From: Agrococcus sp. KRD186
GTDB taxonomy: Bacteria; Actinomycetota; Actinomycetes; Actinomycetales; Microbacteriaceae
Length of the DNA: 64,000 nt
Assembly: GCF_017168255.1 (NCBI RefSeq)
Contig: NZ_JABFAP010000001.1
Span: 1,954,366 to 2,018,365 of the forward strand
Direction: 5' to 3'
A program made the translations under genes and the position numbers. Shown here piece after piece: positions 1 through 64,000 of this stretch (the stretch's first letter is position 1; every line of letters starts with the position of its first letter). A model generated the notes under the pieces. It saw only the letters and a list, made by a program, of their open reading frames with translations, had not been told where the DNA came from and made no database searches.

Positions 1-75
1 GCCGCGATCTGGTGGATCAGCGACCTCTTCCGCACCGCCGCGATGGTGCGCGAGCACAACCGCCGCGCGCACTGA
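1..75 (+). CDS. C-terminal end of a TM2-domain membrane protein (partial)
   Basis: Only the last 24 codons are in the window; frame 1 is open from base 1 to a TGA ending at 75. The tail has an Ile-Trp-Trp-Ile-x-Asp-Leu-Phe segment followed by Met-Val-x-Glu-His-Asn. This matches the usual end of the second helix of TM2-domain proteins, where an Asp sits in the membrane and a charged 'RE-N' cap follows. The stop is three bases from the stop of the convergent chorismate mutase gene. The match rests on a short stretch, so the family call is tentative. Confidence 0.5.
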   Translation, partial: AAIWWISDLFRTAAMVREHNRRAH

Positions 76-78
76 CCG

Positions 79-369
79 CTAGTCGCTGCCCGCGATCCGC
101 TCGTGGTGGTGGATGACCTCGGCGATCACGAAGTTCAGGAACTTCTCGGCGAACTCGGGGTCGAGATCGGCGTCCTCCGCCAGCCGCCGCAGCCGCGCGA
201 TCTGCTCGCGCTCGCGCGCCGGATCGCTCGGCGGCATCCCGTGCTCGGCCTTCAGCTCGCCCACCGACTGCGTCAGCTTGAAGCGCTCGGCGAGCGTGTG
301 GAGCAGCACCGCGTCGACGTTGTCGATCGAGCGCCGGTAGCGCTGCAGCTGCTCCTCGGGGGTGGCCAT
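79..369 (-). CDS. Chorismate mutase, AroQ class
   Basis: The 96-residue all-helical protein has the pattern of stand-alone AroQ chorismate mutases, which turn chorismate into prephenate for Phe and Tyr synthesis. An N-terminal helix carries the R-x3-D-x2-D-x2-L pattern (Arg12/13, Asp16, Asp19), with Glu and Lys residues of the active site in helix 1-2 (ELKAEHG). The C-terminal 'F...VIxEVIHHHERI' helix is typical of the family. Length is normal. The start ATG lies six bases after a TAGGCT -10-like hexamer (376-381), so the message may be leaderless. The gene stands alone, convergent with the TM2 gene. Confidence 0.85.
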   Translation of the reverse strand: MATPEEQLQRYRRSIDNVDAVLLHTLAERFKLTQSVGELKAEHGMPPSDPAREREQIARLRRLAEDADLDPEFAEKFLNFVIAEVIHHHERIAGSD

Positions 370-433
370 GCCTCCAGCCTAGAACGCTCGCTGATCCGCG
401 GCGGTCGCGCCGGGTCTTTCGCCGCCGCAGTGC

Positions 434-439
434 TAGCCT
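434..439 (+). promoter_or_regulatory. -10 hexamer TAGCCT and structured leader of the ABC-F gene
   Basis: TAGCCT sits about 55 bases before the ABC-F start. No good -35 is visible. The leader contains a short self-complementary stretch (CACGGG-TG-CCCGTG, about 455-468). Some antibiotic-resistance ABC-F genes are controlled by attenuation in such leaders, but here that is only a possibility. Confidence 0.35.
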
Positions 440-493
440 GATCGGCTCGTCCCCCACGGGTGCCCGTGCCGCGGCCCAGCGGCGGTGAGAACC

Positions 494-2182
494 ATGCCGC
501 ACCTGCACATCGACCAGGTCGCCTTCGCACTGCCGGATGGCGAACCGCTGCTCGACGACGTCTCGTTCCACGTCACGGCAGGAACGACCACCGCACTCAT
601 CGGCGAGAACGGCGCGGGGAAGACAACGCTGCTGCGCATCGTTCGCGGTGAGCTCCCGGCGCTCTCGGGCGTCGTGCACCGCGACGGCGCCCTCGGCGTG
701 ATGGACCAGCTCGTCGGCGTCGGCCAGCCCGGGCTCACGGTCGCCGGCCTGCTCGGCTCGGTCGCGCCCGCGCGCATCCGCACCGTGCTGCAGCAGCTCG
801 AGCAGGCCGAGGACGCCGCGATCGAGCGCGACGACGAGGCCTCCCACATCGGCTACGCGACAGCGATCGCCGAGTACGCGGAGGCGGGCGGCTACGACGA
901 GGAGGTGCGCTTCGACGAATGCACGGTCGCGGCGCTCGGCATCCCCTTCGAACGAGCCCGGCACCGGTCGGTGGACTCGCTCTCCGGCGGCGAGCAGAAG
1001 CGGCTCGTGCTCGAGTACCTGCTGCGCAGCGAGCACGAGGTGCTGGTGCTCGACGAGCCCGACAACTACCTCGACGTGCCCGCGAAGCGCTGGCTCGAGG
1101 ATGCGCTGCGCTCGACGCGCAAGGCGGTGCTGCTCGTCTCGCACGACCGGGCGCTGCTGGCCGCTGCGGCCGACCGGATCGTCACCCTCGAGCGCGGCGC
1201 CGCGGGCAGCACCGCGTGGGTGCACGGCGGCGGCTTCGGCGACTACCGGCGGGCGCGCGAGGCGCGGTTCGAGCGGCTCGACGAGCTGCGGCGCCGGTGG
1301 GACGAGGAGCACGCGAAGCTGCGGCGTCTCGTCGAGGCGATGAAGGCCAAGGCCTCGGCGAACGACGGCTTCGCGTCGCGCTACCAGGCGGCCCGCACCC
1401 GCCTGCGCCGCTTCGAGGACGCGGGCGCGCCGGAGGCCCGTCCGCCCGACCAGCACGTCACGATGCGGTTGCGCGGATCGCGCACGGGCAAGCGCTCCGT
1501 GGTCGCCGAGCGCCTCGAGCTCACGGGCCTCATGCAGCCGTTCGACGCGGAGCTCTGGCTCGGCGACCGGGTGGCGGTGCTCGGCTCCAACGGCTCGGGC
1601 AAGTCGCACTTCCTGCGGCTGCTCGCCCGCGGCGGCTCCGATCCCGATCCGACGCTCGGCCACGTCAGCGAGCCCGGATCCCGGCTCGAGCCGGTGCCGC
1701 ACACCGGCGTCGCGCGCCTGGGTGCGCGGGTGGTGCCGGGCCTGTTCGCGCAGCGGCACGAGCATCCCGAGCACGTCGGGCGCACCCTGCTCGAGCTCCT
1801 CGCCCGCGGCGACGGCGGCCGGCAGGGCATGGGTCGCGAGGCTGCCTCGTCGGCGCTCGACCGCTACGGCCTCGTGCGGCAGGCGCAGCAGCGCTTCGAG
1901 GAGCTCTCCGGCGGCCAGCAGGCGCGGCTGCAGATCCTGCTGCTCGAGCTCTCGGGCGCCACGCTGCTGCTGCTCGACGAGCCGACCGACAACCTCGACC
2001 TGTTCTCGGCCGAGGCGCTGCAGGACGCGCTCGAGCGCTTCGAGGGCACCGTGGTCGCCGTCACGCACGACCGCTGGTTCGCGGAGCGCTTCGACCGGTT
2101 CCTGATCTTCGGCGCCGACGGCGAGGTGCGCGAGAGCGAGCAGCCCGTGTGGCACGAGGGGCGCGTGCGTCGCGAGCGCTGA
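494..2182 (+). CDS. ABC-F family ATP-binding protein (ribosome-associated)
   Basis: A 562-residue soluble protein with two ABC ATPase domains and no membrane segment. Walker A motifs are GENGAGKT (about residue 37) and GSNGSGKS (about 362). Signature motifs are LSGGEQKR (about 163) and LSGGQQAR (about 470), each followed by a LDEP Walker B. A charged helical linker of about 80 residues separates the domains, as in ABC-F proteins, which bind the ribosomal E site and relieve stalling or protect against antibiotics. I chose the ATG at 494; an in-frame GTG lies nine bases upstream. Whether it is a housekeeping (EttA/Uup-like) or a resistance member cannot be told by eye. Confidence 0.88.
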   Translation: MPHLHIDQVAFALPDGEPLLDDVSFHVTAGTTTALIGENGAGKTTLLRIVRGELPALSGVVHRDGALGVMDQLVGVGQPGLTVAGLLGSVAPARIRTVLQQLEQAEDAAIERDDEASHIGYATAIAEYAEAGGYDEEVRFDECTVAALGIPFERARHRSVDSLSGGEQKRLVLEYLLRSEHEVLVLDEPDNYLDVPAKRWLEDALRSTRKAVLLVSHDRALLAAAADRIVTLERGAAGSTAWVHGGGFGDYRRAREARFERLDELRRRWDEEHAKLRRLVEAMKAKASANDGFASRYQAARTRLRRFEDAGAPEARPPDQHVTMRLRGSRTGKRSVVAERLELTGLMQPFDAELWLGDRVAVLGSNGSGKSHFLRLLARGGSDPDPTLGHVSEPGSRLEPVPHTGVARLGARVVPGLFAQRHEHPEHVGRTLLELLARGDGGRQGMGREAASSALDRYGLVRQAQQRFEELSGGQQARLQILLLELSGATLLLLDEPTDNLDLFSAEALQDALERFEGTVVAVTHDRWFAERFDRFLIFGADGEVRESEQPVWHEGRVRRER

Positions 2183-2185
2183 GAC

Positions 2186-2809
2186 TCAGCCGCGCACCGC
2201 CAGCCGCGCCTCGAGCCCGAGCCGCACGACGGGCCACTCGGAGGCGATGATCGAGTAGACGACGGTGTCGCGCAGCTGCCCGCGATGCAGCTGATGACTG
2301 CGCAGCACGCCATCGAGCGTGGCGCCGAGCCGCTCGATCGCGTCGCGCGACTGCCGGTTGCGCACGTGCGTGCGCAGCTCCACCGCCACGCAGCCCAGCA
2401 CCTCGAACGCGCGCGCCAGCAGCAGGAGCTTCATGGCGGCGTTCACTCCGGTGCCCTGGTGGGCGATCGCCAGCCAGGTCGAGCCGATCTCCAGCCGCGG
2501 CGTCGCCGCATCGATGTGCATGTAGGTCGTCATGCCGACCGCGCGCCCGCCGACGACGATCGCCCACGGCACCATCGAGCCCGCGCTGCCCGTGTCTCCC
2601 TGGTGCATCGCCAGCCGTCGCTCGATCTCGGCCAGCATGACCGCCTCGTCGGGCTCCGGCACCGAGGTGTAGACCGCGCGCCGCCACAGCTCGCCTTCCG
2701 CCGCCGCGGCGACGAGGTCGCGCGCGTGCACGGCCGCCAGCGGCTCGAGGGTGACGAGCGGATGCGTCAGCACGGGTTGGTCGAGGATGCCCGGCTGGTC
2801 GCTGCTCAT
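2186..2809 (-). CDS. GNAT acetyltransferase, RimJ/RimL-like
   Basis: A 207-residue single-domain N-acetyltransferase. It starts 'HPLVTLEPLAAVHARDL', as RimJ/RimL relatives do. The central part holds the acetyl-CoA-binding strand-loop-helix (EIGSTWLAIAHQGTGVN, about residues 108-124), followed by the 'VELRTHVRNRQSRDAIERLGA' stretch typical of this branch, where N-x2-S-x2-A-I-E-x-L-G is conserved. Relatives acetylate ribosomal protein N-termini, amino acids or small molecules; the substrate is not deducible. It is convergent with the ABC-F gene, with three bases between the stops. The start ATG was chosen over an upstream extension without family similarity. Confidence 0.8.
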   Translation of the reverse strand: MSSDQPGILDQPVLTHPLVTLEPLAAVHARDLVAAAAEGELWRRAVYTSVPEPDEAVMLAEIERRLAMHQGDTGSAGSMVPWAIVVGGRAVGMTTYMHIDAATPRLEIGSTWLAIAHQGTGVNAAMKLLLLARAFEVLGCVAVELRTHVRNRQSRDAIERLGATLDGVLRSHQLHRGQLRDTVVYSIIASEWPVVRLGLEARLAVRG

Positions 2810-2866
2810 GCGCCCATTGTGCTCGCCGGCTGGCGGACCGGGGCGCTCGGGTGCGACGATGCCGGG

Positions 2867-3502
2867 GTGATCGTGCACTTCAAGCTGGCCGCCCTCGAGC
2901 TCTGCACCCTGGTCGACCGCGTGCCGGTCGACCGCCTCGATGGGCCGGGCCTCGGCGAGTGGAGCCTGCGGGAGCTGATCGGCCACGCCTCGCGCGCGAT
3001 CAGCACGGTCACCGACTACCTGGCGGTGCCCGAGCCCGCGGCGGCCACGGTGCAGTCGGCGAGCGAGTACCTCGAGGTGGTGCTGCGGCGGCAGGGCGAC
3101 GACGAGGCCATCGCGCTGCGCGGCAAGGCCGCCGCCCAGCAGCTCGGTGCCGACCTGCCGGGCGCGCTCGCGCGGCTCGCGAGCGCCGCCATCGCGGCGG
3201 TCGATGCCGCCGGCCCCGAGCGCCGCATCGCGATCGCCACGGCGCCGGCCACCGGGACCGGCATCGCCATGCAGCTCGACGAGTACCTGCGCACGCGCGT
3301 GTTCGAGCTCACGGTGCACGGCATCGACATCGCCGACGCCGCGGGCCTCGAGTGGACGCCGCCGACCGCGCACCTGATCGACGCCCTGCACCTGGCCGCG
3401 GTGAACGCATCCGCTCGTCACGCCGGCGTCGAGGCGCTGCGGATCCTCACCGGCAGGCGCCCGGACGCCGGGCTCGCCGGCGTCATGGCGGCCGGCGGCT
3501 GA
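2867..3502 (+). CDS. Maleylpyruvate isomerase / mycothiol-dependent (DinB-like) family protein
   Basis: A 211-residue protein with the four-helix MDMPI/DinB-like layout: an N-terminal 'LCTLVDRVPVDRLDGPGLGEWSLRELIGHASRA' type stretch, in which a W-S-x-R-E-L-I-x-H motif places a metal-binding His, and a later 'FELTVHGIDIADA' segment with a second conserved His. Relatives in Actinobacteria are thought to be mycothiol-S-transferases or isomerases. The start is uncertain: GTG at 2867 (used here) or GTG at 2873, both with weak ribosome-binding sites. Another member of the same broad family lies at 37007-37663. Confidence 0.7.
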   Translation: MIVHFKLAALELCTLVDRVPVDRLDGPGLGEWSLRELIGHASRAISTVTDYLAVPEPAAATVQSASEYLEVVLRRQGDDEAIALRGKAAAQQLGADLPGALARLASAAIAAVDAAGPERRIAIATAPATGTGIAMQLDEYLRTRVFELTVHGIDIADAAGLEWTPPTAHLIDALHLAAVNASARHAGVEALRILTGRRPDAGLAGVMAAGG

Positions 3503-3543
3503 GCGCAAGGAAGCGACGCGACCGCGCGAAAACGCCGTCGCGG

Positions 3544-4932
<1,389 letters not shown>

Positions 4933-4960
4933 TCCGTTGGCGTGCGGGGGTTCCGCATCG

Positions 4961-4979
4961 ATGTGAACGGCGTTAACAT
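4961..4979 (+). promoter_or_regulatory. 19-bp near-perfect palindrome over the -10 of the DUF899 gene
   Basis: ATGTGAACG-G-CGTTAACAT is an inverted repeat of nine-base arms with one mismatch and a single central base. Its right arm contains TAACAT (4974-4979), a -10-like hexamer six bases before the start ATG at 4986. The form resembles LacI- or TetR-type operators, so repressor control of the DUF899 gene is a fair inference. Confidence 0.45.
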
Positions 4980-4985
4980 CGCAGC

Positions 4986-5717
4986 ATGACGCTGACCGAT
5001 GAGCACCTGCCCGCGCCCGCGATCGTCGACCGCGACGCCTGGCTGCGCGAGCGCGAGGCGCTGCTGGCGCGCGAGAAGGCCCATACCCGCGAGGGCGATG
5101 CGATCGCCGCCGCCAGGCGGCGGCTGCCGATGACCGAGGTGCCGAGCGTCGAGCTCGTCGGCGAGCACGGCACGGTGCGGCTGCTCGAGCTCTTCGACGG
5201 CCGCCCGCAGCTCGTGCTGTACAAGCACATGTGGCACGACGGGCAGCCGATCGAGGGCCAGTGCGAGGGCTGCACCGCGACGATCTGGGACTTCCACGAC
5301 GCCTCGTACCCCAACGCCCGCGGCATCTCGTTCGCCGTGCTCAGCAGGGGGCCGATCGACGAGCTCGCGCCCTTCCGCGCGTTCATGGGCTACACGCATC
5401 CGTGGTTCTCGAACCGCGAGGTCGACGACCCGCTGCTCGGGGCCGAGACCGAGGGCGCCTACGTGGCGCTGCTGCGCCGGGGCGAGCGCATCTTCGCGAC
5501 CAACTGGATCACCGGTCGCGGCGTCGAGGCGATGATGAGCTCGATGGCGATCGCCGACATGACGGTCTACGGGCGGCGGGAGGCGTGGGAGGATTCGCCC
5601 GCCGGCTGGCCGCAGGAGGCCACCTTCACCGCCTGGCGCACGGACGGCCGACCGACCGCGCAGTGGAGCCGGCCGGGCGCGACGCCGGTCGACGCATCCG
5701 CGCACCATCACCACTGA
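4986..5717 (+). CDS. DUF899 family (thioredoxin-fold-like) protein
   Basis: A 243-residue protein with the DUF899 pattern. An N-terminal 'IVDRDAWLREREALLAREKAHTRE' helix with the W-x5-L-L-x-(K/R)-E-K core is followed by a 'RRLPM' strand. The thioredoxin-like core has 'LVLYKHMW', then C-x2-C (GQCEGCTATIWDF) and a 'FAVLSRGPIDEL' strand. DUF899 proteins are soluble and of unknown reaction; the CxxC suggests redox or metal binding. The tail ends in four histidines, unusual but encoded in the normal reading frame. It probably has its own repressor-controlled promoter. Confidence 0.8.
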   Translation: MTLTDEHLPAPAIVDRDAWLREREALLAREKAHTREGDAIAAARRRLPMTEVPSVELVGEHGTVRLLELFDGRPQLVLYKHMWHDGQPIEGQCEGCTATIWDFHDASYPNARGISFAVLSRGPIDELAPFRAFMGYTHPWFSNREVDDPLLGAETEGAYVALLRRGERIFATNWITGRGVEAMMSSMAIADMTVYGRREAWEDSPAGWPQEATFTAWRTDGRPTAQWSRPGATPVDASAHHHH

Positions 5718-5784
5718 CCGGCAGCATCACCACCACCGAGCAGCGGGCCGCGCTGCGCGGCAGCACCGACGAGAGGCCGTACCC

Positions 5785-6189
5785 ATGACAGCGATGTCGA
5801 TCTACATCTGGTTCCCCGGCACCACGCGCGAGGCGCTGACGTTCTACCAGGGCGTCTTCGGCGGCGAGCTCGCGCTGCACACGCTCGCCGACATGGGCCG
5901 CACCGACGGCCCGGCGGATGCGATCGGGCACGGCATGCTCGTCGGCCCGGTGAGCTTCTACGGCACCGACGCGGTCGGCGACGACGAGCCGCTCGACATT
6001 CGGGGCGCGAGCGTCGCGCTGCTCGGCACCGCCGATCCCGAGACGCTGACGCGCTGGTACGAGGCGCTCTGCGAGGGCGGCACCGTGCTGGATGCGCTGC
6101 AAGAGCGCCCGTGGGGCGCGAGCGACGGCCAGGTGGTCGACCGCTTCGGCCTGCGCTGGCTGATCGGCTTCGAGCACGCCGCGAGCTGA
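5785..6189 (+). CDS. VOC family (PhnB-like) protein
   Basis: A 134-residue vicinal-oxygen-chelate fold protein of the PhnB/glyoxalase-like type. The family hallmark 'YIWFPGTTREALTFYQGVFGGEL' opens the protein (residues 6-28), with the phenylalanine-tyrosine-x2-V/A-F-G-G-E core. The C-terminal half repeats the beta-alpha-beta-beta-beta unit and ends 'WGASDGQVVDRFGLRWLIGF', also typical. Members include metal-dependent resistance and isomerase proteins; the function here is unknown. It lies 67 bases after the DUF899 gene on the same strand and may be cotranscribed. Confidence 0.8.
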   Translation: MTAMSIYIWFPGTTREALTFYQGVFGGELALHTLADMGRTDGPADAIGHGMLVGPVSFYGTDAVGDDEPLDIRGASVALLGTADPETLTRWYEALCEGGTVLDALQERPWGASDGQVVDRFGLRWLIGFEHAAS

Positions 6190-6195
6190 AGCCGC

Positions 6196-6217
6196 TGGCC
6201 GGCCTGTGCGCCGGCCG
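6196..6217. terminator. Hairpin between convergent genes
   Basis: TGGCCGGC-CTGTGC-GCCGGCCA gives perfect eight-base arms and a six-base loop. It sits between the VOC gene stop and the end of the convergent MerR gene. There is no T-run, as is common for terminators in high-GC Actinobacteria. Confidence 0.5.
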
Positions 6218-6231
6218 GCCAGGGCGTCGCC

Positions 6232-7224
6232 TCAGCCGAGCAGCCGCAGCGCCGCCCTCGCCGTCATCGCCACGCCCGGCTCGTCGTCGCCCGCGAGCCG
6301 CTCGAGCGCGGCGGTCGCGGCTGGCCCCGGCAGCTCGATGAGCGCCTGCGCGATGCGCCGCCGCACCTCCGGCCCGGCGCCCTCGAGCCGCACGACCAGA
6401 TGACGGATGCTGGGCTCCGTCCCGCTCTCGGCCGCCAGGCTCGCGAGCGCCTCGGCCGCATCCACATCGCGCTCCCCCTCGACGACCATGGCGACCAGCA
6501 CCGGCTCGGCGGCGTGGTCGCCGCGGCTGGCGAGCGCGAGCGCCGCGCGACCGCGCACCACCGGGTCGGCATCGTCGAGCGCGACCCGCAGGGTCGCATC
6601 CGCCCCCGGCCCCCGCAGGTCGGCGAGCGCATCCACCGCCCGGCGCCGCACCTCGAGCTCTGCCGATGCGAGCGCTGCGGCGAGCGGCGGCAGCGCAGCC
6701 GCCGCATCGCCCGCCGCGAGCGCCCAGCGCAGCGTGCCGGCGACGTTCTGCTCCTGTTCGCCGAGGACCGCCTCGGCCAGCGCGGCGCCGCCGAGCGTGC
6801 CGCCGGTGCCCGCGTCGAGCGCCGCTCGCTGGCGATCGAGCGGCTGCTCGGACCCGAGGCCGCGCAGCAGGCTGACGATCTGCAGCGCGCCCTCCCAATC
6901 GGTGGAGCCGGCCTGCTCGATGCCGCGCAGCCGTGCGAGCAGCTGGCGCTCGTGCGCGATGCGCGCCTCGGCCTGCGCGATCAGCCGCGGCACCAGCGCC
7001 GCGGGCGAGGAGCGCTCGTCATCGAGCAGCGCGCCGATCTCGCCGAGCGAGAGCCCGAGGGTGCGCAGCGCTTCGACCCGCAGCAGCCGCTCGACATCAG
7101 CTCGCGCATACTCGCGGTAGCCGCCGCTCGTGCGCGCGGAGGGCACGACGAGACCGAGCCGGTCGTAGTGGCGCAGCATGCGGCTGCTGACCCCCGAGCG
7201 GCGGGCGACCTCGCCGATCAGCAT
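6232..7224 (-). CDS. MerR-type regulator fused to HEAT repeats
   Basis: A 330-residue protein. The first ~70 residues are a MerR DNA-binding domain: 'LIGEVARRSGVSSRMLRHYDRLGLV' with the R-x-Y-x2-G wing-helix pattern. A dimerization helix of about 40 residues follows. From about residue 150 to the end are HEAT-like helical pairs rich in Ala and Leu (for example 'VRRRAVDALADLRGPGADATLRVALDDADPVVRGRAALALA'). HEAT repeats replace the usual small effector domain, so it may sense a protein or DNA-bound ligand. Its ATG overlaps the stop of the upstream HEAT gene (TGATG), so the two are coupled and probably act together. Confidence 0.85.
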   Translation of the reverse strand: MLIGEVARRSGVSSRMLRHYDRLGLVVPSARTSGGYREYARADVERLLRVEALRTLGLSLGEIGALLDDERSSPAALVPRLIAQAEARIAHERQLLARLRGIEQAGSTDWEGALQIVSLLRGLGSEQPLDRQRAALDAGTGGTLGGAALAEAVLGEQEQNVAGTLRWALAAGDAAAALPPLAAALASAELEVRRRAVDALADLRGPGADATLRVALDDADPVVRGRAALALASRGDHAAEPVLVAMVVEGERDVDAAEALASLAAESGTEPSIRHLVVRLEGAGPEVRRRIAQALIELPGPAATAALERLAGDDEPGVAMTARAALRLLG

Positions 7225-8003
7225 CAGCCGGCACCGACCGCAGAGCCCGGCCGGTGCGCGTCCTCCGGCGTCGGTTCGGCTCCCGTGTCGACCGGCTGCG
7301 GCGCATCGCGGCGGATGACTGCCCGCGTGGCCTCCTCGAGATGGCCGGCGAAGCTGCTGTCGGGGTCGCGCAGCAGCGCCAGGGTCGCGACGGCGTGCAC
7401 CCGCACCCGCTCCTTCCCGGCGGCGGCAGCCTCCTCGAGCGCGGGGACCGCGGCGTCACCCAGTTCGACGAGCGCACGGCTGAGGCTACGCTGCACCTCC
7501 GCATCGCCGCGGCCGAGCTCGGCGATCAGGTGCGCTGCCAGCCGCGCCTCCTCGTCCGCCGGCACCAGCGCCACCGCCGCGCGCCACGCGGCGCGCGCCA
7601 CCTCGGCGTCGGCGTCGTGCAGCAGCGCCGCCTCGAGCGCCGGCCAGCTCGACGGCTCGCCGAGCTTCGACAGCGTGTGCAGGGCCTGGGCTCGGGCCTG
7701 CGCGACCGGCGATGCCAGCTCGGCCTCCACCAGCGGCAGCGTGGCGGTCGCCGGATGCCGCGTGACCGCCCAGGTGAGCATGTCGCGCACGTAGAAGTCG
7801 GGCTCCGCGCCGAAGCGGGCGATCAGCGCGCCCAGCCGCGAATCGTCGGGGTAGGTGCCGGCGGTCAGCGCCGCCTGCAGCCGCACCGACGAATCCCCGT
7901 GGGTCAGTGCGGCGTACAGGCCGGCCCCTCCGGCGGCGCGCTGCACGTCATGCGCGCTGTGGTGCGAGCTTTCGGGCTGGCTGTCCTGCTGGGTCGTGGG
8001 CAT
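7224..8003 (-). CDS. HEAT-repeat protein, partner of the MerR-HEAT regulator
   Basis: About 259 residues, nearly all HEAT-like helical repeats from residue 45 onward (for example 'GDSSVRLQAALTAGTYPDDSRLGALIARFGAEPDFYVRDML', then 'SPVAQARAQALHTLSKLGEP'). No catalytic motif or signal peptide is seen. The ATG at 8003 was chosen because AGGAGGT sits eight bases upstream of it on the minus strand; a longer version from 8033 would include that site. It is the first gene of a two-gene operon with the MerR-HEAT gene and is preceded by a MerR-like dyad. HEAT proteins of the AlkD/YtkR type bind damaged DNA, but no evidence of that is seen here. Confidence 0.75.
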   Translation of the reverse strand: MPTTQQDSQPESSHHSAHDVQRAAGGAGLYAALTHGDSSVRLQAALTAGTYPDDSRLGALIARFGAEPDFYVRDMLTWAVTRHPATATLPLVEAELASPVAQARAQALHTLSKLGEPSSWPALEAALLHDADAEVARAAWRAAVALVPADEEARLAAHLIAELGRGDAEVQRSLSRALVELGDAAVPALEEAAAAGKERVRVHAVATLALLRDPDSSFAGHLEEATRAVIRRDAPQPVDTGAEPTPEDAHRPGSAVGAG

Positions 8004-8032
8004 GGGGAGCACCTCCTGCAGCACAGCCTGCA

Positions 8033-8057
8033 CCTTGTCACCGTGTCACAGTCAAGG
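8033..8057 (-). promoter_or_regulatory. MerR-type promoter/operator of the HEAT operon
   Basis: An inverted repeat CCTTG-N15-CAAGG lies 30-54 bases before the HEAT gene start. Read on the minus strand it contains a near-consensus -35 (TTGACT) and, after 19 bases, CAGGCT as a possible -10. A long 19-bp spacer with a dyad between the hexamers is the hallmark of promoters activated by MerR regulators. This suggests that the MerR-HEAT protein regulates its own operon. Confidence 0.5.
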
Positions 8058-8134
8058 ACGAGGGCGAGCCTGCCCGCCTGCGCGCCCCGGCGCATCCGCC
8101 CGTCTTCTGATGCCGAGCGGGGCGCTGCGGTGCA

Positions 8135-9421
<1,287 letters not shown>

Positions 9422-9522
9422 GGAGCTTCCCTTCGACGGGTTCGCGTACACCCGAGTCTATCGAGCGGCGCCGACGCGCCCGGACCGCCGGGCCGCCCGC
9501 TGCCGGGCCGTGCGGCACGCGA

Positions 9523-10419
9523 TCAGCGCTCTGCGGCCGCTCGGCTGGTCCGCACCGCGGCGAGCGGCAGGTCGTGGGCTCGCGCCCACGCCTCCCACGT
9601 TTCGGCGGTCGTGGTGCAGAAGGACTCGGCGAGCGCGCGCCTGAGGCGGGGCGGGTCGGCGGCGACGTCCTCGAGCTCGAGCAGCTGCACCAGGCGGGCG
9701 CTGAAGTGCGGCTCGAGCGCAGCGAGCGCGACGTGCCCCTCCGATGCCGGGTACACGGCGTAGAGCGGATGCGCACCTCCCAGCGGCCCGTGCGCGCCGG
9801 TGAGCCCGTGCTGGAGCGGCATCGCCAGCTGCTCGGCCGCGGCGGCGATCGCGACCTCGATGCGGGCCCCGGCGCCGTCGCGGCTGCGGGCGAGCAGGGT
9901 CGCGAGCACCGCCGTCACCGCCTGCTCGGCAGCGGCGAGGTCGGCGTACGGCGCGACCGGCATGCGCTGCGGGTCGAGCAGTCCCGCCGTCGCCTGATAG
10001 GTCAGGTCGTGGCCGGGAACGTCTGCGTCGCCGCCGGCATGGCCGACGATGTCGACCTGGCAGAGGTGCGCGTGCCGCGCGCTGACGTCGGCGAAGGCGA
10101 GCCCGAGCCTCGCGAGCGTGCGCGCCCGATGCGAGGTCAGCAGCACGTCTGCGTCGGCGAGCAGCCCCTCGAGCGCACGCCGGCCGGCATCCTGCCGGAG
10201 GTCCAGCGTGAGCACGCGCTGGCCGACGTGCAGCGCATCGAAATAGCTCGGCGCCGCGCCCTGCAGCGGGTCGCCGGCGGGCGGCAGCACCGAGGTCACG
10301 TCGGCGCCGAGCGAGGCGAGCCGCGCAGCCGCGACCGGGCCCGGCAGGTTCACCGCGATCGTGACCACCCGCACGCCTGCCAGCGGGGCGGCGGCCCGCG
10401 CCGCATGCTCGGTGGTCAC
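9523..10419 (-). CDS. CoA transferase, CaiB/BaiF family (short form)
   Basis: A 298-residue class III CoA-transferase. 'PLAGVRVVTIAVNLPGPVAAARLASLGADVT' is the family's N-terminal block. 'LDLRQDAGRRALEGLLADADVLL' is the second block. 'GHDLTYQATAGLL' carries the conserved Asp expected to form the acyl-anhydride intermediate. It is about 80-100 residues shorter than typical family members, mainly at the C-terminus. The GTG start overlaps the stop of the upstream TIGR01777 gene by four bases (GTGA), showing translational coupling. Substrates are unknown. Confidence 0.8.
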   Translation of the reverse strand: MTTEHAARAAAPLAGVRVVTIAVNLPGPVAAARLASLGADVTSVLPPAGDPLQGAAPSYFDALHVGQRVLTLDLRQDAGRRALEGLLADADVLLTSHRARTLARLGLAFADVSARHAHLCQVDIVGHAGGDADVPGHDLTYQATAGLLDPQRMPVAPYADLAAAEQAVTAVLATLLARSRDGAGARIEVAIAAAAEQLAMPLQHGLTGAHGPLGGAHPLYAVYPASEGHVALAALEPHFSARLVQLLELEDVAADPPRLRRALAESFCTTTAETWEAWARAHDLPLAAVRTSRAAAER

Positions 10420-11777
10420 GGCCTGCCGGCCTCGCGCTGTCGGCCGAGCTGGTGCCGCAGGGCGTCCTCCAGTTCCGCATGGCGGAAGCGGTGCCCGAGC
10501 GCCGCGAGCTTCGCGGGCACCACGCGCTGGTTGGCGAGCGCGAGCTCCTGCATGCCCTGGTGACCGAGCAGCACGCGCGGGCCGAGCGACGGTGTGGGCA
10601 GGAGCGCAGGGCGATGCAGCGCCGCAGCGAGTGCGCTCGCGAACTGCTGCTGGCGCACGGGCTCCGGTGCGACGGCGTTGACCGGTCCCTCGAGCCGTTC
10701 GTCGGTCAGCGCGCGGGCGTAGACGTCGACCAGGTCGTCGAGGCCGATCCACGACTGCCAGTGCTCGCCGCCGGCGAGCGGGCCGCCGAGTCCGGCTGCG
10801 TAGATGGGCCGCAGCACCTGCAGCATGCCGCCGCGAGCCGCCTGCACCAGGCCCGTGCGCACCTGCACCGTGCGTACGCCGGCGTCGGCAGCCGGGCGGG
10901 TCTCCGCCTCCCATTCGGAGACGACGTCCGCGAGGAAGCCGGCTCCCGCACCGCTCGCCTCCGTGAGCAGCTCGTCGCCGCGGTCGGCGCCGTAGCGGCC
11001 GATGGCGGATGCGCTGACGAAGGCCCGCACGCCGCTCGCGGCCGCGAGCTCGGCGAGCCGGGCGGTCGGCCCGATGCGGCTGGAGCGGATGCGGTGGCGG
11101 TGCTCGTCGTCGAAGCGGCCGAAGATCGAGGCGCCGGCCAGGTGCACGACGGCGTCGACGCCGTCCAGCAGGTCGGCCGAGGGCGCGGCGGGATCCCAGC
11201 GCCGCTCGCCCTGCTCGGCCTCGCGGCGGACGAGGCGCACGACCTCGTGCCCGCCGGTGGTGAGGAAGGCCGACAGCGCGGTGCCGACCAGCCCGCTCGC
11301 TCCGGTGATCGCGATCGTCATGGGCGCGGATGCGAGCTCGCGATGTCGCGCGATGTCATCGGCGAGCTGCCGGTGGCGGTAGACGAACATGGGGCGCAGC
11401 AGCTGCGAGCCGACCGGCGCGTCGACGATGTCGTGCACCCGCGTGCCCTCCCCGCCGGATGCCAGCCGCACGGGCTCGAAGCGGTGCTCGTGGCGCCAGC
11501 GCACGGCTGCGAGCGCCGCGGAGCCGAAGCCGTCGCCAACGCGTTCGTCGACGAAGGCCCGGCCCTCCCGATAGCCGCTCGGGTCGTGCTGGCCGACCCA
11601 CACCTGGCCGCCCGGCAGCGCGAGCTCCGCCCGTCCGTCGGCGAGCGACGCGGCCTCGCGCCGCACGCGGCCCGGCAGCCACGGGGGCAGCATCCGCTGC
11701 AGCGCCCCCGGCCGTGCGTGCCAGGCGAAGACCTCGTCGACCGGCGCTTCGATCGTGGTCCAGTGCTGGATGCCCAT
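10416..11777 (-). CDS. TIGR01777-type epimerase with N-terminal SRPBCC domain
   Basis: A 453-residue fusion. Residues 1-150 form an SRPBCC (START-like, polyketide-cyclase-like) domain, 'TTIEAPVDEVFAWHARPGALQRMLPPW'. From about 152 follows an extended SDR: 'MTIAITGASGLVGTALSAFLTTGGHEVVRLVRR' with the T-G-x2-G-x2-G motif, then 'VDAVVHLAGASI', and a C-terminal DUF1731-like end. This is the architecture of the SulA/TIGR01777 family in Actinobacteria; the reaction is unknown. TACGGT (11784-11789, minus strand) lies six bases before the ATG, so initiation may be leaderless. It is followed by a coupled CoA-transferase gene. Confidence 0.85.
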   Translation of the reverse strand: MGIQHWTTIEAPVDEVFAWHARPGALQRMLPPWLPGRVRREAASLADGRAELALPGGQVWVGQHDPSGYREGRAFVDERVGDGFGSAALAAVRWRHEHRFEPVRLASGGEGTRVHDIVDAPVGSQLLRPMFVYRHRQLADDIARHRELASAPMTIAITGASGLVGTALSAFLTTGGHEVVRLVRREAEQGERRWDPAAPSADLLDGVDAVVHLAGASIFGRFDDEHRHRIRSSRIGPTARLAELAAASGVRAFVSASAIGRYGADRGDELLTEASGAGAGFLADVVSEWEAETRPAADAGVRTVQVRTGLVQAARGGMLQVLRPIYAAGLGGPLAGGEHWQSWIGLDDLVDVYARALTDERLEGPVNAVAPEPVRQQQFASALAAALHRPALLPTPSLGPRVLLGHQGMQELALANQRVVPAKLAALGHRFRHAELEDALRHQLGRQREAGRP

Positions 11778-12018
11778 GGCGTGACCGTACGCCCCGCAGC
11801 CATGGGTTTCGCCGCACGCGGCTGGAGGAGATGGCGGATGCGCTGGCGCGCTCGGGCGCGTACGCTGGCCCGGTGCGTGATTCGGTGATGCCCCTCGGGC
11901 GCGAGGAGGTCGACGGCGGCAACCCCGTCGTCGGCAGGTGAGCGCTGCTCCCCTCCCCCACCCATCACTCAACTCGCCGGCAGCCACAGCGTGCCGGCGC
12001 AACGGAAGGCCCTTCCTC

Positions 12019-12510
12019 ATGCTCCCCATCGGCGAGCAGCAGCTCCGCGGCGCGTTCGTGAACGCCAGTCGCAAGGAGACATCGCTCATCCAGATTCCCG
12101 ACCGGCTCGACGAGATCGACTGGGCATCGCTCGACTTCCTCGGCTGGCGCGACCAGAAGCTCCCGCGCCGCGCCTACGCCGTCATCCCCACGCTCGACGG
12201 CGACCTCGTCGGCGTGCTGTTCCAGCAGGCCGAGGCCGCACCGCGCGCCCGCGCGCAGTGCAGCTGGTGCCAGGACGTGCAGCTGCCGAACGACGTCGTC
12301 TTCCTCAGCGCGAAGCGGGCGGGCCCCGCCGGCCGCAAGGGCGACACCATCGGCACGCTCGTGTGCGAGCGGTTCCAGTGCTCGAAGAACGTGCGCACGC
12401 TGCCCGTGCTCGCCTACGAGGGCTACGACCGCGAGGCGGCGCGCGACCGGCGCATCGACGAGCTGCGGCTGCGAGCCGCGGAGTTCGCCGGAGCCGTCAC
12501 CCGCCCCTGA
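12019..12510 (+). CDS. FBP-type treble-clef zinc-finger protein
   Basis: A 163-residue protein whose second half has the FBP/FusB-like C-terminal zinc finger: C-x2-C in 'QCSWCQDV' (about residue 74) and C-x4-C in 'VCERFQCSKNVR' (about 116-127), framed by 'AGRKGDTIGTLVC'. FusB-type proteins bind elongation factor G and release it from fusidic-acid-stalled ribosomes; most actinobacterial homologues are untested. The ATG at 12019 is preceded by GGAAGG with nine-base spacing. Both zinc pairs are present, so metal binding is likely. It stands alone, convergent with the SRPBCC genes. Confidence 0.75.
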   Translation: MLPIGEQQLRGAFVNASRKETSLIQIPDRLDEIDWASLDFLGWRDQKLPRRAYAVIPTLDGDLVGVLFQQAEAAPRARAQCSWCQDVQLPNDVVFLSAKRAGPAGRKGDTIGTLVCERFQCSKNVRTLPVLAYEGYDREAARDRRIDELRLRAAEFAGAVTRP

Positions 12511-12576
12511 ACGCCGACGCGCCCGGTCGGGCGGCGCGATCCGGTGACGGATGCGTCGGCCCGGCCGGGCGCGCGG

Positions 12577-12600
12577 CGTCTGCGTCTGCGTCTGCGTCTG
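12577..12600. repeat. Four tandem copies of CGTCTG
   Basis: A hexanucleotide microsatellite (CGTCTG x4) in the 98-base gap between the FBP gene and the convergent SRPBCC gene. It is followed by CGCAGGCG, which can pair back with it to form a hairpin. Just upstream is the 12-bp perfect palindrome GCCCGGCCGGGC. The region probably serves as the terminator for both genes. Confidence 0.5.
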
Positions 12601-12608
12601 CGCAGGCG

Positions 12609-13091
12609 TCAGTTGCCGGAGGCGTCGGTGGGGCGCTCGATGTCGCCCTCCCAGCCGGCGTCGACCGCCTGCTCGCTGGGAGTCTGCTCGGCGATCTTCT
12701 TGAAGCGGTGCAGGTCGCGCATGATCTGCAGGTCATCGATGCCGAGCAGCTGCCCGACGTGCTCGACGGCACCCTGCGGCTGCCAGTCCATCTGCAGCAT
12801 CACGCGCGTGTGCGCATCGTCGATGCGGTGGAAGGTGACGACGCCGGCGTGCATCTCGCCGTCGACGCTCTGCCACGCGACGCGCTCGTCCATGTGCTGC
12901 TCGGTGATCTTCGCGTCGAACTCGCGCTCGATGCCCGCGATGGAGACCTCCCAGTGCAGCATGTCGTCGCCCTGCTGCGTGACGGAGTCCACGCCGCCCA
13001 TGAATTCCGGGAAGCGCTCGAATTGGGTCCAGAGCGAGTACACGGCGCTGATCGGTGCCTCGACGTCGATGCGGTCGGTGAGTTCAGCCAT
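12609..13091 (-). CDS. SRPBCC family protein (paralogue 1)
   Basis: A 160-residue START-like protein. It opens 'DRIDVEAPISAVYSLWTQFERFPEFMGGVDSV', the typical cyclase/dehydrase (coenzyme Q-binding COQ10-like) pattern, and contains 'WEVSIAGIEREFDAKITEQHMDERVAWQSVDG'. These proteins form a hydrophobic ligand pocket; the ligand is unknown. It is 36 bases downstream of a second, clearly related SRPBCC gene and is probably in one operon with it. The C-terminal tail after about residue 140 is acidic and likely disordered. Confidence 0.8.
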   Translation of the reverse strand: MAELTDRIDVEAPISAVYSLWTQFERFPEFMGGVDSVTQQGDDMLHWEVSIAGIEREFDAKITEQHMDERVAWQSVDGEMHAGVVTFHRIDDAHTRVMLQMDWQPQGAVEHVGQLLGIDDLQIMRDLHRFKKIAEQTPSEQAVDAGWEGDIERPTDASGN

Positions 13092-13127
13092 GGTTGTGCT
13101 CCCTACTGTCGTCGGTGTCGCGGCAGA

Positions 13128-13571
13128 CTACGCCGCCTCTTCGAGCGTCCCCTCCACGAACGCCTCCTCCACGAGCGCGCGGAACCGCTGCAGGTCGCAG
13201 CGGATGGTGCGCTCGTCGAGCTCGTGCGCGGTCGCCGGGGCGCGGACAGAGCCGCGCGGCGACCAGATCGTGCGCACGGTCATGCACGTGCGATCGGGCC
13301 CGGCCTCCTCGAGGTCGATCCACCAGCCCATGGTGGTCTGGTCGACGCTCACCCAGGCGATGCGCCTGCCGGGCACCAGCTCGGTGATCACCGCGTAGAA
13401 GACGGGATCGACGCCGGCGACGGAGACCCGCCAGCGCATGCGCTCCTCGGTCTCCAGATGCACGAGGTCGACGCCCGTCATGAACGAGGGGAACTGCCCC
13501 ACGGCAGTCCACATCTCGAACACCCGATCGCGCGGAGCCGCGATCTCGATGCGCTCATCCACCTGGAGCAT
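13128..13571 (-). CDS. SRPBCC family protein (paralogue 2)
   Basis: A 147-residue relative of the preceding protein. 'DERIEIAAPRDRVFEMWTAVGQFPSFMTGVDLV' and 'WRVSVAGVDPVFYAVITELVPGRRIAWVSVDQ' align block by block with it, so the pair arose by tandem duplication. The ATG at 13571 was chosen because it places the SRPBCC start at residue 3 and has a G-rich site (GGGGGA) upstream; a longer start at 13655 would run through the palindrome in the intergenic region. Function unknown. Confidence 0.75.
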   Translation of the reverse strand: MLQVDERIEIAAPRDRVFEMWTAVGQFPSFMTGVDLVHLETEERMRWRVSVAGVDPVFYAVITELVPGRRIAWVSVDQTTMGWWIDLEEAGPDRTCMTVRTIWSPRGSVRAPATAHELDERTIRCDLQRFRALVEEAFVEGTLEEAA

Positions 13572-13603
13572 GCATCCCCCAACCGTGATCAGAAGTGCCG
13601 AAT

Positions 13604-13625
13604 GGGGTACGCAACTTTGTACCCC
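13604..13625. promoter_or_regulatory. Inverted repeat GGGGTAC-N8-GTACCCC
   Basis: Perfect seven-base arms lie between the divergent SRPBCC pair and argG, 33 bases before the SRPBCC start and 111 before argG. TACGCAA occurs twice here (in the loop side and just after the right arm). A repressor site or a promoter-proximal hairpin are both possible. Confidence 0.35.
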
Positions 13626-13645
13626 GTTACGCAATCGTGACATGA

Positions 13646-15157
<1,512 letters not shown>

Positions 15158-15184
15158 GTCGGGTCGGAGCCGGGAGACGCGACC

Positions 15185-16381
15185 ATGAGAATGCTGCTCG
15201 CCACTGCCGGTTCACGGGGCGATGTCGAGCCGTTCGTGGCGCTCGCGCAGCGTGCGTGTGAGCGCGGCCACGAGGTGCTGCTCCTCGGACCGGCGGGCAC
15301 CGCCGAGCTCGCGCGCGCTGCGGCGGGCGTAGTGGTGCGGGAGGTCGACGCCGACTTCCGCCGCATGATCCACGAGCAGGGCACGTCCGCGCTCGGCGCC
15401 GCCCGGGCCTTCCGGCGCGTGGTGCGGCCCGCGATGCGGGCGGTGCTGCTCGGCGCCGCGGAGGCAGCGCTCGAGTTCGGACCGGACGTGATCCTGCATC
15501 ATCCGAAGGTGCTCTCGGCTCCGCTGGCCGCGAGCCGGGTGGGTGCGGCGCGCGCGGTGGTCGAGCTCGTGCCGTCGGTCACACCGACGGCAGCGTTCCC
15601 CGCGCCGGGCACGGTGCCATTCAGCCTCGGCCCGTTGAACCGTGCGACCTACGGGCTCGGGGGTGCCGCGTCAGCGATGTTCCGCGCCGAGCTGCGCGAG
15701 GCTGCCGCCCTGCTCGGCGACCCGGAGCCGGCCGCCGCGGCCGCCAGCCTGGTGCCGGTCAGCCCGACGATCCTGCCGCGCCCGAGTGACTGGCCGGCGA
15801 CCGCGCACCTGACGGGCGCGTGGGTGACCGATGGCGGCGCCTCGGAGGCGTTGGATCCGGCAGTCGACGCGTTCCTCGATCACGGGGATGTCGTCACCGT
15901 CGGCTTCGGCTCGATGGTCGCCGAGGGTGCTGCGCGCCGCGGTGCTGCCTTCGTGCTCGCGGCGCGAGCCCTGGGCCTGCGCACGCTCGTGCTGCGCGGC
16001 TGGGGCGGTGCCGACGTGCCGCCGCATCTGCTGGGCGACGACGTCTGGGTGGCCGATGCGGCGCCGCATGCAGCAGTGCTGCCGCGGTCGGTCGTCGCGG
16101 TGCACCACGGCGGCGCCGGCACCTCGCACGCTGCCGTGCGGGCAGGCGCCCCCTCGGTCGTCGTCCCCTTCACCGCTGACCAGCCGTTCTGGGCGCGGAC
16201 ACTGCACCGGCAGTCGCTCGCGGCCGCACCGCTGCCGCAGCGCAGGGTGACGGTGCAGCGTGCCGCGACCGCGATCGAGCAGGCGCTGCGCTGCCACGAC
16301 AGCACAGCCGAGGCGGCCGCTGCGGTCGCCCAGGAGGACGGCACCGGCGTCGCGCTCGACATCATCGAGTCGCTGCGCTGA
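15185..16381 (+). CDS. GT1-type glycosyltransferase (UGT/sterol-glucosyltransferase-like)
   Basis: A 398-residue GT-B glycosyltransferase. The N-terminus 'LLATAGSRGDVEPFVALAQRACERGHEVLLLGP' is typical of family-1 enzymes acting on lipids or sterols (UGT51-like). The C-terminal sugar-nucleotide site shows 'VAVHHGGAGTSHAAVRAGAPSVVVPFTADQPFWA' (about residues 305-340), with the HHGGAGT motif intact. The acceptor is unknown. GGGAGA precedes the ATG by eight bases, and the gene starts 27 bases after argG, so cotranscription is possible. Confidence 0.85.
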   Translation: MRMLLATAGSRGDVEPFVALAQRACERGHEVLLLGPAGTAELARAAAGVVVREVDADFRRMIHEQGTSALGAARAFRRVVRPAMRAVLLGAAEAALEFGPDVILHHPKVLSAPLAASRVGAARAVVELVPSVTPTAAFPAPGTVPFSLGPLNRATYGLGGAASAMFRAELREAAALLGDPEPAAAAASLVPVSPTILPRPSDWPATAHLTGAWVTDGGASEALDPAVDAFLDHGDVVTVGFGSMVAEGAARRGAAFVLAARALGLRTLVLRGWGGADVPPHLLGDDVWVADAAPHAAVLPRSVVAVHHGGAGTSHAAVRAGAPSVVVPFTADQPFWARTLHRQSLAAAPLPQRRVTVQRAATAIEQALRCHDSTAEAAAAVAQEDGTGVALDIIESLR

Positions 16382-16442
16382 CGCCGAGCGTCAGCGCACC
16401 TGCACCCGGCAACGCCCCAGCGCGCTGTGCTGTACTGAGCGG

Positions 16443-19400
16443 ATGAGCGAGGCGCTCGAGCTGTTCTCCCCCGCGACCCGCGCGTGGTTCGCGGGAGCGT
16501 TCGCCGCTCCGACCCCCGCGCAGCAGCAGGCGTGGGCGTCGATCGCGCGCGGCGACCACACGCTCGTGGTGGCGCCGACCGGCTCCGGCAAGACGCTCGC
16601 GGCGTTCCTGTGGGCGATCGACCGGCTGCACAGGGAGGATGCCGCGCCGCACGAGCAGCGTGAGCCCGGTGTGCGGGTGCTCTACGTCTCGCCGCTGAAG
16701 GCGCTCGCCGTCGATGTGGACCGCAACCTGCGGGCGCCGCTCGCGGGCATCGCGGCGCGCGGCCGCGCCGACGGCGCCGAGCCTCCACCGGTGCGCATCG
16801 GCCTGCGCACGGGCGACACCCCGCAGGAGGAGCGGCGGCAGCAGGCGAAGCATCCGCCGGACATCCTCATCACCACGCCCGAGTCGCTCTTCCTGCTGCT
16901 GACGAGCCGTGCGCGCGAGACGCTCCGCACCGTCGAGACCGTCATCGTCGACGAGGTGCATGCGGTCGTGCCGACCAAGCGCGGATCGCACCTGGCGCTG
17001 AGCCTCGAGCGACTCGACGCGCAGCTGCCGCAGCCCGCGCAGCGCATCGGCCTCTCGGCGACGGTCAATCCGATCGACGAGGTAGCGGCATTCCTCGGCG
17101 GGCCGGCGCCCGTCACCGTCGTCGCCCCGCCGAGCGAGAAGCGCATCGAGCTCACGATCACCGTGCCGGTGGAGGACATGACCGACCTGCGCGGGTCGCG
17201 CGCCGCCGAAGCGGCACCGACCGGCAGCGCGTTCGGGGCGACGAAGCCCGAGACCCCGTCGATCTGGCCGCACATCGAGCGCGAGGTGCTCGAGCTCATC
17301 GACCGGCATCGCTCGACGATCGTGTTCGTCAACGCGCGCCGCGCTGCCGAGCGGCTGACGGCAAGGCTCAACGAGCTCGACACCGAGCGGCTCGACGCAG
17401 CCGAGGAGGCCGGGCCGAGCGCGCTGGCGGATGCGGCGGCCGGCACGCGCGGCAGCGGCGTCGTCCTGCGCGATGTGACCGAGCACATCCGCCTGCGTCT
17501 CGCCGAGCGCGCCGCAGCGCGCGAGGCCGCCGGCACTGACGCGGAGGCCCCGCCGCTCGCGCGCGCCCACCACGGCTCGGTGTCGAAGGAGCAGCGTGCC
17601 GAGATCGAGGACCAGCTGAAGTCGGGTCGGCTGCGCTGCGTCGTGGCGACCTCGAGCCTCGAGCTCGGCATCGACATGGGCGAAGTCGACCTGGTGGTGC
17701 AGGTCGAGGCGCCGCCGAGCACCGCGAGCGGGCTCCAGCGCGTCGGCCGTGCCGGCCACTCGGTCGGCGACGCCTCGCGCGGCGTGATCATCCCGAAGCA
17801 CCGCGCCGACCTGCTGCACGCGACCGTCGTCGCCGACCGCATGGCCCGCGGTGAGCTCGAGCCGATCCGCGCTCCGCGGCACCCGCTCGACGTGCTCGCG
17901 CAGCAGACCGTCGCGGCCGCCGCGATGGACGAGCTCGGCGTCGACGACTGGTTCCAGACCGTGCGGCGCGCGGCACCCTTCGCGACGCTGCCGAGGAGCG
18001 CCTTCGACGCGACGCTCGACCTGGTCTCTGGCGTGTACCCGAGCGACGAGTTCGCCGAGCTGCGCCCGAGGGTGGTGTGGGATCGGGAGGCGGGCACGAT
18101 CGCCGGCCGCCCGAGCGCGCAGCGCATCGCCGTCTCGAGCGGCGGCACGATCCCCGACCGCGGGCTGTTCGGTGTCTTCCTCGCCGGGCAGGAGGGCAAG
18201 CCCGGCGCGCGCGTGGGCGAACTCGACGAGGAGATGGTCTACGAGTCGCGCGCCGGCGACGTCTTCGCACTCGGGGCGACGAGCTGGCGCGTGGTCGACA
18301 TCACGCACGACCGCGTGCTCGTCGTACCCGCGTTCGGCGAGCCCGGCAAGCTGCCGTTCTGGCACGGCGACAACGAGGGCAGGCCCGCCGACCTGGGCGC
18401 CTCGATCGGCCGCGCGACCGCCGCGCTCGCCGCGGGCGAGGGCATCGAGCTGCCGCACTCCGACGAGCGCGCCGTCCGCAACCTCGACGCCTACGTGCGC
18501 GACCAGCTGACCGCGACCGGCGCCGTGCCGACCGACGCGCAGATCGTGATCGAGCGCACCCGCGATGAGCTCGGCGACTGGCGCATCATCGTGCACTCCC
18601 CGTGGGGTCGCCGCGTGCACGCGCCGTGGGCGCTCGCGATCGATCGCCGGCTGCGCGAGGACCGCGACACGGGCGCCGCCGCGATGGCCTCCGACGACGG
18701 CATCGTCGTCCGCGTCCCCGACTCCGACGCCGAGCCGCCCGGGGCCGACCTCATCCGCTTCGAGCCCGACGAGCTGGTCGCGCTCGTCGAGACCGAGGCG
18801 GGCGGCACGGCGCTGTTCGCGAGCCGCTTCCGCGAGTGCGCCGCGCGCGCCCTGCTGCTGCCCAAGCGCGACCCCGCCCGGCGGGCACCGCTGTGGCAGC
18901 AGCGGCAGCGGGCGGCGCAGCTGCTCGACGTCGCCAAGCGCTATCCCGACTTCCCGATCGTGCTCGAGGCGCTGCGCGAGGTGCTGCAGGACGCCTACGA
19001 CCTGCCGGCGCTGCGCTCCATCGCCGAGCGGCTGCAGCACGGCGACATCCGCGTGGTCGAGGTCGAGACGCCCAGCCCCTCCCCCTTCGCCCATCACCTG
19101 CTGTTCGGCTACGTCGGGCAGTTCCTCTACGAGGGGGACGCGCCGCTGGCCGAGCGCCGAGCCGCCGCGCTCACCCTCGATCCGGCGCTGCTGGCCGAGG
19201 TGCTCGGCTCGACGGCGCTGCGCGAGCTGCTCGACCCGGCGGTGCTCGAGCGCACGGAGCTCGAGCTGCAGCGGCTCGCGCCCGACCGGCGCGCGCGCGG
19301 CATCGAGGGCGCCGCCGATCTGCTGCGGCTGCTGGGCCCGCTCACCGTCGACGAGCTCGCCGCCCGACTCGAGTGCACCGGCGCGCAGCAGACGCCCACC

Positions 19401-21164
19401 GCGCATGCGCAGGAGGGGCCCACCGCGGACGCGTCGGACACATCCGCCGCAGACGCGTCGGACACATCCAGCGCGGACGCGTCGGCCGAGCCGGCCGCGC
19501 ACCTCACCCTCGCCGGCGCCGCCGCGATCGCCGACGAGCTCGTCGCCGCCCGACGGGCGGTGCGGGTGCGCATGGGCGACGCCGAGCGACTCGCCGCGAT
19601 CGAGGATGTCGGGCGGCTGCGCGACGCGCTCGGCGTGCCGCCGCCGGCCGGTGTGCCATCCGCGTTCCTGGAGCCGGTCGCCGACCCGATCGGCGACGTG
19701 GTCTCCCGATACGCGCGCACCCATGGCCCCTTCACGATCGAGGAGCTCTCGGCCGCACTGACGCTGCCGCCCGCGGTCGCGCGCTCGGCGCTGCGGGCGC
19801 TCGCCGCGCAGAGCCGCGTCACGCCCGGCGCCTACCGCGCGCACGGCACCGGCGAGGAGTGGATCGACGCGCAGGTGCTCTCGCGCCTCAAGCGCCGCAG
19901 CCTGCAGGCGCTGCGCAGCGACGTCGAGCCGGTCGACCACGCGGTCTTCGCCGACCAGCTGCTGGCGCACCAGCACGTCACGCGGCCGTTGACCGGCCCC
20001 GACGCGCTGCTCGAGGCGCTCGACCGGCTCGACGGGGTGCCGCTGCCGCTCAGCGCGCTCGAGACGCTCATCCTGCCCGCGCGCGTGCGCGGCTACCGGC
20101 AGGGCATGCTCGACGAGCTGACCGCGAGCGGCCTGGTGACCTGGGCCGGCGCCGGTGCCCTCTCGGGCCGTGACGGCCGCATCGTGCTGCGCGGCGCCGA
20201 CACCGTCGAGCAGCGTCGCGACATCGACCATGACGACCCGGACGCGGCCGCGGTGCTGCAGGCGCTCGCCGACGGCGGCGCCCTGTTCGCCCGGCAGCTG
20301 AGCGAGGCGACGGCGTTCGATCTGGCCCACCTGTCGGAGGTGCTGTGGCCGCTCATCTGGGCGGGCCGCGTCACGAACGACACGATCGCCCCGATGCGCG
20401 CCCACCTGGTCGGGGTGCGCGCCCGCAGCGTCCCTGCCCCGAGCCGCCGATCGGCGCCCGCGAACCGCCGCCGCATCGGGCTCGCGCGGCCGTCGCGCGC
20501 CGACGCCCTGCCGACGCTCGGCGGCCGCTGGCTGCTCGCCTCCGCGCCGGCGGGATCGCCGACCGAGCGGGCGGCGCAGACGGCGGATGCGCTGCTCGCG
20601 CGCTACGGCGTCGTCACCCGCGGGAGCGTGGTCGCCGAGGACGTGCCGGGCGGCTTCCACGGCGTCTACCAGGTGCTGAAGGCGTTCGAGGAGGCCGGCC
20701 ACACGCGCCGCGGCTACTTCGTCGACGCGCTCGGCGCGGCGCAGTTCGCCGACACCCCGGTCGTCGACGCCCTGCGCTCGCGGCAGTCGAGCGGCCCCTC
20801 CGACACGGTGGCGACCGTCTCGGCCGTCGATCCCGCGAACCCGTTCGGCGCCGCGTTGCCCTGGCCCGAGGGGCGCGGCGGGCACCGGCCCACCCGCCGC
20901 GTCGGCGCGCTGACGACCATCGCAGCCGGCCGCGTCGTGCTGCACCTCGAGCGGGGCGGGCGCTCGCTGCTGACCTTCGACGACGACCCGGCGACGCTCG
21001 TGCGGGCGCTCGAGAGCCTCGCCGACGCGGTCGCGCGCATGGGCGGCCGCCGCCGCGCGATCGAGCACATCGACGACCACGGCTCACTCGACTCGGCGCT
21101 CGCGCCGCTGCTCGAGCAGGCGGGGGTCTACCGCACGCCGCGCGGCTTCCGGATGGGTCCCTGA
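16443..21164 (+). CDS. lhr: Lhr-type ATP-dependent helicase
   Basis: A 1573-residue superfamily-2 helicase of the Lhr ('large helicase-related') family, a 3'-5' translocase linked to DNA repair. Walker A is 'APTGSGKT' (about residues 45-52). Motif II is DEVH (about 170), motif III 'LSATV' (about 204) and motif VI 'QRVGRAGH' (about 432). The winged-helix and Lhr-core domains follow (600-900). The C-terminal Lhr-CTD runs to the end, matching full-length (~1500) Lhr. An acidic low-complexity linker of Ala/Asp/Thr/Ser repeats (about 985-1020) carries a 24-bp DNA tandem repeat. The stop overlaps the nei gene start (TGATG), a pairing common in Actinobacteria. Confidence 0.93.
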   Translation: MSEALELFSPATRAWFAGAFAAPTPAQQQAWASIARGDHTLVVAPTGSGKTLAAFLWAIDRLHREDAAPHEQREPGVRVLYVSPLKALAVDVDRNLRAPLAGIAARGRADGAEPPPVRIGLRTGDTPQEERRQQAKHPPDILITTPESLFLLLTSRARETLRTVETVIVDEVHAVVPTKRGSHLALSLERLDAQLPQPAQRIGLSATVNPIDEVAAFLGGPAPVTVVAPPSEKRIELTITVPVEDMTDLRGSRAAEAAPTGSAFGATKPETPSIWPHIEREVLELIDRHRSTIVFVNARRAAERLTARLNELDTERLDAAEEAGPSALADAAAGTRGSGVVLRDVTEHIRLRLAERAAAREAAGTDAEAPPLARAHHGSVSKEQRAEIEDQLKSGRLRCVVATSSLELGIDMGEVDLVVQVEAPPSTASGLQRVGRAGHSVGDASRGVIIPKHRADLLHATVVADRMARGELEPIRAPRHPLDVLAQQTVAAAAMDELGVDDWFQTVRRAAPFATLPRSAFDATLDLVSGVYPSDEFAELRPRVVWDREAGTIAGRPSAQRIAVSSGGTIPDRGLFGVFLAGQEGKPGARVGELDEEMVYESRAGDVFALGATSWRVVDITHDRVLVVPAFGEPGKLPFWHGDNEGRPADLGASIGRATAALAAGEGIELPHSDERAVRNLDAYVRDQLTATGAVPTDAQIVIERTRDELGDWRIIVHSPWGRRVHAPWALAIDRRLREDRDTGAAAMASDDGIVVRVPDSDAEPPGADLIRFEPDELVALVETEAGGTALFASRFRECAARALLLPKRDPARRAPLWQQRQRAAQLLDVAKRYPDFPIVLEALREVLQDAYDLPALRSIAERLQHGDIRVVEVETPSPSPFAHHLLFGYVGQFLYEGDAPLAERRAAALTLDPALLAEVLGSTALRELLDPAVLERTELELQRLAPDRRARGIEGAADLLRLLGPLTVDELAARLECTGAQQTPTAHAQEGPTADASDTSAADASDTSSADASAEPAAHLTLAGAAAIADELVAARRAVRVRMGDAERLAAIEDVGRLRDALGVPPPAGVPSAFLEPVADPIGDVVSRYARTHGPFTIEELSAALTLPPAVARSALRALAAQSRVTPGAYRAHGTGEEWIDAQVLSRLKRRSLQALRSDVEPVDHAVFADQLLAHQHVTRPLTGPDALLEALDRLDGVPLPLSALETLILPARVRGYRQGMLDELTASGLVTWAGAGALSGRDGRIVLRGADTVEQRRDIDHDDPDAAAVLQALADGGALFARQLSEATAFDLAHLSEVLWPLIWAGRVTNDTIAPMRAHLVGVRARSVPAPSRRSAPANRRRIGLARPSRADALPTLGGRWLLASAPAGSPTERAAQTADALLARYGVVTRGSVVAEDVPGGFHGVYQVLKAFEEAGHTRRGYFVDALGAAQFADTPVVDALRSRQSSGPSDTVATVSAVDPANPFGAALPWPEGRGGHRPTRRVGALTTIAAGRVVLHLERGGRSLLTFDDDPATLVRALESLADAVARMGGRRRAIEHIDDHGSLDSALAPLLEQAGVYRTPRGFRMGP
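19425..19487 (+). repeat. In-frame 24-bp tandem repeat in lhr
   Basis: The unit GCGGACGCGTCGGACACATC plus four bases is present 2.6 times (19425-19448, 19449-19472, 19473-19487), with one or two differences per copy. It encodes an ADASDTS(A/S)-type repeat in an acidic linker. Being a multiple of three, unit gain or loss would keep the frame and vary the linker length. Confidence 0.75.
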
Positions 21165-21958
21165 TGCCCGAGGGCGACACCATCTACCGCGCGGCCGTGC
21201 GGCTGGGCGCGGCGATGGCGGGCCAGCGGCTGGTGCGCAGCGACTTCCGGGTCCCGGCGCTCGCCACGGCCGACCTCGCGGGAGAGCGCATCGACGAGGT
21301 GCGCAGCGTCGGCAAGCACCTGCTCATGCGGGGCGAGCACTGGACGATCCACTCGCACGCCGGCATGGACGGCCTGTGGCATGTGCTCGAGTCCGGCCGG
21401 CGCGCGCCCGTGCCCGCGCACACCATCCGCGCGGCGCTCGCGACCGCCGCCCACGAGATCGTCGGCTCGAGCCTGCCTGTGCTCGAGCTGCTGCCGCGCG
21501 CGCACGACCTCGACGCCGTCGCGCACCTCGGCCCCGACCTGCTCGATCCCGCGTGGGATGAGGCGATGGCAGCGGAAGCGGCCGCCCGGCTGCGCGTCAC
21601 GGGCGCGCCGGTCGGGGTGGCGCTGCTCGATCAGCGCGCGGTCGCCGGCCTCGGCAACGTGTACCGGGGCGAGCTGTGCTTCCTGCGCGGCGCGCACCCG
21701 ACGACGCCGATCGGCGAGGTCGCCGTCGAGCCGCTCGTCGCGCTCGCCCGGCGCCTCATGGTCGCCAACCGCGACCGCACCGAGCGCACCTTCACGGGCG
21801 ACACCCGCCGGGGCCGGCGCACCTGGGTGTACGGCCGCGGCGGCCAGCCGTGCCGGCGCTGCGGCACCCGCATCGAGGATGCGATGCTCGCGCTCGAGGA
21901 CGGCGCACTGCGACAGGTGCAGTGGTGCCCGCGCTGCCAGCCGGCCTCCACTAGCTGA
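21164..21958 (+). CDS. nei: Endonuclease VIII-like DNA glycosylase (Nei2 type)
   Basis: A 264-residue Fpg/Nei family bifunctional glycosylase/AP lyase that removes oxidised bases. After the initiator Met the mature N-terminus is Pro-Glu-Gly-Asp-Thr, the catalytic 'PEGDTIYRAA' of Nei enzymes. The helix-two-turn-helix block 'QRAVAGLGNVYRGELCFLRG' (about residues 155-174) holds the Asn of the DNA-binding motif. The C-terminal zinc finger has 'CRRCG' and 'WCPRCQ' (C-x2-C...C-x2-C). It is translationally coupled to lhr by a one-base overlap, which supports a shared role in base-damage repair. Its 3' end overlaps the convergent M20 gene by eight bases. Confidence 0.92.
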   Translation: MPEGDTIYRAAVRLGAAMAGQRLVRSDFRVPALATADLAGERIDEVRSVGKHLLMRGEHWTIHSHAGMDGLWHVLESGRRAPVPAHTIRAALATAAHEIVGSSLPVLELLPRAHDLDAVAHLGPDLLDPAWDEAMAAEAAARLRVTGAPVGVALLDQRAVAGLGNVYRGELCFLRGAHPTTPIGEVAVEPLVALARRLMVANRDRTERTFTGDTRRGRRTWVYGRGGQPCRRCGTRIEDAMLALEDGALRQVQWCPRCQPASTS

Positions 21959-23166
21959 GCCATGCCCGCGCGGCGGCCACCAGCGCGCGCACGCCGGTCG
22001 AGAGCGTGGGCTCGATCACCGGCCCGAAGTGCGGCGAGTGGTTCGAGGGCACGTCCTCGGGCATGCGGCCGGTGCGCAGCAGGTCGGGGAAGCGCTCGGG
22101 AGCGAAGCCGCCGAGGAACCAGAAGACGAGCGGTGCGCCGGCGGCAGTCGCCAGCACGCCGACATCCTCGCTGCCCGCCACGGGGCCCGGATCGATCACG
22201 CGCCCCTCCCCCAGCGCCGCCTCGAGCGCCGCGAAGGTGCGGGCGGTCGCTGCCGACTCGTTGACCGTGAGCGGGAAGCGCTCGACGTAGTCGATCTGCG
22301 GCTCCTTCGGTGCACCAGAGGCTGCTGCCTCGGCCCGCGCGATGCGCTCGATGCCGCCGAGCACCTTCTCGCGCACCGACTCGTCGAGCGTGCGCACGCT
22401 GAGCCCGAGCTTCGCCGACGGCGGGATGATGTTGTTCTTGGTGCCGGCGTGGATCTGCCCGACGGTGACGACGGCGCTGTCGGCCGGCGCGATCTCCCGG
22501 GCGACGATGCCCTGCAGCCGCGCGACCACGTTGGCGGCGAGGTAGACGGGGTCGATGGTGGTCTCGGGGCGGGAGCCGTGCCCGCCCTCGCCGTGCAGCG
22601 TGATGTCGATGGAGTCGGCGGCCGCCATCGCCACGCCCGCGTGCAGGCCGGCGAAGCCCGCGGGGAAGGGTGCGACGTGCTGGCCGAGCACCACGTCCGG
22701 TCGAGGCACCCGGTCGTAGAGGCCGTCCGCGACCATGCGCTCGGCACCGCCTCCCCACTCCTCGGCGGGCTGGAACAGCACGACGAGCGTGCCCGCCCAG
22801 TCTCCCGACGCATCCGCCAGCTGCTGGGCCGCGCCCAGCAGGCAGGTCACCGTGCACGTCGTGGCCGCAGGCGTGCATCAGCGGCACGTCGTGGCCCTCT
22901 GCGTCGAGGCCCCGAGCGGTGCTGGCGTAGTCGAGCCCGGTCTCCTCGAGCACGGGCAGCGCATCCATGTCAGCGCGCAGCAGCACCGTGGGCCCGTCGC
23001 CGTTGGCCAGCACGCCGACGACACCGGTCTCGGCGATGCCGGTGGTGACGGCGTAGCCGAGCGCCTGCAGGTGGCCGGCGACGAGACCCGCGGTGCGATG
23101 CTCCTGGAAGGTGAGCTCGGGATGGGCGTGCAGATCGCGGTAGATGGACGCGAGATCGAGGGTCAC
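21951..23166 (-). pseudogene. M20-family amidohydrolase broken by a +1 frameshift
   Basis: Two adjacent frames together make a full ~400-residue M20D aminoacylase/amidohydrolase. The first (GTG at 23166) has 'LHAHPELTFQEHRTA', 'VLLRADMDALPV' and 'HACGHDVH', with metal-binding Asp, Cys and His. The second resumes with 'VTCLLGAAQQL', 'LFQPAEEWGGGA', 'HGEGGHGSRPE' and 'SEDVGVLA'. The break is at 22850-22851, where one extra C (G on the coding strand) follows the HACGHDVH codons; removing it joins the frames. All other motifs are intact, so this is a very recent mutation or a sequencing error. TACGCT (23173-23178, minus strand) lies six bases before the GTG. Confidence 0.8.
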
Positions 23167-23233
23167 GCGGTCAGCGTACGTCGCAGGGTGGGCGCGCGGC
23201 AGAGGCGGCTTGGCTCACAGCGCCGACCGCGAG

Positions 23234-23857
23234 CTACGGCGCGTGCGTGCGCACCCACTCGTGCATCACGATGGCGGCGGCCGCGGCGGCGTTGATCGAG
23301 CGAGTGGAGCCGAACTGGCGGATGGCCACGTGCGCATCGGCGGCCGCGATCGCCTCGTCGGTCAGGCCCGGCCCCTCCTGACCGAACAGCAGCACGCAGG
23401 CCTCCGGCAGCGGCGCCGCGTCGACGGGCACGCTGCCGGCGGTGTTGTCGACGGCCACGACGACCAGGCCGGCCTCGTGCGCCCAGGTGCGGAACGCATC
23501 CGTCGTCTCGTGGTGCACGATGTGCTGGTAGCGGTCGGTGACCATGGCGCCGCGGCGATTCCAGCGGCGCTTGCCGATGATGTGCACTGCCGCGGCGGCG
23601 AAGGCGTTGGCGGTGCGCACGATCGAGCCGATGTTGAGGTCGTGCTGCCAGTTCTCGATCGCGACGTGGAAGGCGTGGCGGCGGCTGTCGAGGTCGGCGA
23701 CGATCGCCTCGAGGCGCCAGTAGCGGTAGCAGTCGACGACGTTGCGGCGGTCGCCGTGCTCGAGCAGCTCGGGGTCGTAGCGCTCGTCGGTCGGCCACTC
23801 GCCCTGCCACGGCCCGACGCCGACCTCGAGCTGCGGTTCGTCGGGGCCGGCGGTCAT
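23234..23857 (-). CDS. SPOUT-class (TrmH/SpoU) RNA 2'-O-methyltransferase
   Basis: A 207-residue SpoU-family methyltransferase acting on tRNA or rRNA ribose with S-adenosylmethionine. Motif 1 is 'HDLNIGSIVRTANAF' (about residues 70-84) with the conserved N-x-G-x2-R-T-A. Motif 2 is 'LLFGQEGPGLTDEAI' (about 152-166). Motif 3 is 'IRQFGSTRSINAAAAAAIVMHEW' with the S-x-N-A-A. Length fits TrmH-like enzymes without an N-terminal extension. AGGCTA (23864-23869; TAGCCT on the coding strand) lies six bases before the ATG, so it probably has its own, possibly leaderless, promoter just after the signal peptidase gene. Confidence 0.9.
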   Translation of the reverse strand: MTAGPDEPQLEVGVGPWQGEWPTDERYDPELLEHGDRRNVVDCYRYWRLEAIVADLDSRRHAFHVAIENWQHDLNIGSIVRTANAFAAAAVHIIGKRRWNRRGAMVTDRYQHIVHHETTDAFRTWAHEAGLVVVAVDNTAGSVPVDAAPLPEACVLLFGQEGPGLTDEAIAAADAHVAIRQFGSTRSINAAAAAAIVMHEWVRTHAP

Positions 23858-23873
23858 GGTTCCAGGCTAGGCG

Positions 23874-24458
23874 TCAGCCACCGACGCCGGTGACCGGCTC
23901 GGGCTCCGTCACCGACGCGGCATCGGTCGTGCGGCGACGGTCGCGAACTCCGCTGACGGCCATGACCCCCGCATAGACGAGGAGGCCACCAGCGACGAGC
24001 GCCACGAGCCACTGGCGTGCTGACCCGTCGAGGAACTGGTTCGCCCAGCCGAGCAAGGGCACCGCGTACCAGACTGTGCCGCGAATCTGCACGGGCCGCA
24101 CGGGCTCAGCATCAGCCACCTCGTTCGCATCCCCCTGCGTGATGAACCGCGTCTCACCGGTTGCACTGTCGGCGACCCGGGCGGTGACGCGGTGCGTGAC
24201 CAGCGTGGGTTGACCTGACTCGAGCTGATACGTCAGCACATCACCAACCTGCACCTCGTCGAACGGTGTCGGCTTGACCACGACCAGCGACCCTGCCGGC
24301 AGCGACGGCGACATCGAGCCGGTGAGGATGCTGAGCGGCACACCGCCGGTCACGGCGGGTACCCCGATGGTGAGGACTCCGATGCCGAGCACGAGCAGGA
24401 GGAGCCCTGCGCTCAGCCCCCGACCGATCGCCTTCCACGCCTCCGTCGCCGCGGTCAC
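23874..24458 (-). CDS. SipW-type (S26B, Ser/His) signal peptidase
   Basis: A 194-residue signal peptidase with an N-terminal membrane helix (about residues 10-35) and a C-terminal one (about 145-165). The catalytic serine is in 'TGSMSPSL' (about residue 48). The second catalytic residue is His in 'LVTHRV' (about 86) where ordinary bacterial type I enzymes have Lys. 'FITQGDANEVAD' is the conserved box D. This makes it an ER/SipW-like enzyme. The GTG at 24458 was chosen because it overlaps the preceding stop by four bases (GTGA). It is the last gene of an operon with three proteins carrying SipW-type signal sequences, which are its likely substrates. Confidence 0.9.
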   Translation of the reverse strand: MTAATEAWKAIGRGLSAGLLLLVLGIGVLTIGVPAVTGGVPLSILTGSMSPSLPAGSLVVVKPTPFDEVQVGDVLTYQLESGQPTLVTHRVTARVADSATGETRFITQGDANEVADAEPVRPVQIRGTVWYAVPLLGWANQFLDGSARQWLVALVAGGLLVYAGVMAVSGVRDRRRTTDAASVTEPEPVTGVGG

Positions 24459-25477
24459 GAGCCGCTCGCTGGCGGCAGGGAGAACGTCTGCGCGGCAGAG
24501 GACTCGGTGCACGGCTGGAGGCTGACCGCTTCTCGCCCATTGCCGAGGACTGTCGCGCACTCGCCCGGTATCCCTACGCTCTCGAGCCGGTAGCCACCTG
24601 CGACTGGACCAGAGATTCGCCATTGCTGGCTCGGGCCTTCGGACGCGGGCTGCAACTGCAGTGCCGTGCCGGTCGCCGTCCAGCGCTGTCCGGCGCGGTC
24701 GCCTTCACCGGCGACGATCGCGATCGTGCCGGACCCATTGACGATGCTCCACGTGAAGCTGTCGCAGCCCGGGTGCCGTTCGATGCCCGCACCCCCGGGC
24801 TGGATGCACCCCTTGCCGCCCTGCCCGATGTCGTAGAGCCCGTCCGGCAGGAGCACCGCGGCACCTGCGTCGACCAGCTGCGTGACGCGAGCCATCGGTG
24901 CGGCAACCGTCCACGCGGCAGCGGCCGCATACCTGAGCGAGGGTGCGAGCACCAGTGTTACCTGTCCGGCGGCGAAGGAGGCCTGGCTCTGCGCGGGCAG
25001 CGTCGTCTGCACGCAGACGAAGATCGACGCACCCGCAGCGATCGTGCCGGTGAACGTGATGCTGGCAGCGGTCGAGAGCTGGCCGGTGGTCGGCGAGGCG
25101 AGCGTCGCCTGCGCGTTGCAAGCCGCCTCGGTCGCGACGGGCGCGATCGCGACACCGATCGCTGCTGGCAGGCCAGCGACCGAAGGAGACTCAGCGCTGA
25201 CGGCCACCTCCAGGGTCGCACTGCGACTCCCCGCGTTCTGAATCTGCAGTGCTCCGGCGCTGCGCGTGTGCTCTGCGGTGTAGGTCGCGACGAGCGGCGA
25301 CGTCGTCGAGGTGGGCAGTACCGCGGCACGGACGCCCGTCGTCGCCGTACCCGCCTGCGCCTGAAGCTGCGCCTGGCCGCTCCAATAGGCGGCCGCCCCA
25401 CCGCCTCCGGCGACTACGAGGACGACGCTGACGAGGGCGATGAGCCGCAGACGGGTCCCACTAGACATGCGGGTCAT
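24455..25477 (-). CDS. Exported protein with SipW-type signal and C-terminal ricin-like lectin domain
   Basis: A 340-residue exported protein. A hydrophobic stretch (residues 10-30) is followed directly by 'AAAYWSGQAQL', the Ala-x-Tyr-Trp/Phe-Ser pattern after the cut site of SipW substrates. Residues 40-200 are a Ser/Thr/Ala-rich beta region. Residues 215-335 look like a ricin-B beta-trefoil: two QxW-type ends ('QRW', 'QQWRIS') and paired Cys ('GECATV', 'LQPCTESS'). A carbohydrate-binding role for a fibre or biofilm protein is an inference. Its ATG overlaps the upstream stop (ATGA) and its stop overlaps the signal peptidase start. The whole gene is lower in the GGATGCG word than its surroundings. 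Confidence 0.65.
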   Translation of the reverse strand: MTRMSSGTRLRLIALVSVVLVVAGGGGAAAYWSGQAQLQAQAGTATTGVRAAVLPTSTTSPLVATYTAEHTRSAGALQIQNAGSRSATLEVAVSAESPSVAGLPAAIGVAIAPVATEAACNAQATLASPTTGQLSTAASITFTGTIAAGASIFVCVQTTLPAQSQASFAAGQVTLVLAPSLRYAAAAAWTVAAPMARVTQLVDAGAAVLLPDGLYDIGQGGKGCIQPGGAGIERHPGCDSFTWSIVNGSGTIAIVAGEGDRAGQRWTATGTALQLQPASEGPSQQWRISGPVAGGYRLESVGIPGECATVLGNGREAVSLQPCTESSAAQTFSLPPASGS

Positions 25478-26049
25478 GTTGTCTGTCTCCCGTCGATGGT
25501 GATGGAGAACGTGCTTTCTGATGCCGGCATCGCGTCCGCTGCGACGTGCACTTCGAGGCAGCCGCTGAGCGCTGCGCCCGGTGCGATCGTCACCGGTTCA
25601 GTGTCAAAGGCTGCAGCGAGCAGGACCGTGGGTGTGCCGTTCAGTGCCGATGTAGCGAGGGCGCTCGTCGGGCACGAACTGCCGAGTATCCGCACCTCGA
25701 AGCCGGGCGCGGCAACGGCGCTGGCCGACAGCGCCATCGGCACGTCGCCGGTGTTGGTCAGCGTGAACGGTTGCCGGCGCGATTCTTCCGGCAACAGGTT
25801 CTGCCACAGCGCATCGTCGTGCCCGGCAGCCCATTGCGCTTCTAGGCCCGGGGTCCCCGTCGAGATGCTGCCGGCGTCGACGACAGCAGAGTCATTCCAT
25901 AGCGCGTATGACCCTCCGACGCCGGAGAGCACGACGCCGAGCACAACGGCAAGACCACCTGCGGCGAAGAGCGTGCGCATAGCGCTCGAGGCACGTCGAC
26001 CGTGCGCCGTCGGCCGTGCCGCGGTCGTGGTCGCCTGTGTGATGCGCAT
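25474..26049 (-). CDS. Exported TasA/CalY-like protein with alternate-type signal
   Basis: A 191-residue exported protein. After a basic N-region, the hydrophobic helix (about residues 24-46) ends 'GVGGSYALWNDSAVVDAGSISTG', the G-x-(T/S)-Y-A-x-(F/W)-x-D pattern of SipW-processed proteins such as TasA/CalY. The mature part is beta-rich: 'PFTLTNTGDVPMALSASA' resembles the TasA-like strand with N-T-G, and two Cys residues may form a disulfide. The start is not certain: ATG at 26049 (used) or 25980, neither with a clear ribosome-binding site. It is the second gene of the operon. Confidence 0.65.
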   Translation of the reverse strand: MRITQATTTAARPTAHGRRASSAMRTLFAAGGLAVVLGVVLSGVGGSYALWNDSAVVDAGSISTGTPGLEAQWAAGHDDALWQNLLPEESRRQPFTLTNTGDVPMALSASAVAAPGFEVRILGSSCPTSALATSALNGTPTVLLAAAFDTEPVTIAPGAALSGCLEVHVAADAMPASESTFSITIDGRQTT

Positions 26050-26078
26050 GGTTGAGGTGTGCCCGTGATCGACAGTGC

Positions 26079-26100
26079 CACCGTGCTATGAGGCACGGTG
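26079..26100 (-). terminator. Hairpin between the first and second SipW-operon genes
   Basis: CACCGTGC-TATGAG-GCACGGTG has perfect eight-base arms. It lies in the 74-base gap after the 183-residue subunit gene and before the next gene. An intra-operon hairpin here would raise the amount of the first product relative to the later ones, through partial termination or 3'-end protection. Confidence 0.45.
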
Positions 26101-26123
26101 ACAACGTCTGGATCAGTTCTCGG

Positions 26124-26675
26124 TCACGGCACCATCGCTGCAGTCTGCGTAACCGTGAACGAGACGCTATCGAAGTCGACGCTCGCGTTCTGGGAGATGT
26201 TCGGGGAGACGTTCTCGTCGGAGAGGTTGAAGGGGAACTCGACGGTGAGCGCAACCGGGATCGCATACGTGCCCGGTCCGTCGAACGTGATCGACTGGTC
26301 CGCGTTGAACGTAAGGGCGGCCCCATCAGGCACCGTTGCTGCGGCACCCGCACCCAATGTCAGCTCGAACTGCCCTGCAGCCTCCAGGGGGCTGATCTCC
26401 ACGGAGTCGAGCTCCAACTCGATGGTCCCCTGGATGTTGTCTCCTTCAGCCACCACGGCGAGGACCGTCGAGTACACGGCCTGATCGCCAGGCACCCAAG
26501 AGGCGATCTCCGGGGCCCACGCGCCCGTCGACGCATCGATCGTCAACTGGCCGGCGTTGATCGGGTCGACGGCGAGCGCAGCGTCGTCGTTCCAATATGC
26601 GAGCGATCCTGCCCCACCGAGGAGGAGGAGGACAGCGGCCGAAGCCGCGATCGAGCCCTTGGTGAATTTGTTCAT
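26124..26675 (-). CDS. Alternate-type signal peptide domain protein (main SipW substrate)
   Basis: A 183-residue exported protein. It starts 'MNKFTKGSIAASAAVLLLLGGAGSLAYWNDD': short basic N-region, hydrophobic helix, then the L-A-Y-W-N-D motif that defines alternate-type (SipW-dependent) signal sequences. The mature chain is acidic and beta-rich ('QLTIDASTGAWAPE', 'VALTVEFPFNLSDENVSPNISQNASVDFDSVSFTVTQTA'). The last block is typical of the actinobacterial family where 'P..SQ' and 'D.V.FTV.Q' end the protein. GGGAGA lies before the ATG. As first gene and smallest protein it is the best candidate for the major fibre or surface-layer subunit. Confidence 0.8.
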   Translation of the reverse strand: MNKFTKGSIAASAAVLLLLGGAGSLAYWNDDAALAVDPINAGQLTIDASTGAWAPEIASWVPGDQAVYSTVLAVVAEGDNIQGTIELELDSVEISPLEAAGQFELTLGAGAAATVPDGAALTFNADQSITFDGPGTYAIPVALTVEFPFNLSDENVSPNISQNASVDFDSVSFTVTQTAAMVP

Positions 26676-26972
26676 GACGGTCTCCCAAGTCGAGTTGCTG
26701 TCGCATGGTCGCGACGGCGGGGCCGTACCCGGAGCGCACCTGGGTGTGCGCATCATCAGGCATCGGGCCCAAGTCACAAACCTATTGAGCGAACCTCAGG
26801 ATGGAAGGCCGCAGGGCACAGCGGAGGCTCAGGGGCTCCGCGAGAGATTCAAAACCGAACGACCCGAAACATTGTTCGGCTAGAGGTTTCCTCAAATTCG
26901 CTTGAGATTTGCTCAAGAGCGGAATGTCTGGCCGTTCACACGACGGACACACACCCCGCGTAGCCTGGCCTC
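26676..26972. promoter_or_regulatory. Regulatory intergenic region with spaced CTCAA/TTGAG repeats
   Basis: This 297-base gap between the divergent SipW operon and the HAD gene is clearly richer in A+T than the rest. TTGAG occurs at 26785-26789. CTCAA, TTGAG and CTCAA follow at 26891, 26902 and 26912, about one helix turn apart. CCGAAC...GTTCGG forms a further inverted repeat at about 26856-26881. No gene is seen. The layout suggests binding sites for a dimeric regulator. TAGCCT at 26961-26966 is the -10 of the HAD gene. Confidence 0.4.
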
Positions 26973-27800
26973 ATGCCCATCTCCCGCACGCGCGCTGACA
27001 TCGAATGCTGGCTCACCGACATGGACGGCGTGCTCGTCCACGAGGATCGTCCGCTCCCGGGCGCCAAGGAGCTGCTGCAGCAGTGGAAGGACGCCGGCAC
27101 CGAGTTCCTGGTGCTCACGAACAATTCGATCTTCACGCCCCGTGACCTCGCGGCGCGACTGCGCGCATCCGGCCTGCATGTGCCCGAGGAGCGCATCTGG
27201 ACGAGCGCGCTCGCCACCGCCGACTTCCTGCACGACCAGGCGCCCGGCGGCTCCGCCTACGTGATCGGCGAGGCGGGCATCATCACCGCGCTGCACGAGA
27301 TCGGCTTCACGATGACCGACACCGATCCCGACTTCGTGGTGATCGGCGAGACCCGCTCCTACTCGTTCGAGGCGATCACGAAGGCGATCCGCCTGATCGC
27401 CGCCGGCGCCCGCTTCATCTCCACCAACCCCGATGCGACAGGCCCGAGCGCCGACGGCATCCTGCCCGCCACCGGTGCCATCAACGCGCTCATCACGAAG
27501 GCCACCGGCCGCGTGCCCTACATCGTCGGCAAGCCGAACCCGATGATGTTCCGCTCGGCGCTCAACAAGATCGGCGCGCACAGCGAGGTCACCGGCATGA
27601 TCGGCGACCGCATGGACACCGACATCATCGCCGGCATGGAGGCGGGGCTGCACACGGTGCTCGTGATGACCGGCATCAGCGACCCGGCGGTGGTCGAGAC
27701 CTACCCGTTCCGCCCCGACGAGATGCTCGAGAGCGTGCAGGACCTCGTCGACCCGAAGCCGATCGCCTCGGAGCTCGACGAGCCGCACGCAGACGTCTGA
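26973..27800 (+). CDS. HAD-IIA family phosphatase (NagD-like)
   Basis: A 275-residue haloacid-dehalogenase phosphatase. The nucleophile motif is 'WLTDMDGVLV' (Asp16 and Asp18). Motif II is 'LVLTNNSIF' (about residue 49). The C-terminal 'GKPNPMMFRSAL' and 'MIGDRMDTDIIAGMEAGLHTVLVMTG' complete the IIA-type active site with the cap between motifs II and III. Relatives hydrolyse nucleotide or sugar monophosphates (NagD prefers UMP). TAGCCT lies exactly six bases before the ATG, so the transcript is probably leaderless. It sits between two surface operons but has no obvious role in them. Confidence 0.9.
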   Translation: MPISRTRADIECWLTDMDGVLVHEDRPLPGAKELLQQWKDAGTEFLVLTNNSIFTPRDLAARLRASGLHVPEERIWTSALATADFLHDQAPGGSAYVIGEAGIITALHEIGFTMTDTDPDFVVIGETRSYSFEAITKAIRLIAAGARFISTNPDATGPSADGILPATGAINALITKATGRVPYIVGKPNPMMFRSALNKIGAHSEVTGMIGDRMDTDIIAGMEAGLHTVLVMTGISDPAVVETYPFRPDEMLESVQDLVDPKPIASELDEPHADV

Positions 27801-27816
27801 GCCCGCGCGCCGCGCG

Positions 27817-27843
27817 GCATCCTGCGCTCCGGGGTGCGGATGC
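27817..27843. terminator. Hairpin between HAD gene and sortase gene
   Basis: GCATCC...GGATGC arms enclose partly complementary GCGC/GTGC sequences. It stands in the 60-base gap between convergent genes and probably ends both transcripts. Confidence 0.4.
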
Positions 27844-27860
27844 GTCGGGGCCGGCCGCGC

Positions 27861-28772
27861 TCAGCCGCGCGGCCCGGGCAGACGGGGCGTGACGAGGCTG
27901 CGGTAGCCGACCGACAGTGCCCAGCCGCCGGCGAGCAGCACCGACCACCAGGGCTCGCCGGGGATCTCGGGCATCACCAATTCCTCGGCTGCGGGGGTGT
28001 CGGCGGCGGGGGTGGCGATGCGCTCGCCGGTGACGATGATGCGGTGGCTGTTGATGCCCAGCGGCGTGCAGGTCACGAGGCTCACGAGGTCGTCGCCGGA
28101 TTCCGGCAGCAGCAGGTCGGTGTTGCCGGGGTCGATCACCTGCACCTCGCGCACCCGGTAGACGAGCACCTCGCCGTAGACCTCAAGTTCGAAGACGTCG
28201 CCCACCTCGACCTTGTCGAGGTCGCTGAACAGCACCGCCTCGGGCAGACCTCGGTGCGCCGTGAGCACGCTGTGGGTGCCGGCGCCGCCGACCGGCAGCG
28301 CCGAGCCGAGCAGGTGGCCGACGCCGCGCCGCAGGGTCGCCTCGTCGGTGCCGTGGTAGATCGGCAGGTCGACCGCGATGGAGGGGATGCGGATGCGCGC
28401 CATCACGTCGGCCGGGCCGAGATCGAGCTGCGCCTGGTACGCCCGCACGATGGCCTGCTGGTCGGTGAGCGGCGTGCCGCCGTAGGGGTCGATCAGTGCG
28501 CCGCCGCTGAGGGTCGCGTTGTAGTCGCGGGCATCGGCGAGCTCCTGCTCGCGGCCCGCGGGGCCGAGCTCGGTCATGACCTCGGCGTAGTCGTCGACGC
28601 GGAAGGACTGCTCGAGCTGTGAGAACCAGCCCGCACCGGAGGGGTAGAGGGCGATGCTGGTGCCGAGCATGCCCATCAGCGCCACGGCGAGCGACGCAAG
28701 ACCCGCACGACGACGCCGGCGCCGCGCCGACGCCCGTGGCACGGGCGGTGCTGCCTCGATCGTGCGGGTCAT
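27861..28772 (-). CDS. srtC: Class C (pilus) sortase
   Basis: A 303-residue class C sortase that polymerises pilins by joining LPxTG Thr to a pilin-motif Lys. An N-terminal helix (about residues 22-42) and a C-terminal membrane segment 'WWSVLLAGGWALSVGYRSL' flank the catalytic domain. Catalytic His is in 'VLTAHRGLPEAVLF' (about residue 172), Cys in 'VTCTPLGINSHR' (about 233) and Arg is at the end of that motif (about 243). 'ARDYNATLSGGALIDPY' is the class C lid region. The ATG at 28772 was chosen for its GAGGAG five bases upstream. It is the last gene of the pilus operon, after a strong hairpin. Confidence 0.92.
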   Translation of the reverse strand: MTRTIEAAPPVPRASARRRRRRAGLASLAVALMGMLGTSIALYPSGAGWFSQLEQSFRVDDYAEVMTELGPAGREQELADARDYNATLSGGALIDPYGGTPLTDQQAIVRAYQAQLDLGPADVMARIRIPSIAVDLPIYHGTDEATLRRGVGHLLGSALPVGGAGTHSVLTAHRGLPEAVLFSDLDKVEVGDVFELEVYGEVLVYRVREVQVIDPGNTDLLLPESGDDLVSLVTCTPLGINSHRIIVTGERIATPAADTPAAEELVMPEIPGEPWWSVLLAGGWALSVGYRSLVTPRLPGPRG

Positions 28773-28797
28773 CGTCGCTCCTCTGCGATGAGACGAC

Positions 28798-28829
28798 TCC
28801 GTGGCAGAGGCCTGAGCCTCTGCCACGGA
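28798..28829 (-). terminator. Strong hairpin between pilin and sortase genes
   Basis: TCCGTGGCAGAGGC and GCCTCTGCCACGGA are perfect 14-base arms around a four-base loop. It starts ten bases after the pilin stop and ends 26 bases before the sortase ATG. No T-run follows. As the most stable hairpin in the window, it is likely a partial terminator or mRNA-stability element that keeps pilin output above sortase output. Confidence 0.65.
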
Positions 28830-28838
28830 GCCTGGGGA

Positions 28839-30311
28839 TCAGGCCTCGGCCTGCTCCTTGCGGCGGCGGATGAGCACGAAGCCCAGCGCCGTACCGATCA
28901 GGCCCAGGCCGCCGATCATGAAGGCTGCCTCCCCGCTGCCGCCCGTGATGGGCAGCGTGTACGCGGGCACCTGCTCGTTCGAGACGTACGCGAAGTTCAC
29001 TTGCGCCTCGACGGGCTGGCCCGGCATCACCGTGATGGGCGTGGCGTCGGTCAGCCGCACGTAGCCGGTCGGGGCCTGTGTTTCCACCAGGTAGTAGAGC
29101 GTGCCGTCCAGGGCAGTGATGACACCGTCGAAGTTGATCACTCCGTCTGGAGCGGCAACCCCTGTCGCCACGACCGAGCCGGCGGGAGCCGGGACGGTCG
29201 CGTTGTTGACGTTGCGCAGCTCGAAGGTCGCGCCGTCGAGACGGTTTGCCGTCTGGTTGCCAGCATGCTTGATCACTCGGACCGAGCCCCAGTAGGTCGT
29301 GGCGTTGTCGGTGTCGACCGTGTTGCCGTTGACGAACGCCGTCGCGCCGTTCACGATGACGCCGTTGCCGACGCTGGTCACCGTCGTGTCCAGCGCAATC
29401 CGCACGGTCTGCCCGTCAGCAGCGTTCAGCTTGATCAGCCCGTCCAGGGTGAACGCGAACGTCAAAGTGTTGCCCACAGGCGTCAGCGTGTAATCGGCTG
29501 TGGTGAGCAGCGTGGCCGCTGGAGGCGTCATCGCATTCAGATCGGCCAGGCTGCCCAGCCGCACGACGGCGCTGTCTGCGGTGTAGGTGAGCCGGGCGTC
29601 GAGCGCGTCCTCGATGCTGTAGCTCGTGATGGGACTGCCTGCTGGCGAGAACGGCACAGTGCTGTCGATCTGCCACGACACGGTGTCGCCCAGCTCCTGC
29701 GCGCCGCCCTCATCGACCGTCTTCTCGATCGATCCGACCGAGTTCTTGGGGTAGACGTTCACGTCGTACAGCCACTCGTTGTTCAGTGGGAGCGGCAGCG
29801 ACACCAGGAACGGAGGCGTGCGCACGGCAATCGGGTTGGTCCCGATCGCCGTCTCCGTGACGAGGAAGACTCCAAGCGGCAGATCGCTGAACGTGTAGCT
29901 GCCCCCGTCGGTCGAACCGACCCAGGAGTTGACGTTCGGGGCGGCCGTCTCACCCGCGACCGCGGACTGGGCCGCACCGACCGTCAGGGCCTGCGCAGCC
30001 GCCCATCCCGCGTTGGTGGTCAGGTTGATGCCGGGCACCTGGCGCACCGTGAACTCGACGCCGCTCAGCGGCCCGGTCAGTAGAGCCCGCTGGTCAGTCG
30101 TCAGCGCGGATCCGTCGTTCGGTAGGCCGAGGCTCTCTGCCGTCTGCGTGAACTTGTGGACGGTCAGCGATCGATCGGTGGCGGGGTTGATGTTCCCGGG
30201 TTCGGCGGCGGATGCGGGCAGCGCGCCGCCCAGTGCGATCATCGACGCGAGCACTATGGCTCCGGCGCTTGCGGTCAGTCTCGCCGCAAGTCCCTTCTGT
30301 GTGGTTGCCAT
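28839..30311 (-). CDS. LPXTG-anchored major pilin (SpaH/EbpB-like)
   Basis: A 490-residue backbone pilin. A signal peptide ends near 'LPASAAEP' (about residue 34). The pilin motif 'WLYDVNVYPKN' (about 180-190) holds the Lys used for polymerisation. Two CNA-B-type Ig-like domains follow, with an E-box 'YLVETQAPTGY' (about 405-416) for isopeptide bonds. The C-terminus has 'LPITG' (about 452), a hydrophobic helix and 'RRRKEQ'. Length, motif order and sorting signal match SpaH/EbpB pilins. AAGGA precedes the ATG at 30311; an upstream in-frame start at 30380 lacks a signal peptide N-region. The sortase gene follows. Confidence 0.93.
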   Translation of the reverse strand: MATTQKGLAARLTASAGAIVLASMIALGGALPASAAEPGNINPATDRSLTVHKFTQTAESLGLPNDGSALTTDQRALLTGPLSGVEFTVRQVPGINLTTNAGWAAAQALTVGAAQSAVAGETAAPNVNSWVGSTDGGSYTFSDLPLGVFLVTETAIGTNPIAVRTPPFLVSLPLPLNNEWLYDVNVYPKNSVGSIEKTVDEGGAQELGDTVSWQIDSTVPFSPAGSPITSYSIEDALDARLTYTADSAVVRLGSLADLNAMTPPAATLLTTADYTLTPVGNTLTFAFTLDGLIKLNAADGQTVRIALDTTVTSVGNGVIVNGATAFVNGNTVDTDNATTYWGSVRVIKHAGNQTANRLDGATFELRNVNNATVPAPAGSVVATGVAAPDGVINFDGVITALDGTLYYLVETQAPTGYVRLTDATPITVMPGQPVEAQVNFAYVSNEQVPAYTLPITGGSGEAAFMIGGLGLIGTALGFVLIRRRKEQAEA

Positions 30312-30372
30312 GGTGGCGTTTCCTTTCGGGTGGTGTGCAGAGGACTGCGCTGGAGTTGTGAAGAGTTGATGG

Positions 30373-33291
30373 TCAGACATGGCGGCCTCCCGGACGGGCG
30401 GTCATGAAGGTCGAACTGCGCGTGACGGCGACCGCTGCGAGCAGTGCGGCAAGCAGGAGCGCGGCGCCGCCATAGCCGAACAGGTCGGAGCCGATGCCAC
30501 CGGTGATCGGCAGTGCGAACGCTGTCGGCGGTGCGTTGACGAATCGGTAGAAGTCGTGGCCGCCGATTGGCACCTGGATCGCTGCGGAGGGGTCTTCGAC
30601 CACTTCCCAGTTGCCGTTCACCCACCGCTCGAGCCGCAGGCCGATGTAGGCGAGGTTGACGTTGCCAGGAGTCGCCTCGCTGAGCACGTAGTCGTGGGCG
30701 GGCCGCACGTCGAACGTGCTGGATCCGTCCGCATCTGCAACAGCGCCGTCGTCGGGAGCGCCGCCGCCCACGGACTCGGCCGCCAGACCCTCCATGACTG
30801 CCGGTGTCGCCGTCAGCTCGAACATGTCGGGCGTCAGCACACCGCCCTCGATCGCCTTGAAGATCGTCAGCTGCGCGGTGGCATTGGTGACCGCGCACCG
30901 CACGTGCATGCCGAGCAGCACGGTCACCGACGCATCCGGCGCGTCAGTCCAACCAGTGGGCTGCGGATCAAGCGGGTCGCCGTCCGCGTCGAGCGCCAAG
31001 CAAGCCCATGTGCCCTGCTGCCGATAGAGCGCGGTGCGCGCGGCCGTATTCTCGCCGGGAGTCTCCGACAGGTTGTAGGTCACATCAGGATCGACCGACC
31101 CGGTTGCGGTGCCCGGCCCCGTCGGTCCGGCAGTCGCGGTGCCCGGTCCGGTGGCCGTCAGGGTCCAGTCGACAGCTGCGGCAGGCCCGCCCACGACCTC
31201 CTTGACGAGCGTGAGGTCGGTGTCGCAGTCGACGGTGTTCGTCACCGTTAAGGTCTGCTTGCCCTGCGTGAGCGTGTAGCCGGCCGCCGGCACGGTCTGG
31301 CCCAACGGGTCGGTGATCGTGGACGTCAGGGTGCACCCGATCATCCGCGGATCGATCGTCGTCGTCTCACTGATCACCACGGTGTCACCGACGACGTAGC
31401 CGGTCCGCTCCTCTGACCAGGCCTGCTCGGAGGCGGGCTCGTTGCCCGGCCCGGTCAGCTTGAGCGCGGCATCGAGGCCGTCGGGTTGCGCACCGTGGTC
31501 GTAGGCGACCTGATTGACGACCCACTGCTTGTCGACGACGACCGATGCGGTCTGGATGTTCGTGAACGTCACGTAGACGGTCGAGCCGGCTTCGGTGGTC
31601 ACCGTAGTGCTCAGATCTGCGAGATTGACCGTGCCCCCGCTAATGCCCTGCAGTGCCCAATCGGCACCCACGCCATTTCCGGCGTTGACGGCGTCCAGCA
31701 GCTCAGTGACCGTCACCTGGGTGTTCGGCTTGTAGAGGATCGCTGTCGAGGTGCCGGGTGCAGAGGTGCCGACGATGCTGAGATCGGACCCGGCAACGCC
31801 GTCGAGGTCGAAGCCGAACGCCTGATCCTGCTGGCCGATCGCGATCTTCGTGACCGTGAGCTTCGACGTCGTGTTCGTGATCACGCAGCTCGTCCTCGTG
31901 TTCGGCTCAACCTTGAACGTGGGAGCGGAGACCGTCAACTCGTAGCGTTGGCCACCCTCCACCGTGCAGACGGTCGACAGGTGCGACCACGGGACGTTCG
32001 CCGGGATCGCGGTCTCCACCAGCGTGAAGTCCGTGCCTGCCGGCACGGTCGTGATGGTGTCGGTCTCGCCGATCGCCACGGTGCCGTTGACGGTGAGCGT
32101 CTGTGGGGTACCCACGGGCGTGCCGATGACAGGAAGGTCGCTGCTGCGGTCGAGGATGTACCCGAACTGGTGGGAGCTGGTCGCGACGACATCCGACGCC
32201 TTCGTGATGCTGATCGAGCCGCAGGTCGATGGTGGATCGACGGACACGGGCGCGGCCCAAGCTTGGATCTGGCGCGACTCACCGGTCCAGGAACGAATAT
32301 AGCCAGTGGAGCCGAGCGTGGATGGGCACCCCTGCGCGCCGACGAGCTCCTCCGGGAGCGGGAGGCTCAGGACCATCGTGTTGCCACCGTCCAGCGCCGT
32401 CACGACGCTCCCGACTGATTCGCATGTACCCGGATAGTTTGTCGACCCGAGAGGGTAGATTGTCGCCGTGTAAACGCAACGCTCGGTCGTGTAGCCCTGA
32501 TTTTTGATGATGAACACGACGCCGCCCTGCGAGCGATCGGGCTGCGGCACGAGAGCCGCCCCTGAAGATGTCGTGCCCCACCGTTCCGGCGCCACGGTGT
32601 ACTCGATGGACCACCCTTTGTTGCCGGTGCTGTTCGGCCTCGTCCACGTCGCGCCAAGTGTCCAAACCCCGCCACTCTGTGTATACGCGGTAGTGAAGGA
32701 ATAGATCTCTGAAGCCTGAGCTGCGCTGCCGGCCTCGTACCAGCCCGTCGGATCATTGTTGTCAAAATCTGACGTGTAGTAGCCGAGAGCTGCCGCCCCG
32801 TCAGGCGCAGCCATCGGTGTGATGAGCGATGCTGCGAGCGGCGCGACCGAAGCTTGCACTAACTGCATCGGTGCAGACGGAAGCGGCACGGATGGTACCG
32901 ACTCTGTGAGTACGGGATCGGCCGCAGTTGCAGCAGACTCAGCCAGCGGGACACTCTCAGCGGGAGGCACGGTCTCAGCCGGAGAAGCGGTCTCAGCGAG
33001 GGGCGCAGTCTCGGCCGGAGGAGCGGTTTCGGCCGCAAGCGCGGTGTCGGTTTGGACTACGGGTTCCATCGCCGGCTCGGTCACGGCCGATGTGCCCGCG
33101 GGAGGATCCGCCGGAGCCGGCTCGGCCGACCCGGAGGTTGGCTCAGTGACAGCCGGGTCACCAGTCGGCGCGTCGTCTGCCGCCATGGCCGTCGCCGCCG
33201 GTGCAAGCAGCATCGCGGCTGCGAGCGCGAGGGCCAGGAACAGCGCAAGCAGATTGGTGGCTGCCCTGGAGGCGTGGATCCGCAACGACAT
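30373..33291 (-). CDS. Large LPXTG surface protein, probable pilus tip adhesin
   Basis: A 972-residue exported protein, first gene of the pilus operon. A signal peptide (1-38) is followed by an Ala/Glu/Thr/Pro-rich repeat stalk, with 'AETAPP'-like heptads (about 75-115). A Trp- and Cys-containing globular region comes next (about 155-340; 'WTRPNSTGNKGWSIEYTV'), perhaps the ligand-binding head. Then come four or five repeated Ig-like domains with 'ITK', 'VTK' or 'LVKEV' strands and Cys (DUF5979/prealbumin-like). It ends with 'LPITG' (about 926), a helix and a basic tail. The ligand is unknown. It lies 61 bases upstream of the pilin gene. Confidence 0.82.
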   Translation of the reverse strand: MSLRIHASRAATNLLALFLALALAAAMLLAPAATAMAADDAPTGDPAVTEPTSGSAEPAPADPPAGTSAVTEPAMEPVVQTDTALAAETAPPAETAPLAETASPAETVPPAESVPLAESAATAADPVLTESVPSVPLPSAPMQLVQASVAPLAASLITPMAAPDGAAALGYYTSDFDNNDPTGWYEAGSAAQASEIYSFTTAYTQSGGVWTLGATWTRPNSTGNKGWSIEYTVAPERWGTTSSGAALVPQPDRSQGGVVFIIKNQGYTTERCVYTATIYPLGSTNYPGTCESVGSVVTALDGGNTMVLSLPLPEELVGAQGCPSTLGSTGYIRSWTGESRQIQAWAAPVSVDPPSTCGSISITKASDVVATSSHQFGYILDRSSDLPVIGTPVGTPQTLTVNGTVAIGETDTITTVPAGTDFTLVETAIPANVPWSHLSTVCTVEGGQRYELTVSAPTFKVEPNTRTSCVITNTTSKLTVTKIAIGQQDQAFGFDLDGVAGSDLSIVGTSAPGTSTAILYKPNTQVTVTELLDAVNAGNGVGADWALQGISGGTVNLADLSTTVTTEAGSTVYVTFTNIQTASVVVDKQWVVNQVAYDHGAQPDGLDAALKLTGPGNEPASEQAWSEERTGYVVGDTVVISETTTIDPRMIGCTLTSTITDPLGQTVPAAGYTLTQGKQTLTVTNTVDCDTDLTLVKEVVGGPAAAVDWTLTATGPGTATAGPTGPGTATGSVDPDVTYNLSETPGENTAARTALYRQQGTWACLALDADGDPLDPQPTGWTDAPDASVTVLLGMHVRCAVTNATAQLTIFKAIEGGVLTPDMFELTATPAVMEGLAAESVGGGAPDDGAVADADGSSTFDVRPAHDYVLSEATPGNVNLAYIGLRLERWVNGNWEVVEDPSAAIQVPIGGHDFYRFVNAPPTAFALPITGGIGSDLFGYGGAALLLAALLAAVAVTRSSTFMTARPGGRHV

Positions 33292-33352
33292 GAGTACCGT
33301 CCTCGATTCGCATCGCCGGTCTCGAGCTGGGGTTCCTCGGTCCGACCGTTCT

Positions 33353-33392
33353 CGAACATCGTTCGCTAACGTGGTTATCGAATCATTGTCAA
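33353..33392 (-). promoter_or_regulatory. Promoter and inverted repeat of the pilus operon
   Basis: Read on the minus strand, a perfect -35 TTGACA (33387-33392) is followed after 17-18 bases by TTAGCG/TAGCGA (33363-33369) as a poor -10. The inverted repeat CGAAC-ATC-GTTCG (33353-33365) overlaps the expected transcription start. This gives a leader of about 65 bases before the adhesin ATG. A good -35 with a weak -10 and a dyad at +1 suggests regulated expression. Confidence 0.5.
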
Positions 33393-33529
33393 CTCAGGAG
33401 CCGGGGCACTGCGACTGAAGTTCTCCTCAGCAAGCCGCGCCAGACCAGCGCTTTTGCGCAAGGCCAGCCCTGCCGGTGCACAGGCCCAGCCCGAAGCGGC
33501 CGCCCGCGTCCGGCGCGGCGGCAGCGCCC

Positions 33530-34132
33530 TCAGGCCTCCGAGAGCAGTCGGATCACGTGGGCGCCGAAGGCCGCACCCGCGATCGCGGCGGCGACTGTCG
33601 CCGCCGGGATGACCGCCTTGTCGACCGGGCGATGCGCGACCTCCCGCGCATCGAGCCCGTCGAGGCGGATCCAGCCGTAGCGGGCCGCTTTCCCGCGGCG
33701 CCCGGCGAGCATCGCGAGCGCGATCGCCAACAGCCCAGCGACCGCCGAGAGCGGCAGCCACCACAGCGACAGCGCCGCTCCCTCGGCGGCGTTGAACGGC
33801 GCCAGGGCGAGCGCCGCGAGCAGCAGCGGCAGCACCCACCACGTGGCAGGCGGGCCGAAGCCGCGCGCCATCAGCAGCCACAGCGCGGTGCCGCCCGCGA
33901 GCGCCACCATGCCCATCGCGAGCCCGCCCCACCCGGCCACCTGGCAGATGGACGCCGAGTGGATGCCGCAGGCCCCGTCGCTGAACGAGAGCAGCAGGCC
34001 GGCCGCGCGCGAGGCCGAGCTCGCCCCGAAGCCGACCGCGACCCATCCCACCAGCAGGCCGAGCCAGCCGCTGAAGCGGTCACCGGCGACGATGAAGGGC
34101 GGCGGCCTGAAGAAGCGCGACGACCAGCTCAT
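33530..34132 (-). CDS. Membrane protein of unknown function
   Basis: A 200-residue integral membrane protein with about five hydrophobic helices (around residues 17-35, 62-85, 90-112, 118-140 and a last one at 165-190). Two Cys residues in the first loop ('GACGIHSASICQ') could form an external disulfide. A cytoplasmic-looking basic loop 'RRGKAARYGWIRLDGLDAREVAHRP' precedes the last helix. I do not recognise the family. The ATG at 34132 was chosen over a GTG nine bases upstream. The next gene on this strand, upstream, is the FAD oxidoreductase (34 bases away), so the two may be cotranscribed. Confidence 0.65.
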   Translation of the reverse strand: MSWSSRFFRPPPFIVAGDRFSGWLGLLVGWVAVGFGASSASRAAGLLLSFSDGACGIHSASICQVAGWGGLAMGMVALAGGTALWLLMARGFGPPATWWVLPLLLAALALAPFNAAEGAALSLWWLPLSAVAGLLAIALAMLAGRRGKAARYGWIRLDGLDAREVAHRPVDKAVIPAATVAAAIAGAAFGAHVIRLLSEA

Positions 34133-34166
34133 GGCTGCCACGCTACGCCGGTCGCGCTGAGCTGCG

Positions 34167-35279
34167 TCAGGCGGATGCGGCGAGCACGCGCTCGCGGCCC
34201 AGCAGCCGATCGAGCTCGGCGACCGCCGCCCGGCCGGCGCGGTTGGCGCCGACGGTCGACTGGCTCGGCCCGAAACCGATCAGGTGCACGCGCGGCTCGA
34301 CGACCACGCGCGTGCCCCGCACCTGCACGGCGCCCAGCTCGCCCCGCAGCGCCAACGGATCGAGATGGGCGAGGTTGGCCGTGAAGCCCGTCGCCCACAG
34401 GATTGCGTCGACGCTCGTGAACGTGCCGTCGGCCTCGCGCACGCCGTGCGGCTCGAGAGCCAAGAACATCGGCCGCCGCTCGAGCGCCCCGCGAGCCTCG
34501 GCGCGGCGCGCGTAGTCCGTCCAGAGCAGGCCCGTGTACGAGACGACGCTGCCGGTCGGGCGGCCGGCCTCGGCGTCGGCGGTGACCCGCTCGATCACGT
34601 CGCGGCCGACCGTCTCGGGCTCGAACTCGCCCTCGAGGAAGACCGGCTCGCGGCGGGTGTACCAGAGCGTGTCGGTGACCGCCGAGAGCTCCTCCAGCAG
34701 CTGCACGGCCGAGATGCCGCCACCGACCACCGCCACGCGCTGGCCGCGCAACGCATCCGCCGACACGTAGTCGCGGGTGTGCAGCTGGCGGCCGAGGAAG
34801 GCATCCGCCCCCGGGTAGACCGGCAGCCGCGGGCTGTTCCAGGTGCCGGATGCGTTGATGACGGCCCGGGTGCGCCAGGTGCCGGCGCCGGTGGTCGCCA
34901 GCAGGTCGCCATCGGGCTCGTCGTCGGCGCGCTCGACCGCGGTGACGGTGACCGGGCGCAGGATGGGCAGCTGCCGCTCGCGCTCGAAGGCGGCGAAGTA
35001 GCGGGGCACGGCGGTGCGGCTGGGCTCTGCCGGATCGGCGGGCGGCTGCTCGAAGCCCGGCAGGTCGAAGATGCCGTTGACGGTCGCCATGCGCAGCGAC
35101 TCCCAGCGGTGCTGCCAGGCGCCGCCCGGTGCCGCGTCGGCGTCGAGCATCACGAACGTGCGCTCGGCGTGCGGATGCTCGAGGGCGCTCAGATAGCCGC
35201 GCTTCTGCAGGTGGTGACCGGCGGAGAGGCCCGCCTGGCCGGCGCCGATCACGACGATCGTCGCGGTCCTGTCAGCCAT
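34167..35279 (-). CDS. FAD/NAD(P)-binding monooxygenase-like oxidoreductase
   Basis: A 370-residue flavoprotein with two nucleotide-binding folds. FAD motif 'VVIGAGQAGLSAGHHL' (about residues 9-24) and NAD(P)H motif 'VAVVGGGISAVQLLEEL' (about 177-193) are present. 'PGGAWQHRWESLRM' (about 51-64) matches the GGxWxxRW segment of flavin monooxygenases (CzcO/FMO-like). 'ILWATGF' near the C-terminus is the family ATG motif. The substrate is unknown. GGAG lies before the ATG, and the 77-base gap to the next gene contains an A+T-rich stretch that may be the promoter. Confidence 0.82.
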   Translation of the reverse strand: MADRTATIVVIGAGQAGLSAGHHLQKRGYLSALEHPHAERTFVMLDADAAPGGAWQHRWESLRMATVNGIFDLPGFEQPPADPAEPSRTAVPRYFAAFERERQLPILRPVTVTAVERADDEPDGDLLATTGAGTWRTRAVINASGTWNSPRLPVYPGADAFLGRQLHTRDYVSADALRGQRVAVVGGGISAVQLLEELSAVTDTLWYTRREPVFLEGEFEPETVGRDVIERVTADAEAGRPTGSVVSYTGLLWTDYARRAEARGALERRPMFLALEPHGVREADGTFTSVDAILWATGFTANLAHLDPLALRGELGAVQVRGTRVVVEPRVHLIGFGPSQSTVGANRAGRAAVAELDRLLGRERVLAASA

Positions 35280-35356
35280 CGCTCCGCCCCCGTTCGTTCA
35301 AATTCCAACGATAGGGACAACCGGTGGGTGGGCGCGAAGATTCCCGCGTCGATGCG

Positions 35357-36283
35357 CTACGCGGGCTTCAGCAGCCAGGCGATGAGCAGCATCACCGGCA
35401 ACGCGAGCACGGTCGTCAGCAGCACGATGTCGCGCGTGATGACGGTCGCGCGGTCGTAGCGCAGCGCGTACTGGTACATGTTCTGTGCGCTCGGCAGCGC
35501 CGCCATCACGGTGCAGGCGTAGACCAGCTGGTCGTCCATGCCGAAGACGAACCGCGCCAGCAGGAACGCCGCGACCGGCATCACCGTGTTCTTCAGCACG
35601 ACCGCCAGCCACACCTCGCGCCGGCCGGTGCCCGGCTGCAGCGGCCGCTCTCCGCCGAGCGAGATGCCGAAGGCGAGCAGCATCAGCGGCACCGCCGCGC
35701 CGCCGAGGATCTCGAGCGGGGCCAGCACCGGGTCGGGCAGCTGGATGTCGAAGGCCGCGACGAGGGCGCCGAGCAGCGAGCCGATCAGCATCGGGTTGCG
35801 CAGCGGCTGCGTGAGGATGCCGGTGACGGATGCGCGGCCGCTGGTGAGGATGTCGAGCGTCAGCAGCAGCACGGGGGCGATGACCAGCAGCTGCAGCAGC
35901 AGCATGGGGCCGACGAAGCTCGCGTCGCCGATCACGTAGATCGCCACCGGCAGGCCGATGTTGTTGACGTTGCTGTAGCCGGAGGCGGCGGCGGCGAGCG
36001 CGATGCGACTGGCGTCCTTCGTCAGCCAGAGGCGGGCGACCACCGTGTAGACCAGTGCGACCGCGACGAAGGCGAGCAGCGCCACGGCGAGCACGCTCGA
36101 GAACAGCAGCTGCACGTCGGATTCCGCCAGCACCGTGAACAGCAGTGCGGGGCTGGCCGCGAAGAAGGAGGTCTTGTTGAGGACCAGGCGGCCCTCCTGC
36201 GACACGATGCGGAAGCGGGCGAGCAGCCAGCCGACCAGGATGACGAAGCCGATGATGGCGAACCCGATGAGCACTCCGCCCAC
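35357..36283 (-). CDS. AEC family permease (auxin efflux carrier-like)
   Basis: A 308-residue membrane protein with ten predicted helices, the AEC/BASS-like fold. Features are 'LNKTSFFAASPALLF' in helix 2 and 'GYSNVNNIGLPVAIY' around residue 108, the N-x2-N/P-x-G-x-P broken helix of the transport site. 'PLRNPMLIGSLLGAL' and 'AAVPLMLLAFGISLG' mark the repeat in the second half. Bacterial members export or import small carboxylates such as malate. GGGAGGT lies just before the GTG start (three bases) or twelve bases before a second GTG. It is preceded by repeat copy 1. Confidence 0.85.
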   Translation of the reverse strand: MGGVLIGFAIIGFVILVGWLLARFRIVSQEGRLVLNKTSFFAASPALLFTVLAESDVQLLFSSVLAVALLAFVAVALVYTVVARLWLTKDASRIALAAAASGYSNVNNIGLPVAIYVIGDASFVGPMLLLQLLVIAPVLLLTLDILTSGRASVTGILTQPLRNPMLIGSLLGALVAAFDIQLPDPVLAPLEILGGAAVPLMLLAFGISLGGERPLQPGTGRREVWLAVVLKNTVMPVAAFLLARFVFGMDDQLVYACTVMAALPSAQNMYQYALRYDRATVITRDIVLLTTVLALPVMLLIAWLLKPA

Positions 36284-36349
36284 GTGACCTCCCGCATCCG
36301 CCTGTCAGATAGCCAATACTGGCACGCGCGCGGCCGTCTACCCGCTGAT

Positions 36350-36412
36350 CTCAACGTGTCAGGTGCTTGCTTGCCGCACACGGTGCGGCAACGAGGCACC
36401 TGACACGTTGAG
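36350..36412. repeat. 63-bp palindromic repeat, copy 1
   Basis: Outer arms CTCAACGTGTCAGGTGC and its exact complement are 17 bases each. An inner hairpin TTGCCGCAC-ACG-GTGCGGCAA has nine-base arms. It lies six bases downstream of the pyrE stop and 67 bases before the AEC gene start. The same 63-base design recurs at 53532 and 54531 with compensating base changes. It could act as a transcription terminator for pyrE, but the sequence conservation across copies suggests a repeat family. Confidence 0.85.
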
Positions 36413-36418
36413 CACTGA

Positions 36419-36970
36419 CTACTGGGGCGTGAGGCCGAGGTCGTCGAGCGTGATCGCGGCGCGGTACTCGACGCCCGCCGCTTCGATCGCCGCCTGCGCG
36501 CCGGTCGCCCGGTCGACGATCACCGCGACCGCCACCACCTCGGCGCCCACCGTGCGCAGCGCCTCGATCGCGGCGATCGGGCTGCCGCCGGTGGTCGAGG
36601 TGTCCTCGAGCACGACCACGCGCTTGCCGGCCAGCTCGGGGCCCTCCACCTGGCGGCCGCGGCCGTGATCCTTGGGCTGCTTGCGCACGACGAACGCGTC
36701 CACCGCCAGCTCGCGCGCGAGGCCGCGGTGCAGCACGGCGTTGGCGAGCGGGTCGGCACCCATCGTGAGGCCGCCGACGGCCGAGATGTCGGGCAGGTCG
36801 GCGATCAGGTCGAGCAGCACGTCGCCGATCAGCGGCGCCGCGCGGTGGTCGAGGGAGAGCTTGCGCAGGTCGATGTAGTAGCTGGCGCGCTTGCCGCTGG
36901 TGAGGATGAAGTCGCCGTGGAAGACGGCCTCATCACGGATGAGCTGGATGAGCTGGTCGCGCGCGGTCAC
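36419..36970 (-). CDS. pyrE: Orotate phosphoribosyltransferase
   Basis: A 183-residue type I phosphoribosyltransferase that makes OMP from orotate and PRPP in pyrimidine synthesis. The N-terminal 'FHGDFILTSGKRASYYIDLRKL' has the conserved SGK and YxD. The flexible loop 'FVVRKQPKDHGRGRQVEG' carries the catalytic Lys/His. The PRPP motif is 'VVVLEDTSTTGGSPIAAI' (about residues 121-138). Length is typical for the short actinobacterial form. GTG is the only start that keeps the first helix. No other pyr gene is in the window. Confidence 0.93.
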   Translation of the reverse strand: MTARDQLIQLIRDEAVFHGDFILTSGKRASYYIDLRKLSLDHRAAPLIGDVLLDLIADLPDISAVGGLTMGADPLANAVLHRGLARELAVDAFVVRKQPKDHGRGRQVEGPELAGKRVVVLEDTSTTGGSPIAAIEALRTVGAEVVAVAVIVDRATGAQAAIEAAGVEYRAAITLDDLGLTPQ

Positions 36971-37006
36971 GGCGTCAAGGCTACTGGGCGCGGGTGCCGG
37001 GATGGA

Positions 37007-37663
37007 TCAGCCGGCGGCGGCCTCCGCCGCGCTGGTCGCACTGGCCGCGCTCGCCGAGCTGGGGGTCGCCGGGTGGTCGCGCAGCGGCACGAAGCTGACG
37101 CGCGGGTGCCGGCCGGTCCAGGCGGCGAAGCGCTCGGACCGGGTCGCGTCGGCCGGCGGCTCGACGGGGTCGCCGAAGATGCCGGGCGCGCGGATCGCCG
37201 CCTCGTCGGCGCGGTCGCGATAGTCCTCCATCCACTCGAGCAGCTGGGTGGGGAACTCGAGGTTGGCCGCCAGCCCCACACGCACCGCGCCCCAGCGGAT
37301 GTCCCACGCGTGCAGGGCCATGTCGAGCGTCGCGAGCGGCAGCGCGCGGAAGGAATCCTCGCCCGCCTCGTGGGCGGCGCCGCGCAGCTGCGTCGCGAGC
37401 TGCTCCCAGACAGTCACCGAATCCCAGTCGGTCGAGGGTGCCGTGATCGAGGCGTGGTCGGCCGTCACGTCGTTCGCGCCCAGGGCTCGGCCCAGCAGCG
37501 CCGAGCCGCCGTACTCGGCCTGGATGCCGGTGGTGTGGCGGATCACGTCGGCGATCGACCACTCGTCGCACGCCGATGGCAGCCCGAGCCGATCGGCGGA
37601 TGACCGTGCCTCTGCCGAGAACAGGTCGAGAGCCTGGAGGTAGCGGTCGCGCGCGTGTCCCAT
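37007..37663 (-). CDS. TIGR03086/maleylpyruvate isomerase-like family protein
   Basis: A 218-residue helical-bundle protein of the mycothiol-dependent/DinB-like superfamily. 'RLGLPSACDEWSIADVIRHTTGI' (about residues 25-47) carries the C-x-E-W-S-x-x-D-V-x-x-H pattern with a metal-binding His. 'LDMALHAWDIRWG' (about 113-125) supplies the second conserved His-x2-D. A C-terminal region of Ala/Ser repeats is low complexity. Function unknown; homologues may move or isomerise thiol adducts. It lies 36 bases upstream of pyrE on the same strand. CAGAAT lies six bases before its ATG. Confidence 0.7.
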   Translation of the reverse strand: MGHARDRYLQALDLFSAEARSSADRLGLPSACDEWSIADVIRHTTGIQAEYGGSALLGRALGANDVTADHASITAPSTDWDSVTVWEQLATQLRGAAHEAGEDSFRALPLATLDMALHAWDIRWGAVRVGLAANLEFPTQLLEWMEDYRDRADEAAIRAPGIFGDPVEPPADATRSERFAAWTGRHPRVSFVPLRDHPATPSSASAASATSAAEAAAG

Positions 37664-37750
37664 CACCCCATTCTGTACGCCTTCGCATGCCAGGCCACCC
37701 GCGGCCCGCCCGCGATGCGGAAACATCCGCCTCGCCCGTAGGCTCGGAGC

Positions 37751-38563
37751 ATGCGCATCGCCACCTGGAACGTGAACTCCGTGCGTGCCCGCTCGGCCCG
37801 CATCGTCGACTGGCTCGAGCGCAGCGACGTCGACGTGCTCGCCATGCAGGAGATCAAGTGCAAGACCGAGCAGTTCCCCTATGCGGCGTTCGAGGCCGCC
37901 GGCTATGAGGTGCAGGCGCACGGCTTCAGCCAGTGGAACGGCGTCGCGATCGCCTCGCGGCTGCCGATGACCGACGTCGAGCGCGACTTCCCCGGCCAGC
38001 CCGGCTACGCCAACACCGGCGACCCGGTGGTCGAGGCGCGCGCGATGGCGGCGACGGTCGAGGGGGTGCGGCTGTGGAGCCTCTACGTGCCCAACGGCCG
38101 CGAGCTCACGCATGCGCACTACGGCTACAAGCTCGAGTGGCTGCGGGTGCTCACGGGGCTGCTCGACGAGTGGCGCGGGCAGCCGCTGGCGCTGATGGGC
38201 GACTTCAACATCGCCCCGCTCGACCATGACGTGTGGGACATCGGTGTGTTCGACGGTGCCACGCACGTGTCCCAGCCCGAGCGGGATGCGTTCCGCGGGC
38301 TCATCGACGCGGGTCTCGTCGACGTCGTGCGCGACCGGGCCCCCGGCTACACCTACTGGGACTACAAGGCCGGCCGCTGGAACAAGAACGAGGGCATGCG
38401 CATCGACTTCGTGCTCGGCACCCCAGAGCTCGCCGAGCTGGTGGGCCGCGCCTCGATCGACCGCGACGAGCGCTCCGGCGACGCCCCCAGCGACCACGTG
38501 CCGGTGGTCGTCGACCTCGACCTCGACACCGAGCTCGATGACGACCGACCGATGATCTTCTGA
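37751..38563 (+). CDS. xth: Exodeoxyribonuclease III
   Basis: A 270-residue ExoIII/AP endonuclease of the EEP superfamily that nicks DNA at abasic sites. 'MRIATWNVNSVRAR' gives the Asn7 metal/phosphate ligand, and 'MQEIKCKTEQFP' the metal-binding Glu (about 34). 'GDFNIAPLDHDVWD' (about 153-166) holds the catalytic Asp-x-Asn. 'WDYKAGRWNKNEGMRIDFVLG' and 'SDHVPVVVDL' supply the final Asp and His. Length is normal. TAGGCT (37739-37744) lies six bases before the ATG, suggesting leaderless initiation. The stop overlaps the next gene's ATG. Confidence 0.94.
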   Translation: MRIATWNVNSVRARSARIVDWLERSDVDVLAMQEIKCKTEQFPYAAFEAAGYEVQAHGFSQWNGVAIASRLPMTDVERDFPGQPGYANTGDPVVEARAMAATVEGVRLWSLYVPNGRELTHAHYGYKLEWLRVLTGLLDEWRGQPLALMGDFNIAPLDHDVWDIGVFDGATHVSQPERDAFRGLIDAGLVDVVRDRAPGYTYWDYKAGRWNKNEGMRIDFVLGTPELAELVGRASIDRDERSGDAPSDHVPVVVDLDLDTELDDDRPMIF

Positions 38564-38934
38564 TGACGGATGTGTCGGGCGGGCCGGAAGGGCTCAGTCA
38601 CGAGGAGTGGGAGGAGCTCGAGCCGCAGCGCGAGTGGACGGCCGCCGATCGCTGGCGGCTGGCCGCGTGGGTGCTGATCTTCGTGAATGTGCTGGTGCTG
38701 CTGCTGGCCGCACCGGTCGGCGACGGCTGGCTGGTGCGGGCCGCCGAGGCAGCCGGCTCCGACGTGGAGCCTGCGCGGCTGACCTACTGGATCTCGCTGC
38801 TCGGCTCCACGCTGGTGGGCAATGCGGTGGGTGCCGCGGCCGCCGCCACGAGGCAGCGCTGGGCGATCGTGCCGCCGATCCTGGCCGCTGCCGGCTGCTG
38901 GGCCGGCTTCTTCATCGCGCAGGCGCTGATCTGA
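38563..38934 (+). CDS. Small membrane protein coupled to xth
   Basis: A 123-residue protein with an acidic soluble N-terminus (about residues 1-30; 'EEWEELEPQREW') and three hydrophobic helices (about 33-52, 75-95, 100-120). The last two helices are joined by a short 'ATRQRWA' loop. I do not recognise the family. Its ATG overlaps the xth stop (TGATG), so it is translated with xth, but nothing in it suggests DNA repair. The stop is one base away from the end of the convergent gene. Confidence 0.65.
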   Translation: MTDVSGGPEGLSHEEWEELEPQREWTAADRWRLAAWVLIFVNVLVLLLAAPVGDGWLVRAAEAAGSDVEPARLTYWISLLGSTLVGNAVGAAAAATRQRWAIVPPILAAAGCWAGFFIAQALI

Positions 38935-38935
38935 G

Positions 38936-39511
38936 CTAGCGGGAGTCGGCGCGCGACTGCTCGGCCGGCGCCCCTTCGCGGTCGGCGAGGCCGACGCCAT
39001 CGGCCGGGCTGTCGCCATCGGCAGCGGCGGGGCTGCCGTCATCGCCGGCGGGCAGCGGGGTCGGTGCGTCAGCGACGGCGTCGATCGGCGCATCGGCGTG
39101 CTTGCCGAGCATCCGCAGCACGATCGCGACCAGCATGGCGCAGGCGAGCAGCACCCAGGAGGAGAAGATCAGTGCGAGCGGCACGCCCCGCGCGCTGATG
39201 TCGCCGAGCCTCGCATTGCCGAGGAAGAGCCCGAGCGCACTGATGAAGGCCAGGACGACGACGACGCCGGCGGAGGCGCCGAGCCAAAACGCGGAGGGCT
39301 GCTTCCAGACCGCCGCGCGGCCGATCACGAGCACGGCCCAGACCAGTGAGGGCATGAGCACGGAGGCGACCCAGTAGGGCAGCAGCTCGGGCACGTCCGG
39401 ATCCACCCGGGCGATGATGGCTGTGCTGATGGCGACGTGCAGCCCCACGACGATCGCGACCGGCACTCCGGTGGCGCGCGCCGGGTGGTCGTTGCTGGGG
39501 GTGACGTCCAA
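38936..39511 (-). CDS. Membrane protein of unknown function
   Basis: About 191 residues, with four hydrophobic helices (around 15-37, 42-66, 72-98 and 108-133). An acidic, Ala/Pro/Asp-rich tail of about 60 residues is likely disordered and cytoplasmic. No family is recognised. The start is chosen at a TTG (39511) because GGAG lies six bases before it; no ATG or GTG is well placed and the long upstream extension is basic and repetitive in character. The first residues 'DVTPSNDHPARATGVPVAIVVGLHV' lead straight into helix 1. Convergent with the gene after xth. Confidence 0.55.
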   Translation of the reverse strand: MDVTPSNDHPARATGVPVAIVVGLHVAISTAIIARVDPDVPELLPYWVASVLMPSLVWAVLVIGRAAVWKQPSAFWLGASAGVVVVLAFISALGLFLGNARLGDISARGVPLALIFSSWVLLACAMLVAIVLRMLGKHADAPIDAVADAPTPLPAGDDGSPAAADGDSPADGVGLADREGAPAEQSRADSR

Positions 39512-39824
39512 AGGCTGCTCCAAGGTTCGAGGGTATGCCCGTCGGCGCGAGAGCGCCAGGGTCGGCGGCGCTCGCGTCGTGCGGCGCTCACCGCGCTGGG
39601 GTGCGGCGGGCGCTGATCCGACGGTGCCACCAGCCACTGACGGCCGCCGACGCAACTCCCTTGCGGGCGACGGCGACCTCACGCGCAACGCTCAGAACTG
39701 ACAGAGAAGGCGGCCCGGAGCGCAAGATAATTGCGCCAGGCTGCCCGTACGCTGGAAACACGCACCGATCGAGCGCCGCCGCGCCACGATCGCTCACCAG
39801 CGAATCCCTCCAGGAGGCTTCCCC

Positions 39825-41198
39825 GTGACGATGACCCAGGCCACCGCAGCCGACCTCCGCCAGCACGCCGCCTGGCTGCAGATCAAGGCGGCAGCGACCG
39901 CGCTGCAGCCGATGCAGTCGAAGAACGGCTCCATCGAGGAGCCGGGCGACCACGACGCGGCCCGCGCCCGTGTGACCGAGCTGACCCAGGGCATCCGCGA
40001 CATCGCCCCCGAGTTCCCGCACGATGCCGACTACCTCGCGCAGGCCGCGCTCGACTTCGAGCGCTGGGCCGACGGCGGCTTCGGCGAGCCCGACTTCTTC
40101 GACGCGCTGGCGAAGTTCCAGCCGCAGCAGCACCGCATCGACGGGCTCAAGCACCTGGTGATCTTCCCCATGTACACGCAGAACGGCTCGGCGAAGCGCC
40201 TCGTCGAGGCCGTGCTGGTCGAGGTCATCTGGCCCGACTTCATCGCCGAGCTCGAGGCCGGCGACTACTCGAACGCGCTGTTCGTGCCGCTGCGCTTCAT
40301 CGACTTCACCGCCGGCTACGACACCAACTCGGCGGTGCTCTTCCCGGAGACGGTCGCGATGCGCGAGATCCCGTCGTTCACGTGGGGCGCCATCTTCCAG
40401 GACCGCGAGGCCGCCCGCTTCCGCCGCGTCGTCGAGGCCGCGTGCGAGGTGACGAAGCTCGAGCTGCCCGCTGACGCCGCCGAGCTCATCGCCGACCAGC
40501 GCACGGCCGAGGAGACCTTCGTCATGTGGGATCTCATCCACGACCGCACCCACATGCGCGGCGACCTGCCCTTCGACCCGTTCATGATCAAGCAGCGCAT
40601 GCCGTTCTTCCTCTACTCGCTCGAGGAGCTGCGCTGCGACCTGACCGCCTTCCGCGAGTCGGTCGCGATCGAGCGCCGCATCGCCGCTGACGACAAGGCG
40701 ACGGATGCCGATCTCGCGTTGGCGAAGCACGCCAAGCACGTGCAGTACGCGGTCATCTTCGACCGCATCTTCCGCTTCGCGATCACCGGCTCGCGCGTGC
40801 GCAACTACGACGGCCTGGGCGGCCAGCTGCTGTTCGCCTGGCTGCACCAGCACCGCGTGCTGCACTGGACCGACACGCAGCTCGCCTTCGACTGGGACGA
40901 GGTGCCCGACGTCGTGAACAAGCTCGGCGAGGCCATCGAGCTGCTCTACTGGCGCTCGATCGACCGGCCGAAGGTCGCGCACTGGCTGGCCGCCTACGAG
41001 CTGGTCTCCTCCGTCGTCGAGCCGCACCCGGCCTCGAAGTGGAAGGCCGGTGAGCTGCCGCTCGACGGCGCGCCGCGACAGCTGACCGACCTTGTGATGG
41101 ACGACGAGTTCCCGCTGTCGATGTTCTACGAGGCGTTCGAGAAGAAGATGCGCGAGACCATCGCGTCGACCGCGGGCATCACCGCCGAGACCGCGTAG
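39825..41198 (+). CDS. DUF6421-like conserved actinobacterial protein
   Basis: A 457-residue soluble protein without signal peptide or membrane helix. Blocks such as 'HRIDGLKHLVIFPMYTQNGS', 'FVPLRFIDFTAGYDTNSAVLFPETVA', 'MWDLIHDRTHMRGDLPFDPFMIKQRMPFFLYSLEELRCDLTAFRE' and 'LLFAWLHQHRVLHWTDTQLAFDW' are highly structured and look conserved. The H-D-R-T-H-x-R and E-E-L-R-x-D segments could bind a metal, as in some metallohydrolases, but this is inference. I place it with DUF6421 from memory of that family. The GTG start has AGGAGG seven bases upstream. It is followed by a hairpin. Confidence 0.6.
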   Translation: MTMTQATAADLRQHAAWLQIKAAATALQPMQSKNGSIEEPGDHDAARARVTELTQGIRDIAPEFPHDADYLAQAALDFERWADGGFGEPDFFDALAKFQPQQHRIDGLKHLVIFPMYTQNGSAKRLVEAVLVEVIWPDFIAELEAGDYSNALFVPLRFIDFTAGYDTNSAVLFPETVAMREIPSFTWGAIFQDREAARFRRVVEAACEVTKLELPADAAELIADQRTAEETFVMWDLIHDRTHMRGDLPFDPFMIKQRMPFFLYSLEELRCDLTAFRESVAIERRIAADDKATDADLALAKHAKHVQYAVIFDRIFRFAITGSRVRNYDGLGGQLLFAWLHQHRVLHWTDTQLAFDWDEVPDVVNKLGEAIELLYWRSIDRPKVAHWLAAYELVSSVVEPHPASKWKAGELPLDGAPRQLTDLVMDDEFPLSMFYEAFEKKMRETIASTAGITAETA

Positions 41199-41220
41199 GC
41201 GCCGCTCGCGCGCATCGCCC

Positions 41221-41250
41221 CGTCGCCCTACAGTGAGCGTCGGGGCGACG
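41221..41250 (+). terminator. Hairpin after the DUF6421-like gene
   Basis: CGTCGCCC...GGGCGACG, eight-base arms with a 14-base loop, lies 22 bases after the stop and 30 before the glycosyltransferase start. It probably separates the two transcription units. Confidence 0.45.
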
Positions 41251-41279
41251 CGCGTCCGACCCCGAGCTGGAGTCACGCC

Positions 41280-42518
41280 ATGGCGACGATCGCGGCCTAC
41301 ACGAGCCCGGCGCTCGGCCACGTGCTGCCGTTCGCCGGCGTGCTGCTCGAGCTGCAGCGCCGCGGCGACCGGATCCGGCTGCGCACGCTCTCGAGCGAGG
41401 TCGGGCGGATGCGTGACCTCGGCTTCGACGCGGACGCGGTCGACGCGCGGGTCGAGGCCGTGGAGTTCGATGACTGGCGCGCGCGACGTGTGCTCGACGC
41501 CTACGGGCGCATGTGCGAGACCTTCTGCGAGCGCGGCCGGCGCGAGGCGCCGGACATGCGCGCGCTCATCCAGCAGTCGCAGCCCGATCTGCTGCTCACC
41601 GACGTCAACACCTGGGGCGCTGCCGCGGTCGCCGAGAGCACGGGGATGCCGTGGGTGTCGCTCGCGACCTACCCGCCGGCCATGCGCTCGCGCGGCTGCC
41701 CGCCGTACGGCCCCGGCCTCGCACCGGCGAACGGGCCGGCCGGCCGGCTGCGGGATGCGCTGATCGACCGGCTGGTCTACCGGCCGGCGATGCGGGCGGC
41801 CACGCCGATGCTCAATGCGCTGCGCACCGAGGTCGCCGCGCTGCCTGCGATCGACTCCTACGACGCGATGGTGCGCCGCGCCCCGCTCACGCTCGTCACG
41901 ACCGCCGAGCCGCTCGAGTACCGGCACGACGACTGGGCGCCGCGGCTGCAGCTGGTGGGCCCGACCTCCTGGGAGCCGCCGGCACCCGCGCCGGCCTGGC
42001 TCACCCGGCTCGACCGCCCCGTCGTGCTGGTGGCGACGGCTACCGACTACCAGGGCGACACCGACATCGTGCGCGTGGCGCTCGAAGCGCTGGCGGACGA
42101 GCCGGTGGCGGTGATCGCGACCATGGCGCACGGGGCACGGCTGGGCGTGGCGCTGCCCCGCAACGCACGCGTCGAGCGCTTCGTGCCGCACAGCCTGCTG
42201 CTCGAGCGGGCGGCGGTCGCCATCACCCACGGCGGGCTGGGCGTGACGCAGAAGGCGCTCGCGCACGGCGTGCCGGTCGTGGCCGTGCCGTACGGCCGCG
42301 ACCAGATGGAGGTGGCCGCGCGCGTGCAGCATGCCGGCGCCGGCGTGCGGCTCTCGCGATCGCAGCTCACGCCGGCGAGGCTGCGGGATGCGGTGGGCCG
42401 TGCCCGCGGGATGCAGGCGGGCGTCGAGGCGGTCGCCGCCGGCCTCGCGGCCGCTGGCCGCGCGCCGCGTGCGGCCGACCTCATCGAGCAGCAGCTGTCG
42501 GCGAGCGCCGCTCGATAG
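41280..42518 (+). CDS. MGT-type glycosyltransferase (tandem copy 1)
   Basis: A 412-residue GT-B fold family-1 glycosyltransferase. The N-terminal domain starts 'IAAYTSPALGHVLPFAGVLLELQRRGDRI' with the G-H acceptor-side loop and conserved His. The C-terminal domain has 'AITHGGLGVTQKALAHGVPVVAVPYGRDQMEVAARV' (about residues 315-350), the nucleotide-sugar-binding HGG...Q(D) motif of MGT-type macrolide/flavonoid transferases. GGAG is seven bases before the ATG. It is about two-thirds identical by eye to the next gene. The acceptor is unknown; inactivation of a xenobiotic or a glycolipid step are both possible. Confidence 0.85.
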   Translation: MATIAAYTSPALGHVLPFAGVLLELQRRGDRIRLRTLSSEVGRMRDLGFDADAVDARVEAVEFDDWRARRVLDAYGRMCETFCERGRREAPDMRALIQQSQPDLLLTDVNTWGAAAVAESTGMPWVSLATYPPAMRSRGCPPYGPGLAPANGPAGRLRDALIDRLVYRPAMRAATPMLNALRTEVAALPAIDSYDAMVRRAPLTLVTTAEPLEYRHDDWAPRLQLVGPTSWEPPAPAPAWLTRLDRPVVLVATATDYQGDTDIVRVALEALADEPVAVIATMAHGARLGVALPRNARVERFVPHSLLLERAAVAITHGGLGVTQKALAHGVPVVAVPYGRDQMEVAARVQHAGAGVRLSRSQLTPARLRDAVGRARGMQAGVEAVAAGLAAAGRAPRAADLIEQQLSASAAR

Positions 42519-42668
42519 CCGCGCCGCGCCGAAGGCACCGTCCGCGTGGGCGCGGGCCACTACGCTTGAGCGTTGGTGGCCGGCGACGCCCGCGGCCACG
42601 CACCCCGGCCCAGCACCTGCGCGGACCCCAGCCGACGCATCCGCTGCCGCATTGCAAGGAGGCACCGC

Positions 42669-43904
42669 GTGGCCCTCATCGCGGCCTATACGAGCCCGGC
42701 GCTCGCTCACGCGTTCCCGTTCGCCGGCATCCTGCTCGAGCTGCAGCGGCGCGGCCACCGCATCCGCATGCGCACGCTGCCGGCGGAGGTCGACCGCATG
42801 CGCATGCTCGGCTTCGACGCCGACGCGATCGATCCGGCCATCGGCGAGATCGACTTCGACGACTGGCGTGCCGCGAGCCCGTTCGACAGCCTGGTGCGAC
42901 TGAGCGCGCTGTACTGCGCGCGCGGCCGGCTCGACGGTCCCGACCTGCGCTCGCTGCTCGAGCGCGAGCGCCCCGACCTGGTGCTCACCGACGTCAACAC
43001 CTGGGGCGCGGCGGCGGTCGCCGAGGCCTCCGGGCTGCCGTGGGCATCGATCTCGCCCTACACGCCGGTGCTGCGCTCGAGCGGCTGGCCGCCGTTCGGG
43101 CCGGGGCTGCGGCCGATGCGCGGACCGCTCGGGCGGCTGCGCGACGCCTCGGTTGCGCGCACCGTGCTCGATGCTGCGACGCGCGTCTCGATGCCGACGA
43201 TCAACGCGCTGCGCGCCGAGGTCGCGGGCCTGCCGCCGCTGCAGGACTTCGACCAGGTGCTGCGCCGCGCGCCGCAGATGATCGTCACCACCGCCGAGCC
43301 CCTCGAGTACGCGCACACCGAGTGGGGGCCCAAGGTGCCGATGGTCGGGCCGACCTCGTGGGAGCCGCCCGCGGCCACGCCCCGCTGGCTCGACGAGATC
43401 GAGGGGCCGATCGTGCTGGTGACCACCTCGAACGACTTCCAGGGCGACACCGACATCGTGCGCGTGACGCTCGCGGCGCTCGCCGACGAGCCGGTCACGG
43501 TCGTCGCCACCATGCCGGCCGAGGCGCGGCTCGGGTTCCGGCCGCCGCCCAACGCGCACGTGACCGGCTTCGTGCCGCACGGCCCGATCCTCGACCGGGC
43601 GGTCTGCGCCATCACCCACGGCGGCATGGGCGTGACCCAGAAGGCGCTCGGCCGGCGCGTGCCGGTGGTCGTGGTGCCGTGGGGCCGCGACCAGTTCGAG
43701 GTCGCCGCCCGCGTCGAGCATGCGCGCGCCGGCGTGCGGCTGCCGCGCAAGCGGCTCACCCCGCAGCGGCTGCGGGATGCGGTGCGCCGGGCCCGCGGCA
43801 TGCAGGCCGGTGTGGATGCGGTCGCCGCGGGCTTCGAGGCGGCGGGCGGCGCTGGCCGGGCCGCCGACCTCATCGAGGCCCAGCTGCACGAGCAGACGCG
43901 GTAG
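42669..43904 (+). CDS. MGT-type glycosyltransferase (tandem copy 2)
   Basis: A 411-residue paralogue of the preceding enzyme. 'LIAAYTSPALAHAFPFAGILLELQRRGHRIRMRTLPAEVDRMRMLGFDADAID' aligns without gaps, as does 'AITHGGMGVTQKALGRRVPVVVVPWGRDQFEVAARVEHA'. AAGGAGG precedes the GTG start by six bases, and TACGCT at 42561-42566 may be its own -10, giving a ~100-base leader. Substitutions cluster in the acceptor domain, for example the loops around residues 60-100 and 130-150. This suggests the copies use different acceptors. The 150-base gap between copies has no other gene. Confidence 0.85.
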   Translation: MALIAAYTSPALAHAFPFAGILLELQRRGHRIRMRTLPAEVDRMRMLGFDADAIDPAIGEIDFDDWRAASPFDSLVRLSALYCARGRLDGPDLRSLLERERPDLVLTDVNTWGAAAVAEASGLPWASISPYTPVLRSSGWPPFGPGLRPMRGPLGRLRDASVARTVLDAATRVSMPTINALRAEVAGLPPLQDFDQVLRRAPQMIVTTAEPLEYAHTEWGPKVPMVGPTSWEPPAATPRWLDEIEGPIVLVTTSNDFQGDTDIVRVTLAALADEPVTVVATMPAEARLGFRPPPNAHVTGFVPHGPILDRAVCAITHGGMGVTQKALGRRVPVVVVPWGRDQFEVAARVEHARAGVRLPRKRLTPQRLRDAVRRARGMQAGVDAVAAGFEAAGGAGRAADLIEAQLHEQTR

Positions 43905-44013
43905 CCGCAGGAGCCGCCGGTCTGCGCAGACGCGCCACGGCACATCCACCGGAATGCGCGCACCGCCCTCGTCGTTGTCTGAGTGCAGAGACTTCGAAGA
44001 GAGGAACGCACAC

Positions 44014-44649
44014 ATGGCGAAGATCACAGTGCTCGGCGCGACAGGGTTCGCGGGCAGCAACATCACCGAGGAGGCCGCGAGTCGCGGGCACGAGCTCACG
44101 CTGGTGTCGCGCTCGACCCCGCAGGATGCGCCCGCAGGAGCCCGCGTCATCAAGGGCTCCGTGCTCGACGGCGACGTGCTCGCGGAGGCGATCGACGGTG
44201 CCGACGTGGTCGTCGGCGCGCTCTCGCCGCGCGGCGACATGGAGGGCAAGGTGGCGGATGCGTATGCCGACATCGCGGGCCGGCTCGCGGGCACCCCGAC
44301 CCGCTTCATCATCGTCGGCGGGTTCGGCTCACTGAAGGACGAGGCCGGCGAGCGCATCGTCGAGACCGACGCCTTCGCGCCGGAGTACAAGGGCGAGTCG
44401 CGCGAGCTGTTCGCCGCCTACGAGCGGGTCAGCGCCGTCGACGACGTCGACTGGACGTACGTCTCCCCCGCCGGCACCTTCGGCAGCTTCGTGCCCGACC
44501 AGACCCGCCGCGGCGAGTACCGCACGGGCGGCGAGACCCCGCTGGCGGCCGACGGCTCCGCGATCTCCGGCCCCGACTTCGCCCTCGCGGTCGTGGACGC
44601 GATCGAGTCGAGCGAGCACAGCCGCGCGCACGTGCACTTCGCGTACTGA
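44014..44649 (+). CDS. NAD(P)-binding atypical SDR (NmrA/YwnB-like)
   Basis: A 211-residue atypical short-chain dehydrogenase. 'KITVLGATGFAGSNITEEAASRGHELTLVSRS' (residues 3-34) has the G-A-T-G-x2-G NAD(P) motif. 'DVVVGALSPRG' is the second strand, and 'FIIVGGFGSLKDEAGE' replaces the usual YxxxK active site, as in the NmrA-like/flavin reductase-like group. The C-terminal 'SRAHVHFAY' is typical of that group. It is probably a redox sensor or reductase. GAGAGGAA lies before the ATG. A 15-base-arm hairpin follows the gene. Confidence 0.82.
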   Translation: MAKITVLGATGFAGSNITEEAASRGHELTLVSRSTPQDAPAGARVIKGSVLDGDVLAEAIDGADVVVGALSPRGDMEGKVADAYADIAGRLAGTPTRFIIVGGFGSLKDEAGERIVETDAFAPEYKGESRELFAAYERVSAVDDVDWTYVSPAGTFGSFVPDQTRRGEYRTGGETPLAADGSAISGPDFALAVVDAIESSEHSRAHVHFAY

Positions 44650-44659
44650 GCCCCGCGCG

Positions 44660-44698
44660 CCGAGGAGGCTGCGGTCCACGAGGCCGCAGCCTCCTCGG
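44660..44698 (+). terminator. Long hairpin after the SDR gene
   Basis: CCGAGGAGGCTGCGG and CCGCAGCCTCCTCGG are perfect 15-base arms with a nine-base loop. It begins ten bases after the stop. This is one of the strongest intrinsic hairpins in the window and a clear terminator candidate, without a T-run. Confidence 0.65.
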
Positions 44699-44746
44699 CG
44701 GATCGACCCCTGGCCAGCCCGCCCATGGAGGTGGCACGGTGGGGTC

Positions 44747-44938
44747 ATGAGCATCGACTGGGTACCCGACTACGGCGAGCTGCTCAAGCGCGGGCTCTCG
44801 ATCCCGCTCGAGGGCAGCGAGAATGACGCGGTGGACGCCGTGCTGGCGCAGCTGAACGCGGGCGGCGCGGTGCCGCCCGAGTCGGAGGTGCGGCAGCTCG
44901 TGCAGGATGCCCGCAAGGGCGCCAAGCGGCACGACTGA
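44747..44938 (+). CDS. Small hypothetical protein (63 residues)
   Basis: A 63-residue acidic-then-basic protein: 'SIDWVPDYGELLKRGLSIPLEG', a helix 'NDAVDAVLAQLNAGG', then 'SEVRQLVQDARKGAKRHD'. It has no signal peptide, Cys or membrane helix. A G-rich stretch (GGTGGGG) precedes the ATG. Codon use is like that of neighbouring genes, with G/C at third positions, which supports it being real. Function unknown. It is the first of three closely spaced plus-strand genes. Confidence 0.55.
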   Translation: MSIDWVPDYGELLKRGLSIPLEGSENDAVDAVLAQLNAGGAVPPESEVRQLVQDARKGAKRHD

Positions 44939-44981
44939 CAGACCACCGCCCGGCACCGGCTGCCCGTGCGACGATCGTCGC

Positions 44982-45491
44982 ATGAGCATCCGCCAGCGCC
45001 TCCGCCGCCTGCTCGCGCCGGTCACGCGCACGCGCGCGTTCCGCCGCATCGGACCGAGGGCGCTGCCGGTCGCCGAGCGCATCGCCAAGCGGCTGACCGG
45101 CGGGCGCCTGGTGGTCTCCGGCATCCTCGTGCCCTCGCTCGTGCTGCACACGGTCGGCGCGAAGAGCGGGCAGCCGCGCGCGAACGAGCTGATGTTCACG
45201 CCCGACGGCGACGGCGGCGCGATCATCGCCGGCACCAGCTTCGCCCGCGCGCAGCACCCCGGATGGACGTCGAATCTCGCCGCGCACCCCGACGCCGAGG
45301 TGGTCGTGCGCGGCCTGCGCTACCCGGTGCGCGCCGCCCGCATCCCGAACGCCGAGCGTGACGCGGCTTGGGCCCGCATCGAGGCGCAGTGGCCCGGCTA
45401 CCGCGCCTATGAGCGCGACTCCGGGCGCACCGTGCGGCTGTTCCGGCTGACGACGGATGCGGTCCCGTCGCCCTTCCGCGAGCGCCGGTAG
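44982..45491 (+). CDS. Deazaflavin-dependent (Ddn-type) oxidoreductase
   Basis: A 169-residue split-barrel protein of the Ddn/F420 (nitroreductase family deazaflavin-dependent) group. 'LHTVGAKSGQPRANELMF' (about residues 55-72) is the family T-x-G-x-K-S-G-x-x-R motif for cofactor phosphate binding. 'IAGTSFARAQHPGWTSNLAAHPDAEVVVRG' (about 80-110) is the second block with H-P-x-W-x2-N-L. Members reduce quinones or nitro compounds with F420H2. A second member is at 46220-46660. Start ATG chosen for the family N-terminus. It lies 43 bases after the small hypothetical gene. Confidence 0.85.
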   Translation: MSIRQRLRRLLAPVTRTRAFRRIGPRALPVAERIAKRLTGGRLVVSGILVPSLVLHTVGAKSGQPRANELMFTPDGDGGAIIAGTSFARAQHPGWTSNLAAHPDAEVVVRGLRYPVRAARIPNAERDAAWARIEAQWPGYRAYERDSGRTVRLFRLTTDAVPSPFRERR

Positions 45492-45516
45492 CGCTCGGCA
45501 CGGCAGACTGGGCGCC

Positions 45517-46146
45517 ATGCGCATCCTCATCGCGGGCGCCACGAGCGCGCTCGGCCACGCCACCGCATCCGCCCTGCTCGACGCAGGTCACCACGTCATC
45601 GCCGTCGGATCGAACGCCGACCGGCTCGGACTCGTCGACGCGAGCGAGCGCTTCGAGTGCGACCTGACCGATCTCGAGGCGGTCGGGTCGCTCGCCGCCG
45701 AGATCGGCGAGCTCGACGGCCTGCTCCACCTGGTGGGCGGCTGGCGCGGCGGCGGCGGCCTCGCCGGCCAGACCGACGAGGACTGGGCGTGGCTCGAGTC
45801 GCGCGTCGTCGGCACGCTGCGCAACACCACGCGCGCGTTCGCCGGCGCGATCGGGCGCTCGGATGCGGGTCTCGTCGCGATCGTCTCGTCCACCGGTGTG
45901 GAGCACCCGACGGCCGGCAACGCGAACTACGTGGCGCTGAAGGCGGCGGCCGAGGCCTGGCTCGCGGCGGTCGGGCACGCACTGCGAGACACCCCCGCGC
46001 GCACGGTCGTCAAGCGCGTGAAGTCGCTGGTCTCGGATGCCGAGCGGGCAGCGCAGCCCGAGCGCGCGTTCGCCGGCGCCACCGACGTGACCGCGCTCGC
46101 GGCCGAGCTCACCGCGGAGTTCGCGCCGAACCCCAGCTTCGACTGA
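45517..46146 (+). CDS. Short-chain dehydrogenase/reductase
   Basis: A 209-residue classical-like SDR. 'RILIAGATSALGHATASALLDAGHHVIAVGS' has the (T/A)-G-A-x3-x-G cofactor motif, here G-A-T-S-A-L-G. 'LDGLLHLVGGWRGGGGL' replaces NNAG. 'IVSSTGVEHPTAGNANYVALKAAAEAWL' holds the active-site Ser and the Y-x3-K (Tyr-Val-Ala-Leu-Lys). It is shorter than usual (~250) because the C-terminal substrate loop is reduced. Substrate unknown. It lies 25 bases after the Ddn-type gene, likely in one operon. Confidence 0.8.
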   Translation: MRILIAGATSALGHATASALLDAGHHVIAVGSNADRLGLVDASERFECDLTDLEAVGSLAAEIGELDGLLHLVGGWRGGGGLAGQTDEDWAWLESRVVGTLRNTTRAFAGAIGRSDAGLVAIVSSTGVEHPTAGNANYVALKAAAEAWLAAVGHALRDTPARTVVKRVKSLVSDAERAAQPERAFAGATDVTALAAELTAEFAPNPSFD

Positions 46147-46158
46147 GCTCGCTGGCCA

Positions 46159-46215
46159 CGACGCCCAGGACGGGCGTCGGCGCTGGCGTCGCGGTCGAGA
46201 CCCGAAAGGGTCTCG
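46159..46215. terminator. Two back-to-back hairpins between convergent genes
   Basis: CGACGCCC-AGGAC-GGGCGTCG (46159-46179) and CGAGACCC-GAAA-GGGTCTCG (46196-46215) have perfect eight-base arms. The second has a stable GNRA (GAAA) loop. They fill the gap between the SDR stop and the stop of the convergent Ddn-type gene. Confidence 0.65.
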
Positions 46216-46219
46216 GCCC

Positions 46220-46660
46220 TCAGCTCTTGCGCTCCAGCATGAACACCGGGATGAGGCGCTCGGTCTTCTGCTGGTAGTCGGCGTAGGGCGGGTAGGCGGC
46301 GACTGCTCGATCCCACCACAGGTCGCGCTCCGCGCCCGGCTCGAGCTCGCGCGCGAGGTAGTCGTGCCGCTCGGCGCCGTCCTGCAGCTCGACGTGCGGC
46401 TGCGCCTTCAGGTTGAAGTACCAGACGGGGTGCTTCGGGGCGCCGCCGAGCGACGCGACCACGGCGTACTCGCCCTCGTGCTCGACCCGCATGAGCGCGG
46501 TCTTGCGCAGCTTGCCGCTCTTCGCGCCGACGCTGGTGAGCAGGATGATCGGCATGCCTCGCAGCGTGTTGGCCTCGGCCCCGTTCGACGCCTCGAAAGC
46601 CTCGGCCTGCTTTCGCGCCCAATCGGATGTGCTCGGCTCGTACTCGCCTTCCAGTGGCAT
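46220..46660 (-). CDS. Deazaflavin-dependent (Ddn-type) oxidoreductase
   Basis: A 146-residue member of the Ddn/F420 group. It opens '[31 protein letters not shown]' as mycobacterial Ddn-like proteins do. '[56 protein letters not shown]' contains the cofactor-binding T-x-G-A-K-S-G-x-x-R and the H-P-x-W-x2-N-L block. The Tyr/Trp-rich end 'FMLERKS' is usual. It probably uses F420H2 or binds a deazaflavin. It is more similar to Ddn itself than the member at 44982. Confidence 0.88.
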
Positions 46661-46722
46661 GCATCCCCCTCAGTCATCTCGAGCGTAGCCGGGCACGGCC
46701 ACGAGCGAGCGCCAGCGGGCAC

Positions 46723-46806
46723 ACGTCAGCGCGCAAGCGTCAGCGCGCAAGCGTCAGCGCGCAAGCGTCAGCGCGCAAGCGTCAGCGCGCAAGCGTCAGC
46801 ATGCAA
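46723..46806. repeat. Six tandem copies of a 14-bp unit
   Basis: GCGTCAGCGCGCAA is repeated head to tail six times (46723-46736, 46737-46750, 46751-46764, 46765-46778, 46779-46792, 46793-46806). The four inner copies are identical; the first begins with A, and the last has ATG for GCG. It lies between the start of the Ddn-type gene and the end of the DUF222 gene. There are no spacers, so it is not CRISPR. Identical copies imply recent expansion. Confidence 0.9.
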
Positions 46807-46824
46807 GCGCCACGTTGGCCCGGA

Positions 46825-48357
46825 TCAGAAGGGTGTGTTCAGCGGTGGTGGGGCGTTGGGGAGGCTGGGCTGGGTGCAGGCGATGGTGCCCCAGATGATG
46901 TCGTCGGTGTCGACGAACGCTGGGCCTTGGTGTTCGGGTTCGCTGCGGAGCACCACGCCGAGGGGGCTGGTGAACTCGAGCACCCCGTCTTCGAGCTGCT
47001 GGACCGTCCAGGCGGTGGCGTGCTTCATCGTGTGATGCCGGCGGCACAGGTGCGCGAGATTGCCGATGGTGGTCGCGCCGCCGGCGTCCCAGTCGTGGGT
47101 GTGGTCGACGTCGGCGCGGTAGACGGGGTTGTTGCAGCCGGGCCAGCGGCAGCGGCCGTCGCGGGCGCGCAGCCAGCGCCGCATGGCCCGGTTCGGCCGG
47201 TACGTGTCGACCGTCACCGGCACGCCGGTGACGGGGTGGAGGAAGAGCCGCTCCCAGGTGACCGTCTCGGCGGCGAGCATGCGGACGGTGTCGACATCGA
47301 CGAGGATCTCGTCATCGAGCAGCGCCGGGAACAGCTCCTGCCGCCCCGAACCATCGCTGGCAGGCTCGCGCAGCAGCGCGGTCGCCGGGATCGTCAACGC
47401 GACCGTCGCGGTGATCCCGTTCACCCCGTGCACGCCATTGACGTCGTCGGGCACCTGGCCGCGGGTGAGCAGATCCATGACCACATCGGCCCGGTACTGG
47501 TCGAACGTGCGCGGGTCATCCTTCGGCTTGCGCCGGGCCGCGTCGGTGGCGCGGTTGTAGGCGGCCTTCGCCGCCACCGCCAGGCAGCGCACGCCCAGGA
47601 ACGCCATCCCGTCGCCCTCGTCCTGCAGGAAGACCTCGCGCGTCTCGCGCGCCCGGTCGTGCCGCTGCTGGAAGGGCTCGGTCAGCACCCGATCGACGAT
47701 CCGCTTCGCCCGTGAGCGCAGCTGCCCAGGGGTCGTGGTCTCGGCCATGGCGACGAGCTCCTGCTCGACCCTCGCCCGCTCGCCGGCATCGACTGTGGCG
47801 TCCAGGCGCAGCGCCTCGGTCGCCTGCTCGATCGTGCGCAGATGGCCGCTGTTGATGCGGCCGGCCCGGTGGGCGTCGTGCGCGAGCGGCAGCTCGCTCA
47901 CCATCCGGGAGGCGGCGATCATGCGCCGCTCCATCGTGCGGTCGGAGAGGCGCAGCTCCACCGCGAGGTTCGAGGCCGTCTCGTGCAGGTTCGTGTCGAA
48001 CACGCCCGGCTCGTCGGCCAGCCGCGCGAAGCGGGCCGCGTACAACTCCCGCTTGGCTGCCTCCAGCCGCGCCGTCTGCACCTCCAGCGCGCGGGCACGG
48101 CCCACGAACTCCGACTCCGCGCGGAAGCGGGCGGCGTGCTCCGACTCGATCGGGCCCGGCAGCGCAGGCAGCGGCATGCGGCCGGCGACCACCTCGTCGA
48201 GCTGCTCCTCGGTCAGCGCCATCAGGCGTTCGGTCCAGTCACGATCGTACGCGTCCAGCGACTCCTGCAGCTCATCCGCAGTGCGCCCGTACGGGTCGAT
48301 CGCGCCGGCACGGACAGCGGCGATGTACTCCTCCGCATCCACGCCGTCCTCGAACAT
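46825..48357 (-). CDS. DUF222 domain protein with C-terminal HNH endonuclease motif
   Basis: A 510-residue protein of the abundant actinobacterial DUF222/HNH (13E12-repeat-like) family. The N-terminal two-thirds are helical DUF222 ('AASRMVSELPLAHDAHRAGRINSGHLRTIEQA' about residues 145-176). The C-terminus has 'RAMRRWLRARDGRCRWPGCNNP' and 'DVDHTHDWDAGGATTIGNLAHLCRRHHTMKH' (about 395-450), giving the C-x4-C, D-H, N and H-H of an HNH nuclease. The biological role is unknown; copies often spread within genomes. The 14-bp tandem repeat lies just beyond its stop. Confidence 0.9.
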   Translation of the reverse strand: MFEDGVDAEEYIAAVRAGAIDPYGRTADELQESLDAYDRDWTERLMALTEEQLDEVVAGRMPLPALPGPIESEHAARFRAESEFVGRARALEVQTARLEAAKRELYAARFARLADEPGVFDTNLHETASNLAVELRLSDRTMERRMIAASRMVSELPLAHDAHRAGRINSGHLRTIEQATEALRLDATVDAGERARVEQELVAMAETTTPGQLRSRAKRIVDRVLTEPFQQRHDRARETREVFLQDEGDGMAFLGVRCLAVAAKAAYNRATDAARRKPKDDPRTFDQYRADVVMDLLTRGQVPDDVNGVHGVNGITATVALTIPATALLREPASDGSGRQELFPALLDDEILVDVDTVRMLAAETVTWERLFLHPVTGVPVTVDTYRPNRAMRRWLRARDGRCRWPGCNNPVYRADVDHTHDWDAGGATTIGNLAHLCRRHHTMKHATAWTVQQLEDGVLEFTSPLGVVLRSEPEHQGPAFVDTDDIIWGTIACTQPSLPNAPPPLNTPF

Positions 48358-48452
48358 GCACGCATTCCATCACGTGCCACTGACACGGCGACCGCGCACC
48401 GGAGGGGGGTGGAGAACTCGCGGAGCCGGTCTCGATATGCGCGCTGCGCGCG

Positions 48453-50984
48453 CTACTCGACTAGCGACAGGCGCCCGACGCGCGTGACCTGCACGACCGC
48501 CACGCCCGCATCCGCCGACGCCACCAAGTCGATGGTGGCCCAGATGCGCCAGTCGTGGTCGCCGGCCGGGTCGGCGAGGATCTGCTGCGCCTCCCACACC
48601 TCGCGCCCCTCGTCGATGACCAGCATGCGCGACGAGCGGGCATCTGCGCCGGTGCCGATCGTCTCGTGCTCGTCGTAGTAGGCATCGAGGGCGTCACCCC
48701 ACGCATCCGCCCCGAAGCCCGACGGGCCGTCGAGCTCGCCGAGCGCCTCGTGCTTATCGAGTGCCGCGAGCTGCACGCGGCGGAAGAGCTCATTGCGCAC
48801 CAGCGTGCGGAAGGCCCGCGGGTTCGCCACCACGCTCGGCGGCCGGGGCGGCGCGATCGGCGTCTCGCCCGGCCCCACCGGGTGCATGAGCTGCTCCCAC
48901 TCGTCGAGCAGGCTCGAGTCGACCTGCCGCACGAGCTCGCCCAGCCACTCGATGATGTCGAGCAGATCCTCGCTCTTGGCCTCCTCCGGCACGGTCTGCC
49001 GGATGGCGCGGTAGGCGTCCGAGAGATACCGCAGCACCAGCCCCTCCGAGCGCGCGAGCGAGTAGTGCTGCGTGTAGTCGGCGAAGGTCATCGCCCGCTC
49101 CCACATGTCGCGCACCACCGACTTCGGCGAGAGCGCGAAGTCGCCCACCCACGGCTGCGACGAGGCGAAGACCTCGAGCGCGGCGGTCAGCAGCTCCTCG
49201 AGCGGCTTGGGGTGCGTGACCTCCTCGAGCAGCTCCATGCGCTCCTCGTACTCGATGCGCTCGGCCTTCATCGCCGCGACCGCCTCGCCGCGCGCGAGGA
49301 ACTGCTGCTGCGACAGGATCGGCCGCGGGTCGTCGAGCGTCGACTCGATCACCGAGACGACGTCGAGCGGATGCGTCGGCTCGGCCGGGTCGAGCATGTC
49401 AATGACCGCGAGAGCGAAGGGTGAGAGCGGCTGGTTGAGCGCGAAGTTGGGCTGCAGGTCGACGGTGAGGCGGATGCGCTGGCCGCCGGGCATCGACGGG
49501 TCCGGCACCTGCTCCACCACGCCGGCGGTGCGGAGGGTGCGGTAGATCGCGAGCGCGCGGCGCTCGAGCGCGAGCTGCGCGCGGCGCGGCTCGTGCGTGG
49601 AGGCGATCAGCTCGCGCATGGTGGTGAAGGCGTCGCCGCCGCGGCCGATGACGTTGAGCAGCATCGAGTGGCTCACCTGCATGTGCGGCACGAGCGGCTC
49701 GGGCTCGGCCTCGATGAGCTTCTCGAACGAGGGCTTGCCCCAGGAGACGAAGCCCTCGGGAGCCTTCTTGCGCACGAGCTTCCGCCGCGCCTTCGGGTCG
49801 TCGCCGGCCTTGGCGAGCATCTTCGCGTTCTCGGCCTCGTGCTCGGGCGCCTGCACCACCACCGAGCCCGCGGTGTCGTAGCCGGCCCGGCCCGCGCGCC
49901 CCGCGATCTGATGGAACTCGCGCGCCGTGAGCTGACGCATCCGCTGCCCGTCGAACTTCGTCAGGCCCGTGAGCAGCACCGTGCGGATGGGCACGTTGAT
50001 GCCGACGCCCAGCGTGTCGGTGCCGCAGATGACGCGCAGCAGCCCCTGCTGCGCGAGCTGCTCGACGAGCCGGCGGTACTTCGGCAGCATGCCCGCGTGG
50101 TGCACGCCGATGCCGCTGCGCACGAGCCGCGAGAGGGTCTTGCCGAAGGTGGTGGTGAAGCGGAACTCGCCGATCGCCGTGGCGATCTCGTCGCGCTGCT
50201 CACGGCTGACGATCTTCACCGACGAGAGCGCCTGCGCCCGCTCGAGGGCGGCCGCCTGGGCGAAGTGCACGATGTAGACGGGGGCGCGCTGGGTGGCGAG
50301 CAGCTCCTCGATGGTCTCGTGCACGGGGGTCATCGCGTACTCGTAGCTGAGCGGCACGGGGCGCTCGACGCCGGTGACGAGCGCCGTCTCGCGGCCGGTG
50401 CGGCGGCTGAGGTCGTCGGCGATCGCGGTGGTGTCGCCGAGCGTGGCCGACATCAGGATGAACTGCACGTGCGGCAGCGTCAGCAGCGGCACCTGCCACG
50501 CCCAGCCGCGCTGCGGATCGCCGTAGAAGTGGAACTCGTCCATCACCACCTGCTGCACGTCGGCGTCCTCGCCGTGGCGCAGGGCGAGGTTGGCGAGGAT
50601 CTCGGCGGTGCAGCAGATGATCGGGGCGTCGGGGTTGACGGATGAGTCTCCCGTGACCATGCCGACCTGCTCGGCCCCGAAGGTGTCGACGAGGGCGAAG
50701 AACTTCTCGCTCACGAGCGCCTTGATGGGGGCGGTGTAGAAGGAGCGCTGACCCTGCGCGAGGGCCGCGAAGTGCGCGCCGGTCGCGACGAGCGACTTGC
50801 CGGTGCCGGTGGGGGTCGAGAGGATCACGTTGCTGCCCGTGACGATCTCGAGCAGCGCCTCCTCCTGCGCCGGGTAGAGCGGCAGCCCGCGCCCGGCGGC
50901 CCAGGCCTCGAACGCGTCGAAGGCTCGGTCTGGATCCCAGGTGCCGGCATCCCGGAGCTGTGCGGCGTGGTCGAGGAGGGTCAT
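48453..50984 (-). CDS. Ski2/Mtr4-like DExH helicase with DUF3516
   Basis: An 843-residue superfamily-2 helicase. Walker A 'TPTGTGKS' is at about residues 50-57, motif II 'MDEFHFYGDPQRGWAWQ' (DEFH) at about 147, motif III 'LMSATLGDT' near 170, and motif VI 'HQIAGRAGRAGYD' near 360. The C-terminal ~400 residues are the DUF3516 helical domain ('ERMELLEEVTHPKPLEELLTAAL'). This is the actinobacterial relative of RNA helicases Ski2/Mtr4, likely acting on RNA. The ATG at 50984 has GAGGCG upstream. A downstream ~95-base gap to the DUF222 gene has no clear terminator. Confidence 0.9.
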   Translation of the reverse strand: MTLLDHAAQLRDAGTWDPDRAFDAFEAWAAGRGLPLYPAQEEALLEIVTGSNVILSTPTGTGKSLVATGAHFAALAQGQRSFYTAPIKALVSEKFFALVDTFGAEQVGMVTGDSSVNPDAPIICCTAEILANLALRHGEDADVQQVVMDEFHFYGDPQRGWAWQVPLLTLPHVQFILMSATLGDTTAIADDLSRRTGRETALVTGVERPVPLSYEYAMTPVHETIEELLATQRAPVYIVHFAQAAALERAQALSSVKIVSREQRDEIATAIGEFRFTTTFGKTLSRLVRSGIGVHHAGMLPKYRRLVEQLAQQGLLRVICGTDTLGVGINVPIRTVLLTGLTKFDGQRMRQLTAREFHQIAGRAGRAGYDTAGSVVVQAPEHEAENAKMLAKAGDDPKARRKLVRKKAPEGFVSWGKPSFEKLIEAEPEPLVPHMQVSHSMLLNVIGRGGDAFTTMRELIASTHEPRRAQLALERRALAIYRTLRTAGVVEQVPDPSMPGGQRIRLTVDLQPNFALNQPLSPFALAVIDMLDPAEPTHPLDVVSVIESTLDDPRPILSQQQFLARGEAVAAMKAERIEYEERMELLEEVTHPKPLEELLTAALEVFASSQPWVGDFALSPKSVVRDMWERAMTFADYTQHYSLARSEGLVLRYLSDAYRAIRQTVPEEAKSEDLLDIIEWLGELVRQVDSSLLDEWEQLMHPVGPGETPIAPPRPPSVVANPRAFRTLVRNELFRRVQLAALDKHEALGELDGPSGFGADAWGDALDAYYDEHETIGTGADARSSRMLVIDEGREVWEAQQILADPAGDHDWRIWATIDLVASADAGVAVVQVTRVGRLSLVE

Positions 50985-51018
50985 CGCCTCGAGTCTGTCG
51001 CACGAGCGCCGCTGGCAG

Positions 51019-51348
51019 TCACACCTCGGCGAGCACCTGCGACACGAGCCGGTTGATCGAGACCTTTTCCTCCGCCGCTCGAAGCGCAACCTTCTTGTGC
51101 AGCGACGGCGAGATCCTCACGCTCAACTTCCCCGAGTAGACGCGGTCCACCAGTGGAGTCGGCACCGTCTCGCCGTTCGCGGCGAGGTCGGCGATCACCG
51201 AAGCGATGAGCGACTCGAGTCCCCGCAATGCCTCCGGCGCTTCCTCTGCGACCCAGGAGAGCGAGGGGAACTCGACGGCGGTCGCGACGAACGCCTCGTC
51301 TTCTTCCGACCACTCCGTGCGGTACCCGTAGTGCAATCCCTTGCTCAT
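51019..51348 (-). CDS. hicB: HicB-family antitoxin
   Basis: A 109-residue HicB antitoxin. Residues 1-50 are the partial RNase H-like HicB fold: 'YRTEWSEEDEAFVATAVEFPSLSWVAEE', with D-E-x-F/Y-V-A-x3-E-F-P-x-L-S. Residues 70-109 are a ribbon-helix-helix DNA-binding domain ('LSVRISPSLHKKVALRAAEEKVSINRLVSQVLAEV'). It should bind and block HicA and repress the operon. Its ATG overlaps the hicA stop by four bases, so toxin and antitoxin are coupled, with toxin first, the usual hicAB order. Confidence 0.88.
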   Translation of the reverse strand: MSKGLHYGYRTEWSEEDEAFVATAVEFPSLSWVAEEAPEALRGLESLIASVIADLAANGETVPTPLVDRVYSGKLSVRISPSLHKKVALRAAEEKVSINRLVSQVLAEV

Positions 51349-51602
51349 CGTTCCCCCTCCAACTTCTCAATCGCAGCCAGCACCTGGCGCACCTGGTACG
51401 GCATCGCCCTTCCGTCCCGGTCCTGGATGTTCACGCGCGGGTCGCCCGGCCACGGCGTCCGGAAGACGAGGTGTGATCCTCCCCGCTGCCTCGGGGCACC
51501 GAAGTAGTGCTCGCATACCGACTGCAAGTCGGCGAACGGCACGTTCTTCGGCGACGCGCGCATTGCCGCAAGTCGCTTCCGCAGCTTCCCCACACCTCGC
51601 AT
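51345..51602 (-). CDS. hicA: HicA-family mRNA interferase toxin
   Basis: An 85-residue double-stranded-RNA-binding-fold toxin. 'LQSVCEHYFGAPRQRGGSHLVFRTPWPGDPRVNIQDRDGRAMPYQVRQVLAAIEKL' contains the G-x-S-H catalytic His in the conserved 'GGSHLVF' position and the C-terminal 'AIEKLE' helix. HicA cleaves mRNA until bound by HicB. It is slightly longer at the N-terminus than compact HicA proteins (~60 residues). An inverted repeat just upstream (51602-51621) may be the HicB operator. Intact motifs suggest an active module. Confidence 0.85.
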   Translation of the reverse strand: MRGVGKLRKRLAAMRASPKNVPFADLQSVCEHYFGAPRQRGGSHLVFRTPWPGDPRVNIQDRDGRAMPYQVRQVLAAIEKLEGER

Positions 51603-51621
51603 GGTAGCACTATTGCCACCA
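51602..51621 (-). promoter_or_regulatory. Possible HicB operator
   Basis: TGGTAGC-ACTATT-GCCACCA, seven-base arms with one mismatch, overlaps the first base of hicA. This is a likely position for autorepression by the ribbon-helix-helix domain of HicB. No promoter hexamers stand out nearby. Confidence 0.3.
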
Positions 51622-51693
51622 CGATAAGGGTGGTCGCGCGCATGGCGGGTGACCCGTCAGGCCCCGAGTCGCCGCGATTCGGTAGAATCTCCT

Positions 51694-53244
51694 GTGCTCC
51701 CCCCTCAATCGGATCCCTCCGGCGCGCCCGCCGACGTGCCGGCGACGCCCGACGCAGCGGCCGCCGCGGCAGTTGACGCCGAGCCGACGACGCTCGAGCC
51801 GGACGACGTCGCGACGACGCTGCGCGTGCTGGCGACGCTGCACGAGATGGATCGCGACGACCCGCACTACGTCGCGGTGCGGCAGGCGACCGCGAACATG
51901 TTCAAGGAAGTGAAGCTCGCCAGCCGCAAGGCCAAGCACGCCCGCATCCAGGCGGCCGACAGGGCCGTGATCGCCGCCACGGCGACGGGCGCAGCCGACC
52001 GCATCGACGACGAGACGCGCGGCATCCCGCTGGCGACCCGCGCATCCGCCCCCACGGCCGGCACGCTGCTCAAGTCGCGCGGCTGCTACATCTGCAAGCA
52101 GCAGTACACGCTCGTCGACGCGTTCTACCACCAGCTCTGCCCCGACTGCGCGCGGCTCAGCCACGCCAAGCGCGACGCCCGCACCGACCTGACCGGCAAG
52201 CGCGCGCTGCTCACCGGCGGCCGCGCGAAGATCGGCATGCACATCGCGCTGCGGCTGCTGCGCGACGGCGCCCACACGACCATCACCACACGGTTCCCGC
52301 GGGATGCGGTGCGCCGGTTCTCGTCGCTCGAGGACTCGGCCGAGTGGCTGCACCGGCTGAAAGTCGTCGGCATCGACCTGCGCGACCCGGCGCAGGTGGT
52401 CGGGCTCGCCGAGGATGTCGCCGCGGCTGGTCCGCTCGACATCCTCATCAACAACGCCGCCCAGACCGTGCGACGCTCCCCCGGCGCCTACGCGCCGCTC
52501 GTCGAGGCCGAGAGCACGCCGTTGTCGGAGCTCTCGCCGCACGGCGGCCCCATGCCCGAGCTCGTGACCTTCGGGCACACGAACGACGCGCATCCGCTCG
52601 CCCTCGCCGCCTCGGTCGCGAACCACCCGATCCTCGCAGCAGCCGCGAGCACGGCCGACGAGCTGACCGCGCAGGCGATGGCTGCCGGCTCGTCGTCGCT
52701 CGAGCGGCTCGCCGCCGGCACCGCGATCGACGCCGGCGGCCTGCTGCCCGACGAGGAGCACATCAACAGTTGGACGCAACACGTCGACCAGGTCGAGCCG
52801 CTCGAGATGCTCGAGGTGCAGCTGGCCAACATGACGGCGCCGTTCCTGCTGGTGTCGAAGCTGCGGCCGGCGATGGCGGCATCGACCGCGCACCGCAAGT
52901 ACATCGTGAACGTGTCGGCGATGGAGGGCGTCTTCGGCCGCGGCTACAAGGGCCCCGGCCACCCGCACACGAACATGGCGAAGGCGGCGCTCAACATGCT
53001 CACGCGCACGAGCGCGCGCGAGATGTTCGAGAGCGACCGCATCCTCATGACCGCCGTCGACACCGGTTGGATCACCGACGAACGGCCGCACTTCACGAAG
53101 GTGCGGCTGGCCGAGGAGGGCTTCCACGCCCCGCTCGACCTGGTCGACGGCGCCGCCCGCGTGTACGACCCGATCGTGCGCGGCGAGGCGGGCGAGGACC
53201 TCTTCGGCATCTTCCTGAAGGACTACGTCAAGGGTGCCTGGTGA
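51694..53244 (+). CDS. SDR oxidoreductase with N-terminal zinc-ribbon-like domain
   Basis: A 516-residue protein. Residues 1-130 are a helical region ('TLHEMDRDDPHYVAVRQATANMFKEVK') and a C-x2-C...C-x2-C ribbon ('CYICKQQYTLVDAFYHQLCPDCA', about 130-152). From about 165 follows an SDR: 'KRALLTGGRAKIGMHIALRLLRDGAHTTITTR' with T-G-G-x3-I-G, 'LDILINNAAQTV' and 'HPHTNMAKAALNML' in place of Y-x3-K. A long insert (about 270-400) lies between. The fusion is known in Actinobacteria but its reaction is not known to me. The GTG start at 51694 lies five bases after TAGAAT (51683-51688), so it is probably leaderless. Confidence 0.75.
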   Translation: MLPPQSDPSGAPADVPATPDAAAAAAVDAEPTTLEPDDVATTLRVLATLHEMDRDDPHYVAVRQATANMFKEVKLASRKAKHARIQAADRAVIAATATGAADRIDDETRGIPLATRASAPTAGTLLKSRGCYICKQQYTLVDAFYHQLCPDCARLSHAKRDARTDLTGKRALLTGGRAKIGMHIALRLLRDGAHTTITTRFPRDAVRRFSSLEDSAEWLHRLKVVGIDLRDPAQVVGLAEDVAAAGPLDILINNAAQTVRRSPGAYAPLVEAESTPLSELSPHGGPMPELVTFGHTNDAHPLALAASVANHPILAAAASTADELTAQAMAAGSSSLERLAAGTAIDAGGLLPDEEHINSWTQHVDQVEPLEMLEVQLANMTAPFLLVSKLRPAMAASTAHRKYIVNVSAMEGVFGRGYKGPGHPHTNMAKAALNMLTRTSAREMFESDRILMTAVDTGWITDERPHFTKVRLAEEGFHAPLDLVDGAARVYDPIVRGEAGEDLFGIFLKDYVKGAW

Positions 53245-53290
53245 CTCGGCCCGCCGGTCGAGGAGCGGCCCCGAGCTGCGCCTCGAGACC

Positions 53291-53530
53291 ATGACGCCTT
53301 CCGAGCTGCGCGCGCTGCCGCTGGGCAGGCGGCTGGTGGTGCGCTACCGGCTGCACGACGGGCAGCACGGGGCGACGGATGCGCTGGGCGACCTCGTCGC
53401 GATCGACGCGGCCACCTGCACGATCGCGACCCGTCGCGGAGCGGTCGTCATCCCCATCGCCGACATCGTCGCGGCCAAGCAGGTGCCGCCGCCTCCGGCG
53501 CCGCGCCTTCGGCAGCACCCGCAGCATTGA
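53291..53530 (+). CDS. Stand-alone SH3-like domain protein (Rv0428c N-terminal type)
   Basis: A 79-residue protein matching the SH3-like domain that begins Rv0428c-type GNAT proteins: 'LPLGRRLVVRYRLHDGQHGATDALGDL', 'TCTIATRRGAVVIPIADIVAAKQVPPPP'. Normally a GNAT acetyltransferase domain of ~200 residues follows; here the frame stops just after the conserved V-P-P-P-P, so the domain stands alone. Either the acetyltransferase part was lost, or the domain works alone. The next 63 bases are repeat copy 2. An in-frame GTG at 53234 would overlap the SDR gene end. The ATG at 53291 fits the domain better. Confidence 0.6.
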   Translation: MTPSELRALPLGRRLVVRYRLHDGQHGATDALGDLVAIDAATCTIATRRGAVVIPIADIVAAKQVPPPPAPRLRQHPQH

Positions 53531-53531
53531 T

Positions 53532-53594
53532 CTCAACGTGTGAGGTGCATCTTCGCCGCACCGGGTGCGGCATCGCACCACCTGGCACGTTGAA
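53532..53594. repeat. 63-bp palindromic repeat, copy 2
   Basis: It begins CTCAACGTGTGAGGTGC one base after the SH3-domain gene stop, has an inner GCCGCACC-G-GGTGCGGC hairpin and ends ACCTGGCACGTTGAA. The outer arms carry a few mismatches, so it is the most decayed copy. It lies six bases before the stop of the DUF559 gene, between two convergent genes. Confidence 0.85.
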
Positions 53595-53600
53595 AGAACG

Positions 53601-54482
53601 TCAACCCCAGGGGGCGCGGCGGTGCACGCCGCGCCGCACCAGGTCGAGCACGACTTCGCGCACGTAGTCGGGCTGGAAGAGCACCTGCTCATACGTGAAG
53701 CGCACCACCACATAGCCGCGGCGCGTCAGCTCGGCGTCGCGGCGCCGATCGTTCGCCATCTGCTCGGGCGAGGCGTGCCACGCCACCGAGTCGATCTCGA
53801 TCACGAGCGACCGGCCGATCAGGAAGTCGACGAACTCGCCCTCCACCGGTGACGCCTGCTGCCGGTAGGCGATGCGGCAGCGCCGCAGCAGCGCGGCGAA
53901 CTCCGACTCCGACCCGGAGCTCGCAGTCCCTGTCGCCCACGCCAGCCCGCGCGTTCGCCGCAGCGGCAGCTGCTTCACCAGCTCCGCCAGATCTTCGGGC
54001 TCCACGAGCTCCTTCGCGAGCGCCGTATCGGCCGCCGCCATCAGCTCGCTCTCGCTGATGCAGTGTGCGGCATTGGCCAGCGCCGCGATGGGCGAGTCGA
54101 TGCCGAACTGCGGGCGTGACTCCTCGAGGCGGGACGGTGTCGCGTGCGCGACGATGCTGGCTTTCGCGCGCGTGCCGGACGCACGCAGGCTGTGCGTGTT
54201 GCGCCGGATGCGCACGTGCAGCTTCTGGGGCCCGTGCGGCAGCCAGAGCTCGTGCTTCGCGAACGCCGTCACGCACGTCGCGACACCGCCGGCGCCCAGT
54301 GCGCGGGTGACGTCGTTCTGCAGGCCAACCAGCGCGACCCAGCCGCGCAGCGGCGACCAGATCTGCGTGCCCGCCATCGCCTGCAGCTCCTCCTTCGACA
54401 CGACGTTGCGCGCCGCCTGCACGGTGCAGACCCCACCTTCGCTCGCCAACCACTCCAGGAACTCCATGTGCGGAGGATGCAT
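53601..54482 (-). CDS. DUF559 (Vsr/PD-(D/E)xK-like) protein with N-terminal AbiEi-like winged helix
   Basis: A 293-residue protein. The N-terminus ('ASEGGVCTVQAARNVVSKEELQAMAGTQIW') resembles the winged-helix start of AbiEi/transcriptional-regulator-like proteins. The last ~110 residues are DUF559: 'SESEFAALLRRC' (Glu), 'GEFVDFLIGRSLVIEIDSVAWH' (Asp, then Glu-x-Asp) and 'DRRRDAELTRRGYVVVRFTYEQV'. This is the PD-(D/E)xK layout of Vsr-like nucleases with plausible catalytic residues. The gene is bracketed by repeat copy 2 at its 3' side and copy 3 at its 5' side; an extended frame would start inside copy 3. Possible defence or mobile-element role; not proven. Confidence 0.72.
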   Translation of the reverse strand: MHPPHMEFLEWLASEGGVCTVQAARNVVSKEELQAMAGTQIWSPLRGWVALVGLQNDVTRALGAGGVATCVTAFAKHELWLPHGPQKLHVRIRRNTHSLRASGTRAKASIVAHATPSRLEESRPQFGIDSPIAALANAAHCISESELMAAADTALAKELVEPEDLAELVKQLPLRRTRGLAWATGTASSGSESEFAALLRRCRIAYRQQASPVEGEFVDFLIGRSLVIEIDSVAWHASPEQMANDRRRDAELTRRGYVVVRFTYEQVLFQPDYVREVVLDLVRRGVHRRAPWG

Positions 54483-54530
54483 GTCCGGTCGCGAGGGCCG
54501 CGGCGCGCCGCCGCTCAGCTGTGCACAACT

Positions 54531-54593
54531 CTCAACGTGTGAGGTGCACGTTCGCCGCACACCATGCGGCGAACCACCACCTCACACGTTGAG
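54531..54593. repeat. 63-bp palindromic repeat, copy 3
   Basis: Outer arms CTCAACGTGTGAGGTG / CACCTCACACGTTGAG are perfect over 16 bases. The inner hairpin TTCGCCGCA...TGCGGCGAA has nine-base arms. It lies 48 bases upstream of the DUF559 start and 107 before the LapA-like gene. Compared with copy 1, the base pairs C:G at arm position 11 and the inner stem differ on both sides, keeping the pairing. Confidence 0.9.
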
Positions 54594-54700
54594 AATCCGC
54601 GGCGGCGGGTGTGCTGCGGGCCGGGCACGGGCCCACCCGTTCTCAGGCACGCGGGGCTAGCGTGTCCCCACAGCAGTCTCGCGAGCAAGGAGAGCCCGAC

Positions 54701-55279
54701 ATGGATCCCAATGCCACCCCGAGCGTCCCCCGTCGCGCCGACGGCAACGGCGACGACGACATGGTCATCGACTACGGTGCCGGAGCCGAGCGCGCTCCGC
54801 ACGACGATGGCGCAGCGGCAGAGCCCGCGCCCGCGCACCGGGCCGACCGGGCCGACCGGGCCGACCGGGCCGACCGGGCCGACCGGGTGAACGATCCCGC
54901 AGTCCCCAGCACCGGATCCGCCGCCGCTTCCCGCAGCGCCGACACCACAGGCACGCGCGAACCCACCCGCGTCGCGCTCGACCCCGCGCTCGACGCGCAC
55001 CAGCGGCAGGGCATCAGCGGCGGCACCTGGATCGCGCTCATCCTCGGCACCGTCATCCTGGTGCTGCTGCTGATCTTCATCCTGCAGAACAACGTGGCGG
55101 CGAGCTTCGCCTACTTCGGCTGGGAGTTCAGCCTGCCGCTGGGCATCGCGATGCTGTTCGCGGCGATCGCCGGCGTGCTGATCACTGCGCTGCTGGGCTC
55201 GGTGCGGCTGTTCAAGCTGAGCCGCCGCGTGCGCCGGCTCGAGAAGGAGCGGTCGGAGATCAAGCGCGCCCTGCGCTGA
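54701..55279 (+). CDS. LapA-like (DUF1049) membrane protein with repeat-containing N-terminus
   Basis: A 192-residue inner-membrane protein. Residues 1-105 are acidic, Ala/Asp-rich and likely disordered, including five Ala-Asp-Arg repeats (about 46-62) encoded by a 9-bp tandem repeat. Two membrane helices follow: 'WIALILGTVILVLLLIFILQNN' (about 111-132) and 'PLGIAMLFAAIAGVLITALLG' (about 146-167). The 'FILQN' and 'FSLPLGIAML' patterns are LapA/DUF1049 hallmarks. A basic coiled C-terminus ends 'RRLEKERSEIKRALR'. LapA homologues help LPS assembly in proteobacteria; the actinobacterial role is unknown. AAGGAGAG precedes the ATG. Confidence 0.8.
   Translation: MDPNATPSVPRRADGNGDDDMVIDYGAGAERAPHDDGAAAEPAPAHRADRADRADRADRADRVNDPAVPSTGSAAASRSADTTGTREPTRVALDPALDAHQRQGISGGTWIALILGTVILVLLLIFILQNNVAASFAYFGWEFSLPLGIAMLFAAIAGVLITALLGSVRLFKLSRRVRRLEKERSEIKRALR
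54838..54888 (+). repeat. 9-bp tandem repeat in the LapA-like gene
   Basis: ACCGGGCCG is repeated about five and a half times, encoding Ala-Asp-Arg. Copies are identical, so the tract is young or kept even. Length change in multiples of nine would keep the frame. Confidence 0.85.
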
Positions 55280-55403
55280 CAGCACCGCTGCGCGCCTGCA
55301 AGCCGATCCGCCCCGTTGACGGCGCCGCGGCGACGCGAGCCAGCCACCACGCCCGCGCGATTGCCCCTGGACGCCGTCGGCGGCCGGTGCTTGGCTGGCC
55401 GAC

Positions 55404-56225
55404 GTGCAGCACGTGACATCAGCAGACGGCACGGCCATCGCCGTGCACCGCAGCGGGCCCTCGGCAGCGAGCCCGGGCCGACCCGTCGTGATCGTGGGCG
55501 GCGCCTTCTCGACGGCGGCCGACGCATCCGCGCTCTCCGACGCGCTCGTCGCGCAGGGCTTCGAGGCGGTCGCCTTCGACCGCCGGGCGCGCGGCGACAG
55601 CGGCGACACGCAACCCTATGCGCCCGAGCGCGAGGCTGAGGATGTCGCGGCGGTCGTCGAGGCGGTCGGTGGCAGCGCGATCCTGCTCGGGCACTCCTCG
55701 GGTGCGATGGTGGCGCTGCTGGCGGCCTCGCACGCGGCGAATCGGCCGGAGGCGGGCACCGCGATCGTGCACCTGTTCCTGTCGGAGCCGCCGATGCGCT
55801 TCGGGCAGGACGAGCCGGCCGCCGACCTGCCCGAGCGGCTGCAGGCACTCGTCGACGAGGGCCGCGGCGGCGATGCGGTGACGACCTTCCAGCTGGAGGG
55901 CGTCGGCCTGCCGCCGCAGATGGTCGAGGGCATCAAGGCCTCGCCGCTGTTCGAGCATCTGACGACGCTCGCGCAATCGACGGTCTACGACGCGACGGTC
56001 GCCGCCGCCACCTCGACGCCGAGCGAGGCGCTGCTCGCGCTGCCGGTGCCGACCACAGTGCTCGTGGGCGTCGAGACCATGCCGGTGCTCGAGCGGGCCG
56101 CGCCGATGCTGGTCGAGCGGATGCCGTCGGCCACCCTCGTGCACGTGCCCGAGTCGAAGAACCACGCGATCGACCCGCCCGCGACGGCGGCGATCATCGC
56201 GGATCGCTGCCCCGCTGTTGCCTGA
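55404..56225 (+). CDS. Alpha/beta hydrolase
   Basis: A 273-residue alpha/beta-fold hydrolase. The strand-turn 'PVVIVGGAFSTAADASALSDALVAQGF' gives the oxyanion region. The nucleophile elbow is 'LLGHSSGAMVAL' (G-x-S-x-G, Ser about 98). The acid lies near 'TTVLVGVETMP' (about 215) and the catalytic His in 'SKNHAIDPPATA' (about 253). The cap is short. The substrate is not predictable. GTG is the only start that keeps the first strand 'TSADGTAIAVHRSG'. It is followed after three bases by the HicB remnant on the other strand. Confidence 0.82.
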   Translation: MQHVTSADGTAIAVHRSGPSAASPGRPVVIVGGAFSTAADASALSDALVAQGFEAVAFDRRARGDSGDTQPYAPEREAEDVAAVVEAVGGSAILLGHSSGAMVALLAASHAANRPEAGTAIVHLFLSEPPMRFGQDEPAADLPERLQALVDEGRGGDAVTTFQLEGVGLPPQMVEGIKASPLFEHLTTLAQSTVYDATVAAATSTPSEALLALPVPTTVLVGVETMPVLERAAPMLVERMPSATLVHVPESKNHAIDPPATAAIIADRCPAVA

Positions 56226-56228
56226 GCG

Positions 56229-56417
56229 CTACACCTCGGCGAGCGTCTGCTCGATGTAGCGGTTCAGGGACACCCTCGACCAGCTCACGCAGCCCTCAAC
56301 CACGCCCGCTTGATCGTCCGCGACCCAGGACAGGCGGGCTCGAGCCTCGCCTGAAGCGAAGTCGGCGCCGACTGCTGCATCGGCTGACGACTTGTGGAGG
56401 ACGAGCCCCGCGCCCAT
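56229..56417 (-). pseudogene. Decayed HicB antitoxin remnant
   Basis: A 62-codon frame whose ends match the HicB at 51019-51348. 'GLVLHKSSADAAVGADFASGEARARLSWVADDQ' corresponds to its 'GLHYGYRTEWSEEDEAFVATAVEFPSLSWVAEE', and 'VSLNRYIEQTLAEV' to 'VSINRLVSQVLAEV'. The middle of the protein, including most of the ribbon-helix-helix strand and the linker (~30 residues), is missing. A hicA partner is not seen next to it on this strand. It may be the relic of an older module, 94 bases from the second hicA-like gene. Confidence 0.55.
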
Positions 56418-56510
56418 GGCGCCTCGGCTACGTTGACCCCTCATGGCCGAGCGCGGAGAGCGACAAGCCCGGCCTAGAAGCACTTGCCAAGAGGGGTCTA
56501 GGTTGCTACG

Positions 56511-56720
56511 TTGAAGCCGCAGAAGACGAGGGATGTACTGAGGCATCTCCGAGCGATCGGTTGGGTGAGACTTCGTGACGGCCGCGGCAGCCACGAGATC
56601 TGGGGCAGACCGGACGGCTCCGTGAAGTTCGCGGTGCCGGTCGGGCATCGCGAGGTGAGTGCCGGGGTGCTGAGTCAGCTGACCGCGACGGGCATTGAGG
56701 TCCCTCGGGAGTGGCGATGA
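56511..56720 (+). CDS. HicA-like toxin (second module)
   Basis: A 69-residue compact HicA/YcfA-type protein. 'VLRHLRAIGWVRLRDGRGSHEIWGRPDGSVKFAVPVGHREVSAGVLSQL' shows the catalytic G-S-H (His about 28), the strand 'KFAVPVGHREVSAGVL' and the C-terminal helix. The start is TTG at 56511, six bases after TAGGTT (56499-56504), which suggests a leaderless message beginning at TTG. The stop overlaps the region before the antitoxin gene. It is smaller than the HicA at 51345 and belongs to a different subgroup. Confidence 0.8.
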   Translation: MKPQKTRDVLRHLRAIGWVRLRDGRGSHEIWGRPDGSVKFAVPVGHREVSAGVLSQLTATGIEVPREWR

Positions 56721-56734
56721 CGGAGGAGACCACG

Positions 56735-57145
56735 ATGACAGCGAAGCGCCGACTCGATGTGGTGGTGCAGCGTGAGGGCCGCTGGTGGGTCTTCACCATC
56801 CCTGCACTCGACACAGGCGGGCAGGCGAAGTCGCTCGCGGAGGTGCCCTTCGAAGCGCAGGACGTGGCGGCGATGTGGCTCGACGTCGAGTTCGACTCGA
56901 TAGAGGTCAGGGTCACGGTCGCCGGACTCGAGGACGAGCGCGGAGCCTGGGCGGCGGCAGAATTGGCCGAGGCTGAGGCGCGCAAGGCGCAGGCACGAGC
57001 CGCGCAGCAGAAGCGCGCCGTGGTCGCCGCGCTGACGAGTGCTCGCGGGCTCTCCGCGGCCGATGCCGGCAGGACGCTCGGCATCAGCACGCAGCGCGTC
57101 TATCAGCTGCTGACGCGCAAGACCACGACGAAGCGAACTCGCTGA
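56735..57145 (+). CDS. HicB-like antitoxin with C-terminal helix-turn-helix (second module)
   Basis: A 136-residue antitoxin. Residues 1-55 are a HicB-like domain: 'DVVVQREGRWWVFTIPALDTGGQAKSLAEVPFEAQDVAAMWL', as in a type where W-x-F-x-I-P is followed by x-G-Q/T-x-A. A coiled Ala/Arg/Lys helix (75-100) leads to a helix-turn-helix 'LSAADAGRTLGISTQRVYQLL' (about 107-127) in place of a ribbon-helix-helix. The ATG at 56735 was chosen for the GGAGGAG just upstream; ATG 56717 overlapping the hicA stop is possible. The pair has the toxin-first order. Confidence 0.75.
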   Translation: MTAKRRLDVVVQREGRWWVFTIPALDTGGQAKSLAEVPFEAQDVAAMWLDVEFDSIEVRVTVAGLEDERGAWAAAELAEAEARKAQARAAQQKRAVVAALTSARGLSAADAGRTLGISTQRVYQLLTRKTTTKRTR

Positions 57146-57154
57146 GGCCGCCGC

Positions 57155-57742
57155 TCACGCAAAGGCGCGCTCGGGCCCACCGCCCGGCGGCCCCTTCAGC
57201 ACCGTCGGCGTGTACTCGAGCAGCTGCAGCCCGCCCTCGAAGGCGCGCGACTGCGTGAGCTCGAGCCGCACATCGGGGTAGCCGTCGAAGATGCGGTCGG
57301 CGCCGGTCGCACCGGTGATCACCGGGAAGATCACGACCCGATAGGTGTCGACCAGGCCGGCCGCGAGCAGGTCGCGGCAGAGCGAGAGGCTGCCGAGCGT
57401 GCGCAACGGAGTATCGCCCTCCTGCTTCATCCGCCGCACGGCCTCCACCGCATCCGTCGACACCAGTGTCGTGTTCGGCCACGCGAGCGGCTCGGTGAGC
57501 GTCGACGAGAACACGATCTTGGGCATGTCGGCGAGCACGTCGGTGCCCGGCTCACCGGACGCCGCGAGCTGCGACATCAGCCGGTAGGTCGTCGCGCCCA
57601 TCAGGATCGGATGATCCTGCTCGGGCGAATCCTCGAGCCACTGCAGGTACTCGGGGCTCTCCATGCCCCACCAGCCCGGCCAGCCCTCGGCCGCGCCATA
57701 GCCGTCGAGCGAGCAGATGAAGTCCACGGTGAGCGGTTGCAT
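57155..57742 (-). CDS. Dihydrofolate reductase-family (RibD C-terminal-like) protein
   Basis: A 195-residue DHFR-like fold protein. 'VDFICSLDGYGAAEGWPGWWGM' (residues 6-27) with the S-L-D-G motif opens the family. 'HPILMGATTYRLMSQ' is the cofactor-side helix with G-x2-T-Y. 'IFPVITGATGADRIFDG' gives the last nucleotide-binding loop. It is typical of the large YyaP/YwjB/RibD-C group of NADPH-dependent reductases of unknown substrate. Ends nine bases after the second HicB gene, convergent. Confidence 0.85.
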   Translation of the reverse strand: MQPLTVDFICSLDGYGAAEGWPGWWGMESPEYLQWLEDSPEQDHPILMGATTYRLMSQLAASGEPGTDVLADMPKIVFSSTLTEPLAWPNTTLVSTDAVEAVRRMKQEGDTPLRTLGSLSLCRDLLAAGLVDTYRVVIFPVITGATGADRIFDGYPDVRLELTQSRAFEGGLQLLEYTPTVLKGPPGGGPERAFA

Positions 57743-57877
57743 CGGTCGTCCTCCCGAGCCACGGCGCGCGAAGGCCGGGTCTCCGTCGGCACGCTACGAC
57801 CACCTCTGCCGCCCGTCAACGCCCCACCTGCGGCCGCCGGATACGATCGAGAGCCCGTCGATCTGGAGGACACCGCC

Positions 57878-59170
57878 GTGCCCGCTGCCCCGCTCACCCA
57901 CGCCGAGGATCTCGCCGACTTCGTCGCCGCCTCGCCCTCGAGCTTCCACGCCGCCGCCGAGGTCGCCCGCCGGCTGCAGGCGGCCGGCTTCGCCGCCCTG
58001 GATGAGACGGATGCCTGGCCCGAGGCCGCGGGCAGGTACCTGGTGGTGCGCGACGGCGCGGTGATCGCCTGGATCGTGCCGCAGGGGGCGACCGCCACCA
58101 CGCCCGTGCGGGTGTTCGGCGCGCACAGCGACTCCCCCGGCTTCAAGCTCAAGCCGCAGCCCACCACCGGCCGGTTCGGCTGGCTGCAGGCGGGCGTGGA
58201 GGTCTACGGCGGCCCGCTGCTGAACTCCTGGCTCGACCGCGAGCTGCGGCTCGCCGGCCGGCTGGTGCTCGACGACGGCACCGAGCTGCTGGCGGCGACG
58301 GGGCCGCTGCTGCGGCTGCCGCAGCTGGCGATCCACCTCGACCGCGAGGCGAACGAGGGGCTGCAGCTCGACCGGCAGGCGCAGACGCAGCCCGTGTGGG
58401 GCCTGGGCGTACCCGCGTCGGCCGACCTGCTGGCCGAGGTGGCCGCATCCGCCACGGTCGAGGGCGCGCCGGTCGATGCCGGCCGCATCCGCGGCTTCGA
58501 CCTGGTGGTCGCCGACGCGGCCCGCGGCGCCGTCTTCGGCAGGGATGACGTCTTCTTCGCGGCGGGCCGGCTCGACGATCTCGCCAGCGTGCACGCCGGC
58601 ACGGTCGCGCTCGCCGCTGCCGCCGAGGGCTTCGACGCCGACCACATCCCGGTGCTCGCCGTGTTCGACCACGAGGAGATCGGCTCGGCGACCCGCTCGG
58701 GCGCGGCCGGCCCGTTCCTCGAGGACGTGCTCGAGCGCATCGGCCTGGCGCTCGGCGCAGACCGCGCAGAGCGGATGCGTGCGCTCGCGTCGTCGTGGTG
58801 CGTCTCGAGCGACGTCGGCCACTCGGTGCACCCGAACTACGCGCACAAGCACGACCCCGTCGTGCAGCCGGTGCTGGGCTCCGGGCCGATCCTGAAGATC
58901 AACGCCAACCAGCGCTATGCGACCGATGGCGCGGGCGCTGCCGCGTGGCACGCGTGGTGCGGGCAGGCGGGGGTGCAGAGCCAGTCGTTCGTCTCGAACA
59001 ACACCGTGCCGTGCGGCTCGACGATCGGCCCGATCACCGCGACCCGGCTGGGCATCCGCACGGTCGACGTCGGCATCCCGATCCTGTCGATGCACTCGGC
59101 GCGCGAGCTCGCCGGCGTCAGCGACCTGTTCGACCTGACGCGCGCCGCGGAGGCGTTCTTCCGCGCCTGA
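57878..59170 (+). CDS. M18 family aminopeptidase
   Basis: A 430-residue aspartyl-aminopeptidase-type (M18) zinc metallopeptidase. 'VFGAHSDSPGFKLKPQPTT' (about residues 80-98) has the first metal-binding His-x-Asp. 'AAGRLDDLASVHAG' (about 228-241) supplies the bridging Asp. 'VFDHEEIGSAT' (about 262-272) has the catalytic Glu pair. 'DVGHSVHPNYAHKHDP' (about 313) holds a conserved Asp/His, and 'ILSMHSARELAGVSD' the final His. Length fits. GTG start with GGAGG upstream; TACGAT at 57842-57847 is a likely -10. It trims N-terminal acidic residues from peptides. Confidence 0.93.
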   Translation: MPAAPLTHAEDLADFVAASPSSFHAAAEVARRLQAAGFAALDETDAWPEAAGRYLVVRDGAVIAWIVPQGATATTPVRVFGAHSDSPGFKLKPQPTTGRFGWLQAGVEVYGGPLLNSWLDRELRLAGRLVLDDGTELLAATGPLLRLPQLAIHLDREANEGLQLDRQAQTQPVWGLGVPASADLLAEVAASATVEGAPVDAGRIRGFDLVVADAARGAVFGRDDVFFAAGRLDDLASVHAGTVALAAAAEGFDADHIPVLAVFDHEEIGSATRSGAAGPFLEDVLERIGLALGADRAERMRALASSWCVSSDVGHSVHPNYAHKHDPVVQPVLGSGPILKINANQRYATDGAGAAAWHAWCGQAGVQSQSFVSNNTVPCGSTIGPITATRLGIRTVDVGIPILSMHSARELAGVSDLFDLTRAAEAFFRA

Positions 59171-59203
59171 CGCCCCGCCGCTGAGGAGCCCTTGGGCGCT
59201 CGC

Positions 59204-59488
59204 TCAGGCGAGCGAGAGGAAGAGCTTCTCGAGCTCGTCGAACCGCTCGCCACCCTCGGGCTCATCCGCGATGCACTCCTTCAGCGCGCCCGCGACCACG
59301 AGGAAGCCAGCACGATCGACGGCCTTCGAGACGGCCGAGAGCTGCTGCACGATGTCGCGGCAGTGCGCCTCATCCTCGACCGCCGAGATGACGGCGGCCA
59401 GCTGGCCGTGGGCGCGACGCAGGCGGTTGACGATCTTGCGCTTCGCCTCGGGGTCGTGCCCGATGGACAGGTCTGCGGTGCTGCTCAT
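59204..59488 (-). CDS. CsoR-family repressor, CstR-like (persulfide-sensor type)
   Basis: A 94-residue all-helical CsoR/RcnR-family repressor. 'KRKIVNRLRRAHGQLAAVISAVE' is the DNA-contacting helix. Copper-sensing CsoR uses Cys36, His61 and Cys65. Here the two cysteines are Cys43 ('AHCRDIVQQL') and Cys72 ('ALKECI'), with the same 29-residue spacing, but the position of the His (25 after the first Cys) is Ala68. Cys/Cys without the His is the signature of CstR, which senses persulfides. Its divergent neighbours are sulfur-detoxifying genes, which fits. GGAGG precedes the ATG. Two operator-like palindromes lie in the shared promoter. Confidence 0.85.
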   Translation of the reverse strand: MSSTADLSIGHDPEAKRKIVNRLRRAHGQLAAVISAVEDEAHCRDIVQQLSAVSKAVDRAGFLVVAGALKECIADEPEGGERFDELEKLFLSLA

Positions 59489-59502
59489 GTGATCCTCCAG
59501 GG

Positions 59503-59554
59503 TTGACACCCACGATACTCCCTGGGGTATAGTTTGGATACCCCGGGGGTATCC
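59503..59554 (+). promoter_or_regulatory. Divergent promoter with two CsoR/CstR-type operators
   Basis: A consensus -35 TTGACA (59503-59508) and a -10 TATAGT (59528-59533), 19 bases apart, face the sulfur operon. ATACTCCC-TGGGGTAT (59515-59530) is an imperfect operator lying between the hexamers. GGATACCCC-G-GGGGTATCC (59536-59554) is a perfect 19-bp palindrome just downstream. Both show the ATACCCC/GGGGTAT form of CsoR-family sites. Binding would block both this operon and the repressor gene. Confidence 0.75.
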
Positions 59555-59581
59555 CGATCCACCCAGCGCCAGGAGGGCGAG

Positions 59582-59767
59582 ATGTGCAGAGCGACGAGCT
59601 GCCGCGTGTGCGGCAAGACCACGTGGGCCGGCTGCGGCCAGCATGTGCAGGAGGTGCGCCGCACCGTGCCGAGCGCGCAGTGGTGCAGCGGCAAGCACTC
59701 GCAGAGCGAGATCGACCAGGCGCGTAGCGCGCGCCCCGGCCTCCTCGCCCGCCTGTTCGGACGCTGA
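59582..59767 (+). CDS. Tiny cysteine-rich protein 1 of the sulfur operon
   Basis: A 61-residue protein with five cysteines, four of them in the first 18 residues: Met-Cys-Arg, 'SCRVCGKTTWAGCGQHVQEV', then 'WCSGKHSQSE' and a basic tail. The C-x2-C-G-K-x-T-W-x-G-C-G-x-H core is shared with the next gene. C-x2-C plus C and His could bind zinc or iron, or carry persulfide sulfur. I know no defined function. AGGAGGG is four bases before the ATG. It is the first gene after the CstR-type operator. Confidence 0.75.
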   Translation: MCRATSCRVCGKTTWAGCGQHVQEVRRTVPSAQWCSGKHSQSEIDQARSARPGLLARLFGR

Positions 59768-59788
59768 GAGTCAAGGAGACAAGACACC

Positions 59789-59902
59789 ATGTGCGCACGC
59801 ATCACCTGTGACCACTGCGGCAAGCCCACCTGGGCAGGCTGCGGCGAGCACGTCGAGGAGGCCCTCGCCGGCGTCCCCGCTGCCGACCGCTGCCGCTGCT
59901 GA
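59789..59902 (+). CDS. Tiny cysteine-rich protein 2 of the sulfur operon
   Basis: A 37-residue protein, a paralogue of the one before. It begins 'MCARITCDHCGKPTWAGCGEH' and ends 'AADRCRC', so there are six Cys and three His-like ligands in 37 residues. AAGGAGA precedes the ATG by about nine bases. It is too short for automated callers, but the C-G-K-x-T-W-A-G-C-G-x-H match with gene 1, the ribosome-binding site and its position in the operon support it. It starts 21 bases after gene 1 stops and 27 bases before the dioxygenase gene. Confidence 0.75.
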   Translation: MCARITCDHCGKPTWAGCGEHVEEALAGVPAADRCRC

Positions 59903-59929
59903 GACCGACCCGGAGAGGAACGACGAATC

Positions 59930-61341
<1,412 letters not shown>

Positions 61342-61345
<4 letters not shown>

Positions 61346-62115
61346 CCGCAGTCGCGATCGCGGCGACGCTCGGGCTGGCGCTCCTCGTGGGCGTCAGCCT
61401 GGGTCTGCTCGGCGGCGGCGGCGCGATCCTGACGGTGCCGATCCTGACCGCCGTCGCCGGTGTCGAGCCGCGCGCGGCGATCGCCTCGTCGCTGCTGATC
61501 GTGGGTGCGACGAGCGCCGTCGGAGTCGTGCGGCACGCCCGCGCCGGACGCGTGCATTGGCGCATCGGTGCGCTGTTCGGGGCCGCGGGCATCCTCGGCG
61601 CCCTCGCCGGCGGGCTGATCGGCGGTCTGTTGCCGGCGACGCTGCTCATGCTGCTGCTCGCGGCCACCATGATCGCGGCCGCGATCGCCATGCTGCGCGG
61701 GCGCCGGGCGGCCGCCGGGAAGCCTGTGGAGCGCATGTCCGCCGCGCGCGTCCTGCTGCTCGGCGCGGCCGTCGGCACGCTGTCGGGACTCGTCGGCGCC
61801 GGGGGCGGCTTCCTGATCGTGCCCGCGCTCATACTGCTCGTCGGCCTTCCCACCGCGGTCGCGGTCGGCACCTCCCTCATGGTGATCGCCATGCAGACGC
61901 TCACCGGCCTCGCCACCCAGCCGGGCCTCGCCGACATCCCGTGGCAGCTCGTGCTGCCGTTCATCGTCATCGCCGTCGCCGGCTCTTTCCTCGGCTCGGC
62001 CCTGACGGGCCGCATCCCCGACCGCGCGCTGCGCATCGCCTTCGCGGTGCTCGTGCTCGTCGTCGCCGTGGCCATCGTCCTGCAGCAGGTCCCGCTGCTC
62101 CTCCCGCCCGCCTGA
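61342..62115 (+). CDS. TauE/SafE family sulfite (or sulfonate) exporter
   Basis: A 257-residue integral membrane protein with eight helices in two homologous halves. 'LGLLGGGGAILTVPILTAVAGVEPRAAIASSLLIVG' (about residues 15-50) and 'SGLVGAGGGFLIVPALILLVGLPTAVAVGTSLMVI' (about 145-180) show the repeated G-G-G-G-x-(I/L)-x-(V/I)-P motif of TauE. It is coupled to the dioxygenase gene by a GTGA overlap, so its likely job is to export sulfite or a related product. Length is normal. Confidence in the family is high; the substrate is inferred from context. Confidence 0.9.
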
Positions 62116-62148
62116 ACCCCCACCGATCGACCACCGACGAGGATCACC

Positions 62149-62235
62149 ATGCTCAAGCACTTCGCCCTCCTGGTTAACGGCGAGTTCGCCGCGGCACTGC
62201 CGAGACTCGACCGCCGCCTCGAGATCCAGCGATGA
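62149..62235 (+). CDS. Possible 28-residue coupling peptide
   Basis: A short frame 'MLKHFALLVNGEFAAALPRL...' of 28 codons has GAGGATC as a ribosome-binding site, and its stop overlaps the next gene's ATG by four bases (ATGA). It may be a small real protein, or the 5' remnant of a longer gene, or a device to couple translation. No homology can be claimed. Confidence 0.35.
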   Translation: MLKHFALLVNGEFAAALPRLDRRLEIQR

Positions 62236-62519
62236 CGCACCGCCCGAGCGACAGCCGTCGCGCGCGCTTCCGCGACGCCTGCGCGGCGGGCGGCGTGGAG
62301 CGGGTCGTGCAGGCGTTGGTCGGGGTGCTGCTCGCCGCGTTCGCGGTCGACAGCTTGGCGCAGCCGCTCGTCGCCATCCTCGCGGGCGCCGGCGCGGCAG
62401 TGCTCATCGTCGGCGCGATCCGCGGCTGGTGCCCGGGCGCCCTGCTCGCGCACCGTGCCGCCGCAGAGCCCAACCGACTCGGCATCCCGGAGGCGCGGGA
62501 TTCGCTGCAGCGGGACTGA
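62232..62519 (+). CDS. DUF2892-like (YgaP-type) small membrane protein
   Basis: A 95-residue protein with a basic N-terminus ('RPSDSRRARFRDACAAGG') and two close hydrophobic helices (about residues 22-45 and 46-64), followed by 'WCPGALLAHRAAAEPNRLG'. The V-x-R-x-x-Q-x-x-x-G-x-L-L opening of helix 1 and the W-C-P after helix 2 are those of DUF2892, the membrane part of the rhodanese YgaP. It is often found with sulfur-transfer genes. As last gene of the sulfur operon it may help export or import sulfur species. Confidence 0.7.
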   Translation: MTHRPSDSRRARFRDACAAGGVERVVQALVGVLLAAFAVDSLAQPLVAILAGAGAAVLIVGAIRGWCPGALLAHRAAAEPNRLGIPEARDSLQRD

Positions 62520-62975
62520 CCGGTGCGGGCCTACCGCGGTCCTTGCCGATCCACCCCAGGTGCGTGTGCGTGAACGCATCGGGCAGCTTCAATCCGTAGC
62601 CCAGCATCCGATCGATCCCGACGTGGAACGCCCACGCGAGAGCGATGAGCGCGAAGCACAGCGACAACGTCGGCGCGACCGAGCCGGTCACCAGCGCGAT
62701 CGCCATGAGCACCGCGGGCCACGCGTAGGTGTGGATGGCGTTGTACGAGGCTGCGCCGACGGCGGTGAGCGCAGATACGCGAGCATCGACAGGTCGAACG
62801 CGAGGAAGGCTGCGAACGGGAACCACCACATGTCGGGGGCGGTGACGAGCACTTCTATCTGGTCGACTTCCCGTGGCTGAACGATCCCCTGTCCAAGCCG
62901 GTTCCCTCGCGCAGGCGATCGTCGAGGCCGCACGCGCGACGCGCCAAGACTCCGACTGACGGCCGACCCCGCGCG
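62520..62975. other. 456-base stretch with gene remnants only
   Basis: No intact gene is seen. The minus strand holds the broken DUF4260 gene. On the plus strand, 62873-62959 is an open 29-codon frame ending 'SLAQAIVEAARATRQDSD' that looks like the C-terminus of a lost protein. No repeats or hairpins of note. Confidence 0.5.
62535..62870 (-). pseudogene. DUF4260 membrane protein remnant, frameshifted
   Basis: Two minus-strand frames together resemble DUF4260. The first gives 'PDMWWFPFAAFLAFDLSMLAYL' (first helix with the D-L-S-M-L-x-Y). The second gives 'AVGAASYNAIHTYAWPAVL', then a helix and 'AHVGIDRMLGYGLKLPDAFTHTHLGWIG' (written here as separate parts of the C-terminal D-R-x-L-G-Y-G-L-K...T-H-L-G signature). 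They are joined only by a frameshift near 62770. The N-terminus is short, without the first ~20 residues, and the stop is lost, so the gene is dead rather than wrongly sequenced. Confidence 0.6.
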
Positions 62976-63749
62976 TCAGGTTCGGAGGTAGGAGGCGCCG
63001 TTGACGTCGAGGACGGCACCGGACGACCATCGAGCTTCGGGCGAGGCGAGGTGCAGGATCGCGGCAGCGACGTCGTCCGGGCTTGCGACACGGCCGAAGG
63101 GACTCTCGCTCCGCAGCGCTGCCCCGCTCGCACCGGCGAGCTTGCTCTGCTGGCGATCCGTGGAGACGAACCCGGGCGCGACCGAGGTGACCGAGATGCC
63201 GTGCGGCGCGAGCGCGAGCGCCAGCGATTGCCCCAGCGCGTGCAGCGCCGCCTTGGTCGCCGCGTACGCGGGATGATCCGCTTCACCGCGGAAGGCCCCG
63301 CGCGACCCGACGTTGACGATCGCGCCCGGCGCCTCCCGTGCGATCAGGTGTCGCGCGAACGCCCAGCTCGCATGCGCGGCACCGAGGAGGTTCACCTGCA
63401 CCATCAGCTGCCATGCCGCCGCCCAATCCTCGAACGTCCCGTCGTCCGGTCGATGGACGTTGCCGCCGCTCGGCGCGGCGGCTGCGTTGTTGACCAGGAC
63501 GTCGAGCTCGCCGACCGCACCGACCGCGTCATCGACGAGTGCGCGTGCCGCATCCGGGTCGGCGAGGTCGGCCTGCACGATCGCATGGCCCGCACCGGGG
63601 AGCAGCGCGAGCGTCGCTTCGGCGCTCGCTCGGTCGCGCCCGAAGTGCACGGCGACCCGGTCGCCACGGGCAGCGAACCCGAGCGCGGTGGCACGCCCGA
63701 TGCCGCCAGACGCCCCGGTGATCAGCACGCCCCGCCGGGGCGCGCTCAT
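62976..63749 (-). CDS. Short-chain dehydrogenase/reductase (FabG-like)
   Basis: A 257-residue classical SDR. 'GVLITGASGGIGRATALGFAARGDRVAVHFGRDRA' (residues 7-41) has T-G-x3-G-I-G. 'VLVNNAAAAPSGGN' is the N-N-A-x motif. Active-site Ser is in 'IVNVGSRGAF' and the Tyr-Lys in 'YAATKAALHALGQSLALALAPHGISVTSVAPGFVSTD' (Y-x3-K). Ends 'SGAVLDVNGASYLRT'. NADP use is suggested by basic residues after strand 2. Substrate unknown. The ATG at 63749 gives the normal N-terminus; a longer upstream start adds a basic, Pro-rich tail of 25 residues. Confidence 0.88.
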   Translation of the reverse strand: MSAPRRGVLITGASGGIGRATALGFAARGDRVAVHFGRDRASAEATLALLPGAGHAIVQADLADPDAARALVDDAVGAVGELDVLVNNAAAAPSGGNVHRPDDGTFEDWAAAWQLMVQVNLLGAAHASWAFARHLIAREAPGAIVNVGSRGAFRGEADHPAYAATKAALHALGQSLALALAPHGISVTSVAPGFVSTDRQQSKLAGASGAALRSESPFGRVASPDDVAAAILHLASPEARWSSGAVLDVNGASYLRT

Positions 63750-63938
63750 GCGGCGAGCATCGTCGATGGGCGGCGCACCGAGCCGCACTCCCGGCCGGGC
63801 GTCGCTGAGCGGGCGGGGAGGCACGGGCGCCGCGTGAGTCGGGTCATGGCTCCAGCCTGCCGGGTGTCAGCAAGGCCTGTCCACACTCGGCTCGGCAACG
63901 GCGGAGATCCCGGGGCGCGGGCGCACGCCAGCCGTGCA

Positions 63939-63944
63939 TAGACT
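63939..63944 (+). promoter_or_regulatory. -10 hexamer TAGACT before the gene at the right edge
   Basis: TAGACT lies seven to nine bases before two possible GTG starts at 63952 and 63954, the spacing seen before other leaderless-looking genes here. The 190 bases between this and the SDR start show no other feature. Confidence 0.35.
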
Positions 63945-63953
63945 GGACGCGGT

Positions 63954-64000
63954 GTGCCGGGAAGCCTGGTCGGCGTGCCGCCGGGCACGAGGCTCGGCGG
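63954..64000 (+). CDS. Start of a gene cut by the window edge, possibly a Ser/Thr protein kinase
   Basis: The GTG at 63954 opens a frame 'PGSLVGVPPGTRLGG' that runs off the window. Actinobacterial Pkn-type kinases often start with 'P-G-T-x-L-G-G-R-Y' just before the first kinase strand, so a kinase is possible. Only 15 codons are visible. The alternative GTG at 63952 gives a Cys/Arg-rich frame that is less protein-like. Confidence 0.3.
   Translation, partial: MPGSLVGVPPGTRLG

What the first reader, a model, noticed from the sequence alone, without database searches (positions are those of the whole stretch)
36350..54593. A family of exactly 63-bp double-hairpin repeats with compensating base changes
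Three intergenic copies (36350-36412, 53532-53594, 54531-54593) share length, outer arms beginning CTCAACGTGT and an inner CCGCA/TGCGG stem. Copies 1 and 3 differ at arm base 11 (C versus G) and in the inner stem, with matching changes in the opposite strand, so pairing is retained. This points to selection or copying of the folded form, as in REP/MITE-like elements, or of a structured terminator or RNA. I know of no named family with this sequence.
Basis: partly seen in the sequence, partly recalled or inferred. Interest (0 to 1): 0.78.

Follow-up and report, generated by a model that had tools for sequence, protein, structure and literature searches.

The report
Palindromic repeats paired with a nuclease
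Short mirror-image DNA repeats of exactly 63 letters are scattered through these bacterial genomes, mostly just after genes, and the same repeat sits on both sides of a gene for a DNA-cutting enzyme related to homing endonucleases, which suggests an undescribed kind of self-spreading DNA.

Summary
The three copies are real. They belong to 20 in this genome, all exactly 63 bp. Other species of the genus (Agrococcus, inferred) carry sister subfamilies with the same ends (CTCAAC/GTTGAG) and length; the rest of the arms is rewritten with pairing kept. Of 65 palindromic hits in fetched DNA, 64 are 63 bp. Of 99 distinct copies, 78 lie within 20 nt of a stop codon. Copies 2 and 3 flank a DUF559/MTES_1575 gene whose C-terminal domain resembles Vsr-like homing endonucleases.

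The flanking recurs: 9 of 17 genes of that clade have cognate palindromes on both sides, and nuclease clades match element subtypes. More distant paralogues, and some DUF559 genes in other genera (3 of 15 examined), have palindromes of their own. Shared left/right palindromes occur at 22 of 63 DUF559 loci versus 1 of 300 control genes.

Best reading: a REPtron-like system with a Vsr/homing-type nuclease in place of the RAYT transposase. Binding, cutting and nuclease-driven dispersal are inferred. Searches of held papers showed no such link.

The parts
36350..36412 (.). 63-bp palindromic element (copy 1), solitary, 6 nt from the stop of the minus-strand gene called at 36419-36970
   Evidence: orthologous copy at the same place in G001 (w1 with L063)
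53532..53594 (.). 63-bp palindromic element (copy 2), 1 nt after the stop TGA (53528-53530) of a small conserved plus-strand ORF and 6 nt from the stop of the DUF559 gene
53601..54482 (-). DUF559/MTES_1575 gene (293 aa from the ATG at 54482, chosen by homologue alignment; an upstream GTG at 54560 is possible): Vsr-like / homing-endonuclease-like nuclease domain at the C terminus
   Evidence: Pfam PF04480 3.1e-9 (over cut-off) and PF18741 5.5e-7 (below cut-off); PDB hits of the family profile 3r3p 2e-8 and 3hrl 5.7e-6; PADLOC HEase 5.3e-8 and AbiEi 2.7e-4
54531..54593 (.). 63-bp palindromic element (copy 3), 48 nt upstream of the DUF559 start, between divergently called genes
53234..53530 (+). 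small conserved ORF (98 aa) next to copy 2; with the SDR gene 51649-53244 it marks a locus without a DUF559 gene in 16 of the 17 other genomes examined
4937..4946 (.). site after a stop codon with no element here, where G001 has one (L287:2003-2065)
   Evidence: which state is older was not determined

Best explanation
The element is a non-autonomous, mobile palindrome of a REPtron-like system. A gene for a DUF559/MTES_1575 protein (DNA-binding N-terminal part inferred, Vsr/homing-endonuclease-type nuclease domain at the C terminus) is flanked on both sides by two copies of its own palindrome, and solitary copies are spread over the chromosome, mostly just behind stop codons. Shown: the repeat family, its fixed length, the retained pairing, cognate flanking in several species, the match of nuclease clade to repeat subtype, presence/absence between relatives, and one gene deletion with its ends at two copies. 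Inferred: the nuclease binds its palindrome as a dimer. A two-fold symmetric site of about six helical turns would explain both the palindrome and the constant 63 bp; the related endonuclease I-Bth0305I is described as dimerising on a target of nearly 60 bp. It would then cut duplex or hairpin DNA, and break repair copies the palindrome, and rarely the gene with two palindromes, to new places. Arms and nuclease drift together, giving species-specific subfamilies.
For: 20 copies of 63 bp. CTCAAC...GTTGAG in sister subfamilies with otherwise rewritten arms. 64 of 65 palindromic CTCAAC/GTTGAG pairs of length 40-90 in 620 kb of fetched DNA are 63 bp, one is 64 (loci mostly chosen because they hold elements). 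78 of 99 copies lie within 20 nt of a stop; co-directional median gap 9 nt to the stop, 51 nt to the start. DUF559 flanked on both sides by cognate elements in 9 of 17 clade genes: G000, G003, G004, G009, G011, G015, G017, G019, G023. Tree of 16: the GTG, GGAG, CCGGT and CCGGATAG element types each mark a supported nuclease pair. Left and right palindromes share 10 nt or more at 22 of 63 DUF559 loci against 1 of 300 control genes. Second type, GCAGGCGAT...ATCGCCTGC: 51, 35 and 26 copies in G007, G014 and G008, where a DUF559 paralogue is flanked by it; 6, 2, 1 and 1 in G010, G009, G003 and G015, none in 17 others, reversed-pattern control 0. Other genera: L248, L251, L260; the L248 palindrome has 4 copies, two solitary, only in its own genome of 60. 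Nuclease homology to 3r3p, titled mobile intron protein; that this entry is I-Bth0305I is recalled. The roughly 60-bp dimer target is from passages of review PMC3943268.
Against: No biochemistry; binding, cutting and transposition are all inferred. G001 has about 23 model matches (46 on two strands) but no DUF559 gene at the window's locus. G009 has a second subfamily (GTC type) that flanks none of its 4 DUF559 matches; one pair of that type flanks a methyltransferase gene. The clade genes of G018, G020 and the second own paralogue (G000:1869297) show no flanking element, and G021 only one hairpin. In G009 the two GCAGGCGAT palindromes are only the flanking pair, and G010 has six although its one DUF559 match is not flanked by them. 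Of 15 solo DUF559 loci outside the genus, 12 showed no convincing shared palindrome (one of these, L261, borderline at 10 nt). 3r3p keeps the Glu but not the Asp and His of our ExD...WH stretch. Flanking could also arise by insertion of the gene into palindromes that spread by other means.
Confidence: 0.6

Rival explanations
1. The palindromes are host 3'-end elements (transcription ends, mRNA stabilisers or barriers between convergent genes), kept by selection; the DUF559 gene is a passenger that inserted beside them.
For: 78 of 99 copies within 20 nt of a stop and 29 of 99 between convergent genes; strong folds; nine copies found at orthologous places in G000 and G001; persistence in G001 without a DUF559 gene at the window's locus.
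Against: No T-tract terminator around copies 2 and 3; a constant 63 bp and constant ends are not needed for a terminator; 21 of 24 genus genomes have no perfect match to the GTG arms; 13 of 99 copies lie between two start sides; does not explain clade-by-clade matching of nuclease and repeat or 22 of 63 against 1 of 300. Could be a secondary role.
Confidence: 0.15
2. REPs mobilised by a conventional RAYT/TnpA-REP (Y1 HUH transposase) encoded elsewhere, with DUF559 association incidental.
For: Dispersed palindromes behind stop codons, several types per genome and a flanked nuclease gene are REPtron features (PMC3733652, abstract and section 16 read).
Against: No unpaired GTAG or CGTC tag: ends are symmetric CTCAAC/GTTGAG; elements are single 63-bp palindromes rather than 20-40 bp; the flanked gene gives DUF559, not a Y1 transposase. 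The genome was not searched for Y1 transposases.
Confidence: 0.08
3. The DUF559 protein is a regulator or defence/toxin-like nuclease; its palindromes are operators or self-sites that bind it, and they spread passively by recombination between copies.
For: N-terminal weak match to AbiEi (2.7e-4 in PADLOC; Pfam AbiEi_4 in 1 of 14 members at E 0.085); one copy lies 48 nt upstream of the gene; fixed length and symmetry fit a binding site.
Against: Some 20 copies behind unrelated genes is unusual for operators; copies adjoin stops more than starts.
Confidence: 0.12
4. Covariation and perfection of the palindromes come only from mutation (template switching within quasi-palindromes), so structure is not selected.
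For: The within-subfamily excess of pairing sits at a few variable positions (10-14, 17, 22, 24, 28, 30); spacer pairs 17-21 and 25 of the own copies pair about as base composition predicts.
Against: Cannot explain the constant ends, constant length, or copying to new loci; does not compete with the nuclease association.
Confidence: 0.05

Closest known systems
REP/RAYT systems (REPtrons, TIRtrons; REPINs)
   Same: Palindromic repeats dispersed behind genes, several types per genome, each type flanking a nuclease/transposase gene (PMC3733652 abstract and section 16 read; PMC8266576 abstract read)
   Different: Nuclease is DUF559/MTES_1575 (Vsr-like), not Y1 HUH; no GTAG/CGTC tag; one 63-bp palindrome with constant symmetric ends instead of 20-40 bp tagged hairpins
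EDxHD / Vsr-like homing endonucleases (I-Bth0305I; PDB 3r3p, identity of that entry recalled)
   Same: Homologous nuclease domain (profile E 2e-8); long target near 60 bp bound by a dimer (review PMC3943268, passages read)
   Different: Here the gene is not seen in an intron and lies between two copies of a palindrome that is multi-copy in the genome; active-site residues only partly shared
MITEs (terminal inverted repeats, no gene; definition recalled)
   Same: Short, non-coding, inverted-repeat ends, multi-copy, subfamilies
   Different: Whole element is one palindrome, no clear target duplication, partner gene is not a DDE transposase
Vsr / VsrA DUF559 endonucleases
   Same: DUF559 domain, PD-(D/E)XK superfamily (PMC12907096 passages read)
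   Different: No link to a cytosine methyltransferase was looked for; association here is with palindromic repeats

Membership tests
REP/RAYT (REPtron) | Palindromic repeats in many copies, extragenic, mostly downstream of genes | tested here: met
   20 copies in G000; 78 of 99 within 20 nt of a stop; 6 of 99 overlap an automatic gene call
REP/RAYT (REPtron) | GTAG or CGTC unpaired tag at one end | tested here: not met
   Ends are CTCAAC/GTTGAG, symmetric, in the five subfamily consensus sequences and the own copies
REP/RAYT (REPtron) | Cognate gene encodes a Y1 HUH transposase | tested here: not met
   The flanked clade genes scanned match DUF559/MTES_1575; a Y1 gene elsewhere in the genome was not searched for
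REP/RAYT (REPtron) | Cognate gene flanked by its own repeats on both sides | tested here: met
   9 of 17 clade loci; 22 of 63 DUF559 loci share palindromes against 1 of 300 controls
Vsr-like/EDxHD homing endonuclease | Homologous nuclease domain | tested here: met
   PDB 3r3p E 2e-8, 3hrl 5.7e-6 by profile; PADLOC HEase 5.3e-8
Vsr-like/EDxHD homing endonuclease | Catalytic residues as in I-Bth0305I | tested here: inconclusive
   E229 shared; D231 and H236 invariant in 14 homologues but not kept in 3r3p at the aligned places
Vsr-like/EDxHD homing endonuclease | Cuts its target and is copied into it | not testable with these tools
   Only presence/absence between genomes is visible
Intrinsic terminator | Hairpin followed by a T-tract | tested here: not met
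   No terminator-like site in 53401-54760, which holds copies 2 and 3; copy 1 not scanned
Rfam RNA family | Gathering-score match | tested here: not met
   0 matches in the 64-kb window
MITE | Target-site duplication | tested here: inconclusive
   AT flanks many own copies on both sides (T before 20 of 20, A after 15 of 20) but this also extends the palindrome; the four junctions compared give no clear duplication

The most novel reading that the evidence does not exclude
A previously undescribed class of selfish repeat systems, present in several genera of Microbacteriaceae: homing-endonuclease-type (Vsr/DUF559) proteins each own a palindrome of subfamily-specific length, which the protein dimer measures, cuts and spreads; this could explain many orphan DUF559 genes and many unexplained long palindromes behind actinobacterial genes.
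Probability: 0.5. Interest if true: 0.88.

Novelty: new variant of a known kind. Interest (0 to 1): 0.8.

Why it matters
RAYT transposases are the only well-described dedicated partners of bacterial extragenic palindromes known to me (recalled), and the abstract of PMC3733652 says that one large class (CGTC) apparently lacks a dedicated transposase. A second, unrelated nuclease type with the same gene-between-repeats design would suggest that this way of life arose more than once, give a function to a large family still called DUF559, and make testable why some palindromes have a constant length. The repeats also reshape genomes: a solA-like gene, present in G001 and at the same neighbourhood in ten other genomes, is missing from this genome, with the break at two elements.

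Tried and rejected
Rfam: no match, dropped. Own-copy covariation: weak, so a wider set was used. Wide pattern scan of 84,980 species: 25 stretches; the 12 palindromic ones with the inner motif are all from Agrococcus baldri, the 13 from other organisms lack the inner motif and look like chance. CTCAACN51GTTGAG in 150 Microbacteriaceae genomes: 32 have a match; outside the genus mostly single hits, not palindromic by eye in the listing, so this end type looks genus-bound. First idea that DUF559 was not a general partner (tblastn on the loci held then; note) was overturned once element pairs in G009 and G004 were fetched. A G009 pair of the GTC type (L113) flanks a methyltransferase, not DUF559: counted against. 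The hairpin-only test (both flanks at score 26 or more: 16 of 63 against 1 of 139 control genes; at score 20, 32 of 63 against 10 of 139) was replaced by one requiring shared sequence. In one search the window's own locus is missed because copy 2 scores under the cut; L164 is probably a chance GC-rich match; one G010 gene (L173 and L219) was entered twice, so there are 62 distinct genes, covering 63 of the 79 match rows; the rest sat on short contigs or were not fetched. Of 30 loci, 17 with a solo-length frame were examined (15 outside the genus); the 13 others were dropped for length. Structure prediction was not run.
Full report
OBSERVATION. The three sites are as described and fold far better than shuffled sequence. 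A pattern search of the window's own genome gave 20 copies, all exactly 63 bp. The outer arm CTCAACGTGTSAGGTG is nearly constant; the inner motif TCGSCGCA...TGCGSCGA is symmetric; the spacer (positions 17-21) and position 25 pair about as often as base composition predicts.

SPREAD. Perfect GTG-type arms occur in 3 of 24 genus genomes (18, 12 and 15 places). A covariance model found matches at E 0.01 or better in 11 of 24 genomes; those in G007 and G015 are doubtful, since the fetched ones are 88 and 51 nt long. Subfamilies keep CTCAAC/GTTGAG but rewrite the next ten positions: GTG (G000, G001, G003), GTC (G009), GGA (G009, one in G003), GGC (G002, G004, one each in G001 and G020), CGG (G017, G018, G023). 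The five consensus sequences are Watson-Crick at positions 7-12, 14 and 15 in all five although the bases differ. In 620 kb of fetched DNA, 65 distinct palindromic CTCAAC/GTTGAG pairs of length 40-90 were found: 64 are 63 bp and one 64 bp. In the listed hits outside the genus this end type looks like chance.

COVARIATION. With the 20 own copies the shuffle control is not clearly exceeded. With 99 distinct copies, 2421 of 3069 cells are Watson-Crick against 2342 +/- 14 when 3' letters are shuffled within subfamilies (0 of 500), mostly at positions 10-14, 17, 22, 24, 28 and 30. Correction of imperfect palindromes by template switching could contribute (established knowledge, not tested).

POSITION. 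Of 99 copies, 78 lie within 20 nt of a stop codon and 14 within 20 nt of a start; the 57 co-directional copies lie a median 9 nt from the stop and 51 nt from the start (automatic gene calls; 6 of 99 overlap a call). In this genome no copy was found between 0.365 and 1.605 Mb of the main contig; the stronger DnaA match is at 2.406 Mb, so the empty stretch lies around the expected terminus (inference).

THE GENE BETWEEN THE REPEATS. Copies 2 and 3 flank a 293-aa DUF559/MTES_1575 gene. A G009 homologue (53 percent identity to it) and a G004 homologue (44 percent to either) are flanked on both sides by the local subfamily. Across the genus, 9 of 17 genes of this clade have 63-bp elements on both sides; G006, G016, G002 and G001 have elements with altered ends (such as GTCAAC) on one or both sides; G021, G020, G018 and the own second paralogue gave none by this test (G021 has one hairpin). 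A tree of 16 proteins pairs G000+G003, G009+G019, G017+G023 and G011+G015 with support of 98 or more, the same pairs that share an element subtype; G004 pairs with G018, whose gene is unflanked.

GENERALITY. Several more distant DUF559 paralogues have their own palindromes, of other sequence and length. Requiring that left and right palindromes share 10 nt or more, 22 of 63 DUF559 entries pass against 1 of 300 control genes (62 distinct genes; one pass, L164, is probably chance). A further check: the GCAGGCGAT type should be multi-copy where its nuclease is. It has 51, 35 and 26 copies in G007, G014 and G008, where the flanked paralogue exists; 6, 2, 1 and 1 in G010, G009, G003 and G015; none in 17 genomes. 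The two in G009 are just the pair beside its paralogue, and G010 has six without a flanked DUF559 match, which does not fit as well. Outside the genus, 3 of 15 solo DUF559 loci examined (L248, L251, L260) lie between near-identical long palindromes, L261 is borderline and 11 gave nothing; L250, in the genus, also passes. The L248 palindrome has 4 copies, two of them solitary, in its own genome and none in 59 others.

DYNAMICS. Of 20 genomes with the SDR ortholog I examined 18: a DUF559 gene follows it only in G000 and G003. G001 has neither gene nor element there; G021, G017, G018 and G015 have a 63-bp palindrome within the fetched flanks. G001 is closer to this genome (SDR 97 percent) than G003 (88 percent), so G001 probably lost the gene (inference); it still has about 23 model matches. 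At another locus, ten other genomes keep a solA-like gene beside the same neighbours; G001 has it between two GTG elements; this genome has one element and no such gene, and the break lies at the elements. G003 also lacks a match, so the loss may be older or have happened twice. At that locus G004, G009 and G013 carry elements of other types, and seven of the 11 loci none within 1.5 kb. A presence/absence site lies in the window at 4937-4946. At least nine copies are shared by position between G000 and G001.

MECHANISM. Shown: repeats, fixed length, cognate flanking, clade matching, presence/absence, one gene loss with its break at elements. Inferred: the protein binds and cuts its palindrome and repair spreads it. 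The nuclease domain is homologous to PDB 3r3p and 3hrl; that 3r3p is I-Bth0305I is recalled (the PDB title is mobile intron protein). A review says I-Bth0305I dimerises on a target of nearly 60 bp (PMC3943268, passages; the primary paper is not held). A two-fold 63-bp site fits such a dimer, and would explain why length is conserved while sequence is not. This link is my inference.

LITERATURE. Searches for DUF559 with palindromic (2 papers listed, off-topic by title), with inverted repeats (0), DUF559 alone (14 listed), REP with Vsr (0), Vsr-like with palindromes and transposition (9 listed), homing endonuclease with palindromic repeats and Vsr (75 papers held three of four terms, 10 listed) and Agrococcus with palindromes (9 listed) showed, in titles and abstract starts, nothing on this association; only open-access papers are held. 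Read: PMC3733652 (abstract, section 16), PMC8266576 (abstract), PMC12907096 and PMC3943268 (passages).

VERDICT. A real, well-supported association that looks like REPtrons but fails two of their defining features (tag, Y1 transposase as partner). I file it as REPtron-like, not as a member.

Noticed in passing
own genome contig C1, 0.365-1.605 Mb: The 20 elements found lie in the part of the chromosome around the dnaA match (2.406 Mb); none was found in the 1.24 Mb around the expected terminus.
   Followed up: partly
L046:4001-4063 and L144:3674-5147: A solA-like gene flanked by two elements in G001 is missing in the window's genome, which has one element there.
   Followed up: yes
L289:8181-8237: Where G001 has an element, this genome has a different 57-bp palindrome (ACCGGTACTGTCTGGTC arms) right after the same stop codon; single copy in the own DNA scanned.
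   Followed up: partly
L161 (G006), left flank: Three copies of a GTCAAC-ended 63-bp palindrome, 104 bp apart from start to start, beside the DUF559 gene.
   Followed up: no
G000:C1:1869297-1870157 (L174/L182): A second clade member (52 percent identity) in the own genome has no recognisable flanking palindrome.
   Followed up: no
L165/L176 (G001 C6:150474-151339): The clade homologue in G001 is found as two pieces, so probably broken; described only.
   Followed up: no
G007 and G008, GCAGGCGAT palindromes: In the listing the cores are nearly always 55 or 57 nt, with different inner sequences, and the two classes sometimes stand side by side about 26-37 bp apart, like REP pairs.
   Followed up: no
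window 44658-44700: A strong GC-rich hairpin with perfect arms, unrelated to the family.
   Followed up: no
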